Virus record (IMG/VR): IMGVR_UViG_3300031226_000003
Location: 1 to 46,147 of that record
Direction: 5' to 3' (one strand)
Length of the DNA stretch: 46,147 nucleotides
Source of the DNA: a virus
Shown: positions 1-46,147 of the stretch, one piece after another
How the letters are laid out: every line of letters starts with the position of its first letter
Numbering within the stretch: the stretch's first letter is position 1
Notes under the pieces: generated by a model
Seen by the model: the letters and a program-made list of their open reading frames with translations, nothing else
What the model was told of the DNA's origin: nothing
The model's database searches: none
Position numbers and translations under genes: made by a program

Positions 1-49
1 ACTCGCCTTCCACGAGTATGCTGTGTGGTATGAATATGCTGGTTGCCAT
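1..49 (-). CDS. 5' end of an early gene, cut by the window edge (variant copy)
   Basis: On the minus strand an ATG at 49-47 opens a frame reading MATSIFIPHSILVEGE before running off the left edge. It is preceded by an AAGGGG Shine-Dalgarno site and by a strong sigma70 promoter. The same peptide, without its ATG, begins the partial gene at the right edge, so the gene spans the circular join. The first 20 bases here differ from the right-hand copy mainly at third codon positions, and one residue changes (G versus S). Function is unknown. The promoter is certain to be well placed; whether this is a variant allele or a second paralogue cannot be decided here. Confidence 0.6.
   Translation of the reverse strand, partial: MATSIFIPHSILVEGE
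21..46. repeat. Terminal overlap, left copy
   Basis: These 26 bases are identical to the last 26 bases of the window. They mark a circular assembly overlap or a short terminal redundancy. Identity stops abruptly at position 20, where the two copies differ at 8 of the 20 adjacent bases. Confidence 0.9.
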
Positions 50-91
50 GTGGCTCACCCCTTGAGTTGTCGGCGTGCTTGCCGATTATTA

Positions 92-120
92 ATTGTATCA
101 CATCTTGGGCTCGTTGTCAA
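92..120 (-). promoter_or_regulatory. Sigma70-type early promoter
   Basis: On the minus strand TTGACA (120-115) is followed after exactly 17 bases by TACAAT (97-92). It lies about 45 bases upstream of the ATG at 49. The leader contains a small CGGC/GCCG hairpin and an AAGGGG ribosome site. This is probably the main promoter for the early genes that wrap through the join to 45.9 kb and below. Confidence 0.8.
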
Positions 121-438
121 TGTGCTGAATTGCACGAGCCCGATGCGGGTCTGGTGTTGCACGTTGCCTGGAGTGCATCTCCATTTACCTGTATTGCCCT
201 GGTTGTCTCATCGCCCATCACGCGGAGAGCAGCACTCCCACATGATATATATGTTCTGGGGTGGGAGGGGGACTCCCTCTCTTTAAAAAAAAAAAAACTT
301 AATAAGAGTAGGGAACTGCAGCCCTAAACAATACAAGACTGGATATATCATTCACCCGTAATGAGTATATATCATTGGGAGATCAGACAACCAGGACAAT
401 ACAGGTAGATGGAGCGGGGCTCCAGACAACCAGAGAGC
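121..438. other. Gene-free control region
   Basis: No convincing gene was found here on either strand; the short open frames lack ribosome sites. It holds a run of 13 A (285-297), a small GGGAG/CTCCC hairpin just before it, and the palindromic element at 343-376. It lies between the terminator of the 1.3-0.5 kb block and the early promoter, so it is likely regulatory. Confidence 0.55.
343..376. promoter_or_regulatory. ATATATCATT palindromic element, copy 1
   Basis: ATATATCATT and AATGAGTATAT form an imperfect inverted repeat around a 7-base centre, with one bulged G. A third half-site (TATATATCATT, 366-376) overlaps the right arm. Related copies lie at 20327, 35245 and 43569. Palindromy and dispersal near gene borders suggest a protein-binding operator, although an RNA hairpin is also possible. 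Confidence 0.6.
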
Positions 439-468
439 AAAAAGCCCCAGGCCGGTGGGCCCAGGGCT
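439..468 (-). terminator. Rho-independent terminator
   Basis: Read on the minus strand, an 11-bp stem (468-458 with 453-443, including two G-T pairs) closes a CACC loop and is followed directly by TTTTT. It sits 22 bases beyond the stop at 491 and should end the short minus operon from 1302. Confidence 0.85.
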
Positions 469-490
469 CTCTGTCGAACGCGGTACTGGA

Positions 491-718
491 TTAGCTTAGC
501 GCGCGGAATGCTGCGAGCACTCCCTCCTTGTTGGCCCCGGCCTGGACCAGGACCACGACCGCGATAGTCCGAGCGTTCGTGCCGTTGCCCAGTCCTGCCG
601 CGATGCGAGTAATCGCGGTCATATACTGGTCATAGCGGTGCTGGGTCAAGGCCGGTTGCGCCTCGATGGCCGCGACTATGTCCTTGACCGCGTCCGTTAA
701 CTCCTGGAGAATTGCCAT
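491..718 (-). CDS. Small early protein of unknown function (75 aa)
   Basis: Not recognised. The ATG at 718 has a strong GAGGAGTGAC ribosome site and starts two bases after the stop of the microprotein at 720. The protein begins MAILQELTDAVKDIVAAI and seems mostly helical, with an alanine- and valine-rich centre. It is the last gene of the 1.3-0.5 kb minus block and is followed by a strong terminator. An upstream in-frame ATG at 778 would overlap the microprotein gene and is less likely. Confidence 0.65.
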   Translation of the reverse strand: MAILQELTDAVKDIVAAIEAQPALTQHRYDQYMTAITRIAAGLGNGTNARTIAVVVLVQAGANKEGVLAAFRALS

Positions 719-719
719 G

Positions 720-800
720 TCACTCCTCCACAATGGCGGAAAGCAGTAGCACGAAGAAAAGCATCGCGAAGCACGCAATGCCAGCGATCTCGAGTACCAT
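720..800 (-). CDS. 26-aa single-helix membrane microprotein
   Basis: An ATG at 800 follows an AGGGGTGAAAC ribosome site and encodes a 26-residue peptide that begins MVLEIAG, continues as an uninterrupted hydrophobic helix (residues 7-23) and ends VEE. Its final codons GAGGAG double as the ribosome site of the next gene, so the two are translationally linked. Function is unknown; size and topology would fit a membrane-acting or regulatory peptide. Confidence 0.55.
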   Translation of the reverse strand: MVLEIAGIACFAMLFFVLLLSAIVEE

Positions 801-831
801 GTTTCACCCCTGAAACAGTTGGAAAGGAAAA

Positions 832-851
832 GGGGGGACTCGCGTCCCCCC
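832..851 (-). terminator. Hairpin terminator or attenuator
   Basis: A perfect 8-bp stem (GGGGGGAC with GTCCCCCC) closes a 4-base loop. On the minus strand it is followed by CCTTTTCCTTT. It lies seven bases after the stop at 859, between that gene and the two small genes below it, so it may only attenuate their transcription. Confidence 0.65.
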
Positions 852-858
852 GGTGGTA

Positions 859-1302
859 TCAGAGCCCCAAGTCTTCGAGGCTCACATCGTCGGCGGACTC
901 CCGCGCGGCCGCAACGCGGGCTTCGGCCTTTTCGCGCAACTCGGACTCGTGCGCCTTGACGTAGTTCGCGACGAGTTCCTTGTAGTTTGGAACTTTCGAC
1001 TTTTTGATGCCGCGCGAAGCCAACGCGGTGTCGATCGCGAGTTTCGCTTGCGCGGCCATGTCTTGCGCGACCTTGTCGGTAGTCCGCTCGCCCGCCGCAC
1101 GAACTTCGCCCGCATACATCGAGGCGAGTTTCTTTTCAGCCATGCCTCTTGCGTCCTTGCCCGACTCGGCCGTCGCGGATGCGTGGGAGTCCATAAGGAC
1201 ATTGCGAAGGCCGATATAGACCACATGGTCAAGGACATCTTGCGGGAGCCGCTCGACGTCGACGGGAAGAGTGATACCTTTGCCTATTGCGACTTGTAGC
1301 AT
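859..1302 (-). CDS. Early protein with C-terminal LEDLGL tag (147 aa)
   Basis: Not recognised as a known family. It is alanine-, lysine- and glutamate-rich and predicted to be mainly helical, and it ends DDVSLEDLGL. The same terminal LEDLGL ends proteins at 37758, 41836 and 42544. Its second half, a helical region with GIKKSKVPNY followed by a helix ending in AARESA, weakly resembles the second half of the protein at 38429, which suggests distant paralogy (inference). The ATG at 1302 follows AACCGAAAGGCTCTA, a 15-mer found in the same place before the gene at 45864. A weak promoter candidate (TTGTCG-N17-CATAAC) lies upstream. Confidence 0.75.
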   Translation of the reverse strand: MLQVAIGKGITLPVDVERLPQDVLDHVVYIGLRNVLMDSHASATAESGKDARGMAEKKLASMYAGEVRAAGERTTDKVAQDMAAQAKLAIDTALASRGIKKSKVPNYKELVANYVKAHESELREKAEARVAAARESADDVSLEDLGL

Positions 1303-1479
1303 GACACTAGAGCCTTTCGGTTATGGGCCATCCGGCCCGTTTCGACAATGTGAGTATGCCCACCAATCAACTCGGAAGTATATACCTGATTTTGCATATC
1401 AGCCATGCGGACAACGCATAGGTCATCCGACTCTATTGTGCGTTGCACCATAACTCGGCCGCGTCCATTGTGACCCGAG

Positions 1480-1602
1480 CCCCATTGTTGCCCGACACCA
1501 CTGTCTCCCATTGGCAACAGTCCCCATTGCGCCACATGGCCGAGTCGGGTAGTGTGACATGGCCGAGTCGTGTGACACGATACCCCTTGGCCCATTGGCA
1601 AC
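1480..1602. repeat. Iterated CCCATTG boxes and tandem repeat
   Basis: CCCATTGGCAAC occurs twice (1507-1518, 1591-1602) and the shorter CCCATTG also near 1481 and 1524. Between them, ACATGGCCGAGTCG is repeated in tandem (1534-1547, 1557-1570), each copy followed by TGTGACA. Such clusters bind initiator or packaging proteins in other replicons; the role here is inferred. Confidence 0.65.
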
Positions 1603-1645
1603 TGTTGCGCGCCAGCCACTCGTTGCCCGTGGTAACTACTCGCGT

Positions 1646-1663
1646 GGGTGGGTGGGGGTGGGG
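1646..1663 (+). promoter_or_regulatory. G-quadruplex motif
   Basis: Four G tracts (GGG, GGG, GGGGG, GGGG) are separated by single T residues. One-base loops give the most stable class of parallel G-quadruplex. It lies 128 bases upstream of the terminase promoter in the repeat-rich region. Confidence 0.75.
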
Positions 1664-1732
1664 TGACCCCGCCGAGCCGGGGGCCGCTCGCGCCGGCAAG
1701 GCCCTGCGCAAATTTGCTACTGGTTTAATGCC

Positions 1733-1754
1733 ATATATACCCGCTGTATATACC
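1733..1754. promoter_or_regulatory. Tandem ATATATACC / GTATATACC sites
   Basis: ATATATACC (1733-1741) and GTATATACC (1746-1754) are direct repeats centred about 48 bases upstream of the -35 box of the terminase promoter. Similar sites overlap or flank other promoters, so an activator or repressor site for late transcription is plausible. Confidence 0.45.
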
Positions 1755-1790
1755 TTTACCCCCTGCTTGCGCCGCTGGCAACGAAAGTCC

Positions 1791-1819
1791 TTGACAGGCC
1801 TCGCGCGATGTGGTACGCT
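1791..1819 (+). promoter_or_regulatory. Sigma70-type promoter of the late operon
   Basis: TTGACA (1791-1796) and TACGCT (1814-1819) are 17 bases apart. The expected start near 1826 lies below the ATG at 1810, which rules out that codon as the start of the first gene and supports the GTG at 1846. Confidence 0.8.
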
Positions 1820-1845
1820 GGTCGGGACATAAGAGGAGAACGCGA

Positions 1846-2589
1846 GTGGTCGAGACAATAGAAATCGACCTTGGCGGGCCTCGACTGCGAGGGCGTGCGG
1901 CAAAGCCGTTGAGTGCGGTCGTTGTCAGGCCCCTCACGCCAAGCGATCTGGACAAGCTGAAAGTGGAGCGGGGGATCAAGCCTCCGGCGCTACAGCGCAT
2001 TCGTGACAACCATCACTTCCTGGCGCGATACTTAGCTCTTGGTTCATCGCCTGCTGAAGCCTCAGCGGTCACGGGTTACAGCACGGCACGGATCTCTATC
2101 CTCCTCGGAGACCCTTCGTTCCAAGAGCTTCTTTCTTTCTATAGGGACAATCGCAATCAAGGCTACCTAGACATGAAGCAGCATGCTGAGGAACGCATGC
2201 TTGCGAACATGCTCACAGCTGAGGCCAAGATTGCTGAGGCCTTTGAGGAAAGCGATCAGAGCGTAGCGGTCCTCAACCGGATTGCTACTGATCGCATGGA
2301 CAGGCTTGGGTTCGGGCCTACGAGTAAGACGCAAAGCGTCAACGTGCAGGTTGATGGCAACGCCCTTCAGGCCATGAAAGAAAGGCTCGAGAAGCACTTA
2401 GCAACAAGGGACTTGGGGGCACTTGAGTTCAAGCACCAACAGGGTGGTGACGCACTCCCTGTGAACGCTTGTGCTCCCATCCTAGACCCAGCGCCCGTCA
2501 GTACGGTTGTCCTCCAAGCTGATGCTACCGCTGGTGAAGCCAGGGTGGAGAGCCCTAGGCTGGGGGTCTCGGAAGATGACAGACGCTAA
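1846..2589 (+). CDS. terS: Terminase small subunit (putative)
   Basis: Small terminase subunits recognise phage DNA and load the large subunit for packaging. This 247-residue protein lies directly before the large subunit and overlaps it by 14 bases. Residues about 55-85 carry a helix-turn-helix-like segment (SPAEASAVTGYSTARISILL), followed by a long helical region fit for oligomerisation and a poorly ordered tail. The GTG at 1846 was chosen because it follows AGAGGAG and lies below the promoter; an earlier in-frame ATG at 1810 is upstream of the -10 box. Assignment rests on position and the HTH rather than on recognised sequence identity. Confidence 0.75.
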   Translation: MVETIEIDLGGPRLRGRAAKPLSAVVVRPLTPSDLDKLKVERGIKPPALQRIRDNHHFLARYLALGSSPAEASAVTGYSTARISILLGDPSFQELLSFYRDNRNQGYLDMKQHAEERMLANMLTAEAKIAEAFEESDQSVAVLNRIATDRMDRLGFGPTSKTQSVNVQVDGNALQAMKERLEKHLATRDLGALEFKHQQGGDALPVNACAPILDPAPVSTVVLQADATAGEARVESPRLGVSEDDRR

Positions 2590-4090
2590 CCTTCTAGGCA
2601 TCCTGGAAGATCCGCTGTTAGCCCGAGACCCCCTCGCGTTTGTACAGGCGATGTTTCCTTGGGAGAGCGACCTACTCCCAAACAAAGGGCCTGAGCTATG
2701 GCAAGCGAGTATTCTGAACAAAATCCGGCTGGGGCTGCTGACCCCAAACGAGGCTATCCGGCAAGCCATAGCATCAGGACATGGCGTAGGCAAGTCCGCG
2801 TTGGTCTCATGGATTATTATCTGGTCTATCTCAACGATGAGGGATACCCGCGGTGTGGTTACAGCCAACACCGAGACACAGTTAAAAACAAAAACGTGGG
2901 CGGAGCTGGGCAAGTGGTTCAGAATGTTTCTCGGGAAACCTCTGTTCAAACTGACAGCGACAGCGATCTTTTCAGCTATGCCGGAACACGAAAGAACCTG
3001 GCGGATTGATATGGTGCCCTGGAGCGAACGCAACACTGAAGCTTTCGCGGGCTTGCACAACCAGGGCAAACGCATTGTTGTGATCTTCGATGAGGCAAGT
3101 GCTATCCCTGACGTTATCTGGGAAACCACCGAAGGCGCACTAACAGACGAGAACACTGAAATCCTTTGGTTGGTCTGCGGAAACCCAACCCGTAACACTG
3201 GACGTTTCAAGGACTGCTTCGGCCGGTTTAGGAGCCGCTGGGAAATCACTCAAGTAGACTCCCGTCAAGTATCGTTCACGAATAGGGAGCAAATCCGTGA
3301 GTGGTCAAACGATTATGGAGAAGACTCAGACTTCGTTCGCATTAGAGTGCGAGGTGTATTCCCTCGACTTGGAACGATGCAATTTATCCCGAGTGATATC
3401 GTGGACGCAGCCACCACACGAGAGGTATCTGTACACATACATGATCCCCTGGTCGTCGGGGTTGATGTTGCTAGATTTGGTGACGACGCGTCTGTTATCT
3501 ACATCAGAAAAGGTAGAGATGGCAGGTCGATTGCTCCCATCGTTTTACGAGGGGTCGATACAATGACCCTCGCGGGAAGGGTTACTGAGGTCTATAGAGA
3601 ATATCATGCTGATGCGGTGTTCGTGGATGGCACTGGCGTTGGTGGTGGCGTAGTAGACCGGCTTCGCCAATTACAGGTTCCAATCTTTGATATCCAGTTT
3701 GGTGCAAAAGCGGATAGGGCCTTTTACCCACAAGAGGAGGCAAGCTTCCTCTACGCTAACAAGCGGGCTGAGATGTGGGGAATGATGAGGGACTGGCTCA
3801 AGGGCGGGGCCATCCCTGATGACAATCAATTAAAGCTAGATTTGATTGGGCCGCAGTATGGCTTCAACGTGCGGAACGAGATCCAGCTTGAACGCAAAGA
3901 GGACATGAAACGCCGTGGCCTTGAGTCCCCAGATTATGCGGATGCTCTCGCTCTCACGTTCGCCCTCCCAGTTATCCCGAACGCACTCGCGGGCAAAGAG
4001 GGGCCGCCCCAACCAGCTGTTCTGCACGAGTACAACCCCTTTGACTATGATCGGAAGGACTACAATCCCTTCCCAACTATCTTACACTAG
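2576..4090 (+). CDS. terL: Terminase large subunit
   Basis: This is the ATP-driven packaging motor and nuclease that cuts concatemers. The 504 residues show the ATPase part with Walker A SGHGVGKS (about residues 66-73) and Walker B VVIFDEAS (about 167-174), then an RNase H-like nuclease domain with its acidic residues in GVDVARFGDD, VFVDGTG and SPDYADALAL. The length is typical. The ATG at 2576 lies inside the end of the small subunit gene; a longer frame to 2507 would overlap far more. The next gene follows after nine bases with an AGGAGG site. Confidence 0.96.
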   Translation: MTDANLLGILEDPLLARDPLAFVQAMFPWESDLLPNKGPELWQASILNKIRLGLLTPNEAIRQAIASGHGVGKSALVSWIIIWSISTMRDTRGVVTANTETQLKTKTWAELGKWFRMFLGKPLFKLTATAIFSAMPEHERTWRIDMVPWSERNTEAFAGLHNQGKRIVVIFDEASAIPDVIWETTEGALTDENTEILWLVCGNPTRNTGRFKDCFGRFRSRWEITQVDSRQVSFTNREQIREWSNDYGEDSDFVRIRVRGVFPRLGTMQFIPSDIVDAATTREVSVHIHDPLVVGVDVARFGDDASVIYIRKGRDGRSIAPIVLRGVDTMTLAGRVTEVYREYHADAVFVDGTGVGGGVVDRLRQLQVPIFDIQFGAKADRAFYPQEEASFLYANKRAEMWGMMRDWLKGGAIPDDNQLKLDLIGPQYGFNVRNEIQLERKEDMKRRGLESPDYADALALTFALPVIPNALAGKEGPPQPAVLHEYNPFDYDRKDYNPFPTILH

Positions 4091-4099
4091 GAGGCCCTA

Positions 4100-4387
4100 A
4101 TGGGTGATCCGATAGGTGCTGTAAAGAGAATGTTCACCCCACCTGGAACTGGTGGCGTTGAAGCAGCACAACAGCAGGCGAATGCCCTGATCAATGCACC
4201 GCCTGGTTCCGCATCTCCCCTTGCACCTCCGCCGGCTCCAGCAGGTCCACCGGGACTTGCAGGCGGGTCAACCTCAGCACCTTCGGCCTCGACGTTCATA
4301 GGAACCAATCTGCCGGTTAGGCCTCCGTTTACTCCTGGGTCTGCTGGCGCGTCTTCGACACAGCGTAAGAGCCTCTTAGGCCAGTAA
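4100..4387 (+). CDS. Small Pro/Ala/Ser-rich protein (95 aa)
   Basis: Not recognised. The first 30 residues look helical (MGDPIGAVKRMFTPPG and an AQQQANAL stretch), the middle is a low-complexity proline, alanine and glycine linker, and the end is basic (STQRKSLLGQ). Short proteins of this build often lie beside podovirus terminase genes and may be minor virion proteins; that is inference. AGGAGG precedes the ATG and the stop overlaps the next ATG (TAATG). Confidence 0.75.
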   Translation: MGDPIGAVKRMFTPPGTGGVEAAQQQANALINAPPGSASPLAPPPAPAGPPGLAGGSTSAPSASTFIGTNLPVRPPFTPGSAGASSTQRKSLLGQ

Positions 4388-5427
4388 TGGCGTATGTTCC
4401 TAAAGACCCAGAGGGACCGCCAGTCGAGCAATCACCGAATGACTGGCTTGGGTCTTTTGCTGATAAGCGTTTTGGTGAGAAGGACCCAGATCACGAGGTA
4501 AAGGTTGCGGGCTTCTTTGACACTCTCGGGAGCATCTTCGGTTTAGGCTCCAAGCCCAGCGAAGCCAAACCTACACCTGAGCCGGTAGGCAAGCCAATAA
4601 CTTCTTACAAACCTGGTGCCATGAAAGAGTACACAAGCGACGCTGATGCTGAGTTCGCGAAAGCCTCTGGCTTTGGTTATGGCACTGTGCATGAGCCTTA
4701 CATCAACAATCAAGTTGCAAAGGTCTATGGCGAGATTAGAACTAAGACTGAGGGCAAGGGCAAGAACCAGAAGACCACCGACACATTCTATGCTAACACA
4801 GCCGACGGCAAGACAGTTACACAAGTTCTCAATGCTGTAAACGATCGGACTAAGTCAGTTGATATTGATTTGACTAAGCCCGAGTTCAAAGCAGTTCGTG
4901 ATCGGATTGGCCTTGCCTATACCAAAGCGGCCCTAGCCGTTGAGGCCAATCCAATAGCGAAACTTGGTTATGATCCGAAGCTTGTTATGTCCGATGTCTC
5001 TGGAGACAAGACAAACCTCAGCGGTGCTTACCGCGCTCCACTGAAGGACAAGGCAGGCAACCCTATTGAGAACACCGAAGGCATCTACGCTAACCTTACA
5101 GACCCCTCGGTGTTTGTTCATGAGAGCACTCATCGTGGGCTTAGGATGCTGGCAGAACGAAACCCTGAGGCCAGGGAGATAATGAATAAGATACCTGAAT
5201 TACCTGGCACTACAGGCCACGAAGGAATAGTTAGGTACTTGATGGTTAAGCACGCTGGCGATCCAGAGAAGATTGGCCCATCGGGGAATGAAGATAGACA
5301 GCGTAAAGAAGCCCTCGAAATGTTTGATGACAAGTTTTGGGGCAAGCAACACAGACAGAACATTGATAAGCTCATGGCGTTAGCCGCTCAGGAGGTTATG
5401 AAGAAATCACCTGGAGGACCACGATGA
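4387..5427 (+). CDS. Putative zinc metallopeptidase (HExxH) in the packaging operon
   Basis: The 346-residue protein contains H245-E-S-T-H249 within VFVHESTHRG, the zincin zinc-binding and catalytic motif. Thirty residues later H278-E279 in GHEGIVRYL offers a glutamate of the kind used as third ligand by gluzincins. The N-terminal 120 residues are flexible and charged, with a GKGKNQKTTDT stretch. Its place between terminase and portal suggests a virion or assembly protease, or an enzyme delivered into the host. No known family was recognised, and podoviruses of this type usually have no prohead protease. The motif is direct evidence; the role is inference. Confidence 0.7.
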   Translation: MAYVPKDPEGPPVEQSPNDWLGSFADKRFGEKDPDHEVKVAGFFDTLGSIFGLGSKPSEAKPTPEPVGKPITSYKPGAMKEYTSDADAEFAKASGFGYGTVHEPYINNQVAKVYGEIRTKTEGKGKNQKTTDTFYANTADGKTVTQVLNAVNDRTKSVDIDLTKPEFKAVRDRIGLAYTKAALAVEANPIAKLGYDPKLVMSDVSGDKTNLSGAYRAPLKDKAGNPIENTEGIYANLTDPSVFVHESTHRGLRMLAERNPEAREIMNKIPELPGTTGHEGIVRYLMVKHAGDPEKIGPSGNEDRQRKEALEMFDDKFWGKQHRQNIDKLMALAAQEVMKKSPGGPR

Positions 5428-5627
5428 TGCCACCTGATGAAACCAAGGAATACTCACACGGTTGTGGAAGCCCTCGCGAATGCCAGATGGCTGAGGTCAT
5501 GGCAGGCTATATCGCGCGTGCAGCCTCGAGTGGCAAGGCCGTACCCTCGGAAATTCGAGAGTATGAGGGGATCTCGAAATCGGTTGTAGGTGGACAACGA
5601 CCGAAGCAAACTAGGAGGTCACGATGA
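5424..5627 (+). CDS. Small HGCGS-motif protein 1 (67 aa)
   Basis: Not recognised. It begins MMPPDETKEYSHGCGSPREC and continues VMAGYI, so it carries the pattern YxHGCGS, C, then V-x2-GY. The two following genes carry the same pattern in full or reduced form. The ATG overlaps the preceding stop (ATGA) and the next gene overlaps its end. The two cysteines and histidine could bind metal, but this is a guess. The C-terminus is basic (PKQTRRSR). Confidence 0.7.
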   Translation: MMPPDETKEYSHGCGSPRECQMAEVMAGYIARAASSGKAVPSEIREYEGISKSVVGGQRPKQTRRSR

Positions 5628-5863
5628 CTGACATGAGTGTGAAGAAGTATCTTCACGGACAGAGCCCTAAGACCCATGATATCACTGGAGTGCAAAAGGG
5701 CTACAAGGACAGCTTCGAGAAAGAAATGAGCCAGCGCAAAGGAACTGACGACAGGTTCATTGGCGAAGTCGGGCCTGAGTCCCTTCCCAAGGACAGGAAC
5801 TTCGAGGGCATGATGGACAATCGAGAGATTGGCAAGCCCACAACCCCGAACATGGAGGAATGA
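5624..5863 (+). CDS. Small HGCGS-family protein 2, cysteines lost (79 aa)
   Basis: Not recognised. It has KKYLHGQSPKTHDITGVQKGYKD, aligned here in two parts: KKYLHGQSP and THDITGVQKGYKD. It matches its neighbours in Y-x-H-G, S and V-x-K-G-Y, but both cysteines are absent. The rest is charged and probably extended. GGAGGTCACG precedes the ATG, which overlaps the previous stop. Confidence 0.7.
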   Translation: MTDMSVKKYLHGQSPKTHDITGVQKGYKDSFEKEMSQRKGTDDRFIGEVGPESLPKDRNFEGMMDNREIGKPTTPNMEE

Positions 5864-5864
5864 G

Positions 5865-6074
5865 ATGCCTGAGGAACCCAAGTATTATCATCATGGCTGT
5901 GGCTCTAGCAGTTCTTGCAACCTCGAGGCTGTGCAGAAGGGCTACACGCAGTTGAAAACGGGCTTGGCCAATACCGCTGAAGGCGCTGGAATGCGGAGCA
6001 AGGCCGAGTTCGACACGATGCTGGCAGACGTTGAAACTCCCCGCGCGACGGGGACTAAGGGCGATCGTGAGTGA
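5865..6074 (+). CDS. Small HGCGS-motif protein 3 (69 aa)
   Basis: Not recognised. It begins MPEEPKYYHHGCGSSSSC and continues LEAVQKGYTQL, the clearest match to the motif of the two preceding genes. The ATG at 5865 follows the previous stop by one base with GGAGGAATGAG as ribosome site. Its stop lies in GTGAGTGA, which also holds the portal start, so the pair is translationally coupled. Confidence 0.7.
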   Translation: MPEEPKYYHHGCGSSSSCNLEAVQKGYTQLKTGLANTAEGAGMRSKAEFDTMLADVETPRATGTKGDRE

Positions 6075-7728
6075 GCTTCGACGAAACCTGGACGCGAGGG
6101 TAATCGGTCTTAGGACCGACAGATACTCTTGGTGGGTCCACTGGCGTGAACTCGCGGACTACATCTTGCCGCGTAGGTACAAGTGGCTCGTGACCCCGAA
6201 CCAGTGGAACCGCGGTTCGCCGCTGAACCAGTTCATTGTGGACTCTACTGGTACGCTTGCGGCGAGGACACTTGCCAGCGGCATGATGTCTGGGATCACT
6301 TCGCCTACGCGTCCTTGGTTTCGACTTGGCATCCAGGGCTACGAAGACTCGACGGACAGCAGTCCTGTTAAGATCTGGCTCGAGGAAATCCGCCTGCGAA
6401 TGATGCGGGTCTTTCAGGAGAGCAACTATTATTCTGCGAAGGCCACACAGTTCTTTGACCTCGTTGTGTTTGGCACAGCGCCAATGCTGATCTACGAGGA
6501 CTTCGAGAATGTTATCAGATGCTACAACCCGTGCGCGGGCGAGTACTACCTTGCTAGCTCTCCTCGTTTTACTATTGATAGTTTTTACCGCGAGTTCACC
6601 CTGACGATTAAACAAGTCATTCAGGAATTCGGCGAGGAGAATGTCACTCCTAGTACGCTTACAGCCTGGAAGACGGCTCGTGCCAACTGGAACAGGGAGA
6701 TTAAAATTCTTCATGCGATCGAGCCCAACATCGGAGATAACGAGCAAGATGGCGTCGCAAGATACTTCCCCTACCGTGAAGTCTATTGGGAGTGGGGATC
6801 AGCTGACCAATTCGTCCTCAGGCAAAGAGGCTTCTACGAGAACCCTGCAATGTGTCCCCGCTGGGACCTCGTGTCAAACGACGCCTACGGTCGATCGCCA
6901 GCAATGGACGCCTTGGGGGACATCAAGCAACTCCAGCAGGAGACGAAACGCAAAGCACAGGCCATTGATAAGATGGTCAATCCTCCGCTGCTCGCGGACG
7001 TACAGCTTAAGAACCAACCGGCCTCCGTGTTGCCAGGAGGAATAACCTACGTCACACAGCTCGATGCTTCCAAAGGAATGAGGCCGGTCTACGAAGTACA
7101 GCCTCGTATTGGCGAGATGATGCAGGACATTGCAGAAATCCAGCAGAGGATCAAAGCGGTTTTCTTCAATGACCTGTTCCTGATGATCTCTCAGCTTGAT
7201 ACCGTTCGCACGGCTACAGAGATCGACGCAAGGCGAGAAGAGAAACTCGTCATGCTTGGTCCAGTGCTTGAGCGGTTCCAAAACGAGTCCCTGAGCCAGG
7301 ACATCAATCGAGTATTCAATATCATGGAGCGGGCAAAGTTATTGCCCAAGGCTCCACCTGAAATCCAGGGACAGAACATCGAGGTCAACTATGTCTCGAT
7401 GCTTGCCGAGGCCCAAAGGGCTGCGAGCACTAGCGGTATGGAAAGGCTTATGGCTCAGCTTGGCAACCTATCCGCGGTCAAGCCTGACGTACTCGACAAT
7501 ATTGACTTTAATGAGTTCACAAGGCAATATGCTGAAATTCTACACGTTCCTCCAAAGATCGTTGTGGATGCAGCACAAGTAGCGAAGATACAGCAGGCTC
7601 GGATGCAGCAAGCCCAACAGGCTCAGCAACCTGCCCAGGTCAGCGACATCGCAAAGTCTGCAAAGGTTCTTTCGGAAACGGATGTAGGTGGTGGACAAAA
7701 CGCCCTGCAGAAAATGACAGGGCTGTGA
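6067..7728 (+). CDS. Portal (head-to-tail connector) protein, T7 type
   Basis: Twelve copies of this protein form the ring at one capsid vertex through which DNA enters and leaves. The 553 residues fit the podovirus connector family: an N-terminal WRELADYILPRR region, an SGMMSGITSPTRPWF segment near residue 90, a PAMDALGDIKQLQQETKRKA helix near 290, and a Gln/Ala-rich C-terminus. The start is taken as GTG 6067, in GTGAGTGA with the previous stop; a TTG at 6031 would add 12 residues. Capsid and tail genes follow in the usual order. Confidence 0.94.
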   Translation: MSELRRNLDARVIGLRTDRYSWWVHWRELADYILPRRYKWLVTPNQWNRGSPLNQFIVDSTGTLAARTLASGMMSGITSPTRPWFRLGIQGYEDSTDSSPVKIWLEEIRLRMMRVFQESNYYSAKATQFFDLVVFGTAPMLIYEDFENVIRCYNPCAGEYYLASSPRFTIDSFYREFTLTIKQVIQEFGEENVTPSTLTAWKTARANWNREIKILHAIEPNIGDNEQDGVARYFPYREVYWEWGSADQFVLRQRGFYENPAMCPRWDLVSNDAYGRSPAMDALGDIKQLQQETKRKAQAIDKMVNPPLLADVQLKNQPASVLPGGITYVTQLDASKGMRPVYEVQPRIGEMMQDIAEIQQRIKAVFFNDLFLMISQLDTVRTATEIDARREEKLVMLGPVLERFQNESLSQDINRVFNIMERAKLLPKAPPEIQGQNIEVNYVSMLAEAQRAASTSGMERLMAQLGNLSAVKPDVLDNIDFNEFTRQYAEILHVPPKIVVDAAQVAKIQQARMQQAQQAQQPAQVSDIAKSAKVLSETDVGGGQNALQKMTGL

Positions 7729-7729
7729 C

Positions 7730-8065
7730 ATGGCAGAGGATGATGACCTCGAGCTACTTGAAGAAGAGAAGCCAGAGGACCTTGGAGACCCCAAGCATGT
7801 TGCGGCTCGACGAAAGCGAGCTAGTGATACGCGGAGGGAGTTCCTTGAAACGCTCGAAGGGATTATGTCAAGCCCACCGGGGAGAGCATTCATCTATGAA
7901 CTACTCACTTGGTGCCATCTGGGAACGAGTCCGTTCTCAACCAATGCGCTCAGCATGGCGCACAATTGCGGTGAGCTTAACATTGGCAATCGTCTGCTCG
8001 CTGATATTTCTGTGGCTTGTATGGACAAGTACACAGTAATGATGAAGGAGAATATCAATGGCTGA
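7730..8065 (+). CDS. Bbp19-like conserved podovirus protein (111 aa)
   Basis: The central segment (GIMSSPPGRAFIYELLTWCH, then an SMAHNCGELNIGNRLLADI-like stretch) matches a conserved small protein found after the portal in phages related to Bordetella phage BPP-1 (Bbp19 family), recalled from memory. Its molecular role is not established. The N-terminus is very acidic (MAEDDDLELLEEEK). It overlaps the scaffold gene by eight bases. Confidence 0.75.
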   Translation: MAEDDDLELLEEEKPEDLGDPKHVAARRKRASDTRREFLETLEGIMSSPPGRAFIYELLTWCHLGTSPFSTNALSMAHNCGELNIGNRLLADISVACMDKYTVMMKENING

Positions 8066-8771
8066 AGAAGCCCTAGGTGGCGATAGAGCTGCAAGCGATC
8101 CGGCAAGAGTTCCTGTAACGGCACCAGCTGCTGTACCGCCTGTTGATCCTGCTAAGGCTGGAACAGAAGCTACGACAGCGTCCACGCCTGTTGGTAAGGA
8201 AGGCACAACCAGCGGACACCAAGAGACCCTGCTCTCTGCTCGAGGCGAAGCCCCGAAGATGGACACGGGGACTGGCGCTCCTGAGAGCTACTCCGATTTC
8301 AAATTCCCTGATGGCATGAAAGCCTACGAGGGAGATCAGATGAAGGCGGTCCACGACCTGTTTAAAGCAGGGAACCTGAGCCAGGAGCAGGCTCAGAAGT
8401 TCGTGGACTTCCATTCGCAAGAGCTAGGCAAGGTGGCTGGAAGCCATACCGAGGCTTGGAACAGTACGAACGAGCAATGGCGTAACGAACTAAAGGCTGA
8501 TAAGACGATCGGCTCAGGAACTGATAGCATCATTAAGCCTGAGGTCTCGTCTTCGATTGCGAAGCTCATCGACACCCACCTGGGCGGTGATGCTTTTAGA
8601 GCTGCGATGGAAGTCACGGGCGCTGGTAATCATCCAGCCGTGGTCAGGGGCCTGCACCAGATCGCTCAGAAAATGAACGAGCCTGGTATGGTAGAGGGCA
8701 ATCCTGCACGCGAGGCCCAGAAACGTTCCATTGCTCAACGCATGTATCCAACCCTTGTAAAGGAGCAATGA
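8058..8771 (+). CDS. Capsid scaffolding protein (putative)
   Basis: Scaffold proteins guide capsid assembly and then leave the shell. Evidence is position immediately before the major capsid gene, size (237 residues), a disordered Ala/Pro/Thr-rich N-terminus, and a helical second half including KFPDGMKAYEGDQMKAVHDL and a QEQAQKFVDFH helix, features of scaffolds in BPP-1-like phages. The C-terminus is basic (QKRSIAQRMYPTLVKEQ), as needed for binding the capsid. AAGGAGAATATCA precedes the ATG. Confidence 0.82.
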   Translation: MAEEALGGDRAASDPARVPVTAPAAVPPVDPAKAGTEATTASTPVGKEGTTSGHQETLLSARGEAPKMDTGTGAPESYSDFKFPDGMKAYEGDQMKAVHDLFKAGNLSQEQAQKFVDFHSQELGKVAGSHTEAWNSTNEQWRNELKADKTIGSGTDSIIKPEVSSSIAKLIDTHLGGDAFRAAMEVTGAGNHPAVVRGLHQIAQKMNEPGMVEGNPAREAQKRSIAQRMYPTLVKEQ

Positions 8772-8772
8772 T

Positions 8773-9816
8773 ATGCCTACAATCGGCAACCAGGTTTTGA
8801 CCTTTGCCGACTGGGCGAAGAGAGTTGATGACGACTACCGTGTAGCCGCGATCATCGAGCTTCTGTCCCAGACGAATGAGATCATGGACGACATGCTAGT
8901 CATGGAAGCCAATCAACCGACTGGCCACAAGACTACAGTCAGAACTGGTCTCCCGGCAGCCACTTGGCGCTTGCTGAACTTCGGCATCCCAGTGGGCAAG
9001 TCAACGACTGCACAGATCGTTGATACCATCGGCAACCTCGAAAGCGAAAGCCAGATCGACGTTGACTTGGCTGAACTCAATGGCAACACGCCTGAGTTCC
9101 GGCTTTCGGAGGCTCGTGCCTTTCTCGAGGGCATGAACCAGCAGATGGCTCAGACGATCTTCTACGGTAACACTCTAGTGACACCGGAGCGCTTCACCGG
9201 CCTTTCGCCTCGCTACAACACGATCACTCCAGCGAACGCGGAAACGGCGAAGAATGTTGTTTCGGCCGGAGGCACCGGCTCCGACAACACCTCGATCTGG
9301 ATTGTTACTTGGGGTGCTGATACCACTCATGGCATCTTCCCGAAGGGGAAGATCGGCGGACTGCAGCACGAGGATAAGGGCAAGTGGCGAGTGTTCGACT
9401 CGAACCAAAACCCTTACTACGCGTATGTAGACCACTTCAAGTGGGAACTCGGCATCTCTGTTAGGGACTGGCGCTTCAACTCTCGTATTGCTAATATCGA
9501 CGTGTCAGACCTTCAGACAGCATCGGCAGCGAACCTGATCAATGCTATGGTCAGGGCCATGTATCGTATTCCTGTTATGCCCGCACAAGCTACGGCAATT
9601 CAGGACTCCGACTCCGATCGCGTTCAGGAGAGCATGGGCCGCGTTGTGATCTACGCTAACCGCGTGATCAGGACTTACTTCGATCTGCAGGCCATGAACA
9701 AGACCAACGTGCTGCTTCGCTTGGAAGAGTTCATGGGCAAGGTCGTGACTACCTTCCGTGGTATTCCGATCAGGACCTGCGATCAAATCCTCAACACTGA
9801 AGCAGCGTTGATCTAA
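8773..9816 (+). CDS. Major capsid protein
   Basis: The 347-residue protein follows the scaffold with an AAAGGAG site and precedes the cement protein. It resembles the major capsid protein class of Bordetella phage BPP-1 and relatives, which have an HK97-like fold with permuted topology. Recognisable segments are the ANQPTGHKTTVRTGLP region near residue 48, the QQMAQTIFYGN helix near 122 and the DHFKWELGISVRDWR stretch near 220. No cleavable delta domain is visible, in keeping with a separate scaffold. Confidence 0.92.
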   Translation: MPTIGNQVLTFADWAKRVDDDYRVAAIIELLSQTNEIMDDMLVMEANQPTGHKTTVRTGLPAATWRLLNFGIPVGKSTTAQIVDTIGNLESESQIDVDLAELNGNTPEFRLSEARAFLEGMNQQMAQTIFYGNTLVTPERFTGLSPRYNTITPANAETAKNVVSAGGTGSDNTSIWIVTWGADTTHGIFPKGKIGGLQHEDKGKWRVFDSNQNPYYAYVDHFKWELGISVRDWRFNSRIANIDVSDLQTASAANLINAMVRAMYRIPVMPAQATAIQDSDSDRVQESMGRVVIYANRVIRTYFDLQAMNKTNVLLRLEEFMGKVVTTFRGIPIRTCDQILNTEAALI

Positions 9817-9825
9817 GGAGCCCCC

Positions 9826-10368
9826 ATGATCCTCGACAGACAGAACCGCTTCTCGGCGGCGCAGAGCTTGATCTCAGGTGTGGCTGTAGTGCCATCCACT
9901 GATATCATTGATCTGCATCTGCTCACGGGTATCGCCTGGAACCCGCCAAGCCCCCTTGCAGCGGGTCAAGGCATCCGTGACATCGGCATCGGAGATAGCC
10001 CCGCACTCAAGATCTATGCGGCTATCGTTTCCCCTGGAGTTGGTGCAGGTGCGAGCCTTCAAGCTCTCGCACAGGGCGCACCGGACGACGGCACTGGCAA
10101 CCCTGGCACTTGGGTTACTTATGTGTCAGGCGGCACCGTTGCCGTGGCTGGTTTGATTGCTGGCGCAAGGTTGCTGGACATCGACTGGCCTCGTCCTCCC
10201 GCTGGCGTAGGCCTGCCAAGGTTCATTCGGCTCGCCTATAATATCACTGGCGCTGGCCTTACAGGTGGCACCATTGATGGCTACCTCGTCCTCGATCGGC
10301 AGGATCAGATCGTGTCGGCGGCTGGCTTCCAGTCGGGATACGTTGCTGGTGTTGCCGTTCCGAACTGA
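9826..10368 (+). CDS. Capsid cement/decoration protein, Bbp16-like
   Basis: It binds the outside of the capsid and stabilises it. The 180 residues are rich in Gly, Ala and Val and look all-beta, beginning MILDRQNRFSAAQSLISG and ending GYVAGVAVPN. This start, size and place directly after the capsid gene match the Bbp16-type cement proteins. AAGGAGCCCCC precedes the ATG. The family name is from memory of BPP-1 relatives. Confidence 0.8.
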   Translation: MILDRQNRFSAAQSLISGVAVVPSTDIIDLHLLTGIAWNPPSPLAAGQGIRDIGIGDSPALKIYAAIVSPGVGAGASLQALAQGAPDDGTGNPGTWVTYVSGGTVAVAGLIAGARLLDIDWPRPPAGVGLPRFIRLAYNITGAGLTGGTIDGYLVLDRQDQIVSAAGFQSGYVAGVAVPN

Positions 10369-10378
10369 GGAGGGTGCA

Positions 10379-10651
10379 ATGCCGTTAGCTCTTAGTGCTA
10401 ACACCTACATCACCAAGACTCAGTGGGTGACGCCCGGACCTTGCCCAGCCCTAGTTCCTATGGGAACTCAGGTTGGTGCCAACACTCCCTATCCTGTTCC
10501 AGTAACAATGGAGCCGCAGGCTGGGGAGTTCTCGGTTCTGGAACTCTACGTTCCGCCGGGAAGGTCTGCTGAGAAAGCCGCTCCTCCGACTCTTGCCCAC
10601 AGCAAGAAGGACGATGAGGAAGAGGAGCACCCCGCGCCCAAAAGGCGCTGA
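10379..10651 (+). CDS. Small protein of the capsid module (90 aa)
   Basis: Not recognised. After an ordered-looking N-terminal half (MPLALSANTYITKTQWVTPG), the C-terminus is highly charged: an acidic DDEEEEH run followed by a basic PAPKRR end. GAGGAGGGTGCA precedes the ATG. It lies between the cement gene and a hairpin and is probably a minor structural protein; this is only inferred from context. Confidence 0.7.
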   Translation: MPLALSANTYITKTQWVTPGPCPALVPMGTQVGANTPYPVPVTMEPQAGEFSVLELYVPPGRSAEKAAPPTLAHSKKDDEEEEHPAPKRR

Positions 10652-10657
10652 GACATC

Positions 10658-10680
10658 GGGAAGGGGTCAGAGCCCTTCCC
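10658..10680. terminator. Hairpin between capsid and tail modules
   Basis: A perfect 8-bp stem, GGGAAGGG with CCCTTCCC, closes a 7-base loop in the 54-base gap between genes. There is no following T run, so it may be a partial terminator, a processing site or an mRNA stabiliser that adjusts capsid versus tail expression. Confidence 0.55.
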
Positions 10681-10705
10681 TATCCGACGTTGCTGGGAGG
10701 TTCAG

Positions 10706-11065
10706 ATGAAGTTTGTTTTGAAGTCAGATCACTACTTTGATGAGCTTGCTCTTGTCCTGCCAAAGGACACGATCATCGAGGCCGCTATCGTCGAGAAGGC
10801 CCCTGGACGACATGGCAAGGTTACTGTGAAGAAGCATGGTAAAGTGACGCTGCCCTTTGCCATTGTCGATAAGGACTATCGTGCAAGGCCGGGCATTCCA
10901 GTAACCGCAACGGTTAAGGAACTCGAGACCGTTTGGGCTGGTCCTCCTTCGATCGAGATGGATGGCCTTGACCCTGAGGCAATCGCGGCCTGTGAGAAGC
11001 GGGTCGAGACCTATATGTCAATCAACGATCTCCCGATCGTTCCAAGTGATGTGAGGCAGAGATGA
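10706..11065 (+). CDS. Unknown virion-module protein (119 aa)
   Basis: Not recognised. It begins MKFVLKSDHYFDELALVLPK, has a glycine- and lysine-rich basic middle (KAPGRHGKVTVKKHGKVTL) and a helical end. The middle looks like beta hairpins. GGGAGGTTCAG precedes the ATG and its stop overlaps the next start (ATGA). Presumably structural by context. Confidence 0.7.
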   Translation: MKFVLKSDHYFDELALVLPKDTIIEAAIVEKAPGRHGKVTVKKHGKVTLPFAIVDKDYRARPGIPVTATVKELETVWAGPPSIEMDGLDPEAIAACEKRVETYMSINDLPIVPSDVRQR

Positions 11066-11475
11066 AAAAAGTCCTCCTAGCGCTTTGTGCTCTTCTCGCC
11101 CTTGGCGCGGAGGCTCAGGCGCAGCAGATTGGTCCAGCACCAACCTACTGTAACAAGTTCTTCACGATCAATGCTGCCGCGGCGACCTCTATTCTTCAGA
11201 TCGTTGCACCAGTAGGCAATCAGACAATCTATGTCTGTGGCCTAACGCTGAATGCTGGAGCGGCCGCGGCAACCTTCAGCCTGACGGCTGGCACAGGGGC
11301 CAACTGCAATACCAGCCCTCTGATTATGTTCCCGACTGTTCAGCTTGGTATCAACGGAGTTTTGGACAGTCGAAGTCCTACCATCGGCTCGACCTCTGAT
11401 CCCGGCGATGCCCTGTGTTACACTATCACTGGCACAGGTCCCTTGAGTGCTATAGTTTACTACGGACAATTCTAA
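11062..11475 (+). CDS. Secreted protein with Sec signal peptide (137 aa)
   Basis: The N-terminus MKKVLLALCALLALGAEAQA is a textbook Sec signal peptide (basic start, hydrophobic core, AQA cleavage site before QQIGP). The mature part is about 117 residues, rich in Ala, Thr and Gly, apparently beta-sheet, with four or five cysteines that could form disulfides in the periplasm. A secreted protein inside a structural operon is unusual. It might modify the host surface, act in superinfection exclusion or be incorporated outside the cytoplasm. It is linked to both neighbours by stop/start overlaps. Confidence 0.75.
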   Translation: MKKVLLALCALLALGAEAQAQQIGPAPTYCNKFFTINAAAATSILQIVAPVGNQTIYVCGLTLNAGAAAATFSLTAGTGANCNTSPLIMFPTVQLGINGVLDSRSPTIGSTSDPGDALCYTITGTGPLSAIVYYGQF

Positions 11476-11903
11476 TGAACATCCTCGATAATATCAAGGG
11501 CAGTCCTATTAGGTCACACAGAGTCTACTGTGGACCTACGATCGGCTGGATCGAGGCACCGATTTTCCAGGACAAAGTTCTGACGACCGCTGATGCTCCG
11601 ATTTATAGGGTCCAGCCCTGGGACTCAGTTCTCTTAGTGAGCATGCAAGTTCTAACGAGTCTTTCAATCTATCTTCCGTCCTCGAGGCGTTGGTACAACA
11701 AGGACTATGGTTCTTGGTCTATCTACATCAAAGACATCCACGGTCTCTTGACCCCAACCGCTGGTATCTTAATCCAAGTTGAGCCTGATCCGGGTGGACC
11801 GGCAGAGTCTATCGACGGTATCGACAGCTACACAATGATAACGCCTTATTCGAGCATTATGCTGCGACCAAGGAGCAGCCTCAATGGATGGTATTCCCTC
11901 TAG
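11475..11903 (+). CDS. Unknown protein before the tail fibre (142 aa)
   Basis: Not recognised. It is beta-rich with many aromatic residues (RRWYNKDYGSWSIYIKD) and no membrane segment. The ATG overlaps the previous stop (TAATG), and its end overlaps the tail-fibre gene by 20 bases. Position suggests a fibre-associated or baseplate protein, but this is inference. Confidence 0.7.
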   Translation: MNILDNIKGSPIRSHRVYCGPTIGWIEAPIFQDKVLTTADAPIYRVQPWDSVLLVSMQVLTSLSIYLPSSRRWYNKDYGSWSIYIKDIHGLLTPTAGILIQVEPDPGGPAESIDGIDSYTMITPYSSIMLRPRSSLNGWYSL

Positions 11904-14841
11904 CCAAAGCGCTGGAGCACAAGTCGAGCATGGTGTCCTCGTTGGCCGGGGAACTGGTGTTGTTGGCTATGGTGCTATCGTTCCAGGACCAGCTGGACAA
12001 GTCCTGACGAGTACTGGTCCTGCGGCCGATCCTGTATGGACTACCTTCACAGGTAGTGGCAGCGGCGTGCCAGAGGCACCCAACGATGGGAAATACTACG
12101 GTAGGCATAACGCTGGCTGGGCTGATCTTGACAGCATCTACTTCTCCATCTTCGGAGGAACCGTCTTTGGTAGTATAGCTATCCATGCCAATTTTCCCTC
12201 ATTCATTCTAATTCCAACTGGCCCTAATAACATTGCTGGCCTCTTTGGCACTGACCAAAGCCAGAGGGCTCGTTGGGCAATCTATCTCAACAATGCTGAT
12301 ACTGAGAGTGGCAGCAATAGCGGCAGCAATTTTTCTATTGATCGCTATGACGATGCTGGAAACCTGATTGACGCGGTGCTGAGCATCTCTAGGCAAAACG
12401 GCTCAGCGACGTTCAAGTACCCGCTGAAAGTATCCAGCACCTCTACTGGCAACATCATTGCTATGTATGGTAGCGTGTCTGGGCAGCAAGGCGTTTTCAT
12501 GGGTGCTGATCCTCTTAGCACCGATCTTGCTGTCAACGTCCATATCACTCCCAAGGGTGGTGGTGGCGTTAACCTCTACTCCAATGGAGCCCTCCAGTTC
12601 TCAGTTACTGGCCCTGCCCCGATCTCTCGTTATATCGCGGTTGCAGGCTCGATGTCTGGCAATCCGACTATCCAGACCGTTGGCGGCGGCAGCATTCAAA
12701 TCCCAAGCCTGGTAATGACGGGGAGTCCAACTGCACCCACGCCTCCAACTGCTGACAATAGCACTCTAGTCGCGACAACAGCTTTCGTTAAGACTAACCT
12801 CGCCGCGCTAACCTTCGGTTTCGGAAACGTAGTCTCTATCGGCACGCCAGTTCTTGACCAGCTTGCACAGTGGAATACTTCCACAAGCATCAAGGGCATT
12901 TCTATCGGCCCAACTCTAACGACACAAGGAGGCATCCTTAACACTACTGCTGGCGGTGGCAACGTGATGAACTCCGGTTTGCCGATTGCAGGTCAGCTTG
13001 CGGTATGGGTAAACTCTGTTCAAATCCAAGGGGTCTCGATTGCGGGCGCTGGTCTTCAGCCGCTTGATGGTGACTTGACAGCACTGTCGAACCTAACAGG
13101 CACTAACACCATTTACTATCGGAGTGGTGTTGACACTTGGTCACCTGTTCTTATTGGTGCTAACCTCACTTTCCTTGGCGGTACACTCTCAGCCACTGGC
13201 GGAGGAGGGGGTGGTGGCGACGTGTTTCTTGCTAATAACAACGTGTTTACTGGTTCTAACACATTTAGAAGTCCTGGTAACGGGACTTTATATGAGGCCC
13301 TGAGTGGTGGGAACGCCAGCATAACAATGCAGAATTTCCAAGCCGCTCCTGGCGCGGCAAATCTAACCTTTCAGCACAGTCGAGGTGCATCATTTGGTGC
13401 GCAGGCTGCTGTTATTATTGATGACCCACTTGGGCAGATTAACTTTAAGGGTAGCGATGGTGTAGGGTTTGTGGGTGGTGCGACTCTCTATGCTAGAGTT
13501 GAGTCTACTCCAACAGCCGGCTTTGTTCCAACATATCTAACCTTCTTCACAACCGACACAGTGTTTAGTGAGAAGATGCGACTTAGTGCCAATGGCACGC
13601 TGACTCTTCCCACCGCTGGAGTGTCATTGGGTCCGGCGGCTTGCACTGTCCCAACACCGGCGACAGCCGACAGTTCGACTAAGATTGCTACAACTGCCTT
13701 CGTCAAGGCACAAGGCTATAGTGTTAATGCTGGTGATGTGTTCTTGACTGGAACTAACGTCTTTACTGGTAGTAATACGTTTCGAGGAGGTATAACTGTT
13801 GAGGGGCTTGGTGGCGGTGCAACAGCTGGCCAGACCTGGACAAACTATCAAAATAGTACAAACTCTGCCGTTCTGCGTATGCAGCATAGTCGTGGCGCTA
13901 CATTTGGTGCACAGGCTGCTGTGCAGGTCGGTGATATACTTGGACAAATAAACTTCCAGGGTAGTGATGGCTCAGCGTTTGCTAATGGTGCAGTACTTCA
14001 AGGGTTCTGCGAAGCTGTTCCAACAGCAGGGCACGTTCAATCGAGCCTACGATTTATGGTTGACAATGGCTCTGCACTAACAGAGTATATGCGAATTGCT
14101 CCCACTGGGCGTGTCACCTTCCAGGGCACGGTTGATGGCCCTACGTTCATTGGCATAACAGCAACTAGAAATACTCCTACTGGTGATGGTATAAATCTTG
14201 CAGGTGCGGCCAATCAAGGACAGATAGTCGCACAGGGCGCAAGTTCAGACGTTGGCATTGTTATGACCTCTAAGGGCAATTCTGGCATTACCCTTTATAA
14301 TGCTAGTTTTGCTAGACCAGTTATGTCAATTATATCTGCTCCAGGTAGTGACACATCACTTAGTGTTGTTGGACAAGCGGGGTCTGTGCAGTTTTCAAGT
14401 AATCCGGCGGCCAATCCTATTCTTGGTATTTTTCCTTTCTATATACAAGGCCGAACTAATGCTGGTCAAACGATAAGCGGTTACGTCGGTGAGTATATAG
14501 AAGCACAAAACGGGCCGACGGCCGGACTTGCTGCCGGGATATGGTTAGGTCTTGGTGCCATTTCTCTTCCTGCTGGAGATTGGGAAATCTGGGGACAGTG
14601 TTCTATTACTGCTGCTACTTATGGTTCTCAGTTTTATTTCAGCCTTTCGACGACCGGTGGAGGTTTTGATCCGTCTTGCGCCTTCGAAGGTTTGATTGCC
14701 CAAGCGGGTGATGCTTATTGCGGACTTCCAAGAATTAGAAAGAACGTTAGTGTACCTACAACCTACTTTGTAGCGGTATGGGTGAATGCTGGTACCTCTT
14801 ATTCTGCGTCTGCAAACCTGCGAGCAAGAAGGATGTCGTGA
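11884..14841 (+). CDS. Tail fibre / receptor-binding protein with internal duplication
   Basis: The 985-residue protein is rich in Gly, Thr, Ser and Ala, as in trimeric tail fibres that bind the host surface. A unit of about 172 residues is repeated: GDVFLANNNVFTGSNTF (about 446) and GDVFLTGTNVFTGSNTF (about 617), each followed by an HSRGA(S/T)FGAQAAV stretch. Two ADxSTxxATTAFVK segments (about 285, 595) recur in phage fibres generally. The last 100 residues, with DWEIWGQCSITAATYG, resemble a compact beta tip. From about 13.2 kb codon choice shifts to A/T-ending codons, as expected for an exchanged host-range region. AAGGAG precedes the ATG. Confidence 0.85.
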   Translation: MDGIPSSQSAGAQVEHGVLVGRGTGVVGYGAIVPGPAGQVLTSTGPAADPVWTTFTGSGSGVPEAPNDGKYYGRHNAGWADLDSIYFSIFGGTVFGSIAIHANFPSFILIPTGPNNIAGLFGTDQSQRARWAIYLNNADTESGSNSGSNFSIDRYDDAGNLIDAVLSISRQNGSATFKYPLKVSSTSTGNIIAMYGSVSGQQGVFMGADPLSTDLAVNVHITPKGGGGVNLYSNGALQFSVTGPAPISRYIAVAGSMSGNPTIQTVGGGSIQIPSLVMTGSPTAPTPPTADNSTLVATTAFVKTNLAALTFGFGNVVSIGTPVLDQLAQWNTSTSIKGISIGPTLTTQGGILNTTAGGGNVMNSGLPIAGQLAVWVNSVQIQGVSIAGAGLQPLDGDLTALSNLTGTNTIYYRSGVDTWSPVLIGANLTFLGGTLSATGGGGGGGDVFLANNNVFTGSNTFRSPGNGTLYEALSGGNASITMQNFQAAPGAANLTFQHSRGASFGAQAAVIIDDPLGQINFKGSDGVGFVGGATLYARVESTPTAGFVPTYLTFFTTDTVFSEKMRLSANGTLTLPTAGVSLGPAACTVPTPATADSSTKIATTAFVKAQGYSVNAGDVFLTGTNVFTGSNTFRGGITVEGLGGGATAGQTWTNYQNSTNSAVLRMQHSRGATFGAQAAVQVGDILGQINFQGSDGSAFANGAVLQGFCEAVPTAGHVQSSLRFMVDNGSALTEYMRIAPTGRVTFQGTVDGPTFIGITATRNTPTGDGINLAGAANQGQIVAQGASSDVGIVMTSKGNSGITLYNASFARPVMSIISAPGSDTSLSVVGQAGSVQFSSNPAANPILGIFPFYIQGRTNAGQTISGYVGEYIEAQNGPTAGLAAGIWLGLGAISLPAGDWEIWGQCSITAATYGSQFYFSLSTTGGGFDPSCAFEGLIAQAGDAYCGLPRIRKNVSVPTTYFVAVWVNAGTSYSASANLRARRMS

Positions 14842-14842
14842 C

Positions 14843-15154
14843 ATGGCACTGACTTATGAACAATCAGCTGCATTGATGAAAGACGCAGTCTTCATCAGTC
14901 GTATCAAGGTTGCGTGTTTAAAGTTCGCCAGCTATATCAATGGCGAGGCACCAACCGTTCCCGCACACTCAACTCGTATCAAGTGGGCACAGCAGACCTT
15001 TACTATGCCAGATGCGAGTGCAAGTCAAGTGACACCTATAACGGTCATGGACCCTGCGGTGCAAGAAGCTGGTCTTGATGCCGAGGGCCTATGCCCCATT
15101 GACGATGCGGCTCTGCAAAGCGCCGTGGAGAATTCTGTCAACAAGATGCTGTGA
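14843..15154 (+). CDS. Unknown small structural-module protein (103 aa)
   Basis: Not recognised. It begins MALTYEQSAALMKDAVFISR and looks helical, with one conserved-looking NGEAPTVPAHSTRIKWAQQ segment; the C-terminal part is acidic. It starts one base after the fibre stop. Its context between fibre and tail tube genes suggests a small virion or assembly protein. Confidence 0.7.
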   Translation: MALTYEQSAALMKDAVFISRIKVACLKFASYINGEAPTVPAHSTRIKWAQQTFTMPDASASQVTPITVMDPAVQEAGLDAEGLCPIDDAALQSAVENSVNKML

Positions 15155-15160
15155 GATACC

Positions 15161-15544
15161 ATGAAAGTTCAAGTTAGAGAAGCGATGGATATGCTTCAGG
15201 CCATCACTAAACTAGATGGCCCAGAAGGTACTCCCTACAAGTATGACGCAGCGACTAGAATTGCCTTGGCAAGGACCAAGCGAGAGCTTCGTGCTGTTAG
15301 CGAGGATTTTGTTGAGGCTCGAAACAAACTCATCGAGGAGATCAACCCCGGCGGCATTCCTCCATTGAACGGTTCTGAGTCCTCAATGGCAATGCACGTA
15401 GCATTCAACAAAAGAGAACTCGAGCTTATCAAAGTCGAGGTTGAGCTTAACGCCGAACCACTCGATGTCGAGAAACTTAAGCTCGATGAGAACGCGATAC
15501 CTGCTGGTGTCCTAGAAGGACTTGGCAGTTTCCTCAAACTGTAA
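15161..15544 (+). CDS. Unknown protein (127 aa)
   Basis: Not recognised. It is strongly helical and charged, with a long Glu/Lys-rich stretch (residues 45-115), and ends GLGSFLKL. A PGGIPPLNGSES loop interrupts the helices near residue 63. It is free of cysteine and membrane segments. Perhaps an assembly chaperone of the tail, from context only. Confidence 0.7.
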   Translation: MKVQVREAMDMLQAITKLDGPEGTPYKYDAATRIALARTKRELRAVSEDFVEARNKLIEEINPGGIPPLNGSESSMAMHVAFNKRELELIKVEVELNAEPLDVEKLKLDENAIPAGVLEGLGSFLKL

Positions 15545-15554
15545 GGAGGCAGCG

Positions 15555-15740
15555 ATGCCTTCGGTAAGCGCAAAACAGGCAAGAACAATGGCTGCAGCCG
15601 CCCATGATCCCAAGTTTGCTAAGAAGATGAAAATTCCTGTGAAGGTTGCTAAGGAGTTTAACAAAGCAGACAAGGGAACTGGGGTACGAAAGAAGAAGTC
15701 TCACGCTGATGCTCTCTTTGGTCATCTAAGGAAAGAGTGA
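15555..15740 (+). CDS. Small basic protein, conserved podovirus type (61 aa)
   Basis: The sequence SAKQARTMAAAAHDPKFAKK followed by an IPVKVAKEFNKADKG segment is a pattern I recall in small basic proteins of many phages, usually of unknown function. It is rich in lysine (about one in five) and may bind DNA. AAGGAGG precedes the ATG; its stop overlaps the next start (TGATG). Confidence 0.78.
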   Translation: MPSVSAKQARTMAAAAHDPKFAKKMKIPVKVAKEFNKADKGTGVRKKKSHADALFGHLRKE

Positions 15741-16840
15741 TGCCCATACCCGCACCCTTCGGCCAAGAGCTTCTAACTGATATCGACGTTGCCAATCAAG
15801 CCCTGGCAATGATCTCTGCTCGTAACCAAATTACGAGTATGGAGCAGAACAACGTCGAGGCCAAGAACGTCAAGCTGTTCTACAAGAAAATTCGCAATCA
15901 AGTCATGTCAATGGCTTGGTGGAACTTTGCTCGTAAGACAGCTGCGCTAGAACTGTTCAAGGCCGCACCGGGAACGCCAGAGAACCCCGACGCTGTTGGC
16001 CCTTGGACCGACGCTAATCCTCCTCCGCCGTGGCTCTACGAGTATCGGTATCCGGTTGATTGCTTGCTCTTTCGATATGTGACCTTTAAGCCCAACGCGC
16101 AACCGAGCCTTACTTCAACGACCCCGCTGACCTCTGCGATTATGAGCAGCGATAGCTGGTGGCCTGGGCCGCCACAGAAGTTTATAGTCGCTAATGACTT
16201 CACACAAGCGAATATCACTCATATCACTAACAGCATTCCTTGCACGATTATCACTGACAAAAATCCAGTACCTCTCGAGATCTTGGACCTGATCACAGTC
16301 TCAGGTCTCGTCCCACCGGCAATGGCCCCTATGAATGGTGCTGACTTCAGGGCGCGGTTTGTCGCAGCCTCAGGCGTTCAATTGAGTGACCCAAATACCC
16401 TGCTGCCATTTGACACGACTAACACTGTCATCTATCCGCCCTACGTCCCTGGCGTTACCAAGGGCAGTATCAAGTCCGGCAGCTTCAAGGTCATTCTGAC
16501 CAATACCGTTCAGGCCCTCGGCTGCTACACAACTATCGTCACGGACCCGAACGTCTGGCCAAACGAGTTCTACAATGCCTTCGTAACTTCGCTTGCAGCC
16601 TTCATCGCTTATCCGATCAGCGGAAGTTTGCAACTCAAGTCAAACCTACTCGCTGAGGCTAATGGCATGATTATCGAAGCTCGTAAGAGCGACGGTAACG
16701 AGGGTATTACTTCTCAAGATGTGGTGCCGGACTGGATTAGAGTTCGCGGGCTCCAATATCAGGACTGGTGGGGGAGTGGTGGAGTTGGATGGGATCAAGG
16801 TTCCTTCACCCCTTACCCGCCGCTCTTCTCGGTGTCGTGA
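15740..16840 (+). CDS. Tail tubular protein A (T7 gp11-like head-tail adaptor)
   Basis: This protein joins the portal to the nozzle in short-tailed phages. The start (DVANQALAMISARNQITSM) and the end (NLLAEANGMIIEARKSDGNE, then DWIRVRG) match the gp11 pattern. At 366 residues it is far longer than T7 gp11 (196), because of a large beta-rich insert between about residues 85 and 270. The ATG at 15740 overlaps the previous stop; a GTG three bases earlier is possible. Confidence 0.86.
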   Translation: MPIPAPFGQELLTDIDVANQALAMISARNQITSMEQNNVEAKNVKLFYKKIRNQVMSMAWWNFARKTAALELFKAAPGTPENPDAVGPWTDANPPPPWLYEYRYPVDCLLFRYVTFKPNAQPSLTSTTPLTSAIMSSDSWWPGPPQKFIVANDFTQANITHITNSIPCTIITDKNPVPLEILDLITVSGLVPPAMAPMNGADFRARFVAASGVQLSDPNTLLPFDTTNTVIYPPYVPGVTKGSIKSGSFKVILTNTVQALGCYTTIVTDPNVWPNEFYNAFVTSLAAFIAYPISGSLQLKSNLLAEANGMIIEARKSDGNEGITSQDVVPDWIRVRGLQYQDWWGSGGVGWDQGSFTPYPPLFSVS

Positions 16841-19213
16841 ATGCCTAACATAATTCAAGCAGCTTTCTCTAGCGGCGAATTAACGCCGAGGATGTACGCG
16901 CGCGTAGACTACGCCAAGTATCAGACTGGCGCGGCGTTAATAAGAAACTTCTGGGTTGACTATCGAGGCGGCGTTAGTAATCGTCCTGGCAATAGGATGA
17001 TAGGCGAAAGCCTTGCGCAGCAGAACGATCCTATTCGCTTGATACCTTATGTAGTCGATGTTAACACGAACTACGTTCTCGAGTTCACTCAGAGCAACAT
17101 TCGGATTATTCAGAATGGTTCGTTCGTTGCGCCCTTCGCTGCTACAGTAGCCTCGATCTCAAATACTAACCCTATCGTAGTCACGACCCCTGGCGCACAT
17201 GGTATAGTCAGCGGTGATTATGTAAGGTTTGTTGGCGTTGGCGGAATGACTCAATTGAATGAGGAAATCTTCTTCCTTGCTAATGTTATAGGCCCGACGC
17301 AGTTCCAGCTGTTCCTTCGTTCAGTTGGCCCAATCGACGGCACGCTCATGCCTGCTTATACAAGCGGTGGGCAGATTTTCAAGGCTATTCGCCTCATCTC
17401 AATTTACACTCCATCCGATATCGTCGCCTTCAAGTATGACCAAACTGGTCAAGTAGGTGACCTTGGCAACATTATGACTATAACGGTCACGACTCATACT
17501 CCTTATATTCTTAGGAGGATTACTCACACCAACTGGACTCTTGGCCCCGCGACTATAGGCTCGTCCATCGGACCACCTTCAGGTGTGTTCGTTAGTCAGC
17601 AGCCGCCGACTGCTCCAGCGGGCAATGCTTACTATGCTGCGACAGCAGTTGCAGATGATGGTAGCGAAAGCATCTCGAGTTTCAATTCCACAGGACCTGC
17701 GGGTATTACCGTTGACTTCTCTCAATCGGTTGTAGAGGTCACTTGGAACCCGGTTCCAGGGGCTGTCTACTATAATATCTATGCCCAAAAGGCTCCAGCG
17801 CAGTTGTTCAATCCAGCTGCTGGTGTCTTTGGTTTCATTGGCTCTTCGACGAGCGCGGTATTTCCTGACACTGGTATCATTCCAGACCCTTCGTTTACAC
17901 CGGCGCTGAATGATATCAATCCATTCTTCTTCAATGGCTTTCCAAACTGCTGCGCTTACTTTCAGCAGCGCCATGTGTTCGCAGGCTTCTTCGCCAATCC
18001 ACAGGGGATTGAGTTCACAAAGATCAAGGACTATTTCAACTTCAACTATTCCCTTCCGATCAAGGATGATGATGGGATCAGTATCGTGCTGGTCTCTAAC
18101 CAAGTGAACTTCGTTCAGCATCTGCTTTCAATGCCGAATGGCCTGATCGCCCTGACAGAGTTTGGGGCTTGGCAGATCTCTGGCGGTGGCGCGCTGAACC
18201 AGCCTATTACACCAAGTAACGTGATTGCTACTTCTCAATCGTATGTAGGCATCACACCGAATGTAGCCCCAATCGTTATCAACTACGACATTGTTTATGT
18301 CTCAGCCCGCGGCAATACAGTCCGCGATCTAACCTATAACTTCTACACTAACATTTATACAGGCACTGACATTTCGATTATGTCCAGCCATCTGCTCGAA
18401 GGCGTTACTATCACAGACTGGGCCTACGCTGACACACCTAACAAGCTTCTTTGGATCATTAGAAGTGATGGCATTGCGCTCTCGCTGGCATTCATGAAAG
18501 AACAGGAGATTAATGGCTGGTCTCAGCATAAGACCAACGGATTGTACAAGGCTGTATGCTCTGTCGTCGAGGGACCACAGAACGCGGTTTACTATGCTAT
18601 TCAGCGACCTTCACCAAATGGAAGTTTTCCTGGCAGCGGAACCATCTTCTTAGAGGAGCAACTGCCAAGAGAGGCTATGGTCTTCCTCGATGGGGTCTCG
18701 TTCAGAAATGGCCCAATGACTACTGCCTATGTTCCATACTACGCAGGGAACACAGTTAGGTGCATGACGAACTCCTTCGAGGGCGTGCCGAAGTTCTTTG
18801 ACCTCCCCGTCAACTCGAGTGGCATCGTTACCTTCCCTCATGTGATAGACAATAGCTGGATAGGCTACTCTTATGTCAGCGACTTGCAAAGCCTCCGGCT
18901 CGATATGGGCGATCCTACACAGCAAGGGAAACGCAAGAACATTACCTCAATGACTGTTCGTTTCTACAAGACTGATGGTGCTCAGATTGGTCCAGACGAA
19001 ACCGATCTCCAACCCTGGGATGCGAACGTGCTAAAGGTCGGCGGAACGTTCGAGTCCTTTGGCAATGGCATTAACATGCTCACCGGCGATTACTATATCA
19101 ATATGGGAGGAGGCTGGGAAACCGAAGGCCAGATCTGGATAAAGCAAGAGGAGTCCAAGCCCTGCACCGTTCTTGGTATCATCCCGGAGATCATCCCTGG
19201 AGATACGACATGA
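16841..19213 (+). CDS. Tail tubular protein B (T7 gp12-like nozzle)
   Basis: Six copies form the tail nozzle. The N-terminal FSSGELTPRMYARVDYAKYQTGAA region, shown here in part as SGELTPRMYARVDYAKYQ, and the GGVSNRPGNRMIGES segment are hallmarks of the gp12 family. The length (790 residues) matches T7 gp12 (794). The rest is beta-rich with a fibronectin-like stretch near residues 245-340. The ATG follows the previous stop directly. Confidence 0.93.
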   Translation: MPNIIQAAFSSGELTPRMYARVDYAKYQTGAALIRNFWVDYRGGVSNRPGNRMIGESLAQQNDPIRLIPYVVDVNTNYVLEFTQSNIRIIQNGSFVAPFAATVASISNTNPIVVTTPGAHGIVSGDYVRFVGVGGMTQLNEEIFFLANVIGPTQFQLFLRSVGPIDGTLMPAYTSGGQIFKAIRLISIYTPSDIVAFKYDQTGQVGDLGNIMTITVTTHTPYILRRITHTNWTLGPATIGSSIGPPSGVFVSQQPPTAPAGNAYYAATAVADDGSESISSFNSTGPAGITVDFSQSVVEVTWNPVPGAVYYNIYAQKAPAQLFNPAAGVFGFIGSSTSAVFPDTGIIPDPSFTPALNDINPFFFNGFPNCCAYFQQRHVFAGFFANPQGIEFTKIKDYFNFNYSLPIKDDDGISIVLVSNQVNFVQHLLSMPNGLIALTEFGAWQISGGGALNQPITPSNVIATSQSYVGITPNVAPIVINYDIVYVSARGNTVRDLTYNFYTNIYTGTDISIMSSHLLEGVTITDWAYADTPNKLLWIIRSDGIALSLAFMKEQEINGWSQHKTNGLYKAVCSVVEGPQNAVYYAIQRPSPNGSFPGSGTIFLEEQLPREAMVFLDGVSFRNGPMTTAYVPYYAGNTVRCMTNSFEGVPKFFDLPVNSSGIVTFPHVIDNSWIGYSYVSDLQSLRLDMGDPTQQGKRKNITSMTVRFYKTDGAQIGPDETDLQPWDANVLKVGGTFESFGNGINMLTGDYYINMGGGWETEGQIWIKQEESKPCTVLGIIPEIIPGDTT

Positions 19214-19683
19214 TCAGTGTAGTCCCGGTGAAAGAGGGAAACATTGAAGAGTTCTCAAAGGTGGCAACGACCTTTGATCCGAGGATTTTGGACGAGTGCC
19301 CAGATGTGCAAAGTGCTCTGTATAAGGCTGTTGACGAGAGCACCTCAAGTTGGGTTTGCACAGACGGGAAGAGGATATTCGTTCTCTGTGGCGTGTTTCC
19401 CCATAAGGAGGGAAGTGCCTTCTTCTGGCTGATGTCCGATGGGGACCTGGAGAGTTGCCGGTATTCCTTCTTGAAACAAACAAGGATTTTCTTTAACCGT
19501 TTGCTCGAGGACTACACTTACATAGTTGCTGTTGTTAACACAGAACACGAGAAGTCGATCAAGTGGTTGAAGTGGCTTGGCTTCGAGATCATGCCTGAGA
19601 AACTGCCTTATGCTCACGGAAGGGCGACCTACTACAATGCCTGGATCAAAGGTGCTCTATGGACCCAGTTAGTATCGGAGTAA
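19210..19683 (+). CDS. GNAT-like protein, T7 gp13-type position (157 aa)
   Basis: The C-terminal part (AVVNTEHEKSIKWLKWLGFE near residues 108-127) has the N-x(6-8)-W/A-x3-LGFE pattern of GNAT acetyltransferases, but the acetyl-CoA loop is not clear, so activity is doubtful. In T7-like phages a GNAT-like small protein (gp13, needed for virion assembly) stands exactly here, between nozzle and internal proteins. It overlaps the genes on both sides. Confidence 0.78.
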   Translation: MISVVPVKEGNIEEFSKVATTFDPRILDECPDVQSALYKAVDESTSSWVCTDGKRIFVLCGVFPHKEGSAFFWLMSDGDLESCRYSFLKQTRIFFNRLLEDYTYIVAVVNTEHEKSIKWLKWLGFEIMPEKLPYAHGRATYYNAWIKGALWTQLVSE

Positions 19684-20324
19684 TGGGCGCTATAAGCATT
19701 GGCACCTCCATCGTTGGGGCAGGTGTCAGCGCGTATGGAGCTAAGTCAAAGGCTAATGCTGAAGCTACTATGCAAAGGCTGCAGGCCAATGCACAGGCGC
19801 GTCAGTATGAAGCCTCTGCGAATATGTCTGACTATCAAAAGCAAGTGGCTGAGAACAATGCTGAGATAGCTAGGCAAAATGCTGCGTATGAGCTTAACGC
19901 TGGTGGTGTCCGCGCCGAGAACCAGCTGCTTAAAACCGGAACCATGATAGCAAGCCAAAAAGCGGGCTTTGCTGCTGGTGGCATTGATGTAGGATCAGGA
20001 TCGGTCAAAGCTGTCGCACGATCAACGCAGATGCTTGGTGACCTCGATGCCATGACTATCGTTAACAACGCCAACCGCAAGGCCTATGGCTATCAGGTCG
20101 ATGCCTACAACTTCATGAATGATGCTACGTTGAAGGCGCTGTCAGCGGGCTATAGTAGAGATGCTGCGAACATAGCGAGGACTACCGGAGCGACTGCAGC
20201 AGGTGCAACCGAAGTGGCTGGTAACATAGCCATGACATCAGCATTGATCGGTGGTGCTAGTTCTGTCTCTGACAAATGGCTCTCAATGAGTGATAAGGGC
20301 ACCTTCAATGCCTTTAAAACGTAG
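19659..20324 (+). CDS. Internal virion protein, T7 gp14 type (221 aa)
   Basis: In T7 the equivalent protein is ejected and forms a channel in the outer membrane. The N-terminus has a hydrophobic Gly/Ala/Ile segment (GVMGAISIGTSIVGAGVSAY, residues 7-26), followed by a long coiled-coil-like alanine- and glutamine-rich helix (residues 30-85) and a QKAGFAAGGIDVGSGS motif near 104, all typical of this class. It overlaps the preceding gene by 25 bases. Confidence 0.86.
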   Translation: MDPVSIGVMGAISIGTSIVGAGVSAYGAKSKANAEATMQRLQANAQARQYEASANMSDYQKQVAENNAEIARQNAAYELNAGGVRAENQLLKTGTMIASQKAGFAAGGIDVGSGSVKAVARSTQMLGDLDAMTIVNNANRKAYGYQVDAYNFMNDATLKALSAGYSRDAANIARTTGATAAGATEVAGNIAMTSALIGGASSVSDKWLSMSDKGTFNAFKT

Positions 20325-20326
20325 TT

Positions 20327-20360
20327 CATATATACTCATTATGCGGGAATGATATATACC
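20327..20360. promoter_or_regulatory. ATATATCATT palindromic element, copy 2
   Basis: CATATATACTCATT and AATGATATATACC form the inverted repeat, here with the bulged base on the left arm, so the element is in the opposite sense to copies 1 and 4. It fills the only gap in this part of the late operon and ends at the start codon of the next gene, where it could act as an operator, an internal promoter element or an mRNA hairpin controlling initiation. Confidence 0.6.
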
Positions 20361-22166
20361 ATGCCTCGTGTACCGATACCTACTCAAGAGCTTCCCACAG
20401 TGGACCCCGGTGGCGGGGGAGCCATTCCCTACATGCGCGCAACTGGTGCTACGCCAGATGCCTTTGGTGCGCAGGTTGGTGAGGCGGCGTTCGCTGGCGC
20501 TGGTAGGGTTGGCCGAGCTGAGATGGGGCAGGCTGAGGCTGTTCAAAAGCTCGGGACGAGTGTCGAGCAATTCGGGGATGTTCTCGCAAAACATGCGATT
20601 AAGTTCCAGACCGAACTCAACGAGACCGATGCGGATGAAAAGTTTCTTGGCGCGAGTATGAAACTTGGCGAACTCGAAGCTTGGCATCGGTCTCTTGAAG
20701 GAAAGGCCGCGCTTGACGCTATGCCCGAATACTCGAAGCGGGCAATGGCCATTAGAGAGGAGTTCAAGAACCAGCTCTCGAGTAACGACGCCCGAAGGAA
20801 GTTTGATAAGGAGTTCTCTCGACGACTTGGCTATTCGCTGGTGGATGGTGGAAGGTACTCTGCCGGACAATTTAAGGTTTACGAGCACGGAGTCTCAACG
20901 GCTAAAGTAGCACAGCAAACGCAAGACCTAACTATGGCCACCTCAACACAGCAAATCGAGGATGGCATTACTGATATCGAGGCCTCTGCAAGGAAGAAGG
21001 TCTTTCAGAAGGGTGGTTCTGAGGAAGAGGCTGATATTGCTGCGAGCGTTGCGGCAAGCAATGCTATCAAGTTGAAGGTTGAAAAGCTCGTTGCTGAGAA
21101 CCATCCGCAGGATGCTCAGGAAATTTGGGACAAGTTCAAAAAGAGGGTCACTGATCCTACGATCTTTAGAGAAGCCGCCAGTGCTGTCACTAGGGGTATG
21201 GACGATCTGGGCTCGAGACAAGTCGCCGATCAAGTCCAGCTTGACTTCAAGCAGAGGGAAGACCATCCAGGCCAACTTGCTGAGCGGCAAAAGCAGGGGC
21301 AGGCGCAAGCCGAGATACTTCGTCCGGGTGACTCCAAGTTTGCTGATATGGTCAGAACCCGTGTTAACACTGACTATCGTGAGATGAAAGGAGAAAAGAA
21401 GGATAGAGAGGACGCAAGCTGGCAGATTGCTCAGAGCGAGGCTAAGAGAGACGTTGATGGCAAACTTGTAACAAATGTTGAACAGTTTACCCCGAGCGGG
21501 AGAAAGGCTTACAACGATCTTCCTGAAGAAAAGAAGAGTTCCATCGACAGGGCATTGAAGCAGAACGCTAAGTTTGGTGTCGAGTGGAACGACGAACGTC
21601 GAGCTGACTACTTCGACTGGGCTGGCAAAGCCATGGCTGCTCTAGCTGGCGATGAGACTAAGCGACAGGAGTTCCTTGATAAGAACATCATGGAGCTGGA
21701 TATGCCTTGGCAGGGTGGTCCTGGGGGCAAGAACAAGCTTTGGGAGTTGCAGCAAAGAGTTCGAACACACGTCACTGACACACATATAGTTCATGCTACA
21801 AGCGTTGTCTCACCTATGCTTCGAGATGCTGGGATCATTGGCGATCCACAGCAGGAGTATAAGTTTAGAGGCACCTATGCTGATGCGGTCTCTAATTGGA
21901 TGCAATCTAACGAGGGTCGTCGGCCTGACGATCGGCAGCTAATGTCGATTGCGGCTAAGCTGTTGAAGCAAGATGCTACTCCGTGGTACTATCTAACCTC
22001 TGGTCAAAGATTGTTTCAAAAGGATGTGCCGGCGGATAAGGTACAATCAATCACAGACTCTCTTACAAAGGCGTACAAGTCACAAGACCCAAACAGCACA
22101 CGCGTTCCCACGCCTGAAGAGATCAGAAGAACTTGGGTCTATCAACAATACCTGAAAGATAAATAA
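20361..22166 (+). CDS. Internal virion protein, T7 gp15 position (601 aa)
   Basis: By order it corresponds to gp15, an ejected core protein that helps DNA cross the cell envelope. It begins MPRVPIPTQELPTVDPGGGG, then becomes almost wholly helical and highly charged, with long coiled-coil stretches and no membrane segment. Start at ATG 20361 fits the typical MPRVP opening; an ATG at 20349 would add four residues and lies within the palindrome. Ribosome sites are weak for both, consistent with control by the element. The stop overlaps the next ATG. Confidence 0.82.
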   Translation: MPRVPIPTQELPTVDPGGGGAIPYMRATGATPDAFGAQVGEAAFAGAGRVGRAEMGQAEAVQKLGTSVEQFGDVLAKHAIKFQTELNETDADEKFLGASMKLGELEAWHRSLEGKAALDAMPEYSKRAMAIREEFKNQLSSNDARRKFDKEFSRRLGYSLVDGGRYSAGQFKVYEHGVSTAKVAQQTQDLTMATSTQQIEDGITDIEASARKKVFQKGGSEEEADIAASVAASNAIKLKVEKLVAENHPQDAQEIWDKFKKRVTDPTIFREAASAVTRGMDDLGSRQVADQVQLDFKQREDHPGQLAERQKQGQAQAEILRPGDSKFADMVRTRVNTDYREMKGEKKDREDASWQIAQSEAKRDVDGKLVTNVEQFTPSGRKAYNDLPEEKKSSIDRALKQNAKFGVEWNDERRADYFDWAGKAMAALAGDETKRQEFLDKNIMELDMPWQGGPGGKNKLWELQQRVRTHVTDTHIVHATSVVSPMLRDAGIIGDPQQEYKFRGTYADAVSNWMQSNEGRRPDDRQLMSIAAKLLKQDATPWYYLTSGQRLFQKDVPADKVQSITDSLTKAYKSQDPNSTRVPTPEEIRRTWVYQQYLKDK

Positions 22167-25100
22167 TGGCCGACGAGTTCGACGATGCTGCAAGTATCAT
22201 AGCGGGCGCTCCGAGGAAGCGGGTTGTTGTTGGAGTTGATGCTAATCCTGATACAGCAGCAAGTCATGCAAAGCTTGGGAAAGAACTTGGTATTCCTACC
22301 GAGGCGGTTGCCTCTGACCCTGAGTTCTTTCAGAAGCAGGCACTTTCGCGAAGGAACACTGATGTTGTAGCTGCTAACCCAACTGTCAGCAATTACGTCA
22401 CTCGATACCCCGACGGTGCTGAGATCTCTAACGATGACTTCTTCAGTCTAGTTAATGTCTCGAAGAAGATGAGTGCTGTCGCCGAGGTGGTTAAGGGTGG
22501 CTATCGCTCTTTCACTAGCGATGAGGCGGTCGAGGGCTTCTGGCGCGCGTCGCAGTTTAAGGAAGATCCGCTTGGCATTGATCCTGAGAACCTGTTGAAA
22601 TATCCAGGCCTTTGGACAACTAACCTCTTAATTGCCACGCCTCTTGACTTCATGATGAGAGGCGGCGCGGGTGGCATAGGCTATCTAGCCGGTGTAAGCA
22701 GTCATACACTGAAAGAACTTGGTTTTGACAATACGACCTCGAGGAAGGTTGAAAGAGAGGTCTTTCAGGTTCTACAGGCTGTCATGACCCATCCTATGAG
22801 CACTGGCCTTCCGGGTAAAGTACCAAAGCCCGCGGAACAGGTTAGTACGATTTTTAAAGAGGCTGCTGAGGCACCAAAGCTTGGCCCGCCGAGCGGGATC
22901 AAGATTAGAACCTTGGGCGAGGAAGAAGGCAAGCTAATGGATGCTGCCGCTCGCACCAATGAAATTTACGATAGTCGCCCTATGCCTGGGGCTGACCCTA
23001 TCCTTGACATTCAGAAGTTTCAGCAAAACGCAGTTGACGTTCAGGCTTTGAGAAGCCTTGGCCAGGCCGTTGATGAGGCCAGAACTAAAGAGCGTTCTCC
23101 TGACGCTATGGAAGAGTTTCTCAACGTCAAGTTCAAGGACATGCGCTTGGGTATAGACCCAAAGGCATTGAACAAAGTCCTTGATGAAATTACAGACGAC
23201 AAGCTGAAGGCGAAGATTGGTGAGCAAATTACCGAAGCACTTGCTCAAGGACAAGATGTTAAGCTCACGCTTCCTGAGTGGTTTGCAAGAACCACACCTG
23301 AGGTAAGGGAAGGGCTTCTTGAGAGCACGAGAGTTCGTCCAGAAGGTATGACCTCTATCGAAGCCAAGGAGGCTATGGAGAATGTAGCTGACCATCCTCA
23401 GCGGTTTAGACAAATTCCCTTTGAGCCCGTGGCGGAACGGCCTGATATCTTCGTAATCGAGAATGCAATTAATGCTGAAGGTCCGACTGAAGTAAGGGTC
23501 ATTGATAACGGGCGAGGTGCTACAGCCTTAGAATATCCTCCTGGAAGTGGCCACCTTATAGATGTAAGCAGCATGCTCGAGAAGGGCATGGATATAAAGG
23601 AGGCTATTGCTAGAAGTCTTGGCGATCATCCTGATCCCTATAAGCCCGAGGTTGGTAAAGTGCATACTGCGGCTGAGGCCGCAACGCCAAAGGCAGGCGA
23701 AGTAAAACCATTCCGTGCTGAGATCAAGCTCGAAGATGGGATGCACAATGTTTATCTTGATGGCGTTATGGAGAATGCTTTTGGAACTCGGAAGGATGCT
23801 GAGAATTATCTAGCCATCTACCATGAGACCGCATATCGAACTGTTCTAAATGATAACATTGCTACCGAACGTGCGGTCATGGCCCTTGATCCGCTGTTCG
23901 TTAAGGATGAGCCGAAGGTCGTCGAGGGGAAAGAGGCAACGACTGTAGTTGGTAAGTCTCGCGAAACCCACTTCGGCCTAACGGCGAGTGAGCACGCGAA
24001 GTATAAAAAGCTGATTGAGGAACAAAGGGCAGAGACTGAGGCGCAGGTCTTTGAGAAGGCGCACAAAGCTGCGCAGCGCAGGCAAACGAAGGAGTGGCAC
24101 GCTGAAGAGGATTTGGTTAGGACACAAGTTGAGAACGATGCGAAGTACTCGACGTTCTTGGCTGACGACTTCTTTCGAACTGATATGCTTCCTAACGCGA
24201 ACAAGAAAACTCCTGCGAAGCTAGATGCCAAGCTCGTTGATGAGCTTTATGGCAAGGGAACTTCTGAACAACTGCCAAAGTATGTGACTACTAAGAAAGG
24301 TGGTGCTCACCCGGATCAAGTAGCTAAGACGCTCGATATCGACTCAGGTCAGAAGATGATCGAGGATCTTGTTCTGTTGCAGAAGGATAGGCGCGAAAGC
24401 AATATGAACGATCGGGCCTATCGACAGGATGTAATTGACAAGGAAGTTGATAGGCAGATGACCTTGAGGCATGGCGACCTCAAGACTAACATTCGTGCTG
24501 AGGCTATTGAAGCCACGTTAACTACAATACAAGAACGAGCCCTTGAGACACAGATTGAGGCTATCGCCGCGCAGACTGGTAAGCCCGCGCCTTGGGAGTT
24601 GGCTGACCTGAAACTTGCTGCCAAGGAAGCCTTCGAACTGAAGATCATGGAAGACGCCTCGATCTTCAAGGACTTCCAGCGGGCGACTGGTAAGAAGGGA
24701 CGTGAGGTTGAAAAGGCCCTGCTCAAGGGTGATCCTGAGACTGCGCTTATCGCTGCGATGCAGAGGTACACCAACTATCTGCAGGCGCGCGAGGCGTTTC
24801 AACTGCAAAAGGAACTTCAATCAACTGGTCGTCTTGCCGATCGCTATGCTAAGAACAATACGCTGCCAGGCGTTCATCAAGAGTACACAGACCAAGTTCA
24901 TGCTTTGCTAGAGCAGCTTGGTGTCTCGACGAAGAGGGACGCAACCGAATTGCAGACTGCCCTTGGTGGTGAGAGCCTGGTTGCTTTCGCTGCTCGTGAA
25001 GGGCATGGACTCGGTGAGATCCCTGTACCGGATTGGTTCAGCGCACAATTTGATAAAGACTTTACTCAGATGACCGTCGCTCAGTTCAGGGAGATGAGAG

Positions 25101-27442
25101 ACGTTCTGATTGCACTTGACCATTCTGGCCGTAAGGCTCAAATGATCGAGGCAAGTTTCGAACGAGTTGCTATGGACAAGCTGCGAGAAAGACTGGTCGA
25201 GCAGCTTGAACGACATGGGGAGAAGACTGGCAAGAAGGCGTATCCGCTGTCTGGCGTTAAAGGACCGATCACACTTTCTAAAGAACTCGGTCGTGAAGTC
25301 CTTGCAGCGAACTATCCGTTCCGTACAATTCTGCAAAGGATCGAAGAACAGAACCCAAATGGGCCTTTCACTCAGCACGTCGTCCGAAGGATCTACGAAG
25401 CTGAGAACCGCAAGGCTGATCTGCGACGGCAGGTTGCTGAGGCTTTTCAAGAACTTCAGGATGAGCGCGGGCTAACCGTCAGGCTGGACGATCCACATAG
25501 CTTGGCCTTGATCGACAACGACCTCTTCCTCGATCGTAGCGGTAATGGCACCTTCGAGGTAATGAACAGAACTCATATGTACAAGGTGGCCCTGAACCTT
25601 GGTAACGACAGCAACGGGAAGAAACTTGTTGAGGGCCATAAGCTAGTCAACCCTGCGTCCGAAGAGTTCTATGGAGCTTCACCAAAGGAGATCTACGCGG
25701 CCGGAAAGCAGAAGGCTTTGGACTGGCTCGAGCGTAATGGCATGACTAAGAAGGAGTGGGACTTCGTTCAAGGTGTATGGGATATCTTCGAAGACCTTGG
25801 CAAACTAGGTGACGACCTGCAACGTAGGGTCGCTGGAGTGGCTTCGCCCAAGATCGAGGCGGTTGAGGTTAATACCCCTCACGGGAAATACCGTGGTGGC
25901 TTCATACGACTCGACTACGACTCTATTCAAACACCCGAGATTATGACAAAGAGTAGAGAGTATTATGACATCACAAAGGGCGAGGGGTTCAGGGACCAAG
26001 GCTACCTCCGTGCCACAGTGCCACATGGTTACACGAAAGAGAGGACCGCCTTTATTGGTGCCTTGGATTTTGATCTCAGTAATCTCACTTGGATGCTGGA
26101 CGGTATTATTCATGATATTGCTTTTCGCGAAGCGATTATGGATGTAGGGAAAATCCTTACGGATAAAGCTGTAATGAAAGCCATGACCGAGAATGTAGGT
26201 CATGAGTTCGTCAAGATGTCTCATGGTTGGCTCAAGGATATGGCCAATCCTAATCCCTATGATATGGATATCATGCAGGGCTGGCGCTACGCCAGTGGCT
26301 GGATGAGGCAGAACCTGATCAGTTCTGTGATTGGGTTTAGTCCTACCACTGTTGCGAAGCATGGTGGCACAGCCATCTTCCTCAGCGCCGATCAAGTAGG
26401 GGCTAAGAACCTTGTTGCCTCTATGGGAAGAATAGTTCTTGAGGGAAGTACCGCTTCGAAAGAGAGCTGGAACTTCATGATGGAACACTCGAAGGAAATG
26501 CCTTATCGCAGGCAACACTTCATCGACACTATCGCAGGTGGTCAGTCCTCGGCCATTGGCCAGGCGAAAGACTTCTCGAGCTTTATCGAAGCGATAACGA
26601 GGGCGGTTATTGAGCGGAGCGCTAAACAAGCCGTTCGACCTTTCGATATGATCAGGCACTGGTCAATCGAGAAGGGCTCTTTGATGGTCGCTATCAGCGA
26701 CATGGTTTCGGCTGCTCCTATGTGGGACGCGGCCTATAAGAAGGCGATCGTTGAAGGGGCGAACCATGATAATGCTGTGTTCCAAGCGGACATCGCAGTA
26801 GTCCGCGCCCACGGCTCGATGCGGCCTTCGGAGAAGTCTCAGACTATTAGAAACCTTAATAGAAGTGAATGGGGTCGCTGGGCCACGCCGCTAATTAACT
26901 TCTTTAGTCACGCCTCCGCGAAGCAAGTGGAAGCCGCTTGGCTGGCCGCGGACGCGAAGCGAAGCCTGTCGGATTGGGAGATCAAACAGGGGCTAACCGA
27001 AGGTTACGCAGCTACAACGAAGATGATTTCGTCCTTGATCATTCCAGCGATCATCGAGGAAATTGTCACACCCATGACTAACGACGAACGAAAGAGCATG
27101 GGTCAGAAGTTTATGATGAGCATCGGGCGAATGCTTACAGGTGGTTTCCCAATTGTCAGGGATATTGCAAGCAATCTTCTGACTGGTAGAGACCCGACCA
27201 CTGGCGGTCTTATCGGCACGAGCGTTAAGAGCATCACCGATGCTATCAAGGAAACACAGAAGGTAGCTGGCTATAGCGAGAAGAAGATGACCCATATCTT
27301 TACAGCTATGGCAGCAATGACTGGAATAGGCTGGGCTCAGATCGGGCGGTCGCTTGACGTGTTCCGCAAGGCAGATCGTGGGTCTGGAGTAGCACCAAAG
27401 GAAATCATCCTTCAGCGTCCCTTCCCTAAGAGGAGGCATTAA
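22166..27442 (+). CDS. Giant internal virion (ejection) protein, 1758 aa
   Basis: This is the largest gene in the genome and holds the place of T7 gp16. The protein is mainly helical and charged. A glycine-rich hydrophobic segment (DFMMRGGAGGIGYLAGV) lies near residue 165, and the last 400 residues contain hydrophobic stretches (ISSLIIPAIIEEIV near 1620, IFTAMAAMTGIGWAQIG near 1713). No lytic transglycosylase motif was found, unlike T7 gp16. The middle and C-terminal parts remind me of large polyvalent-protein domains, such as the LPD38 type, seen in giant ejected phage proteins; this is recollection, not a search. It ends in a basic PKRRH. Confidence 0.82.
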   Translation: MADEFDDAASIIAGAPRKRVVVGVDANPDTAASHAKLGKELGIPTEAVASDPEFFQKQALSRRNTDVVAANPTVSNYVTRYPDGAEISNDDFFSLVNVSKKMSAVAEVVKGGYRSFTSDEAVEGFWRASQFKEDPLGIDPENLLKYPGLWTTNLLIATPLDFMMRGGAGGIGYLAGVSSHTLKELGFDNTTSRKVEREVFQVLQAVMTHPMSTGLPGKVPKPAEQVSTIFKEAAEAPKLGPPSGIKIRTLGEEEGKLMDAAARTNEIYDSRPMPGADPILDIQKFQQNAVDVQALRSLGQAVDEARTKERSPDAMEEFLNVKFKDMRLGIDPKALNKVLDEITDDKLKAKIGEQITEALAQGQDVKLTLPEWFARTTPEVREGLLESTRVRPEGMTSIEAKEAMENVADHPQRFRQIPFEPVAERPDIFVIENAINAEGPTEVRVIDNGRGATALEYPPGSGHLIDVSSMLEKGMDIKEAIARSLGDHPDPYKPEVGKVHTAAEAATPKAGEVKPFRAEIKLEDGMHNVYLDGVMENAFGTRKDAENYLAIYHETAYRTVLNDNIATERAVMALDPLFVKDEPKVVEGKEATTVVGKSRETHFGLTASEHAKYKKLIEEQRAETEAQVFEKAHKAAQRRQTKEWHAEEDLVRTQVENDAKYSTFLADDFFRTDMLPNANKKTPAKLDAKLVDELYGKGTSEQLPKYVTTKKGGAHPDQVAKTLDIDSGQKMIEDLVLLQKDRRESNMNDRAYRQDVIDKEVDRQMTLRHGDLKTNIRAEAIEATLTTIQERALETQIEAIAAQTGKPAPWELADLKLAAKEAFELKIMEDASIFKDFQRATGKKGREVEKALLKGDPETALIAAMQRYTNYLQAREAFQLQKELQSTGRLADRYAKNNTLPGVHQEYTDQVHALLEQLGVSTKRDATELQTALGGESLVAFAAREGHGLGEIPVPDWFSAQFDKDFTQMTVAQFREMRDVLIALDHSGRKAQMIEASFERVAMDKLRERLVEQLERHGEKTGKKAYPLSGVKGPITLSKELGREVLAANYPFRTILQRIEEQNPNGPFTQHVVRRIYEAENRKADLRRQVAEAFQELQDERGLTVRLDDPHSLALIDNDLFLDRSGNGTFEVMNRTHMYKVALNLGNDSNGKKLVEGHKLVNPASEEFYGASPKEIYAAGKQKALDWLERNGMTKKEWDFVQGVWDIFEDLGKLGDDLQRRVAGVASPKIEAVEVNTPHGKYRGGFIRLDYDSIQTPEIMTKSREYYDITKGEGFRDQGYLRATVPHGYTKERTAFIGALDFDLSNLTWMLDGIIHDIAFREAIMDVGKILTDKAVMKAMTENVGHEFVKMSHGWLKDMANPNPYDMDIMQGWRYASGWMRQNLISSVIGFSPTTVAKHGGTAIFLSADQVGAKNLVASMGRIVLEGSTASKESWNFMMEHSKEMPYRRQHFIDTIAGGQSSAIGQAKDFSSFIEAITRAVIERSAKQAVRPFDMIRHWSIEKGSLMVAISDMVSAAPMWDAAYKKAIVEGANHDNAVFQADIAVVRAHGSMRPSEKSQTIRNLNRSEWGRWATPLINFFSHASAKQVEAAWLAADAKRSLSDWEIKQGLTEGYAATTKMISSLIIPAIIEEIVTPMTNDERKSMGQKFMMSIGRMLTGGFPIVRDIASNLLTGRDPTTGGLIGTSVKSITDAIKETQKVAGYSEKKMTHIFTAMAAMTGIGWAQIGRSLDVFRKADRGSGVAPKEIILQRPFPKRRH

Positions 27443-28431
27443 TGAAAGTAGTCATCTCAAGCGGACATGGGAAGTATATCCGTGGGGCAGAGGGGCCGAG
27501 TCCTTGGGGGCTTGACGAGGTCGATGAGGCTCGGAAGGTAGTCAATAAAGTAGCTGATATGATGCGGAGTCTGGGAGTTCAGGTCACTGTCTTTCACGAT
27601 GATGTGAGTGATGATCAGTCTGAGAACCTTAAACGGATCGTGGACTTCCACAACGCCCAGGGCTCACACGACTACGACATCAGTGTTCACTTCAACTCTG
27701 CTGACTTCAGCGGTAGCAATTGGACTGCTAATCCTGTAGGTCACGAGGTATGGTACAAGACTTCAGGCGGGAAGACGATCTCGAAGGAGATCTGTGATAC
27801 GGTCTGCTCTATGGTTCCGTTCAAGAACCGAGGAATTAAGCAGACTAACAACTTATCGTTCTTGAACAACACGGCAGAGATAGCGTCGCTGATCGAGGTC
27901 TGCTTCGTGAATAGCCAGGGTGACGTGGACATCTATCACAGAGATTTTGATGACATTTGCCAGGGCATAGCCTTGGCTATATCTGGGCAAGCTGCGCCTG
28001 GACCTACACCGCCACCAACGAGTGATGTGCTGTTTCAAACCGAAGGCAAGTGCTCACACTTTGGAGGGCCAAATGATACGGGGGTTAGCTCGAGTGAGGG
28101 TCTTGCTTTCATATTCGATGTTGATGAAGCTCCACATCTATTTCTACCCTATCAACCCAGCGGTACTTCTGGACTGGCCAGAAGGCTCAACCCCTATGTT
28201 AGTTACATCGCCTGTCGATGGGACTATGATGTTACTTCCAAGACCATGCTTAGAGACAGTGGACAACGAGCATTGGTTCGGAGTAATGGGTGGGAAATGC
28301 TGGCCTTCCCGGCCGACTGGGGGCCACACGGTGATACTGACAGGGTAGCGGACCTGTCGCCTGGACTAATGGAAGCTCTCGGCATTACCACTGACGATGA
28401 AGTAGAGGTACTCTATCCCTGGCCAGAATGA
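27442..28431 (+). CDS. N-acetylmuramoyl-L-alanine amidase (endolysin)
   Basis: It cleaves the bond between muramic acid and the stem peptide to lyse the host. The Amidase_3 fold is shown by SSGHGKY with zinc ligand H9, an acidic LDEVDEA segment near 26, YDISVHFNS near 82 (second His) and the catalytic SLIEVCFVNS near 150. A proline linker (residues 187-195) leads to a C-terminal domain of about 130 residues with SSSEGLAFI and FPADWGPHGDT, which may be a double-psi beta-barrel or wall-binding unit. No signal peptide is present, so it needs a holin. TAATG links it to the virion gene. Confidence 0.9.
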   Translation: MKVVISSGHGKYIRGAEGPSPWGLDEVDEARKVVNKVADMMRSLGVQVTVFHDDVSDDQSENLKRIVDFHNAQGSHDYDISVHFNSADFSGSNWTANPVGHEVWYKTSGGKTISKEICDTVCSMVPFKNRGIKQTNNLSFLNNTAEIASLIEVCFVNSQGDVDIYHRDFDDICQGIALAISGQAAPGPTPPPTSDVLFQTEGKCSHFGGPNDTGVSSSEGLAFIFDVDEAPHLFLPYQPSGTSGLARRLNPYVSYIACRWDYDVTSKTMLRDSGQRALVRSNGWEMLAFPADWGPHGDTDRVADLSPGLMEALGITTDDEVEVLYPWPE

Positions 28432-28763
28432 TGACAAAGAACATACTCGTACTAATAATAACTGTCGCCATTACTCTTCCAGTGTTGGCTATCCTGGATC
28501 ACCAGGAGGTCAACTCGAAGGTGGGCTTTGACTGTGTCGATGCCACTGAGAGGGAACGAATAAGACAGTTGGCATTTGATGGCATTGACCAGGGGCTGGT
28601 AAGTGCGATGGCTCATCTCTTTGATGTTTGGACAAAAGACCCACAGAACTCTCAGCCTCAGCGAGCACAGGTGGGAACAACTAATGCTGTCAATGCTCAT
28701 ATCAGAGCAAGAAAGCTGGCATTCGCTTGGGACCCACCAGCCTGCAAGGAGGAAACAAAATGA
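28428..28763 (+). CDS. Membrane-anchored lysis-module protein (111 aa)
   Basis: The N-terminus (ILVLIITVAITLPVLAIL, residues 6-23) is one transmembrane helix; about 85 residues with two cysteines follow, presumably outside the membrane. This resembles an inner-membrane spanin in topology, but lacks the usual long coiled coil and no outer partner was found, so spanin is only one option. The ATG overlaps the amidase stop, and the holin candidate overlaps its end. Confidence 0.72.
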   Translation: MMTKNILVLIITVAITLPVLAILDHQEVNSKVGFDCVDATERERIRQLAFDGIDQGLVSAMAHLFDVWTKDPQNSQPQRAQVGTTNAVNAHIRARKLAFAWDPPACKEETK

Positions 28764-28930
28764 CCTTCGCTTTGATCTTCTGGATCTTAATGCTGCTGTG
28801 GCTAGTCTTTGGACTGTGGGGTTGGTACAGTCCTAACCAGCCCTATTGGGTCTGGGGGAACGGAGTGTTCCTCTTTATCCTTTTCTTGCTACTTGGCTGG
28901 CATGTGTTCGGAGCACCTGTCCATCCATAG
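28760..28930 (+). CDS. Holin candidate (56 aa, two membrane helices)
   Basis: Two hydrophobic helices (about residues 3-18 and 32-50) flank a short WYSPNQPYWVWGN loop, a class II-like holin topology in a very tryptophan-rich protein. Location directly after the amidase and a strong AAGGAGGAAACAAA ribosome site support a lysis role. It is the last gene of the late operon; a hairpin follows after three bases. Confidence 0.72.
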   Translation: MTFALIFWILMLLWLVFGLWGWYSPNQPYWVWGNGVFLFILFLLLGWHVFGAPVHP

Positions 28931-28933
28931 GTA

Positions 28934-28980
28934 ACGGCGGACTTACGAGCCGTTGACTGACGGATATCCTCTGCCGCCGT
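28934..28980. terminator. Bidirectional terminator between converging operons
   Basis: ACGGCGG (28934-28940) and CCGCCGT (28974-28980) pair and enclose a second hairpin CCGT/ACGG (28950-28963). It fills the gap between the last plus-strand gene and the last minus-strand gene. T runs are missing, so Rho or the other strand's traffic may assist. Confidence 0.65.
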
Positions 28981-28981
28981 C

Positions 28982-30262
28982 CTACAAAGTCTCTTGGTCT
29001 TTGGGGCCTGGCTTAAACATACTCTTGCCGTCTATGCCAGTACCGACTGGTTCGATCTTACCCCCTCGAACCATAAGCTCTATTAGTCTCATGACCGCGT
29101 GGTGTGGCACTCGCTTGCCAAGGTAGTTTACTATCATCCGCTCGGGTATGGCCTTCTTATTCTTTGTCCAGTACTTCCAGACGATCTCCCAAACTTCATC
29201 CATCATCTGACCATCTGGGGATGAGATCATTGCTTTGAAGATCTCTGGCATATAATTCTCAGCTTCTAAGAGCCATCCCCTGGCTCGTTCAAAGTCCTCG
29301 AGGGTAATGACAAAGCCTCCTCTAGAGACTGCTGCAATGATGCAGAGTTTAAGAACGTGGGCTGTTCGTCTTGGTATATAGTGAAGAAGTTTACCATGCT
29401 CCGGGACTGGTGGGCCGCCAGCAGAATGCCAGGCAATAATTGCGTCGCTTGCATCGGACTCAAAGTTAACTCTGCCGACAATGGTACTGATGGATTTAAT
29501 ATCGTACAGTAGATCACCATATAATTTCTCGAGCCGGTCGAAGGCTTCGTCTTGGAACGGATTGAGGATAACACGGTCTCCTGAATAGACAGGGATACTT
29601 CTTGAAGTAAATCCCTGATCCCATGCGCCTTCAGGAAGGAGGCTATTGAGATAGCTGGGGGTCGTTCCGCTAAGGAGTGATAATATTGGTTTATCAATCT
29701 TAACGTTGACTGAGCGAGTTCTCTTTCGATCTTCGATAGGTTCACCGTCGTACACCTTTGTTAGAAGGTTCATGAACGCTGGTTCGTAGGTTGGCAAGAA
29801 GACACCAAGTTCAGACGCTACTGCAATCACCGCATTATACTCTAGATAGTTGGGGATAGCAGCTGGACGAACGATGCGGCGCTTCGCGTCGGATAGGGTG
29901 TCGATAAGGGAAGCACTACTTACGTTTGAAGGCGCTACCACGATATCAGGTATTGCACGAAGCAAGCGCTCGGATTGCGATAGCACAACACTCTTACCAA
30001 CTCCAGGCGGGCCTACGAGAATTAGGTACAAGTTAGGAAAGAGGTCCATACCCTGAGTACGGACCCACACCCTTCTCTCGAGAACTGCACCTATAGTGCC
30101 GATAGCCGTCCACAACCTGAAGATATCCGGCGACGACAGGATAGACGTAAAGTCACAAAAGCTGTCTATCCAAGACGCTAGTCTCCGGGGTGGCGAGACG
30201 CTTCCGATTATCGGTGTCACTGTACTTTTTGAGTCCGTCACAGTTATCCACCGAGTGAGCAC
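28982..30262 (-). CDS. DUF3987-like replicative ATPase/helicase (about 426 aa)
   Basis: The protein has a P-loop NTPase core: Walker A VGPPGVGKS near residue 88, preceded by DLFPNLYLILVG, a pattern I know from DUF3987-type phage proteins thought to act as replicative helicase or primase-helicase. A winged-helix-like C-terminus (MIVNYLGKRVPHHAVMRLIE) follows. The start is uncertain: GTG 30262 gives a 110-base overlap with the polymerase gene, and GTG codons at 30241 and 30220 are alternatives; none has a strong ribosome site. Confidence 0.78.
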   Translation of the reverse strand: MLTRWITVTDSKSTVTPIIGSVSPPRRLASWIDSFCDFTSILSSPDIFRLWTAIGTIGAVLERRVWVRTQGMDLFPNLYLILVGPPGVGKSVVLSQSERLLRAIPDIVVAPSNVSSASLIDTLSDAKRRIVRPAAIPNYLEYNAVIAVASELGVFLPTYEPAFMNLLTKVYDGEPIEDRKRTRSVNVKIDKPILSLLSGTTPSYLNSLLPEGAWDQGFTSRSIPVYSGDRVILNPFQDEAFDRLEKLYGDLLYDIKSISTIVGRVNFESDASDAIIAWHSAGGPPVPEHGKLLHYIPRRTAHVLKLCIIAAVSRGGFVITLEDFERARGWLLEAENYMPEIFKAMISSPDGQMMDEVWEIVWKYWTKNKKAIPERMIVNYLGKRVPHHAVMRLIELMVRGGKIEPVGTGIDGKSMFKPGPKDQETL

Positions 30263-31652
30263 CCCAATTCCATCCTACCTTTGCTTCGGCTGGAATTGTC
30301 AGTGTTCTCCCGTAGCGAAGTTCAACTGGCACAAGTATTTCCTTGAGCATTGCGGGCACGATTTCATTTTCTCTATCCTCAGGATACTGGATTAAGATTG
30401 CGTCGTGAATTTGTAACAGCACTTGAACCTTCTTGGTGCGCCAGACCTGTAACATTCCACGATTAAGGATGTCGCCGACGGACCCTTGGGGATCATATGC
30501 AATAGCTTCTCGAATTGTCGCATCGTCATCTCTGCGTCCAAAGAACCAGCGCCGCCTTCCCGAAAGAGATACCAGAAATCCGTCTCGGCGGAGGGTCTCG
30601 GCGACTGCTGCGTGCCATCTCTTGTGGGCCGTGAAGGCTGCGAAATAGCGAAGTTGGAAATTAGCAATAAGCTTTTGATCGAGCTTTGTATGCTGGGCCA
30701 TCGTGTAGGGTTGGCCGTTATAGTTAGTTCCATGACCAAGAACCTTTGCCATGTGTCGATATGAATGCTGTCGATAGAAGGGTTGCTCTGCAAGAGCCCT
30801 ATTCGCCTTAATATCATCGGTCCACTTAAGCTGGTCGCCCCACGCCAGACGACAGACTGTGGTGTGGAGGTCTCCGGACTCACAAGCGTCAAGGTAAGTT
30901 CCGTCATGAAACAGGTTCCACTCGATAGCGCCAACGAGTCGGCTTTCAGCTTGTTCGAGATCTATGTAAGCGAACTTCATTCCTGGGTCGGCGACGAAGA
31001 CTCCTCGGAGTCGCTCTTCGACGTTCTGTAAGTTACCGCCGGTTCCGAAGTCACTAAGTGACGAAGAAAATCTGCCAGTTGTCGTTCCAGCAATATTGTA
31101 TGACGTTCGTATTCTTCCGTCTGGATCGACTTCTGTCTTAAGAACCCCAACCTTCTTTGCAATATCTCGCATGTGAAGTATGTAATTAATAATAGGTTGC
31201 GCAACGAAATATTCCTTGAGTTTTTCCAAGGCTGTTCTATCGACTGTAACTCTTCCGCGCCGAATAACTGGAGGGAGTCTGAGCACCTCGTAGAACAGTT
31301 TGTTAAGCTGTTGTGGAGATCGCCAATTAAGGGATGCTGCTCCAACACCGTCTGCGATAATGTCATCGAGATCCTCGGACATCCACTCGATTTCTTGTTC
31401 ATACTTTTTCAAAGCCTCATCACGGGTTTTGAAGGAGATGCGAACACCACGCAAGCGCATCTCGAGAACAGGCTCTTGAAGTTCCATCTCGAATGCGTAG
31501 GTTGACGCGCTTAGGTTATCAAGTTGAGGATGAAGAACGTCAAGGACTTCTGCGGTGACGCAACAATCAAGACCATTGTAAAGCCAGAGCTTCTCTGTCT
31601 CTGACATAGGCATTGTCGCTGGTGTTAACTCGTGAGTTAAGAACTTCTTCAT
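30153..31652 (-). CDS. DNA polymerase, family A polymerase domain
   Basis: This copies the phage genome. The 499 residues hold only the polymerase fold: YNGLDCCVT near 30, motif A YIDLEQAESRL, motif B RHMAKVLGHGTNYNG (with histidine where E. coli Pol I has F762) and motif C QIHDAILI. The exonuclease domain that normally precedes it is encoded by the separate gene at 31788, and the membrane miniprotein gene at 31649 lies between. The ATG at 31652 overlaps the miniprotein stop (ATGA). About 35 residues after the usual WNWG end overlap the next gene. Confidence 0.93.
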   Translation of the reverse strand: MKKFLTHELTPATMPMSETEKLWLYNGLDCCVTAEVLDVLHPQLDNLSASTYAFEMELQEPVLEMRLRGVRISFKTRDEALKKYEQEIEWMSEDLDDIIADGVGAASLNWRSPQQLNKLFYEVLRLPPVIRRGRVTVDRTALEKLKEYFVAQPIINYILHMRDIAKKVGVLKTEVDPDGRIRTSYNIAGTTTGRFSSSLSDFGTGGNLQNVEERLRGVFVADPGMKFAYIDLEQAESRLVGAIEWNLFHDGTYLDACESGDLHTTVCRLAWGDQLKWTDDIKANRALAEQPFYRQHSYRHMAKVLGHGTNYNGQPYTMAQHTKLDQKLIANFQLRYFAAFTAHKRWHAAVAETLRRDGFLVSLSGRRRWFFGRRDDDATIREAIAYDPQGSVGDILNRGMLQVWRTKKVQVLLQIHDAILIQYPEDRENEIVPAMLKEILVPVELRYGRTLTIPAEAKVGWNWGAHSVDNCDGLKKYSDTDNRKRLATPETSVLDRQLL

Positions 31653-31795
31653 AGCGTGACCGTTAGAGTTAGAACCGCGGCCGCAAGCCAGTAGATCGCT
31701 CTTCGCCAGTCAGCATAGCATAAGTAAACAATAGATGCTGCCAAATCAAGGATGATCAGCAGGGTAGGAAAGAATGACTTGACAAGTTCACTCAT
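31649..31795 (-). CDS. 48-aa two-helix membrane miniprotein inside the split polymerase
   Basis: The ATG at 31795 lies in ATGAGTGA with the exonuclease stop, and its own stop overlaps the polymerase ATG, so three genes are coupled. The peptide opens MSELVKSFFPTLLIILDLAA and has two hydrophobic helices (about 7-27 and 33-47) joined by ADWRRA. Function is unknown; tethering replication proteins to the membrane or a holin-like role are guesses. An in-frame ATG six codons earlier is also possible. Confidence 0.68.
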   Translation of the reverse strand: MSELVKSFFPTLLIILDLAASIVYLCYADWRRAIYWLAAAVLTLTVTL

Positions 31796-32876
31796 CTCGC
31801 TTGATCGTGCCATGCTTACCCCTGCTTCGCATGAGTTTCCAGCTGGCTTCATTGGTGTAGACACTTCCAAGAAAGCCAAGCCCCTTCTGGGCTTCCGGCT
31901 GAAGGGAGTGATGTAAGAGCATTGTATCATCGGCAAAGTTCCTGACGACTATACCGTAGGTTCTCCATAAGAAAGTGATATCGTACAGACCGTTTTGGGC
32001 TGTTTTGGGACATGGCAGATCGAGCACTTTAGTGACCCACCACCAGGCGTCGCACTCAGCTGCAGCACTAGGCCAGTAACTTCCAGAACTTCCTCGTGGG
32101 TCAACAAAAGGGACAACGATAGCGCTTCCTGAGTTTGGACTGAACCCAATGCAAGTAATCTGATTGCCTGCAGTTTCCACGTCAAAGGCAATGCGCTCTG
32201 CTCTAACGAGGTGCTCGTCATAATACTGTTCCATATCCTCGAGCAATGGCTCGATATAGATCTCTCTTACTGGTCGTCGGACTTCTCTGAACGCGGCTTC
32301 CCTTTTCGTTTTGGTAAGATCGAGGACTGTGACTGGTCGGAGACTCCAGTCTCTGAGGACAGCTGCTGGGTGGTAGATCGGGATAGCCTTACCGTAAGGT
32401 GAGTTGGTGACAGTGCCGCGTATTTTACTAATTCCCGAATTGCGCAGGACTGCCCACGTAGCCGTATTTCCCAGAAGGACGGTAATGACTGGCTGCACAT
32501 TGGACAGTTCACTAGCCAGACGGTCGAGATGTCCCTTGTATTCAGCTCGAATATACTTGCCTGGTCTAAGAGGGGGCAGTCCAAGTTTATCCTCGGCTTT
32601 CGGGCCACAAAGTTTTTCAATGTCATTGCGCTCTGGCCTAAGGTTGAAGACGTTAGTTGTGAAGAACTGAGGATAGCGATCCCAAAGAAGGGCGACATAG
32701 ATAGGGTTGCGAGTAAACCACCACTGCTTGATAAGGTCGCGGTCAGTAGCATTAAGGGAAACAAGGCCAGCATCATGCATCATCTCGAACAGGGCAACGC
32801 CCGACGAGCCAACAAGTGCACGCTGGAGCTTTGCCTCGTTCTCACCCCATGCTTCACCGACGAATGCTATCGTCAT
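31788..32876 (-). CDS. UDG-like domain fused to 3'-5' exonuclease (polymerase N-terminal part)
   Basis: Residues 1-205 resemble family 4 uracil-DNA glycosylases: GEAWGENEA, TNVFNLRPERND, then HPAAVLRDW. Such a domain also opens the SPO1-type phage DNA polymerases. Residues 215-340 form a DnaQ-like proofreading exonuclease: Exo I AFDVET, Exo II QNGLYDITFL, Exo III FADDTMLLHHSL. The protein stops at GTIKRDE, just where the polymerase domain continues in other phages, so this is the N-terminal half of a split polymerase. The glycosylase part may be structural or inactive. Confidence 0.9.
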   Translation of the reverse strand: MTIAFVGEAWGENEAKLQRALVGSSGVALFEMMHDAGLVSLNATDRDLIKQWWFTRNPIYVALLWDRYPQFFTTNVFNLRPERNDIEKLCGPKAEDKLGLPPLRPGKYIRAEYKGHLDRLASELSNVQPVITVLLGNTATWAVLRNSGISKIRGTVTNSPYGKAIPIYHPAAVLRDWSLRPVTVLDLTKTKREAAFREVRRPVREIYIEPLLEDMEQYYDEHLVRAERIAFDVETAGNQITCIGFSPNSGSAIVVPFVDPRGSSGSYWPSAAAECDAWWWVTKVLDLPCPKTAQNGLYDITFLWRTYGIVVRNFADDTMLLHHSLQPEAQKGLGFLGSVYTNEASWKLMRSRGKHGTIKRDE

Positions 32877-33063
32877 CTACTTTCCTTGTCACTACGACCA
32901 TAGCCACGAACTCACCGCACCAATCAGCAAGAAGCACACGGGGCCAAAGGGGATTGTGTTGGCTCCCTGCTGGTTGGGGCGCGTGGCGATGACACTCGAC
33001 AAAGCCAGATGGAGTGCTGGTTTGAGTTCTAGCAAACTTACACGTTGTACAGCCCTCAGCCAT
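32854..33063 (-). CDS. Small zinc-ribbon-like protein (69 aa)
   Basis: The pattern C-x2-C (CTTC), then ECHRHAP, then a WPRVLLADWCGEF segment is a small phage zinc-binding protein type of unknown function. The first 50 residues carry all ligands; the remaining tail is basic. It overlaps the start of the UDG-exonuclease gene by 23 bases, which suggests joint expression. Confidence 0.72.
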   Translation of the reverse strand: MAEGCTTCKFARTQTSTPSGFVECHRHAPQPAGSQHNPLWPRVLLADWCGEFVAMVVVTRKVDDDSIRR

Positions 33064-33064
33064 T

Positions 33065-33343
33065 TCAGTCTCCTAGTTTGGAATGTAGTCGCTGGATTTC
33101 GCGTCGGTCACAGTCACGCAACTCACGTAATACTGCGATTTGGTCCCGCAGTCGCTCCATCTCTCTGGAGGTTTTTTTGATTTCTTTAAAGTAACCGTCT
33201 GCGATCTCGTCTGCTGCAATAAGCAAAGTCTTCAGTCGCTCGATCTCTGCCGCATCAGCCGCGACTTGCTTTTCCAGCTGCTCAATCGCATCGGCAGCCT
33301 CCTCCAGCGTATCGCTCATCGCTTTGTAAGGACTGTTGGTCAT
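33065..33343 (-). CDS. Coiled-coil protein C (92 aa)
   Basis: Leucine and isoleucine heptads run through most of the chain (EQLEKQVAADAAEIERLKTL, later MERLRDQIAVLRELR), giving two coiled coils. It starts in ATGA overlap with the gene upstream. Together with the two preceding genes it forms a tandem set of coiled-coil proteins that share an EIERL element. Function is unknown. Confidence 0.7.
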   Translation of the reverse strand: MTNSPYKAMSDTLEEAADAIEQLEKQVAADAAEIERLKTLLIAADEIADGYFKEIKKTSREMERLRDQIAVLRELRDCDRREIQRLHSKLGD

Positions 33344-33630
33344 AGCTTGGTCTCCAGGGCGCGGGCTATTCGTTTGCACAGATCGTCAACGGCACCCTCG
33401 GTAAAATGAATGCCGCGATTGTCGCGCAGCCAGCCTTCCACAATATGGAGGTAGGTTTCCTCTGGAGTAAGCCGCAGCCGCTCGATCTCGGCACGCAGCA
33501 ACACAGCATCCGCACGCACGTCCGCAAGTTCCTCGTGCAGCCGCTCGACAGTGTCGCTCATAGTTTGGCACCTCTCAGCACACAGATCGTTCTTGCAGAC
33601 GACTACTGGACATCCCGGCCACTTGCTCAC
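33340..33630 (-). CDS. Coiled-coil protein B with Cys-rich N-terminus (96 aa)
   Basis: GTG 33630 overlaps the previous stop (GTGA) and gives a short cysteine cluster (WPGCPVVVCKNDLCAERC, possibly metal-binding) before the coiled coil ERLHEELADVRADAVLLRAE. An internal ATG at 33561 with a GAGAGG site would give a 73-residue form without the cysteines; both may be made. The C-terminal half has TPEETYLHIVEGWLRDN. Function unknown. Confidence 0.68.
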   Translation of the reverse strand: MSKWPGCPVVVCKNDLCAERCQTMSDTVERLHEELADVRADAVLLRAEIERLRLTPEETYLHIVEGWLRDNRGIHFTEGAVDDLCKRIARALETKL

Positions 33631-33962
33631 GGCCTGGACTCCAGTGCGTGGCGGGCAAGCGTCCTGATCCACGGTGGGACACTGGTATCATCGGCCAAGG
33701 CCTGCAGCGCAGCCCGCAGCTGCTCGTTGTCTAGGCGCAGGGCGTGCTCGCTCGCGGTGATCTCTGTTGCAATGCGTTGCCAGTTTTCAGCCTTGGGCGT
33801 CAGCCACTCGATCTCGCGGTTGTGAGCAAGCTGCATGGCCAGCATGTCGGCATCGTGCTTGCGGGACTGTTGTGCAACCAGCGCCATCAGCCGCTCTATC
33901 TCGGCCTCAGCCTCTTCTAGATGCTTTCTCAGCCGCTCAATTTCAAGAATTTCAAGTGTCAT
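33627..33962 (-). CDS. Coiled-coil protein A (111 aa)
   Basis: Residues 3-60 are a long coiled coil (EILEIERLRKHLEEAEAEIE and onward). The ATG overlaps the methyltransferase stop (ATGA). It is the first of three tandem coiled-coil genes that seem richer in G and C than their neighbours, which hints at acquisition or local duplication. Function unknown. Confidence 0.7.
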   Translation of the reverse strand: MTLEILEIERLRKHLEEAEAEIERLMALVAQQSRKHDADMLAMQLAHNREIEWLTPKAENWQRIATEITASEHALRLDNEQLRAALQALADDTSVPPWIRTLARHALESRP

Positions 33963-35233
33963 GACGCCTTCCTCAATCGCCGGAACTTATTCAACTCGAT
34001 CCGCGCTCCTTCAGCGAAGACTTCATCAACCTCCAGGCCCTGAACGAAGCTCGCACCGAGCGACTCAGCCGCTCGCAGCGAAGAACCAGAACCACAGGTC
34101 GGGTCGAGCATAGTGCTACTCTCGTCAACGAACATTTCGAAGAAGTGCCGCAACATTGGTTCTGGTTTAATAGACATATGGATGTCTCGAACCGTAGGCG
34201 CAGAATAGGCATTACTTTTGCTACGAACGATAAGGCGGTCTCCTCTGGAGCCAAATAGCGCTGTCTCATAAATCCTCCTTGGACCCCGTTGTGGATCAGG
34301 TATGATACCAGCGTTGTCAGACTTTATCCAAACAAGGGGGAAAGGATCAAAAAGAAAAGGAGAATTATTAGTGAGATAATCGAGAGTGAATTGATAGTGC
34401 TGCATAGAAAACCAGAACATAAGATGAGCTGACTCAGAAGATAGTCTATCAGCGTTAGAACAAAGACAGTGCATAAGGTCATGATAGTGATCCAACGTGT
34501 CACGATAACCTCCATGTGTATCGGCTGCTCCTTGCACATGCTTGTCGGCGTTGATACCGTAGGGAAAGTCGCAATGAATGAAGTTAAAACGTGGGCCAGA
34601 ATATGCTGGTGCCCACTTAAGAAAGTCTGCGTTAAGGATTGATTGTGACTCGGGCTTGGGCTTATCCAACTCGATGTCTTGGAAGTGTTCAAGGTCAACA
34701 GCGCGCTTGCGTTCTTCCCTGCGTTCAACAATGCCAAGGGCAGTTGAATACATAGGCGCGGCGGCGACAGTCTCATTGCCCTGACGGAGTTCCTGTGCTA
34801 CTAAGATTTGCTTTGATACCGTCGGTTGCGACAGCCCAATGGCTTCGCCGGTATCCTTGTGCGACCAAGTGGGATCGTCCTGGCGACGAAGCTCGTGAAA
34901 ATCGAGGACAGCCATCGCGTTCTCTTGCCAAGTAAGATCGAGACGCTTGATGTTCTCTTCGAGTTCGATCGCACGCATCTCCTTCGGATCAAGTTCGTCC
35001 GAGTACTGAGCGTTGATGTGCGTCCAGCCCAGGACTTTGCAAGCGGCCAGACGGCACTCGCCTGCAAGAAGGACGTTCTCGGTATTCACTACGATAGGAT
35101 GGATTAGCCCACGCTTGTTAATTGAATAGGCAAGCTCGTTAATGTGACTTTCCTTTAGAACTTTTCGTTGCCGGTTCTCCCGATCGGTGAGGATAGTGCT
35201 GATCTCAATCGAATGGAAGCGACCGGAAGTCAT
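33959..35233 (-). CDS. ParB-like domain fused to a DNA methyltransferase
   Basis: Residues 5-95 form a ParB/sulfiredoxin-like domain (INKRGLIHPIVV, then LAGECRLAACKVLGW), 120-150 a helix-turn-helix (DTGEAIGLSQPTVSKQILVA), and about 195-424 an amino-methyltransferase. Its catalytic motif is DFPYG (222-226) in place of the usual DPPY, and the AdoMet motif DPTCGSGS (377-384) comes after it, the order of beta-class N4-cytosine or N6-adenine enzymes. Such fusions occur in phages and may modify DNA against restriction or regulate transcription. The palindromic element lies just upstream. Confidence 0.88.
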   Translation of the reverse strand: MTSGRFHSIEISTILTDRENRQRKVLKESHINELAYSINKRGLIHPIVVNTENVLLAGECRLAACKVLGWTHINAQYSDELDPKEMRAIELEENIKRLDLTWQENAMAVLDFHELRRQDDPTWSHKDTGEAIGLSQPTVSKQILVAQELRQGNETVAAAPMYSTALGIVERREERKRAVDLEHFQDIELDKPKPESQSILNADFLKWAPAYSGPRFNFIHCDFPYGINADKHVQGAADTHGGYRDTLDHYHDLMHCLCSNADRLSSESAHLMFWFSMQHYQFTLDYLTNNSPFLFDPFPLVWIKSDNAGIIPDPQRGPRRIYETALFGSRGDRLIVRSKSNAYSAPTVRDIHMSIKPEPMLRHFFEMFVDESSTMLDPTCGSGSSLRAAESLGASFVQGLEVDEVFAEGARIELNKFRRLRKAS

Positions 35234-35244
35234 ATGAGTTCTCC

Positions 35245-35277
35245 GTATATATCATTCATAGGTAATCGGTATATACC
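35245..35277. promoter_or_regulatory. ATATATCATT palindromic element, copy 3
   Basis: GTATATATCATT and AATCGGTATATACC form the inverted repeat, with two inner mismatches; the outer arms contain GTATATA and TATATAC. It lies 12 bases upstream of the ParB-methyltransferase ATG on the minus strand, in operator or leader position. Confidence 0.58.
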
Positions 35278-35335
35278 CCGCCCTGAAACCTAAGGAGGCT
35301 CTAAGTCCAAAGGATCAGGGCGGGGCTGACGCCCG
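35276..35335. terminator. Long stem-loop after the gene at 35346
   Basis: CCCCGCCCTG (35276-35285) pairs perfectly with CAGGGCGGGG (35326-35335) around a 40-base loop. It lies between the SSB-position gene and the ParB-methyltransferase gene. No T run follows, so attenuation or RNA processing is as likely as termination. Confidence 0.55.
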
Positions 35336-35345
35336 CGAGGGGTGA

Positions 35346-35813
35346 CTACACGCGCGCCATTCCTGCGACCTCGTGATACATTCTCGTCCCATCTTGGGAT
35401 GGAACTTGACGCAAGGTCACAAGCACCTGACGGCCAGGAGCCTCTGCCGCGGCTTCACGGAGGGACTTGCCTTTGCCGTCGATATTGAGCGGACCAGTGA
35501 GGAAGTCCTTGTACCGATACGAAGCCTCACCAGAAAGGTAGAACCGACAGGACTGGCCTTTGATGACCTTACCTGTAACCGGCCCATTGTCCTCAGTATA
35601 TCGCTGCAATTGGGCTGCGTCGATATCGCCCTTGCCTCCGTCACCGATAACACGGAAAGCATATTCGTGGTAGTTCGTGCCGGTCTTGGCCACGCCGGGA
35701 GTCGGCGGGCCGTCCACGATGGTCAGGAACGTCCCTCCCGGCAACGGGCTCGGCGGTTTGATGTCGTCCATCTTCTTGTCGAGGATGTTTTCGAAGTTCG
35801 GTCTTTCGTCCAT
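35346..35813 (-). CDS. Unknown protein next to the recombinase, possible SSB (155 aa)
   Basis: Not recognised with certainty. It begins MDERPNFENILDKKMDDIKP, then looks beta-rich (TFLTIVDGPPTPGV, YHEYAFRVIG, RQVLVTLRQVPSQDGT). Placement directly after the Sak4-like recombinase is where many phages keep a single-strand DNA-binding partner, so that is a reasonable guess. ATG 35813 has a perfect GGAGGTTAGA site; an upstream ATG four codons earlier overlaps that site. Confidence 0.65.
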   Translation of the reverse strand: MDERPNFENILDKKMDDIKPPSPLPGGTFLTIVDGPPTPGVAKTGTNYHEYAFRVIGDGGKGDIDAAQLQRYTEDNGPVTGKVIKGQSCRFYLSGEASYRYKDFLTGPLNIDGKGKSLREAAAEAPGRQVLVTLRQVPSQDGTRMYHEVAGMARV

Positions 35814-35829
35814 TCTAACCTCCATTCGA

Positions 35830-36606
35830 TTATGATCTGACGGTTTTGAAGAATGTTGCCAGGGCTGACTCGATCGGGAGAACTTCTCCCATCTCGAAGG
35901 ACTTAGGGTTCTTCAGATCTATCATCGCCGTGCTGACTGTCCTAATAGATCTCTTGCCACCTGCCGCCGATTGGCATAGAGCGGTGGAGTTAAAGTAAGC
36001 AGGGATCGTCGGGCCAAGGGCACTGCCCACGGCAGTCGGGTATCCTCGCTTAGTGCCATCAGGCATGTCAGAGTATTTGACATGAGAAATCACGATGACA
36101 TTACAGTGAAAGCTTTCGCTAGTCAAGAGGGCAAGAGTGTTCTCAACCGCTTGCTGCGCAACGTAGTAGATCTGCCGCTTGTCCTTGGCACCGGGATTGA
36201 GGGCGTTCGCCCAATTGTATGCAGCGCCGTCGGCGAAGAAAGTGAGGCTATCTAGGACAAGGATAGTCTCAGGACCAAAGGTCGAGGGAACACCAAAGTC
36301 ACCCCACTTGTTCAAGAGAGAACAGGCTCGGGTGAAGGCTGTTGGCATCCCTTGCACGATAGGGCCAGCAGGTCCTGCCATGTAGGCATCACGAAGAGTT
36401 TCGAACTGGACGTTAGCAAGCTTGCTTGCATCGAAGCGCTTGATGACGCTTACAAGAGTGTCCAAACCATTATCGAAATCAAGAATAAAGAGCTTATAGC
36501 CAGCAAGAACCAGGGAAGCCAGGGAGCCGGTTTTCCCACTTCCTGACTCCCCTATTAAGAGGAGCTTGGTGAATTGTGCTGATTGGTGTTCAGAGAGGCC
36601 CGGCAT
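35830..36606 (-). CDS. Sak4-like RecA-family recombination ATPase
   Basis: Sak4 proteins are short RecA-fold ATPases that anneal or exchange strands in phage recombination. The 258 residues show Walker A GESGSGKT (19-26), an LFILDFDNGL strand near 40 and Walker B TILVLDSLTFF near 115, with the CNVIVISHVKY strand near 170. Size and motifs fit the AAA_24/Sak4 group. The nuclease gene upstream and a possible SSB downstream suggest a recombination module. Confidence 0.84.
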   Translation of the reverse strand: MPGLSEHQSAQFTKLLLIGESGSGKTGSLASLVLAGYKLFILDFDNGLDTLVSVIKRFDASKLANVQFETLRDAYMAGPAGPIVQGMPTAFTRACSLLNKWGDFGVPSTFGPETILVLDSLTFFADGAAYNWANALNPGAKDKRQIYYVAQQAVENTLALLTSESFHCNVIVISHVKYSDMPDGTKRGYPTAVGSALGPTIPAYFNSTALCQSAAGGKRSIRTVSTAMIDLKNPKSFEMGEVLPIESALATFFKTVRS

Positions 36607-36808
36607 GTACGCTCGTTGTGTTGACCTGGAGGAGGTTTAAGAGTTGAACCATGCGAGTGATCGCACCGATCTCAGCAGTTGCCAACGGGACGGTGAGAAT
36701 GTGTTGGCCATCGAGATCAATATAACCATACTCTCCGGTCGCGTCAACCGAACCAGGATAGGTCCAAGTGACGACCGTGCTCGTTACCTCGGGGACAGCG
36801 GGTTCCAT
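36590..36808 (-). CDS. Unknown small protein (72 aa)
   Basis: Not recognised. The first half looks beta-stranded (VVTWTYPGSV, YGYIDLDGQHIL) and the second half helical. It overlaps the nuclease gene by 25 bases and the recombinase gene by 17, so all three are probably translated together. It may be an accessory subunit of either neighbour. Confidence 0.65.
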   Translation of the reverse strand: MEPAVPEVTSTVVTWTYPGSVDATGEYGYIDLDGQHILTVPLATAEIGAITRMVQLLNLLQVNTTSVHAGPL

Positions 36809-37761
36809 TTTCTAACCTCAAAGTTGGATTGAAGGTAAGTGTCGCGGACGCCAGGGCTCTTCGAGCAGACCTCTCGGAAGCGACAGCCCATGCAGGCGGT
36901 GTCGTTCATAGGCCAGTACTCATGCTTGGCAAATGCTTCTGCCATGCGGAGCCAGTACTCGAGATCGTGTAACCACTCGGACGTGGCGTCGGGTGACCTG
37001 GGGGTCAAGCCCCGTTCCGGCCTGGAGAAGCCAACGGCAGTCTGCACCGCATCCACAAGCACACCTTGCGCCGGAATGTTGTAGACCACCTGTGCCGCGG
37101 CCGTGTAGAGACTCATCTGATTGTCGGGATTGTACTGATCGAAGTAGTAAGAGCCTACTGTTTTGTCGGTGGTCTTCCGGTCCATTGCATAGGCTGCTCC
37201 GGCAAATTCACAAAGTCTGTCCAAGTGACCACAGACCAAGTAAGTTGTTTCGTCAAGAGGGTACTTGGACTCGAAGTTAATCTTAATATTAGTGGGCATC
37301 CTGAAAGATAGCTCGATTGCTGGCTTTCCGTTGGCCAGGATGATTGTCTTAGCAGGGTCTTCTTGATAATGTTCGAGATACCAGACGACGGATCGGACAA
37401 GGGTCTCGCGGTTTTTAGTAGGGCTATCGCTATCCCAGTTGTAGGTGCGAACGAGAAGCTTAAATACCGTCTCGAGTTCTGCTGCGTCATGGTTCAGGCC
37501 TTCGGCCTTGCCGTTCTCATAGTCGTGCATGGCCTGGTGAAATTCGATACCGAAGTATAGATGGAAGGAAGGCCTGCCTTGATAGCCCCGGATCATGCTG
37601 TACTCGTAGAGCCGTGGGCATTTCTTGAGCTGGCCAAGGGAAGTGGAGTCCCAAGCCCATTGCATCTTTGTACCGGGAAGGAAAGGGCTCGGTCCAACGG
37701 GAAGTGGAGGAAGCTCGGGGGTTCCGATCTCATCCATCATGCGGTCAAGCACGTCGGTCAT
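36784..37761 (-). CDS. Cas4/AddB-type PD-(D/E)XK nuclease with Fe-S cluster
   Basis: The nuclease core shows GIEFHQAMHDY near residue 77, CGHLDRL near 175 and YAMDRKTT near 190, giving the conserved His, Asp and DxK residues. Four cysteines arranged as one N-terminal (KKCPRLYEY) and three C-terminal (CMGCRFREVC) match the iron-sulfur clasp of Cas4, Dna2 and AddB nucleases. Such phage proteins process DNA ends for recombination. It overlaps the LEDLGL-tagged gene upstream by four bases. Confidence 0.88.
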   Translation of the reverse strand: MTDVLDRMMDEIGTPELPPLPVGPSPFLPGTKMQWAWDSTSLGQLKKCPRLYEYSMIRGYQGRPSFHLYFGIEFHQAMHDYENGKAEGLNHDAAELETVFKLLVRTYNWDSDSPTKNRETLVRSVVWYLEHYQEDPAKTIILANGKPAIELSFRMPTNIKINFESKYPLDETTYLVCGHLDRLCEFAGAAYAMDRKTTDKTVGSYYFDQYNPDNQMSLYTAAAQVVYNIPAQGVLVDAVQTAVGFSRPERGLTPRSPDATSEWLHDLEYWLRMAEAFAKHEYWPMNDTACMGCRFREVCSKSPGVRDTYLQSNFEVRKWNPLSPR

Positions 37762-37985
37762 AGCCCAAGATCCTCCAACGAAAGTTTGCCCTTCTCGCCT
37801 TTCGGAGCGACGTTCTTCATGGCACCTGCGGTTTTCTGACCAAGCATGAACTGCGCGCGGGCTGCACGCAATCGCTCGATCAGGGGAAGCAACGGATCGG
37901 GCAGGCCTTGTTCACGAGCCTCCCGACGCTTGAGCGTTAGCTGAAGTGGGTCCGTTGCAAAGAGGTCTGCAAGACTATCAGTCAT
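37758..37985 (-). CDS. LEDLGL-tagged small protein (75 aa)
   Basis: Not recognised. A helical middle (KRREAREQGLPDPLLPLIER, then LRAARAQFMLG) is followed by a flexible KNVAPKGEKGK linker and the terminal KLSLEDLGL. The tail is encoded by codons different from those of the other three copies. The stop overlaps the ATG/GTG region of the Fe-S nuclease (four bases), so the pair may be functionally linked. Confidence 0.75.
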   Translation of the reverse strand: MTDSLADLFATDPLQLTLKRREAREQGLPDPLLPLIERLRAARAQFMLGQKTAGAMKNVAPKGEKGKLSLEDLGL

Positions 37986-38169
37986 CTTGAAGCTCCTTTT
38001 CTGTTAACGTGTCAGCCATTTTGGCCTCGACCTTCTGGATATGCAAACGAACAAGCTTCCTAATAATAATGCTGCCCCCACTTGGATACATGCTCTTGAG
38101 CTTGTTCATGTCTCCAGAATAAAGATTAACCAGATGCTTCTGGAGTTGTATTCTGTATTCCCGTGTCAT
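37978..38169 (-). CDS. Possible ribbon-helix-helix regulator (63 aa)
   Basis: An EYRIQLQ strand, a helix to about residue 28, then SGGSIIIRKLVRLHIQKVEA follow the strand-helix-turn-helix layout and the S-x-x-I-R pattern of Arc/MetJ-type DNA-binding proteins. If correct, it would be the only small regulator seen and a candidate binder of the GTATATAC sites. The match is suggestive only. It overlaps the upstream gene by 44 bases and the downstream one by eight. Confidence 0.5.
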   Translation of the reverse strand: MTREYRIQLQKHLVNLYSGDMNKLKSMYPSGGSIIIRKLVRLHIQKVEAKMADTLTEKELQDD

Positions 38170-38359
38170 TTCTGATCAACCAAATCTCCTGGGGCTTCTC
38201 AGGATCAGCACCGACAACGATTGAGACACAAGAAAATTCAGCCAGCTCCCGTCGAATGACGTAGAGCCGCTGACGAACCTTCTCAACATTGTCAGGCGTC
38301 TCGATCACAACACCGAGATCAGAAGCGAGTGCTTCATAGAACAGGTTTGCGTCGAGCAT
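38126..38359 (-). CDS. Unknown small protein (77 aa)
   Basis: Not recognised. It has a helical first half (NLFYEALASDLGVVIETPDN, then VEKVRQRLYVIRREL) and a strand-rich end with SIVVGADPEKPQEIWLI. AAGGGGTGTTTC precedes the ATG. It follows a terminator hairpin, so it may start a separate transcript or depend on read-through. Confidence 0.68.
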   Translation of the reverse strand: MLDANLFYEALASDLGVVIETPDNVEKVRQRLYVIRRELAEFSCVSIVVGADPEKPQEIWLIRNDTGIQNTTPEASG

Positions 38360-38383
38360 GAAACACCCCTTGAAAAGAAGAAT

Positions 38384-38418
38384 GGGCCAGGGTCCGATGC
38401 GGCGGAAAACCCTGGCCC
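38384..38418 (-). terminator. Minus-strand terminator
   Basis: GGGCCAGGGT and ACCCTGGCCC form a perfect 10-bp stem around 15 bases. On the minus strand it is followed by ATTCTTCTTTTC. It lies ten bases after the stop at 38429. Confidence 0.75.
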
Positions 38419-38428
38419 CAGACCGCCG

Positions 38429-38962
38429 TTAGGCAGCCTGTTGCTTGTTCTCGGGCTGCAATTCCCGAATGAGGCTATCGAGATCGTCGGCCACCTCTTT
38501 GGCCGCAGTCTTGGCCTGCTCGACGCGATCGGCAGCCATGTCCCAAATGTCGGGACGCTTGCCGGAGTCGATCAGGTTCCGAGCCAGGTCGGTAACGACC
38601 TTCATCGGGTAGTCAGTGACCTTGCGGCCGCTGGACTTGATCTTGTCCTTCACGATGCCAACTGCAATGGCAATCGCCTCGGACCTCACGGGGTCTCGCC
38701 GACCACCGCCACCAGCACGGTTGCCGAACTCATATGCCTCGGCGTAGGACGAAACCGCCGTCTGGATCGCAGCGTGGTCTTGCGCAGCAGAAAGCATGTC
38801 CTTGATCTGCTTGCGGATATTGTTGCCGACGTTCTCACGAAACACCTGATTGAGCTGCGATGCCTCGTTCGCGGAAAGCACATCGCCTTCCTTGTAGGGC
38901 TCGATGACTTCAAAGGTTTGACCCTCGATTGTCATCTGAGCAATGGGATAAGTCTCTGCCAT
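38429..38962 (-). CDS. Unknown early protein, helical (177 aa)
   Basis: I recognise this as a conserved phage protein type but know no function. After a short strand-rich N-terminus (TIEGQTFEVIEPYKEGDVLS) it has LNQVFRENVGNNIRKQIKDM, a basic GGGGRRDPVRSEAIAIAVG segment and a long C-terminal helix ending KQQAA. Its own promoter candidate with an overlapping palindrome upstream and a terminator downstream make it a single-gene unit, which suggests high expression, perhaps a nucleic-acid-binding protein. The second half weakly resembles that of the protein at 859. Confidence 0.75.
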   Translation of the reverse strand: MAETYPIAQMTIEGQTFEVIEPYKEGDVLSANEASQLNQVFRENVGNNIRKQIKDMLSAAQDHAAIQTAVSSYAEAYEFGNRAGGGGRRDPVRSEAIAIAVGIVKDKIKSSGRKVTDYPMKVVTDLARNLIDSGKRPDIWDMAADRVEQAKTAAKEVADDLDSLIRELQPENKQQAA

Positions 38963-39006
38963 TTTCCGTCCTCTCTTGAGCTAAACGTTGATACTGTAAC
39001 ACAGCA

Positions 39007-39035
39007 ACGGTATCATATATACCAGTAGAAGTCAA
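39007..39035 (-). promoter_or_regulatory. Promoter candidate for the gene at 38962
   Basis: TTGACT (39035-39030) is 17 bases from TACCGT (39012-39007) on the minus strand. The -35 is good and the -10 poor, as for a promoter needing an activator or held by a repressor; a palindrome overlaps it. Confidence 0.5.
39009..39023. promoter_or_regulatory. GGTATcATATATACC operator-like palindrome
   Basis: Inverted GGTAT/ATACC arms overlap the spacer and -10 box of the promoter candidate. The right arm ATATATACC is the same 9-mer found upstream of the terminase promoter and in element copy 2, which suggests one shared binding protein. Confidence 0.5.
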
Positions 39036-39379
39036 GCTTCTGATTGACTTTTCTTATCTTCTTTAAACGCCGTCTCATATATCAGGTCGAGACGACGAGA
39101 GTATTTTTGTAGCTTTTCAGCTGCGAAGTCGTGAAACTTCTCTGTAAGTTTTTCCAAGGGAACTTCAAGATCGTCATTGGCCTCGGCTAGCATCTCGACA
39201 GCATCTAGCATACAGGCATACTTGTGTGCGGTCATACCTGTACGATACATATCCATGCGAGTTTCTTTTGGGAGATCTCGATCCCTGGCGCGTTCAAGCA
39301 CAATGAAAAGAAAGACCTCGAGTTTGGTGGTTAACGAGGCTTCTTCAAGTGCCTTCTTCAAGGTGGGCGATACGGTCAT
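39032..39379 (-). CDS. Unknown helical protein (115 aa)
   Basis: Not recognised. All-helical and charged, with a MYRTGMTAHKYACMLDAVEM segment near residue 47 and a Lys/Glu-rich C-terminus. It starts in ATGA overlap with the gene upstream. No cysteine pairs or membrane segments point to a function. Confidence 0.7.
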   Translation of the reverse strand: MTVSPTLKKALEEASLTTKLEVFLFIVLERARDRDLPKETRMDMYRTGMTAHKYACMLDAVEMLAEANDDLEVPLEKLTEKFHDFAAEKLQKYSRRLDLIYETAFKEDKKSQSEA

Positions 39380-39702
39380 AGGTCCTCCACTTCGTACATA
39401 TCGCTGGATCGGCGTTCGATTATAAGCGTGGTAGAGTCTGGACTTTCTTCGGGTGGTATGCGGAGTTGCAGTGTGTCATAGATAGAGGCGTTGTGGTTCG
39501 GATCATCCTCTGGATAGACCTTGGCATTGGCCTTGCGATCCGTAGCACGGAACTTATTCATCCTGTGTCGAAGCCGGATAGCAGCACCACGGGTGCCAAG
39601 GCGAACTCTAATCCCGTTGCCTCCCTCTTCGATGCGGGCAAGGGCCTTCTCAAAGAGGTCACGAACGTCGTCGAAGGCAAGCACGTTGTTAAGCGGACCC
39701 AT
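39376..39702 (-). CDS. Unknown basic protein (108 aa)
   Basis: Not recognised. A GIRVRLGTRGAAIRLRHRMN segment near residue 30 is strongly basic and could bind nucleic acid; a DTLQLRIPPEESPDSTTLII stretch follows. The chain ends MYEVEDL, which only partly recalls the LEDLGL tag of other early proteins. It overlaps the helicase stop by 14 bases. Confidence 0.68.
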   Translation of the reverse strand: MGPLNNVLAFDDVRDLFEKALARIEEGGNGIRVRLGTRGAAIRLRHRMNKFRATDRKANAKVYPEDDPNHNASIYDTLQLRIPPEESPDSTTLIIERRSSDMYEVEDL

Positions 39703-41143
39703 TGCTAAATCCTGTCATGCTGGCAAGGAAGAGATCTTCCTTTGGACGGGTCTCGATGACGTATTTAACGTTCTTCTCTTGTTCGATGTCCTCGTCATGA
39801 ATTGCCCATTTCGAGGGGATGCGCCAGGGGTCCAGATGAAATACTGTGTCCCATTCAAGACCCTTAGCTTTATGTCCACTGAGAAGTTGGATGGGTCCTT
39901 CACATTTAAAAAGATGCTCTGCGTAGCCAATGGCTTCAGAAAGGGTGTTTCCGAAACCAGCAAAGACACGAAGACATTCTGCCTTGTCATGTATCACCCC
40001 TGGGTTACGAGCCTTGATAAGATGTTCCTCGACCCAAGAGTTGATGGCGTCAAGGGTCTGGGTTTGAGTCATTGACTCGGGTCCGAGCTTCTTCATCACG
40101 CGAACAAGGCCAGGACCAAGGTCAGTGCCAACGAGCTGACAACCACGACTGGCCTTGAGAAGGCCAAGGGCCATGCTGTACAAGGGCGCGTTGTTACGGC
40201 AGATGATTGCAGCACCGTCAGGGACGTGAGACTCGTCCCACTGTTCCAAGGGAATGATCCTACCCTCTGGCGCACCATCACGCCACTTCATATGCGGCGC
40301 GCGTTCCCTGGCTCGACGAACGATCGAGATAGGGTTTCTAAAGGAAATGCTGAGGAGCATCTCCTGCATGGAGAAGCGATCCTTGAGCATCATCATTGAG
40401 CGCGTATGCGCTCCTCGAAAAGCGTAGATGCTTTGGTAGGGATCGCCAACAGCCATGAACCGTTCGACAACCAGCTTGTCGAGCATCCGATGGTTCAGGG
40501 GCGAAAGGTCTTGAGACTCATCGCACATGACCAAGCGGAACTGTGGCCAGCTGCCTCCGAAGATTGTTGGCATATAGATCTGGTCATCGAAGTCGATGAA
40601 GCCACCATAGGAAAGGTTAATGCTTCGATGCAGAACTTCCTCGACCGCGGTGTAGACCAGATCTGAAGGCTCTTCATCGAGGGATGAATAGAACTGTTCA
40701 GTAGTAATAATCCGTTCAATGTCTGGGTACTTGCCAACAGGTACATAGCCCACGGACTTGGCCTTGCGAACGATATCGAGAACTTCACCGAAGTCAAGTG
40801 CAGTTCTCATACCCTTCGACACCTCACCAAGGTAGCCACTGAGGATCGTGCCGGACTTCTTAGTGTCAACGATCAAGCGTCGGTTGACTGACTTAGCCCA
40901 AGCGCCGTGGCCAATGCTGTTAAGCGTCTTGCAGAGAGTGTTTGGCGGAAGACGTTTGCTGAGGGTATCAGCGATCCGCTTGTTGAAAGCTAAGGAGAGA
41001 ATAGGCTTGTCAGAAGGAAGGACCTTGCAAATTAGCTCAAGGGTTGTGGTCTTGGCTGCACCTGCAAGGGCGTTGATTAGAAGGCTCGCCTCCGTTGTAA
41101 CGGCGGCCTCGAGGATTGCCTTCTGTTCTTCAGTGGGGGTCAT
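39689..41143 (-). CDS. UvrD/PcrA-like superfamily 1 DNA helicase (484 aa)
   Basis: It unwinds DNA using ATP, probably in replication or recombination. Motifs seen are Walker A ALAGAAKTTTL (about 24-34, with Ala-Ala before the Lys instead of the usual Gly-rich loop), Walker B LVMCDESQD near 205, motif III AVGDPYQSIYAFRGA near 232 and motif V LLSGHKAKGLEWDTVF near 418. ATG 41143 follows GAAAGGGCAAACC; a GTG five codons earlier lies in that site. The chain is short for UvrD, lacking the large insert domains. Confidence 0.9.
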   Translation of the reverse strand: MTPTEEQKAILEAAVTTEASLLINALAGAAKTTTLELICKVLPSDKPILSLAFNKRIADTLSKRLPPNTLCKTLNSIGHGAWAKSVNRRLIVDTKKSGTILSGYLGEVSKGMRTALDFGEVLDIVRKAKSVGYVPVGKYPDIERIITTEQFYSSLDEEPSDLVYTAVEEVLHRSINLSYGGFIDFDDQIYMPTIFGGSWPQFRLVMCDESQDLSPLNHRMLDKLVVERFMAVGDPYQSIYAFRGAHTRSMMMLKDRFSMQEMLLSISFRNPISIVRRARERAPHMKWRDGAPEGRIIPLEQWDESHVPDGAAIICRNNAPLYSMALGLLKASRGCQLVGTDLGPGLVRVMKKLGPESMTQTQTLDAINSWVEEHLIKARNPGVIHDKAECLRVFAGFGNTLSEAIGYAEHLFKCEGPIQLLSGHKAKGLEWDTVFHLDPWRIPSKWAIHDEDIEQEKNVKYVIETRPKEDLFLASMTGFSNGSA

Positions 41144-41154
41144 GGTTTGCCCTT

Positions 41155-41352
41155 TCACGGGATGATGAGTTTACTACGCGAACTTGCCATCTCGAGGTTA
41201 TAGAGACGCTCACGCATCCCTTTGAAGTTCTCGGCGATCTTGTCCCAGGGCTTATCCGATTGATGTCGAGCCATACGCTTGGCTGCATCCTCGGCCTGTT
41301 TCAAGCCGTCGATCATGACGTAGAAGAGATCGTGTTCTTGAGGGGTGGTCAC
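41155..41352 (-). CDS. Unknown small protein (65 aa)
   Basis: Not recognised. Probably helical and charged (YVMIDGLKQAEDAAKRMARH). It starts at a GTG in GTGA overlap with the stop of the gene upstream, and lies 11 bases before the helicase ATG. Confidence 0.6.
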   Translation of the reverse strand: MTTPQEHDLFYVMIDGLKQAEDAAKRMARHQSDKPWDKIAENFKGMRERLYNLEMASSRSKLIIP

Positions 41353-41630
41353 GACGCAGGGCCTTTCTGCACGACCTTCGGCATGGCCGATTGCTGCGTG
41401 GGGTTCGGGTGCTGACGTACTTGCGCCGGCTGATCTACTGAGACAAACCGTGCGCGTTCCTGCAACACGATGCCCCGGACTTTCTCGAGCATACCGAGCA
41501 TCATGTCAAGACGAGCAACATGCTCGAAGTCTTCTTGTTGCCTAGAGTACCGAATGTCGTCGCCTCTATTGCGAGCGGACTCGGCCATCCGCTGAAGCGC
41601 AATCTCGATATCAGTTAGTCTGTCGCTCAT
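41349..41630 (-). CDS. Unknown small protein (93 aa)
   Basis: Not recognised. A helical N-terminal two-thirds (MSDRLTDIEIALQRMAESAR and on) leads to a Gln/Pro-rich flexible tail. The ATG overlaps the upstream stop (ATGA). Confidence 0.65.
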   Translation of the reverse strand: MSDRLTDIEIALQRMAESARNRGDDIRYSRQQEDFEHVARLDMMLGMLEKVRGIVLQERARFVSVDQPAQVRQHPNPTQQSAMPKVVQKGPAS

Positions 41631-41839
41631 GTGAACCTCTCAATAAAGGCTTTCGCCTCGTTGGCGTTTTGCTTCTCAACGATATGAAGAGCAATCATGA
41701 CGATAGCAGAGTTCATTTGCGTTTGCGGATGCTTGTTCATATCGAACACGAAACCTTCAAGGGCGTTTTGGATCTGGCCCTTGCTTAGTTCTGCAAGCCC
41801 ACGAAGCTTGCACCAAGCGATATGTTCTTCTCTTGTCAT
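41627..41839 (-). CDS. Unknown small protein (70 aa)
   Basis: Not recognised. It begins MTREEHIAWCKLRGLAELSK and is helical throughout. ATG 41839 overlaps the stop of the LEDLGL-tagged gene (TTATGA), which fixes this start against a longer frame to 41926 that would run inside that gene. Confidence 0.68.
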   Translation of the reverse strand: MTREEHIAWCKLRGLAELSKGQIQNALEGFVFDMNKHPQTQMNSAIVMIALHIVEKQNANEAKAFIERFT

Positions 41840-42231
41840 AAACCAAGATCCTCGAGTGAGAGTGCAACAGCGGGCTGAGCCTTTGGCTTCTCGTAGACCT
41901 TGACCGCTGCGTAGTGATCGGGCCAATCCTCAGGAACCTTCTCCTGCATAGAGACAGGACAGATGTGATAACCTTCGTACCCTATGTCTGAGCTATCTAC
42001 TAAGTCATCTAGTTCCCATGTCTTGAAGGGATAAGCACGATGGCCAGAGGTTGGAATGATCCAGCCTTCTTCATCGCCGATCATGATCTTCTCGGCAACG
42101 TCAAAGGCGGCCTCGCCTCGGACCTTGTGAAGGATTAAGTGTGTCACAGTTCTCTCCTTGCATTTACCTCTGGCCACGCACTCAGGTGATATCCAATCAG
42201 CAATCTGACAGGAGCACCTGAAGTGCTTCAT
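41836..42231 (-). CDS. LEDLGL-tagged protein with Cys-rich N-terminus (131 aa)
   Basis: Not recognised. The N-terminus MKHFRCSCQIADWISPEC, then VARGKC, offers four cysteines for metal binding. A mixed middle (GDEEGWIIPTSGHRAYPFK) and a flexible KPKAQPAVA linker lead to the terminal LSLEDLGL. ATG 42231 overlaps the stop of the 25-residue microprotein (ATGA). An internal GTG at 42147 has a better ribosome site (AAGGAGAGAACT) and could give a 103-residue form without the cysteines. Confidence 0.7.
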   Translation of the reverse strand: MKHFRCSCQIADWISPECVARGKCKERTVTHLILHKVRGEAAFDVAEKIMIGDEEGWIIPTSGHRAYPFKTWELDDLVDSSDIGYEGYHICPVSMQEKVPEDWPDHYAAVKVYEKPKAQPAVALSLEDLGL

Positions 42232-42305
42232 CGGATTGGCACCTGACAGTGGGTTAGAACGAGAAAGAGAAAGGCACAAATGCCTATGATTATCAGCCGC
42301 TTCAT
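42228..42305 (-). CDS. 25-aa membrane microprotein, lipobox-like
   Basis: The peptide begins MKRLIIIGICAFLFLVLTHC and ends QVPIR. Basic start, hydrophobic core and LTHC-Q resemble a short signal or lipoprotein sequence, although the lipobox is imperfect and little would remain after cleavage. Its ATG and its stop each overlap the neighbouring genes by four bases, which is strong evidence for translation. Confidence 0.55.
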   Translation of the reverse strand: MKRLIIIGICAFLFLVLTHCQVPIR

Positions 42306-42547
42306 GGCTTCATCCTTGTCGAGTGAAAGATGGCCATGAAGTTACAGCCGTTCTTCTGGATATCAGTGACTGCAGGGCACGCATTGCAGGTGCCGCTTTG
42401 GTGAAAGGTGTTTGGGGTCTCGATGGTCAGGCGATTGCCACAACCAATACAAGTGAACTTTTGATAGACAGTGCCGCCCGTGGCAATAACCACCTCAGCA
42501 GCTGCGACAGCCTCCTCGAAGGACCAGTCCTTAAACTCTTCTGTCAT
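42302..42547 (-). CDS. Small zinc-ribbon protein (81 aa)
   Basis: After an acidic helical start (TEEFKDWSFEEAVAAAEVV), two CxxC pairs (FTCIGCGNRL and GTCNACPAVT, 18 residues apart) form a likely zinc ribbon. A further cysteine follows in KNGCNFMAIFH. Function is unknown; such proteins often bind nucleic acid or other proteins. Linked by ATGA overlaps on both sides. Confidence 0.72.
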   Translation of the reverse strand: MTEEFKDWSFEEAVAAAEVVIATGGTVYQKFTCIGCGNRLTIETPNTFHQSGTCNACPAVTDIQKNGCNFMAIFHSTRMKP

Positions 42548-42888
42548 AGGCCCAAGTCCTCTAGGGTTAGCTCGCCAACCTTCTGGGGCTTGACAGTGCT
42601 GCGCCGCATTAGCTTGAGCATTTCGTCGATGTCATACTGGACCGGATCGCCCTTGCTGCCGATCGTTGACTTCTGGTTCTCACGAGCCATCTGAGCGCGG
42701 TCGCGGAGCAAGTTCAGGATGAACTGCCAGCCCGTTTGACTGGAAGAGTTCTTGACAACGTGGCAGCGATCCAGCGGAATGACCTTGGTGCTTGCACGTT
42801 CATCGCCAACTGGCGGAACGCCGATCATCAAGCGATCGCCAACAAGCCAAATGCTGACGGCACAAGCCGGAAGTGGATAGTCACGCAT
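42544..42888 (-). CDS. LEDLGL-tagged protein (114 aa)
   Basis: Not recognised. The first half looks strand-rich (AVSIWLVGDRLMIGVPPVGD), the second helical (FILNLLRDRAQMA, YDIDEMLKLMRR), then a VKPQKVGE linker and the tail LTLEDLGL. A serine in the other tagged proteins is threonine here. It overlaps the gene upstream by eight bases and the zinc-ribbon gene by four. Confidence 0.75.
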   Translation of the reverse strand: MRDYPLPACAVSIWLVGDRLMIGVPPVGDERASTKVIPLDRCHVVKNSSSQTGWQFILNLLRDRAQMARENQKSTIGSKGDPVQYDIDEMLKLMRRSTVKPQKVGELTLEDLGL

Positions 42889-43108
42889 TGAGAATGTCCC
42901 CCATTGGCAGGCAGCTTTCGTACTCTTCCTTGGTGATCTCGGTCAAGGACAGGATCACTCCAGGCTCAAAGCCATAGGCTCGAGCATCGTCGATCAGATA
43001 TTCCTTGGCAAGGTCGAGTGTGCTGGCTTGTGTGACACAGGTCACAGTGGTGAATACCCCCTGTGCCCCAGCTTTCCTCAATTCCATCTTAGCCTTGATC
43101 CATCGCAT
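42881..43108 (-). CDS. Unknown small protein, first gene of this minus operon (75 aa)
   Basis: Not recognised. It begins MRWIKAKMELRKAGAQGVFT and shows alternating strands and helices, with two cysteines. It is the first minus gene after the divergent control region. The minus-strand promoter is not clear: a TATGAT lies near 43155, without a good -35. Confidence 0.68.
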   Translation of the reverse strand: MRWIKAKMELRKAGAQGVFTTVTCVTQASTLDLAKEYLIDDARAYGFEPGVILSLTEITKEEYESCLPMGDILNA

Positions 43109-43215
43109 GAGAGCCCCTTATATCCTTATCGCCTGTTGACCCATTGTCCACTCGTTACGGGCTCTAGTTTATCATATCTGGCGTTCGTTGTCCTCTACTG
43201 AATGTAAAATAATGG

Positions 43216-43244
43216 TTGCTTGCTGCGTGCCGATGTGATATACT
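43216..43244 (+). promoter_or_regulatory. Sigma70-type plus-strand promoter
   Basis: TTGCTT (43216-43221) and TATACT (43239-43244) are 17 bases apart, 37 bases upstream of the ATG at 43281. It serves only the single plus-strand gene that follows. Confidence 0.72.
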
Positions 43245-43280
43245 CTAACCATAGTTCAGTCCAACCACGGAGACTTGGTC

Positions 43281-43562
43281 ATGGGCAAGACAGTATTTGA
43301 TCCGGCAACGCCAGGGCAAAAGGAAATTGGAGGCGGCTCTGCTCCGAAGATTGATGGTGGAGTGCAGGCGCACGCTCCAAAGGAGCAGGACGCAATGTCC
43401 TGTGTTGGTCACATCACGCCGCAAGTGGCGAAGACGTATAAGTACTCGGACGACTATGCGCCTGTTGATATGACAAAGAAGACCGTGCATCATGCTGGTG
43501 GCTTGCAGCCGGCTGACGGGGTCTTGCGGCCTGGTGTGCGTTCAGCACGAAGCGGGCGCTGA
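43281..43562 (+). CDS. Lone plus-strand gene of unknown function (93 aa)
   Basis: Not recognised. This is the only plus-strand gene in the minus-strand early half. It has its own promoter, a CGGAG ribosome site, and a palindromic element plus terminator after its stop, so it is a self-contained cassette (moron-like). The protein is Gly- and Lys-rich, apparently poorly ordered (TPGQKEIGGGSAPKIDGGVQ), ends in a basic RPGVRSARSGR and has a single cysteine. It may be expressed independently of the lytic programme. Confidence 0.75.
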   Translation: MGKTVFDPATPGQKEIGGGSAPKIDGGVQAHAPKEQDAMSCVGHITPQVAKTYKYSDDYAPVDMTKKTVHHAGGLQPADGVLRPGVRSARSGR

Positions 43563-43568
43563 GTTTCC

Positions 43569-43597
43569 ATATATCATTCTTCGGGAATGAGTATATA
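43569..43597. promoter_or_regulatory. ATATATCATT palindromic element, copy 4
   Basis: ATATATCATTC and GAATGAGTATATA form the clearest copy: a 6-bp inner stem around TTCGG, one bulged G, then five more pairs. It begins six bases after the stop of the lone plus-strand gene and 16 bases before a terminator hairpin. Confidence 0.65.
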
Positions 43598-43613
43598 CGA
43601 ACTCAAAAAGAAA

Positions 43614-43631
43614 GGGAGCCTTTTGGCTCCC
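43614..43631. terminator. Bidirectional terminator
   Basis: GGGAGCC and GGCTCCC form a 7-bp stem around TTTT. On the minus strand it is followed by TTTCTTTTTGAG, a strong signal for transcripts from 44-46 kb; on the plus strand a weaker T-rich stretch follows and can end the lone gene. Confidence 0.82.
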
Positions 43632-43638
43632 CTAAGTC

Positions 43639-43818
43639 TTATTTGCCTTGGCCAATCAGTGGAGGGTCGTGAAAGACCTTGGTATGGAAAGTCCAGTCCT
43701 TGAGCCAAGTTTCCAATTTCTCAGCGGTGTCCTTTCTGTTGCAGCGTACATTCACAATTACGTCAGCGGATGGTGGAAGTAAAGCTACTACGAGCCATTC
43801 GCTAAGGTCAACTAACAT
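43639..43818 (-). CDS. Unknown small protein (59 aa)
   Basis: Not recognised. GAGGAGGAAACG precedes ATG 43818. The chain begins MLVDLSEWLVVALLPPSADV, with a mixed strand-helix pattern and one cysteine, and ends LIGQGK. It is the last gene before the terminator. Confidence 0.65.
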   Translation of the reverse strand: MLVDLSEWLVVALLPPSADVIVNVRCNRKDTAEKLETWLKDWTFHTKVFHDPPLIGQGK

Positions 43819-43828
43819 CGTTTCCTCC

Positions 43829-43930
43829 TCATCCGAGTTCGGGTACTCCGTAAACCCACATAAACCAGCCCATCATGATCCAGATCAGCACGATCACGAC
43901 GGCTGCTTCCAAGTCAAAGGGCCGGATCAT
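43829..43930 (-). CDS. 33-aa single-helix membrane microprotein
   Basis: The peptide begins MIRPFDLEAAVVIVLIWIMM and ends WVYGVPELG, with one hydrophobic helix (about 9-29). AAGGAGTGGGGA precedes the ATG, which overlaps the upstream stop (ATGA). Function unknown. Confidence 0.62.
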   Translation of the reverse strand: MIRPFDLEAAVVIVLIWIMMGWFMWVYGVPELG

Positions 43931-44136
43931 TCCCCACTCCTTGCGATTTCACGCAGGCTGGTGTTGACCGCACGTCCAGGGCCAGTGCGCCAGCGGGCTG
44001 TGTTCGAGAGAAGATAGAGGGCCTGTGTGGCATGGGCATCTGCGCCCATCTCGAGGCCGCGCTTTGCATATGCCCTCGCATACCCGTTCGGGCAATGCTT
44101 GAGTATAAGCCTGCAGCATTGTTCAAAGCTGAGCAT
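43927..44136 (-). CDS. Unknown small protein (69 aa)
   Basis: Not recognised. It begins MLSFEQCCRLILKHCPNGYA, with three cysteines in the first 15 residues, and has an ALYLLSNTARWRTGPGRAVN segment. ATG 44136 sits seven bases after GAGGAG; ATGs at 44142 and a start at 44154 are less well spaced. Confidence 0.62.
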   Translation of the reverse strand: MLSFEQCCRLILKHCPNGYARAYAKRGLEMGADAHATQALYLLSNTARWRTGPGRAVNTSLREIARSGE

Positions 44137-44389
44137 CGTCATGCTCCTCAACAAAGTCGTCGGTCTCCTTGACGAAGTTGATCATCGCCGGGACGCTGTT
44201 GATGGCGGTGACGAAGTTCGCGGCGAAGCGCTCCTCTTCAGTGTTGTCCCCTCGATTGAGTGTCTCGAAGAACAACGTGACCTTGAGGTCCTCGGCCTCG
44301 TTGTACGATTTGAAGTGGAGTTCAACCCAAGCGCTGCCAGCCTTAGCAGTTCGGGCGCTTATGCTGAAGATCCTGTGGATGCTAATCAC
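44123..44389 (-). CDS. Unknown small protein (88 aa)
   Basis: Not recognised. Strand-rich start (AWVELHFKSYNEAEDLKVTL) followed by helices and an acidic end (DDFVEEHDDAQL). It starts at a GTG in GTGA overlap with the upstream stop. Confidence 0.65.
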   Translation of the reverse strand: MISIHRIFSISARTAKAGSAWVELHFKSYNEAEDLKVTLFFETLNRGDNTEEERFAANFVTAINSVPAMINFVKETDDFVEEHDDAQL

Positions 44390-44586
44390 TGCTTATCTCC
44401 ATATGTAAAGGGCCTTGGACAAGCATCGAAGACCTTGATATCTTCGATACCGAGGATGGTGAAGCCCGGTTGCCGCTCTTTCAGCAACCGGTACTCCGTG
44501 TAGGCGGAGAATGCCTCGACCTCTTCGGGCTTGAGCCCATAGGTGCCAAGGAACTCTCCGCGATAGTAGATCTGATATCGAGTCAT
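44386..44586 (-). CDS. Unknown small protein (66 aa)
   Basis: Not recognised. It begins MTRYQIYYRGEFLGTYGLKP and looks like a small alpha-beta fold. The ATG overlaps the stop of the 56-residue gene upstream (ATGA). Confidence 0.65.
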   Translation of the reverse strand: MTRYQIYYRGEFLGTYGLKPEEVEAFSAYTEYRLLKERQPGFTILGIEDIKVFDACPRPFTYGDKQ

Positions 44587-44753
44587 ATCACTTGCTTCTC
44601 GATGCGAACGTCGAGGTAAGTGTTATCGTCGAGTTCGATATCGAAGAAGTGCCTCGAAATATCGAGGGCCTCTTCTCTAGTGTCGCAGAAGATAATCGCA
44701 CCCCAGCTTTGGGAGCGACTTGTTCTGCATTTGACGAGGTATCGTTCGGTCAT
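44583..44753 (-). CDS. Unknown small protein (56 aa)
   Basis: Not recognised. The chain begins MTERYLVKCRTSRSQSWGAI and continues with IIFCDTREEALDISRHFFDI, then ends RIEKQVI, an alpha-beta pattern. It is chained by ATGA overlaps to the genes on both sides, which is the main evidence that it is translated. Confidence 0.65.
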   Translation of the reverse strand: MTERYLVKCRTSRSQSWGAIIFCDTREEALDISRHFFDIELDDNTYLDVRIEKQVI

Positions 44754-45466
44754 GACATCCTCAGATTGTAAGCCTTACGGCTGCTTACGAAGTCGTGGTC
44801 AGCATTTACGAAAACCGGAGCGATCCATACGGGCTTAACATACTGGAACCCCGGCCCATAGTGCTGATTGCGAATGTGGCCTCGCCGCAAGTGCGGGGCC
44901 TTTGGTTTTCCCTCTTTAACTGTGTGATCGTCCTCCTCTAAGTTTTGCGGTACACTGATTGTCGTAACGTACTCGAAGCGCTTAACACCAATCTTGTGCT
45001 TCGTGCCGATGCCGAGGCTTGCGAGTTTGTTGTGCTTGGTTTCTTTCCGAGCATTGCGTGTTGCAAGCAAGCAAATCAAGAGATCGGTTAGGCTCTCTTG
45101 GCAATGGACGAGGTCGCGTTGGTCCATAGACCAACTGTGCTTCACAGGCCCATCGCACACGATGCGACAGTGTGCGGGCTCACCAAGTAAGTTGATATTG
45201 GTGAACTCGATGTAGAAGTACTCGGGAAAGTCCAAGTGCCATCGGCCATCGCGGCCGAGCTTTAAGTTCATGCCCCAATCCTTGCGGCTGTGGTCCAAAG
45301 CATCGTCCATAAGGACCGCATACTTGTTCGGGAGTTGCAAGGACACTCGATCGTAGGGCAAATGGTAGAGGCCGAGGGCTTTTAAGCCCTCAACCGTTGC
45401 GGTGACTTCTTCGTCCGACACAGCGTCGATCGCGTCGGCACCAAGGATGAACAGGTGCTGTTTCAT
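44750..45466 (-). CDS. Conserved phage protein of unknown function (238 aa)
   Basis: The C-terminal PHLRRGHIRNQHYGPGFQYV, followed by a KPVWIAPVFVNAD segment, is a pattern I recall from conserved proteins in many unrelated phages, with no established role. The middle has a helical LTDLLICLLATRNARKETKH stretch. ATG 45466 is preceded by GGTGAACAG; a TTG at 45493 would add nine residues. It is the largest protein of the right-end early block. Confidence 0.75.
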   Translation of the reverse strand: MKQHLFILGADAIDAVSDEEVTATVEGLKALGLYHLPYDRVSLQLPNKYAVLMDDALDHSRKDWGMNLKLGRDGRWHLDFPEYFYIEFTNINLLGEPAHCRIVCDGPVKHSWSMDQRDLVHCQESLTDLLICLLATRNARKETKHNKLASLGIGTKHKIGVKRFEYVTTISVPQNLEEDDHTVKEGKPKAPHLRRGHIRNQHYGPGFQYVKPVWIAPVFVNADHDFVSSRKAYNLRMS

Positions 45467-45470
45467 CTGT

Positions 45471-45653
45471 TCACCAATACAACGAGGTCTCAAGCCGAGG
45501 GCCTGGCCACAATAGCGAGGACTCGACGTGCGGAACCGCTGGCGTTGGTTCGAAGAAGTTCTTGGTTTGCGCGACCCACACCCAAGTGACAGCCGCGACC
45601 ATAAACCAGGAGTAGACCCACACGATCCAGAAGATCGACCACTTCTTACTCAT
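45471..45653 (-). CDS. Single-helix membrane protein (60 aa)
   Basis: MSKKWSIFWIVWVYSWFMVA opens a tryptophan-rich transmembrane helix (about 5-28), followed by a 30-residue tail outside the membrane. ATG 45653 lies in ATGAGTAA with the upstream stop. Function unknown. Confidence 0.65.
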   Translation of the reverse strand: MSKKWSIFWIVWVYSWFMVAAVTWVWVAQTKNFFEPTPAVPHVESSLLWPGPRLETSLYW

Positions 45654-45864
45654 GGTTTGCCTCAATCCAAGCGGTTAGGTCCGCGATTGCCTGAGCGTAT
45701 TGCCCGCGCTTATAGGCCTTGCCCGTGATGGCGCTTGCGGCATTGAGCATATTCTTGGGTGTCCAAGCGGTGTTGGGCTTGAGGCCCGTCTTGGTATAAA
45801 GCTCAATGCCCTTTCGAAGGACAATTGCTTGGTAGAGCTTTATCCCTGGTCCAGTGATTATCAT
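45646..45864 (-). CDS. Unknown early protein (72 aa)
   Basis: Not recognised. It begins MIITGPGIKLYQAIVLRKGI and has a basic helical middle (KNMLNAASAITGKAYKRGQY). The leader AACCGAAAGGCTCTA directly before the ATG is identical to that of the gene at 1302, so the two may share translational control. Confidence 0.65.
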   Translation of the reverse strand: MIITGPGIKLYQAIVLRKGIELYTKTGLKPNTAWTPKNMLNAASAITGKAYKRGQYAQAIADLTAWIEANHE

Positions 45865-45906
45865 CTTTAGAGCCTTTCGGTTTTGAAGCCACAACGACTT
45901 CGGAAA

Positions 45907-45922
45907 GGGGCGCAAGCGCCCC
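45907..45922 (-). terminator. Hairpin between the first two early genes
   Basis: GGGGCGC and GCGCCCC are adjacent inverted arms. On the minus strand only TTTCC follows, so it is more likely an attenuator or RNA stabiliser after the first early gene than a full terminator. Confidence 0.55.
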
Positions 45923-45934
45923 AGACCGAAAGCG

Positions 45935-46147
45935 TTAGCGGTCGCTCCAGCCACGAAAGAAGTTGGACCCGAGGTGGATGGTGAAGAGGCCTGCCATATC
46001 GGCCATTTCGAAGACTGCGTATTGGTCGTCACTGCGGTCGCGTAAGATCGCAATCACTGTGCCAATCAAGAGTCCTTCATTGGCGTATTCGCGCCCGAAG
46101 AACTCGGACTCGACTAAGATACTGTGTGGTATGAATATGCTGGTTGC
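45935..46147 (-). CDS. First early gene, 3' part (gene crosses the circular join)
   Basis: The frame is open at the right edge and continues at the left edge to the ATG at 47-49. The complete protein would have 71 residues, beginning M-ATSIFIPHSILVESEFFG, followed by REYANEGLLIGTVIAILRDR, and ending FFRGWSDR. It is a compact strand-rich protein without recognised family. It lies directly after the strongest early promoter and is therefore probably one of the first and most abundant products in infection, a place where phages often keep host-takeover proteins (inference). Confidence 0.75.
   Translation of the reverse strand, partial: ATSIFIPHSILVESEFFGREYANEGLLIGTVIAILRDRSDDQYAVFEMADMAGLFTIHLGSNFFRGWSDR
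46122..46147. repeat. Terminal overlap, right copy
   Basis: These are the 26 bases identical to positions 21-46. Joining 46147 to 47 restores an intact early gene with promoter and start codon. Confidence 0.9.

Follow-up and report, generated by a model that had tools for sequence, protein, structure and literature searches.

In bacteriophage T4, hydrophobic and acidic C-termini are common to the polymerase gp43 and to two transcription factors, gp55 and gp33; these ends are interchangeable, remain functional when placed internally, and bind the clamp gp45 (PMC2988020). In T7, gp4 has acidic C-terminal tails that dock on basic patches of the A-family polymerase gp5 (PMC12593628), and ligands of the sliding clamp DnaN use QLxLF or QxxLx(F/L) peptides, with RQLVLGL as the version found in E. 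coli Pol IV (PMC11139829). For import into the jumbo-phage nucleus, a recognition surface and not a terminal signal sequence has been reported (PMC11087766). Docking tails on phage proteins are already known from T4. Searches of the literature within reach found no described system with the LEDLGL-type tag studied here, in agreement with an earlier statement to this effect, and no account of a C-terminal tag of this kind common to several phage proteins.

A six-frame scan of the 46,147-nucleotide stretch of viral DNA that we analysed (the window) placed a C-terminal LEDLGL on exactly four proteins, all on the minus strand, confirming the four ORFs noted in the preliminary description, and detected no fifth stop-ended LEDLGL in any of the six frames (Table 1). 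These carriers, TagA to TagD, had no useful relatives among Pfam, PHROG and PDB profiles. TagA, encoded just upstream of the exonuclease gene, consists of an N-terminal two-helix domain (xELFxRDPLxLT...), a flexible linker and then the tag, and for TagC there is an alternative ORF opening at 42279. The minus strand also holds the replication and recombination module, with terminase on the plus strand; on the basis of this module the minus strand is probably the 'early' strand, and gene neighbours suggest a replication context for the tagged proteins. Neither of the two polymerase halves in the window is tagged, as they end in TSVLDRQLL and HGTIKRDE.

Table 1 Coordinates of the tagged proteins and of neighbouring genes in the window.
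Feature	Coordinates	Strand	Remarks
TagB	859..1302	-	147 aa; ends VSLEDLGL; LEDLGL codons 862-879
Primase/helicase	28982..30262	-	candidate partner
DNA polymerase, polymerase half	30153..31652	-	phrog_17; candidate partner
DNA polymerase, N-terminal half	31788..32876	-	phrog_17; candidate partner
ParB-methyltransferase	33959..35233	-	
SSB-like protein	35346..35825	-	named from position only; without database match
Sak4-like RecA-fold ATPase	35830..36606	-	untagged in window
PD-(D/E)XK exonuclease (RecE/AdnA type)	36784..37761	-	
TagA	37758..37985	-	75 aa; ends LSLEDLGL; LEDLGL codons 37761-37778
p38429, untagged TagB paralogue	38429..38962	-	conserved between helicase and TagA
p39376	39376..39702	-	untagged in window; ends YEVEDL
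UvrD-type helicase	39689..41158	-	phrog_1967
TagC	41836..42231	-	131 aa; ends LSLEDLGL; LEDLGL codons 41839-41856
TagD	42544..42888	-	114 aa; ends LTLEDLGL; LEDLGL codons 42547-42564

The tag is written in four different codon versions in the window (CTCGAAGACTTGGGGCTC, TTGGAGGATCTTGGGCTA, CTCGAGGATCTTGGTTTA and CTAGAGGACTTGGGCCTA), and the four ORF ends vary at many third positions, as had been described. Once their last 10 residues were removed, the carrier bodies fell into separate sequence clusters, in agreement with the view that they are mutually unrelated. The same end on several proteins within one phage could reflect functionless recent spread of a DNA end by gene conversion or duplication, but this is contradicted by the third-position differences and by orthologues in which the tag persists on diverged bodies while the linkers before it change. 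We therefore regard such spread as extremely improbable, and the earlier proposal that the tag is conserved at the protein level held. A separate observation, which refines the picture of unrelated bodies, is that TagB is a distant paralogue of p38429, an untagged protein of the same window.

The phage family is large and nearly uncultured, with at least 478 IMG/VR contigs matching the exonuclease and 84 stretches matching the helicase. Among annotated phages there were no near DNA relatives of the window and no TagD, and the closest cultured relative found was Caulobacter phage Kuura, at 38.9% for the polymerase and 33.6% for the exonuclease. In Kuura, tagged proteins have tails such as LSIDDLLSTL and LNIDDLFSE. 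A genome scan for the host matched just two metagenome bins (Actinomycetes, Anaerolineales) and was not informative.

The preliminary description had proposed to look for the tag in the proteomes of relatives. Across 80 relatives and the window, 105 ORFs encoded on the early strand ended in a strict version of the motif, compared with 6 encoded opposite to it (ORFs of at least 45 aa; 5102 early-strand versus 5092 opposite-strand ORFs). This motif was drawn up after the data had been seen, but the other strand provides a fair control from within the same sequences. In a second set of 78 loci, which overlaps partly with the first, 44 early-strand versus 3 opposite-strand ORFs were tagged. A DNA pattern for LEDLGL followed by a stop matched 35 stretches in 2.9 million viral contigs, an undercount because the pattern covered only some codons; two or more matches per contig occurred only in the contigs of the nearest relative (L005) and of L069, both within the family. 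L005, with a helicase 79% identical to that of the window, encodes five LEDLGL proteins, among them a TagB orthologue (72% identical) that also ends in SLEDLGL, and L069 encodes three. Loss of the tail from orthologues of all four proteins, which had been named as the outcome that would speak against the idea, was not seen: orthologues of TagA, TagB, TagC and TagD were tagged in many phages. TagA orthologues were found in 130 of the loci examined, TagD orthologues in 54 loci, and tagged TagC orthologues in L005, L012, L013, L020, L049 and L174, and the tag also occurs on further unrelated protein families beyond the four window carriers. The tag is real and family-wide.

LEDLGL itself is not fixed. 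A search for recurrent C-termini, made contig by contig and independent of LEDLGL, recovered tags that were common to one phage and differed between phages, with the family consensus [ILV][DST]Lx[DE]LGL in a phage-specific version. Single-phage sets included TLEDLGL three times, SLEDLGL/SLEELGL/TLEELGL in L013, DLADLGLL in L042, DLSDLGIL/DLKDLGIL in L044, LHDLGLL types in L046, DLGELSL/DLGELKL/ELGALQL in L053 and TIEDLGL in L071, and the tags of L024, L025 and L054 were LADLGL/LAELGL/LADIGL. Over whole contigs, recurrent tags were confined to the early strand, as with three SLADLGL ends in the contig of L074. The preliminary description had spoken of a free C-terminus, and the tag is indeed terminal in all four window carriers; in relatives, however, TagA may bear two tandem copies of the first motif (L018, L019, L023, L033) and some tags are followed by 1-4 extra residues, such that the tag does not strictly depend on being the free end of the protein.

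We assessed the similarity between tags of different carriers within phages against shuffled pairings (125 non-redundant contigs, 2000 shuffles). Observed similarity exceeded shuffled similarity for TagA-TagC (20.6 versus 6.4, 0/2000 shuffles), TagA-TagE (16.8 versus 12.9, 0/2000), TagA-TagB (5.3 versus 1.5, 0/2000) and TagA-TagD (8.65 versus 6.48, 20/2000). When a phage's own tag was compared with that of its nearest relative, the own tag won 11 to 3 for TagA-TagC, 7 to 2 for TagD-TagE and 17 to 14 for TagA-TagD; because this excess is only moderate, shared descent explains part of the matching. Association of the carriers with each other through their tags, with no separate hub, would by itself produce matching within a phage, and the two tag copies on some TagA proteins would fit such self-association. 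The short acidic tails bear like charges, however, and we consider self-association very unlikely.

Contigs without the ParB-methyltransferase, which form a sister clade, often add a basic end consisting of [KR]RR and a hydrophobic residue. It was present in ParB-less contigs on TagA (32/47), TagC (10/12), Sak4 (26/62) and p39376 (24/47), and absent from the same proteins in ParB-positive contigs (0/54, 0/9, 0/60 and 0/32, respectively). Many ParB-less TagA and TagC proteins retain LxxLGL, followed by a short linker and then the basic end (for example, DLLAKLGLIKHVEPMSRRSW). The basic variants also match inside a phage, with IKRRKL three times in L168, KRRSW twice in L176, VRRL twice in L154, and INRRA and IKRRA in L172. 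Comparing gene presence and absence in search of a receptor for the basic tail revealed no gene specific to the basic-tail clade, and the ParB-methyltransferase was the only gene missing from it (0/32 versus 59/77). Alignment columns with switched charge between the clades were few in the helicase, exonuclease, Sak4, polymerase and primase, where they are confounded by phylogeny, and there were none in the SSB-like protein.

These patterns bear on two readings in which a host protein recognizes the tag. A protease or unfoldase signal of the ClpX kind, timing the removal or remodelling of early proteins, would be in keeping with the C-terminal placement, and there is a superficial likeness between the sister clade's basic tails and MuA, which has a basic C-terminal ClpX tag. 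The window tags, however, lack an LAA-like end of the SsrA type with its Ala-Ala, tandem and slightly internal copies exist, and near-identity within a phage combined with drift between phages is unexpected for one conserved host unfoldase; a degradation or remodelling signal therefore appears improbable. Binding to a host hub such as the sliding clamp DnaN is somewhat easier to accommodate. With its LGL ending, LxxLGL is similar to the Pol IV peptide, and the Gln of clamp ligands has been reported to be important but not essential (PMC11139829). A phage clamp was also not found, as 16 family contigs gave no match to the DnaN or PCNA families; a gp45 model likewise found nothing in family contigs, but its control failed too. 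Against this, the listed LEDLGL-type tails have Leu where clamp ligands usually begin with Gln, which makes a plain host beta-clamp motif unlikely. Tags that vary strongly between phages and match within them do not look like a motif held constant by the groove of a highly conserved host protein, and basic tails are unlike clamp ligands, which together leave a host hub such as the clamp an unlikely, though not far-fetched, partner.

We used AlphaFold2 on read-through chains, in which stop codons were read as Gly to join neighbouring same-frame genes. One chain, from L040, comprised TagA, the exonuclease, Sak4 and the SSB-like protein, and the other, from L022, the helicase, p38429, p38126 and TagA. 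In both, TagA was predicted with a confident two-helix body and a disordered tail, and a Foldseek search with the L040 chain confirmed RAD51/RadA-type and RecE/AdnA-type folds. Confident docking of the tail was not predicted on the exonuclease, Sak4 or SSB-like protein in the L040 chain, nor on the helicase, p38429 or p38126 in the L022 chain, negatives that are weak given single chains, shallow alignments and artificial linkers. As modelled, a small folded body that leads through a variable linker to a Leu-rich, conserved peptide has the anatomy of a docking tail. The earlier idea of a docking peptide stands as regards a docking-like tail on unrelated early proteins, while none of the six candidates was docked by the tail in these models.

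Candidate partners are the polymerase halves, the primase, p37978 and host proteins. A specific form of docking, with the phage's own DNA polymerase or primase as the partner, is possible, and we put it forward tentatively: the polymerase matches the phrog_17 DNA polymerase family, Kuura and both tag clades have the two genes, and the T7 tail offers a precedent (PMC12593628), but the tag is short and Leu-rich and not a long acidic stretch.

The LEDLGL ends probably serve as a short linear tag with which their carriers dock on one and the same partner, most likely a component of the phage replisome or recombination machinery. Several unrelated early proteins would carry the tag on flexible tails, all carriers would attach through it to a single site on that partner, and the partner may be a toolbelt on which accessory proteins come together at phage DNA; if partner and tags diverged together, each phage would come to have its own version. 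That there is binding, that there is a single partner and which protein it is are what we infer from these patterns, and the tag's most likely mode of action is that of a docking tail common to the carriers. A further, more speculative possibility is that the tag serves as a private address code, with a C-terminal word specific to each phage that would be read by a co-diverging, phage-encoded hub, so that a phage-only replication body would be assembled from which the proteins of competing phages are excluded; the sister clade would then use two words, LxxLGL and the basic [KR]RR. Were the docking tag confirmed, uncharacterised small phage proteins would be parts of one machine whose members could be found in each genome by sequence alone, the many genomes would provide a natural experiment in the co-evolution of tag and partner, and the tag peptide could be used as bait to identify the hub directly.

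The locus shares features with each of the described systems. Like import into the jumbo-phage nucleus, it would involve phage-specific selectivity for phage proteins, but through a terminal tag instead of a recognition surface. As with T7 gp4, a C-terminal tail is found on a phage protein and docking on a replisome component is what we propose, yet the T7 tail acts via charge, whereas here a short Leu-rich motif is found on several proteins and the long acidic C-terminal stretch is absent from the window tags. The window tags also lack the SSB-type end, an Asp run with Ile-Pro-Phe (DDDIPF). With the Pol IV beta-clamp motif they have in common a C-terminal hexapeptide ending in LGL, and they differ from it in Leu for Gln at position 1 and in their phage-specific drift. 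In contrast to T4, the carriers are four to five small proteins without known function, the polymerase halves in the window have no tail, the tags differ strongly between related phages, and the sister clade adds a basic tail. As an analogy, the T4 tails are the closest precedent, although kinship with the clamp tails is not established. What connects the two is that a single hydrophobic and acidic C-terminal peptide recurs, behind linkers that diverge, on several unrelated phage proteins, and this same type of tail supports the likeness to T4 gp33 and gp55 drawn in the preliminary description.

The ParB-methyltransferase gene was carried by 59 of the 77 contigs without basic tails ([KR]RR plus a hydrophobic residue at the C-terminus) vs. 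none of the 32 with them. Separately, two proteins of the related locus L026 (5992-6261 and 10514-10855) end in DIGLKK and DIGLKKPKA, a basic variant matched within a single phage. Orthologues of p38429, the untagged paralogue of the tagged protein TagB, frequently end in Ala-Ala (e.g. EKAA, GLAA), which might be a protease signal.

The C-terminal WxPLxxR of the exonuclease did not vary across the alignment, and conserved cysteines in its sequence suggest an iron-sulphur cluster. Relatives of the window phage also keep the polymerase split into two ORFs; in the more distant L086 and L087 it is one unsplit protein. The N-terminal half starts with a VGEAWGENE motif that may resemble uracil-DNA glycosylases.

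Early-strand genes of the window discussed here
Feature	Position	Strand
p38429	38429-38962	-
Exonuclease	36784-37761	-
ParB-methyltransferase	33959-35233	-
DNA polymerase ORF, N-terminal half	31788-32876	-
DNA polymerase, other ORF	30153-31652	-

Early proteins with tag-like ends also occurred in more distant phages (L085, L086, L087 and L090), including MW202489 (VDTDALLAGLE and IDADELLAGLE), Microcystis phage Mel-JY34 (IDSEALLAKFA) and Caulobacter phage Kuura, the closest cultured relative found (IDDLLSTL and NIDDLFSE). The habit of C-terminal tagging may extend beyond the family of the window phage.

Follow-up and report, generated by a model that had tools for sequence, protein, structure and literature searches.

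A family-A phage DNA polymerase encoded by two genes, with the break inside its proofreading exonuclease domain

In a lineage of phages and viral contigs, a family-A DNA polymerase is encoded by two consecutive genes, many pairs of which are separated by further small genes. Among 178 non-redundant loci with both halves, 141 are split at this junction, including the virus record with which the analysis began, while 33 are continuous and 4 are split elsewhere. We consider it very probable that this is a genes-in-pieces polymerase, in which a single ancestral break was followed by retention of both pieces, with the two chains assembling and the junction acting as a site for cargo genes.

Results

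The DNA analysed (the window) is a virus record of 46,147 bases, IMGVR_UViG_3300031226_000003, in which no tRNA and no Rfam match was found. On its minus strand, a gene encoding a uracil-DNA glycosylase (UDG) domain together with a 3'-5' exonuclease is followed by a gene for a membrane miniprotein and then by the gene for a family-A polymerase (Table 1). The glycosylase domain is N-terminal in the exonuclease gene (Pfam UDG, E = 1.9e-12), and the polymerase ORF matches Pfam DNA_pol_A (E = 9e-38). Polymerase residues D231, R299, K303, H416 and D417, which we take to belong to motifs A, B and C, are invariant across 11 aligned sequences, and by these motifs the second half is a family-A DNA polymerase. 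A sequence-only reading of this DNA had described a polymerase split in two with a membrane miniprotein gene in the gap, coupled by the overlaps ATGAGTGA and ATGA, and reading of the ORFs confirmed this arrangement: the exonuclease stop is separated from the polymerase ATG by 135 nt, spanned by an ORF of 48 codons. An upstream gene (33959-35233, minus strand) appears by eye to be a ParB-like domain fused to a DNA methyltransferase, and in 79 of the 141 split loci a homologue of it precedes the exonuclease half.

Table 1. Features at the polymerase split in the window, with their positions and the basis of each assignment
Feature	Position	Strand	Basis
UDG + 3'-5' exonuclease half, 362 aa, ends GTIKRDE and stop	31788..32876	minus	Pfam and ORF reading
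Exo I D232/E234	codons 32181-32183, 32175-32177	minus	exonuclease half
Exo II N295/D299	codons 31992-31994, 31980-31982	minus	exonuclease half
C-terminal tail of the exonuclease half	31788..31811	minus	TIK[RK][DE][DE] and stop kept, column counts
ATGAGTGA, exonuclease stop overlapped by miniprotein start	31788..31795	minus	sequence reading
Membrane miniprotein gene, 48 codons, insert of this phage	31649..31795	minus	homologues and codon differences
ATGA, miniprotein stop overlapped by polymerase start	31649..31652	minus	sequence reading
Exo III + thumb/fingers/palm half, family-A DNA polymerase, 499 aa	30153..31652	minus	Pfam, Klenow alignment
N-terminal leader of the polymerase half, MKKFLTHELTP..., clade pattern M[KR].I.T..L.P	31581..31652	minus	column counts
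Exo III YNGLD, polymerase ORF residues 25-29	31566..31580	minus	Klenow alignment, conservation in split loci

The first gene holds Exo I (DVET) and Exo II (NGLYD) and the second holds Exo III (YNGLD), which places the break, judging from these motifs, inside the 3'-5' exonuclease (proofreading) domain and not between the exonuclease and the polymerase. Residues 22-441 of the polymerase align with positions 171-579 of the Klenow chain, and through this alignment Y25 and D29 fall on Klenow Y497 and D501 if the chain is taken, as we assume, to start at residue 324. The earlier observation that the exonuclease ends at GTIKRDE and the polymerase resumes at EKLWLYNGLD (residues 20-29 of its ORF), where other phage enzymes are continuous, was borne out by the 33 continuous loci, and comparison with such unsplit homologues, proposed at the time as a check, maps the insertion between Exo II and Exo III. 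The break occupies the position at which continuous homologues read WKDEGKEW...YN..D. The UDG-PolA of Microcystis phage Mel-JY34 has the same UDG, exonuclease and polymerase domains (about 27-30% identity in the polymerase part) but is a single chain, and Mel-JY34 and most of the 33 continuous loci read through the loop with this pattern. By E-value, the top fold match of the exonuclease half is another single-chain enzyme, the phiLo family-A polymerase (9qhs). Two marks of a gene in pieces are present here: homologues that are continuous, and a break that lies within a conserved domain.

To establish how widely the split occurs, phages, viral contigs and genome contigs were searched with the polymerase and the exonuclease. 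The 205 loci obtained include 8 that were left unclassed, the exonuclease match being absent from the available stretch, and removal of identical polymerase DNA left 145 split and 33 continuous loci. Four of the former (L003, L087, L186 and L192) are broken at other places and are excluded from the 141, among which near-identical contigs are still present. In a FastTree phylogeny, 140 split and 29 continuous rows lie on opposite sides of one branch with a support of 96 (1 of the 141 loci was too short for the tree). In a second tree of 54 rows, the split branch has a support of 100/99 and is present in 100% of 200 bootstrap trees. No continuous member was found inside the split clade, where the same queries should have recovered one; the relatives come mostly from polymerase queries of this clade, by which continuous sisters are under-sampled. 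On the polymerase tree the split needs one change, indicating that it is a lineage-wide trait of single origin. It is carried by the cultured Caulobacter phage Kuura, in which the first half is annotated as 'hypothetical protein', and also by contigs binned with Terriglobia, Acidobacteria, Sphingomonadales and Phycisphaerae (L194-L197).

Breaks at other places were also observed. In L186, L192 and Vibrio phage VS-ABTNL-3 (L003), a polymerase of the UDG-PolA type is interrupted within the polymerase domain, following NLQN (or NQQN), and the insert of L192 encodes a methyltransferase (Pfam match) which by eye resembles the gap methyltransferase of L021 and L027. In L087 (phage ctLwi270, MW202554) the break comes directly after Exo III, and the ORF in the gap (L087:2851-3135) encodes a zinc-ribbon protein resembling NrdR by eye. 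The near-identical contigs L184 and L190 have a UDG-PolA gene that is continuous apart from an interruption of ~300 bases, with a change of frame, in its exonuclease region. UDG-PolA-type polymerases appear to be repeated targets of such breaks.

The exonuclease motifs are conserved in nearly all of the 141 split loci. The D and E of Exo I are found in 137, the N of Exo II in 139 and its D in all 141, the others being alignment gaps. The D of Exo III is likewise found in 141 and its Y in 139, with R in place of Y in 2 (L042 and L048, near-identical split polymerases that read RNGID). With the catalytic residues of the exonuclease kept in this way, the two chains probably combine to form a single proofreading polymerase with a shared exonuclease site, and an active site built from two chains is the simplest reading of this pattern. 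Together with the invariant polymerase columns, the alignments indicate that both pieces keep their catalytic residues, as genes in pieces do. The new ends are conserved in the clade as well: the exonuclease half finishes with TIK[RK][DE][DE] and the polymerase half opens with M[KR].I.T..L.P. AlphaFold predictions were of low confidence both at the junction of a continuous homologue and over the final 44 residues of the exonuclease half (pLDDT about 30-40), and these structures give reassembly no support.

The gap between the two halves, measured from stop to start, ranges from -4 to 1671 nt over the 141 split loci, with a median of 488 nt among inserts, and 19 loci have no insert. Genes in the gap were called with a simple ORF-chaining script, for which false calls are possible, and L042 and L048, together with the stop in L050, were placed by hand. 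By Pfam, the cargo includes DUF7768, DUF1937, DUF7220, HNH endonucleases (HNH_3), MazG and methyltransferases, with KTSC in record G001; the methyltransferase-like gap gene scores below Pfam's cut-off. Within the loci, DUF7768 occurs 31 times in the gap and never outside it, DUF1937 20 times inside and once outside, and DUF7220 18 times inside and never outside. HNH genes are ~17-fold denser in the gap than in the rest of the loci (0.26 versus 0.015 per kb, from 17 ORFs each), and are present in 15 of the 122 insert-bearing loci; no HNH ORF was found in the window. DUF7768 and DUF1937, both Pfam families without an assigned function, take the same gap in different sub-lineages, and the gap genes of the two families are related (hhalign probability 88, E = 3e-6). 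The gaps of one sub-lineage (L059-L082) contain, in most members, DUF7220 (73 aa) and an unnamed protein of 36-45 aa, both of them membrane proteins.

In the 118 loci for which gap genes were called, the first of them starts no more than 10 nt from the exonuclease stop in 101 cases, and the distance from the end of the last to the polymerase start is at most 15 nt in 103, so these genes form compact operons with the halves. As controls, a spacing above 100 nt was found between the polymerase and the gene after it in 6% of 131 loci and between parB and the exonuclease in 73% of 79 loci, compared to 87% of 141 for exonuclease to polymerase. This operon thus has two places of variable length, the exonuclease-polymerase junction and the parB-exonuclease interval, which varies about as much; what sets the former apart is not variability alone but the gap-specific families.

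On the tree, the insert appears or disappears at least 16 times and HNH presence changes 13 times. With equal costs, a root with an insert is 2 steps cheaper than one without (16 versus 18). These counts bear on whether the gene could have broken without an insertion, a stop/start overlap arising in the loop and the mobile and cargo genes coming later. This sequence of events is possible, though we judge it not the probable one. It would agree with the 19 loci whose halves abut or almost abut, many of them with ATGA- or TAATG-type overlaps, and a review of the mobile elements of T4-like phages likewise calls it hard to decide whether a seg endonuclease split gene 43 or entered one already split (PMC2988022). 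However, every basal lineage of the split clade has an insert, and the cheaper root points the same way by a weak margin.

The gaps also bear on whether the two halves could be rejoined during expression, by a group I intron or intein of which a remnant persists, or by programmed frameshifting or readthrough. In the window the exonuclease and the polymerase do share a frame, and a phage PolB split intein with an HNH gene has been described (PMC6892783, passages on that intein). We nevertheless regard restoration of one polymerase by any of these routes as extremely improbable. Over the 122 inserts, gap length modulo 3 is distributed as 46/45/31, which is near random, and all 46 in-frame inserts contain a further stop or stops; frames that are not kept, together with these stops, argue against splicing, inteins and readthrough. 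Rfam at gathering thresholds matched neither the window nor any of 15 loci examined, which include 14 relatives whose gap has HNH genes. The exonuclease tails (11-20 residues from WK to the stop) and the polymerase leader (about 23) are too short to be intein halves. The sequence-only reading had offered a domesticated intron remnant as one origin of the insert and had proposed folding it for group I intron structure; its RNA folds no better than shuffled sequences (z = -0.22), giving no intron signal. What stands of that proposal is an ancient insertion as the origin, with a mobile endonuclease gene a likelier vehicle than an intron.

Codon comparison indicates that the miniprotein is a real gene under purifying selection. 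Between the window and the closest homologue (L206), 22 of the 29 differing codons are synonymous and 7 nonsynonymous, and the differences fall 8/4/27 by codon position; this excess of synonymous and third-position differences, together with 30 homologues, supports real coding. The family comprises 30 relatives in viral contigs (49-83% identity) which are similar over most of their length and follow the pattern FPTLLIILD..AA..Y...GDWR.AIYWLAAA.LT..VTF, and hydropathy reveals two hydrophobic stretches on either side of a DWRR turn. The miniprotein matched no Pfam family above cut-off and no PHROG. Homology to the 36-45 aa membrane proteins of a freshwater clade was considered and rejected, as profile searches kept the two groups apart.

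The miniprotein is present in 2 of the 141 exonuclease-polymerase gaps, those of the window and L096. The nearest relatives of the window, L004 and L005 (76 and 80% polymerase identity), have a DUF7768 gene in the gap and no miniprotein. Homologues elsewhere adjoin helicase-like, methyltransferase-like, MazG-like and other genes (labels assigned by eye from the sequences), and 15 of the 16 miniprotein-bearing records examined contain no such polymerase within the record. In G001, about 33 kb separate the closest homologue (83%) from a polymerase of this family whose own gap is taken up by the KTSC-domain gene; close to the miniprotein homologue is a homologue (50%) of the window ORF 41836-42279. 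Given its rarity in the gap, its absence from the two nearest relatives and the occurrence of its family elsewhere, the miniprotein is, by its distribution, a passenger independent of the polymerase and not a structural part of it.

This distribution makes it very doubtful that the miniprotein gene entered the gap as a means of tethering or coupling the two polymerase halves to the membrane, as had been suggested: it is missing from 139 of the 141 split loci, among them the 19 without any insert. Relatives that lack the miniprotein and keep two separate genes with no gap, which the sequence-only reading had named as refuting its proposal, were indeed found. Unrelated small membrane proteins do recur in the gap, and 17 loci have a different one of 36-45 aa. 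A hydrophobic helix is present in 8 of 66 small gap families versus 1 of 39 in the parB-exonuclease interval, a difference that is not significant at the family level (p = 0.15); the per-gene figures (28 of 117 versus 1 of 53, p = 1e-4) are inflated by one family of 17 and are not counted as support.

Discussion

We propose that in one ancestor the polymerase gene was broken in the Exo II-Exo III loop of the proofreading exonuclease, most likely when a small mobile gene inserted there. The best candidate would be an HNH homing endonuclease, though the founding insert may have been something else, given the small share of insert loci with HNH genes. Both pieces would have stayed under selection, gaining their own stop and start with the conserved new tails. 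The observed stop/start overlaps suggest that the halves are translated in succession from the operon, and the near-complete conservation of the motifs suggests that in the assembled enzyme one chain contributes Exo I and Exo II to the exonuclease site and the other chain Exo III. The junction would later have become an insertion site at which HNH genes, DUF7768 and DUF1937 (both nucleotide-enzyme-like), methyltransferases and membrane miniproteins were gained and lost. Some lineages would have lost the insert altogether, and the present resident in this phage is the membrane protein of 48 aa, one of a family that is widespread among phages. A further suggestion, which we think unlikely, is that the split was kept as useful in itself: Exo III supplied in trans would make proofreading a separable and tunable activity of a two-subunit polymerase, and the gap would be a co-translated slot for DUF7768 and DUF1937 proteins or membrane miniproteins acting on the halves.

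Precedents are known for other phage enzymes. According to the relevant passages of PMC2988022, gene 43 (PolB) of Aeromonas phages 25 and 44RR is split into 43A and 43B, which are separated by the seg43 endonuclease or by an untranslated spacer, and gp43A and gp43B of phage 25 co-purify with polymerase activity. The same passages describe Aeh1 nrdA, split by mobE with activity retained, and the T4 topoisomerase, split by mobA. As in split gene 43, a phage replicative polymerase is here encoded as two chains, with a mobile endonuclease among the genes found between them in some loci. However, those cases concern a family-B enzyme in a few T4-like phages, whereas the present split affects family A in more than 100 loci, lies between Exo II and Exo III and has varied cargo. 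Similarly, Aeh1 nrdA, which encodes a ribonucleotide reductase, has, like some of our loci, an HNH gene between the pieces of an essential enzyme, and its two chains form a working enzyme; it is a different enzyme, and the gap in the window holds a membrane miniprotein and no endonuclease. As a free-standing homing endonuclease is absent from the window gap, the split is classed by analogy as working like the genes-in-pieces phage enzymes, with a putative endonuclease origin. A different comparison is ExnV1, a hot-spring phage PolA exonuclease that stands alone and that its authors consider truncated (PMC9629493, in passages that also name Klenow Tyr497 and Asp501). It too is a PolA-type exonuclease without a polymerase domain, and its family has an extra motif toward the end of the exonuclease domain. 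ExnV1 is, however, a whole exonuclease, with equivalents of Tyr497 and Asp501, and not part of a two-gene polymerase.

Full-text searches, covering few subscription journals, found no literature on this split. The passages retrieved from a DNA polymerase survey (PMC11348598) and a paper on virome polymerases (PMC9069017) include none relevant to 'split', and the split is not mentioned where the Kuura paper names its DNA polymerase. Split replicative polymerases had previously been described from a few T4-like phages. As far as we have searched, the split is new for family A, for this site and at this scale.

Annotation overlooks the split, as the 'hypothetical protein' label of the Kuura first half illustrates. 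Since the environmental lineage includes this cultured phage, an exonuclease active site that would be formed from two chains in nature becomes directly testable. The repeated switching between insert and no insert, 16 times or more on the tree, may be read as a replicated record of mobile genes opening a site in an essential gene, and of other genes using it.
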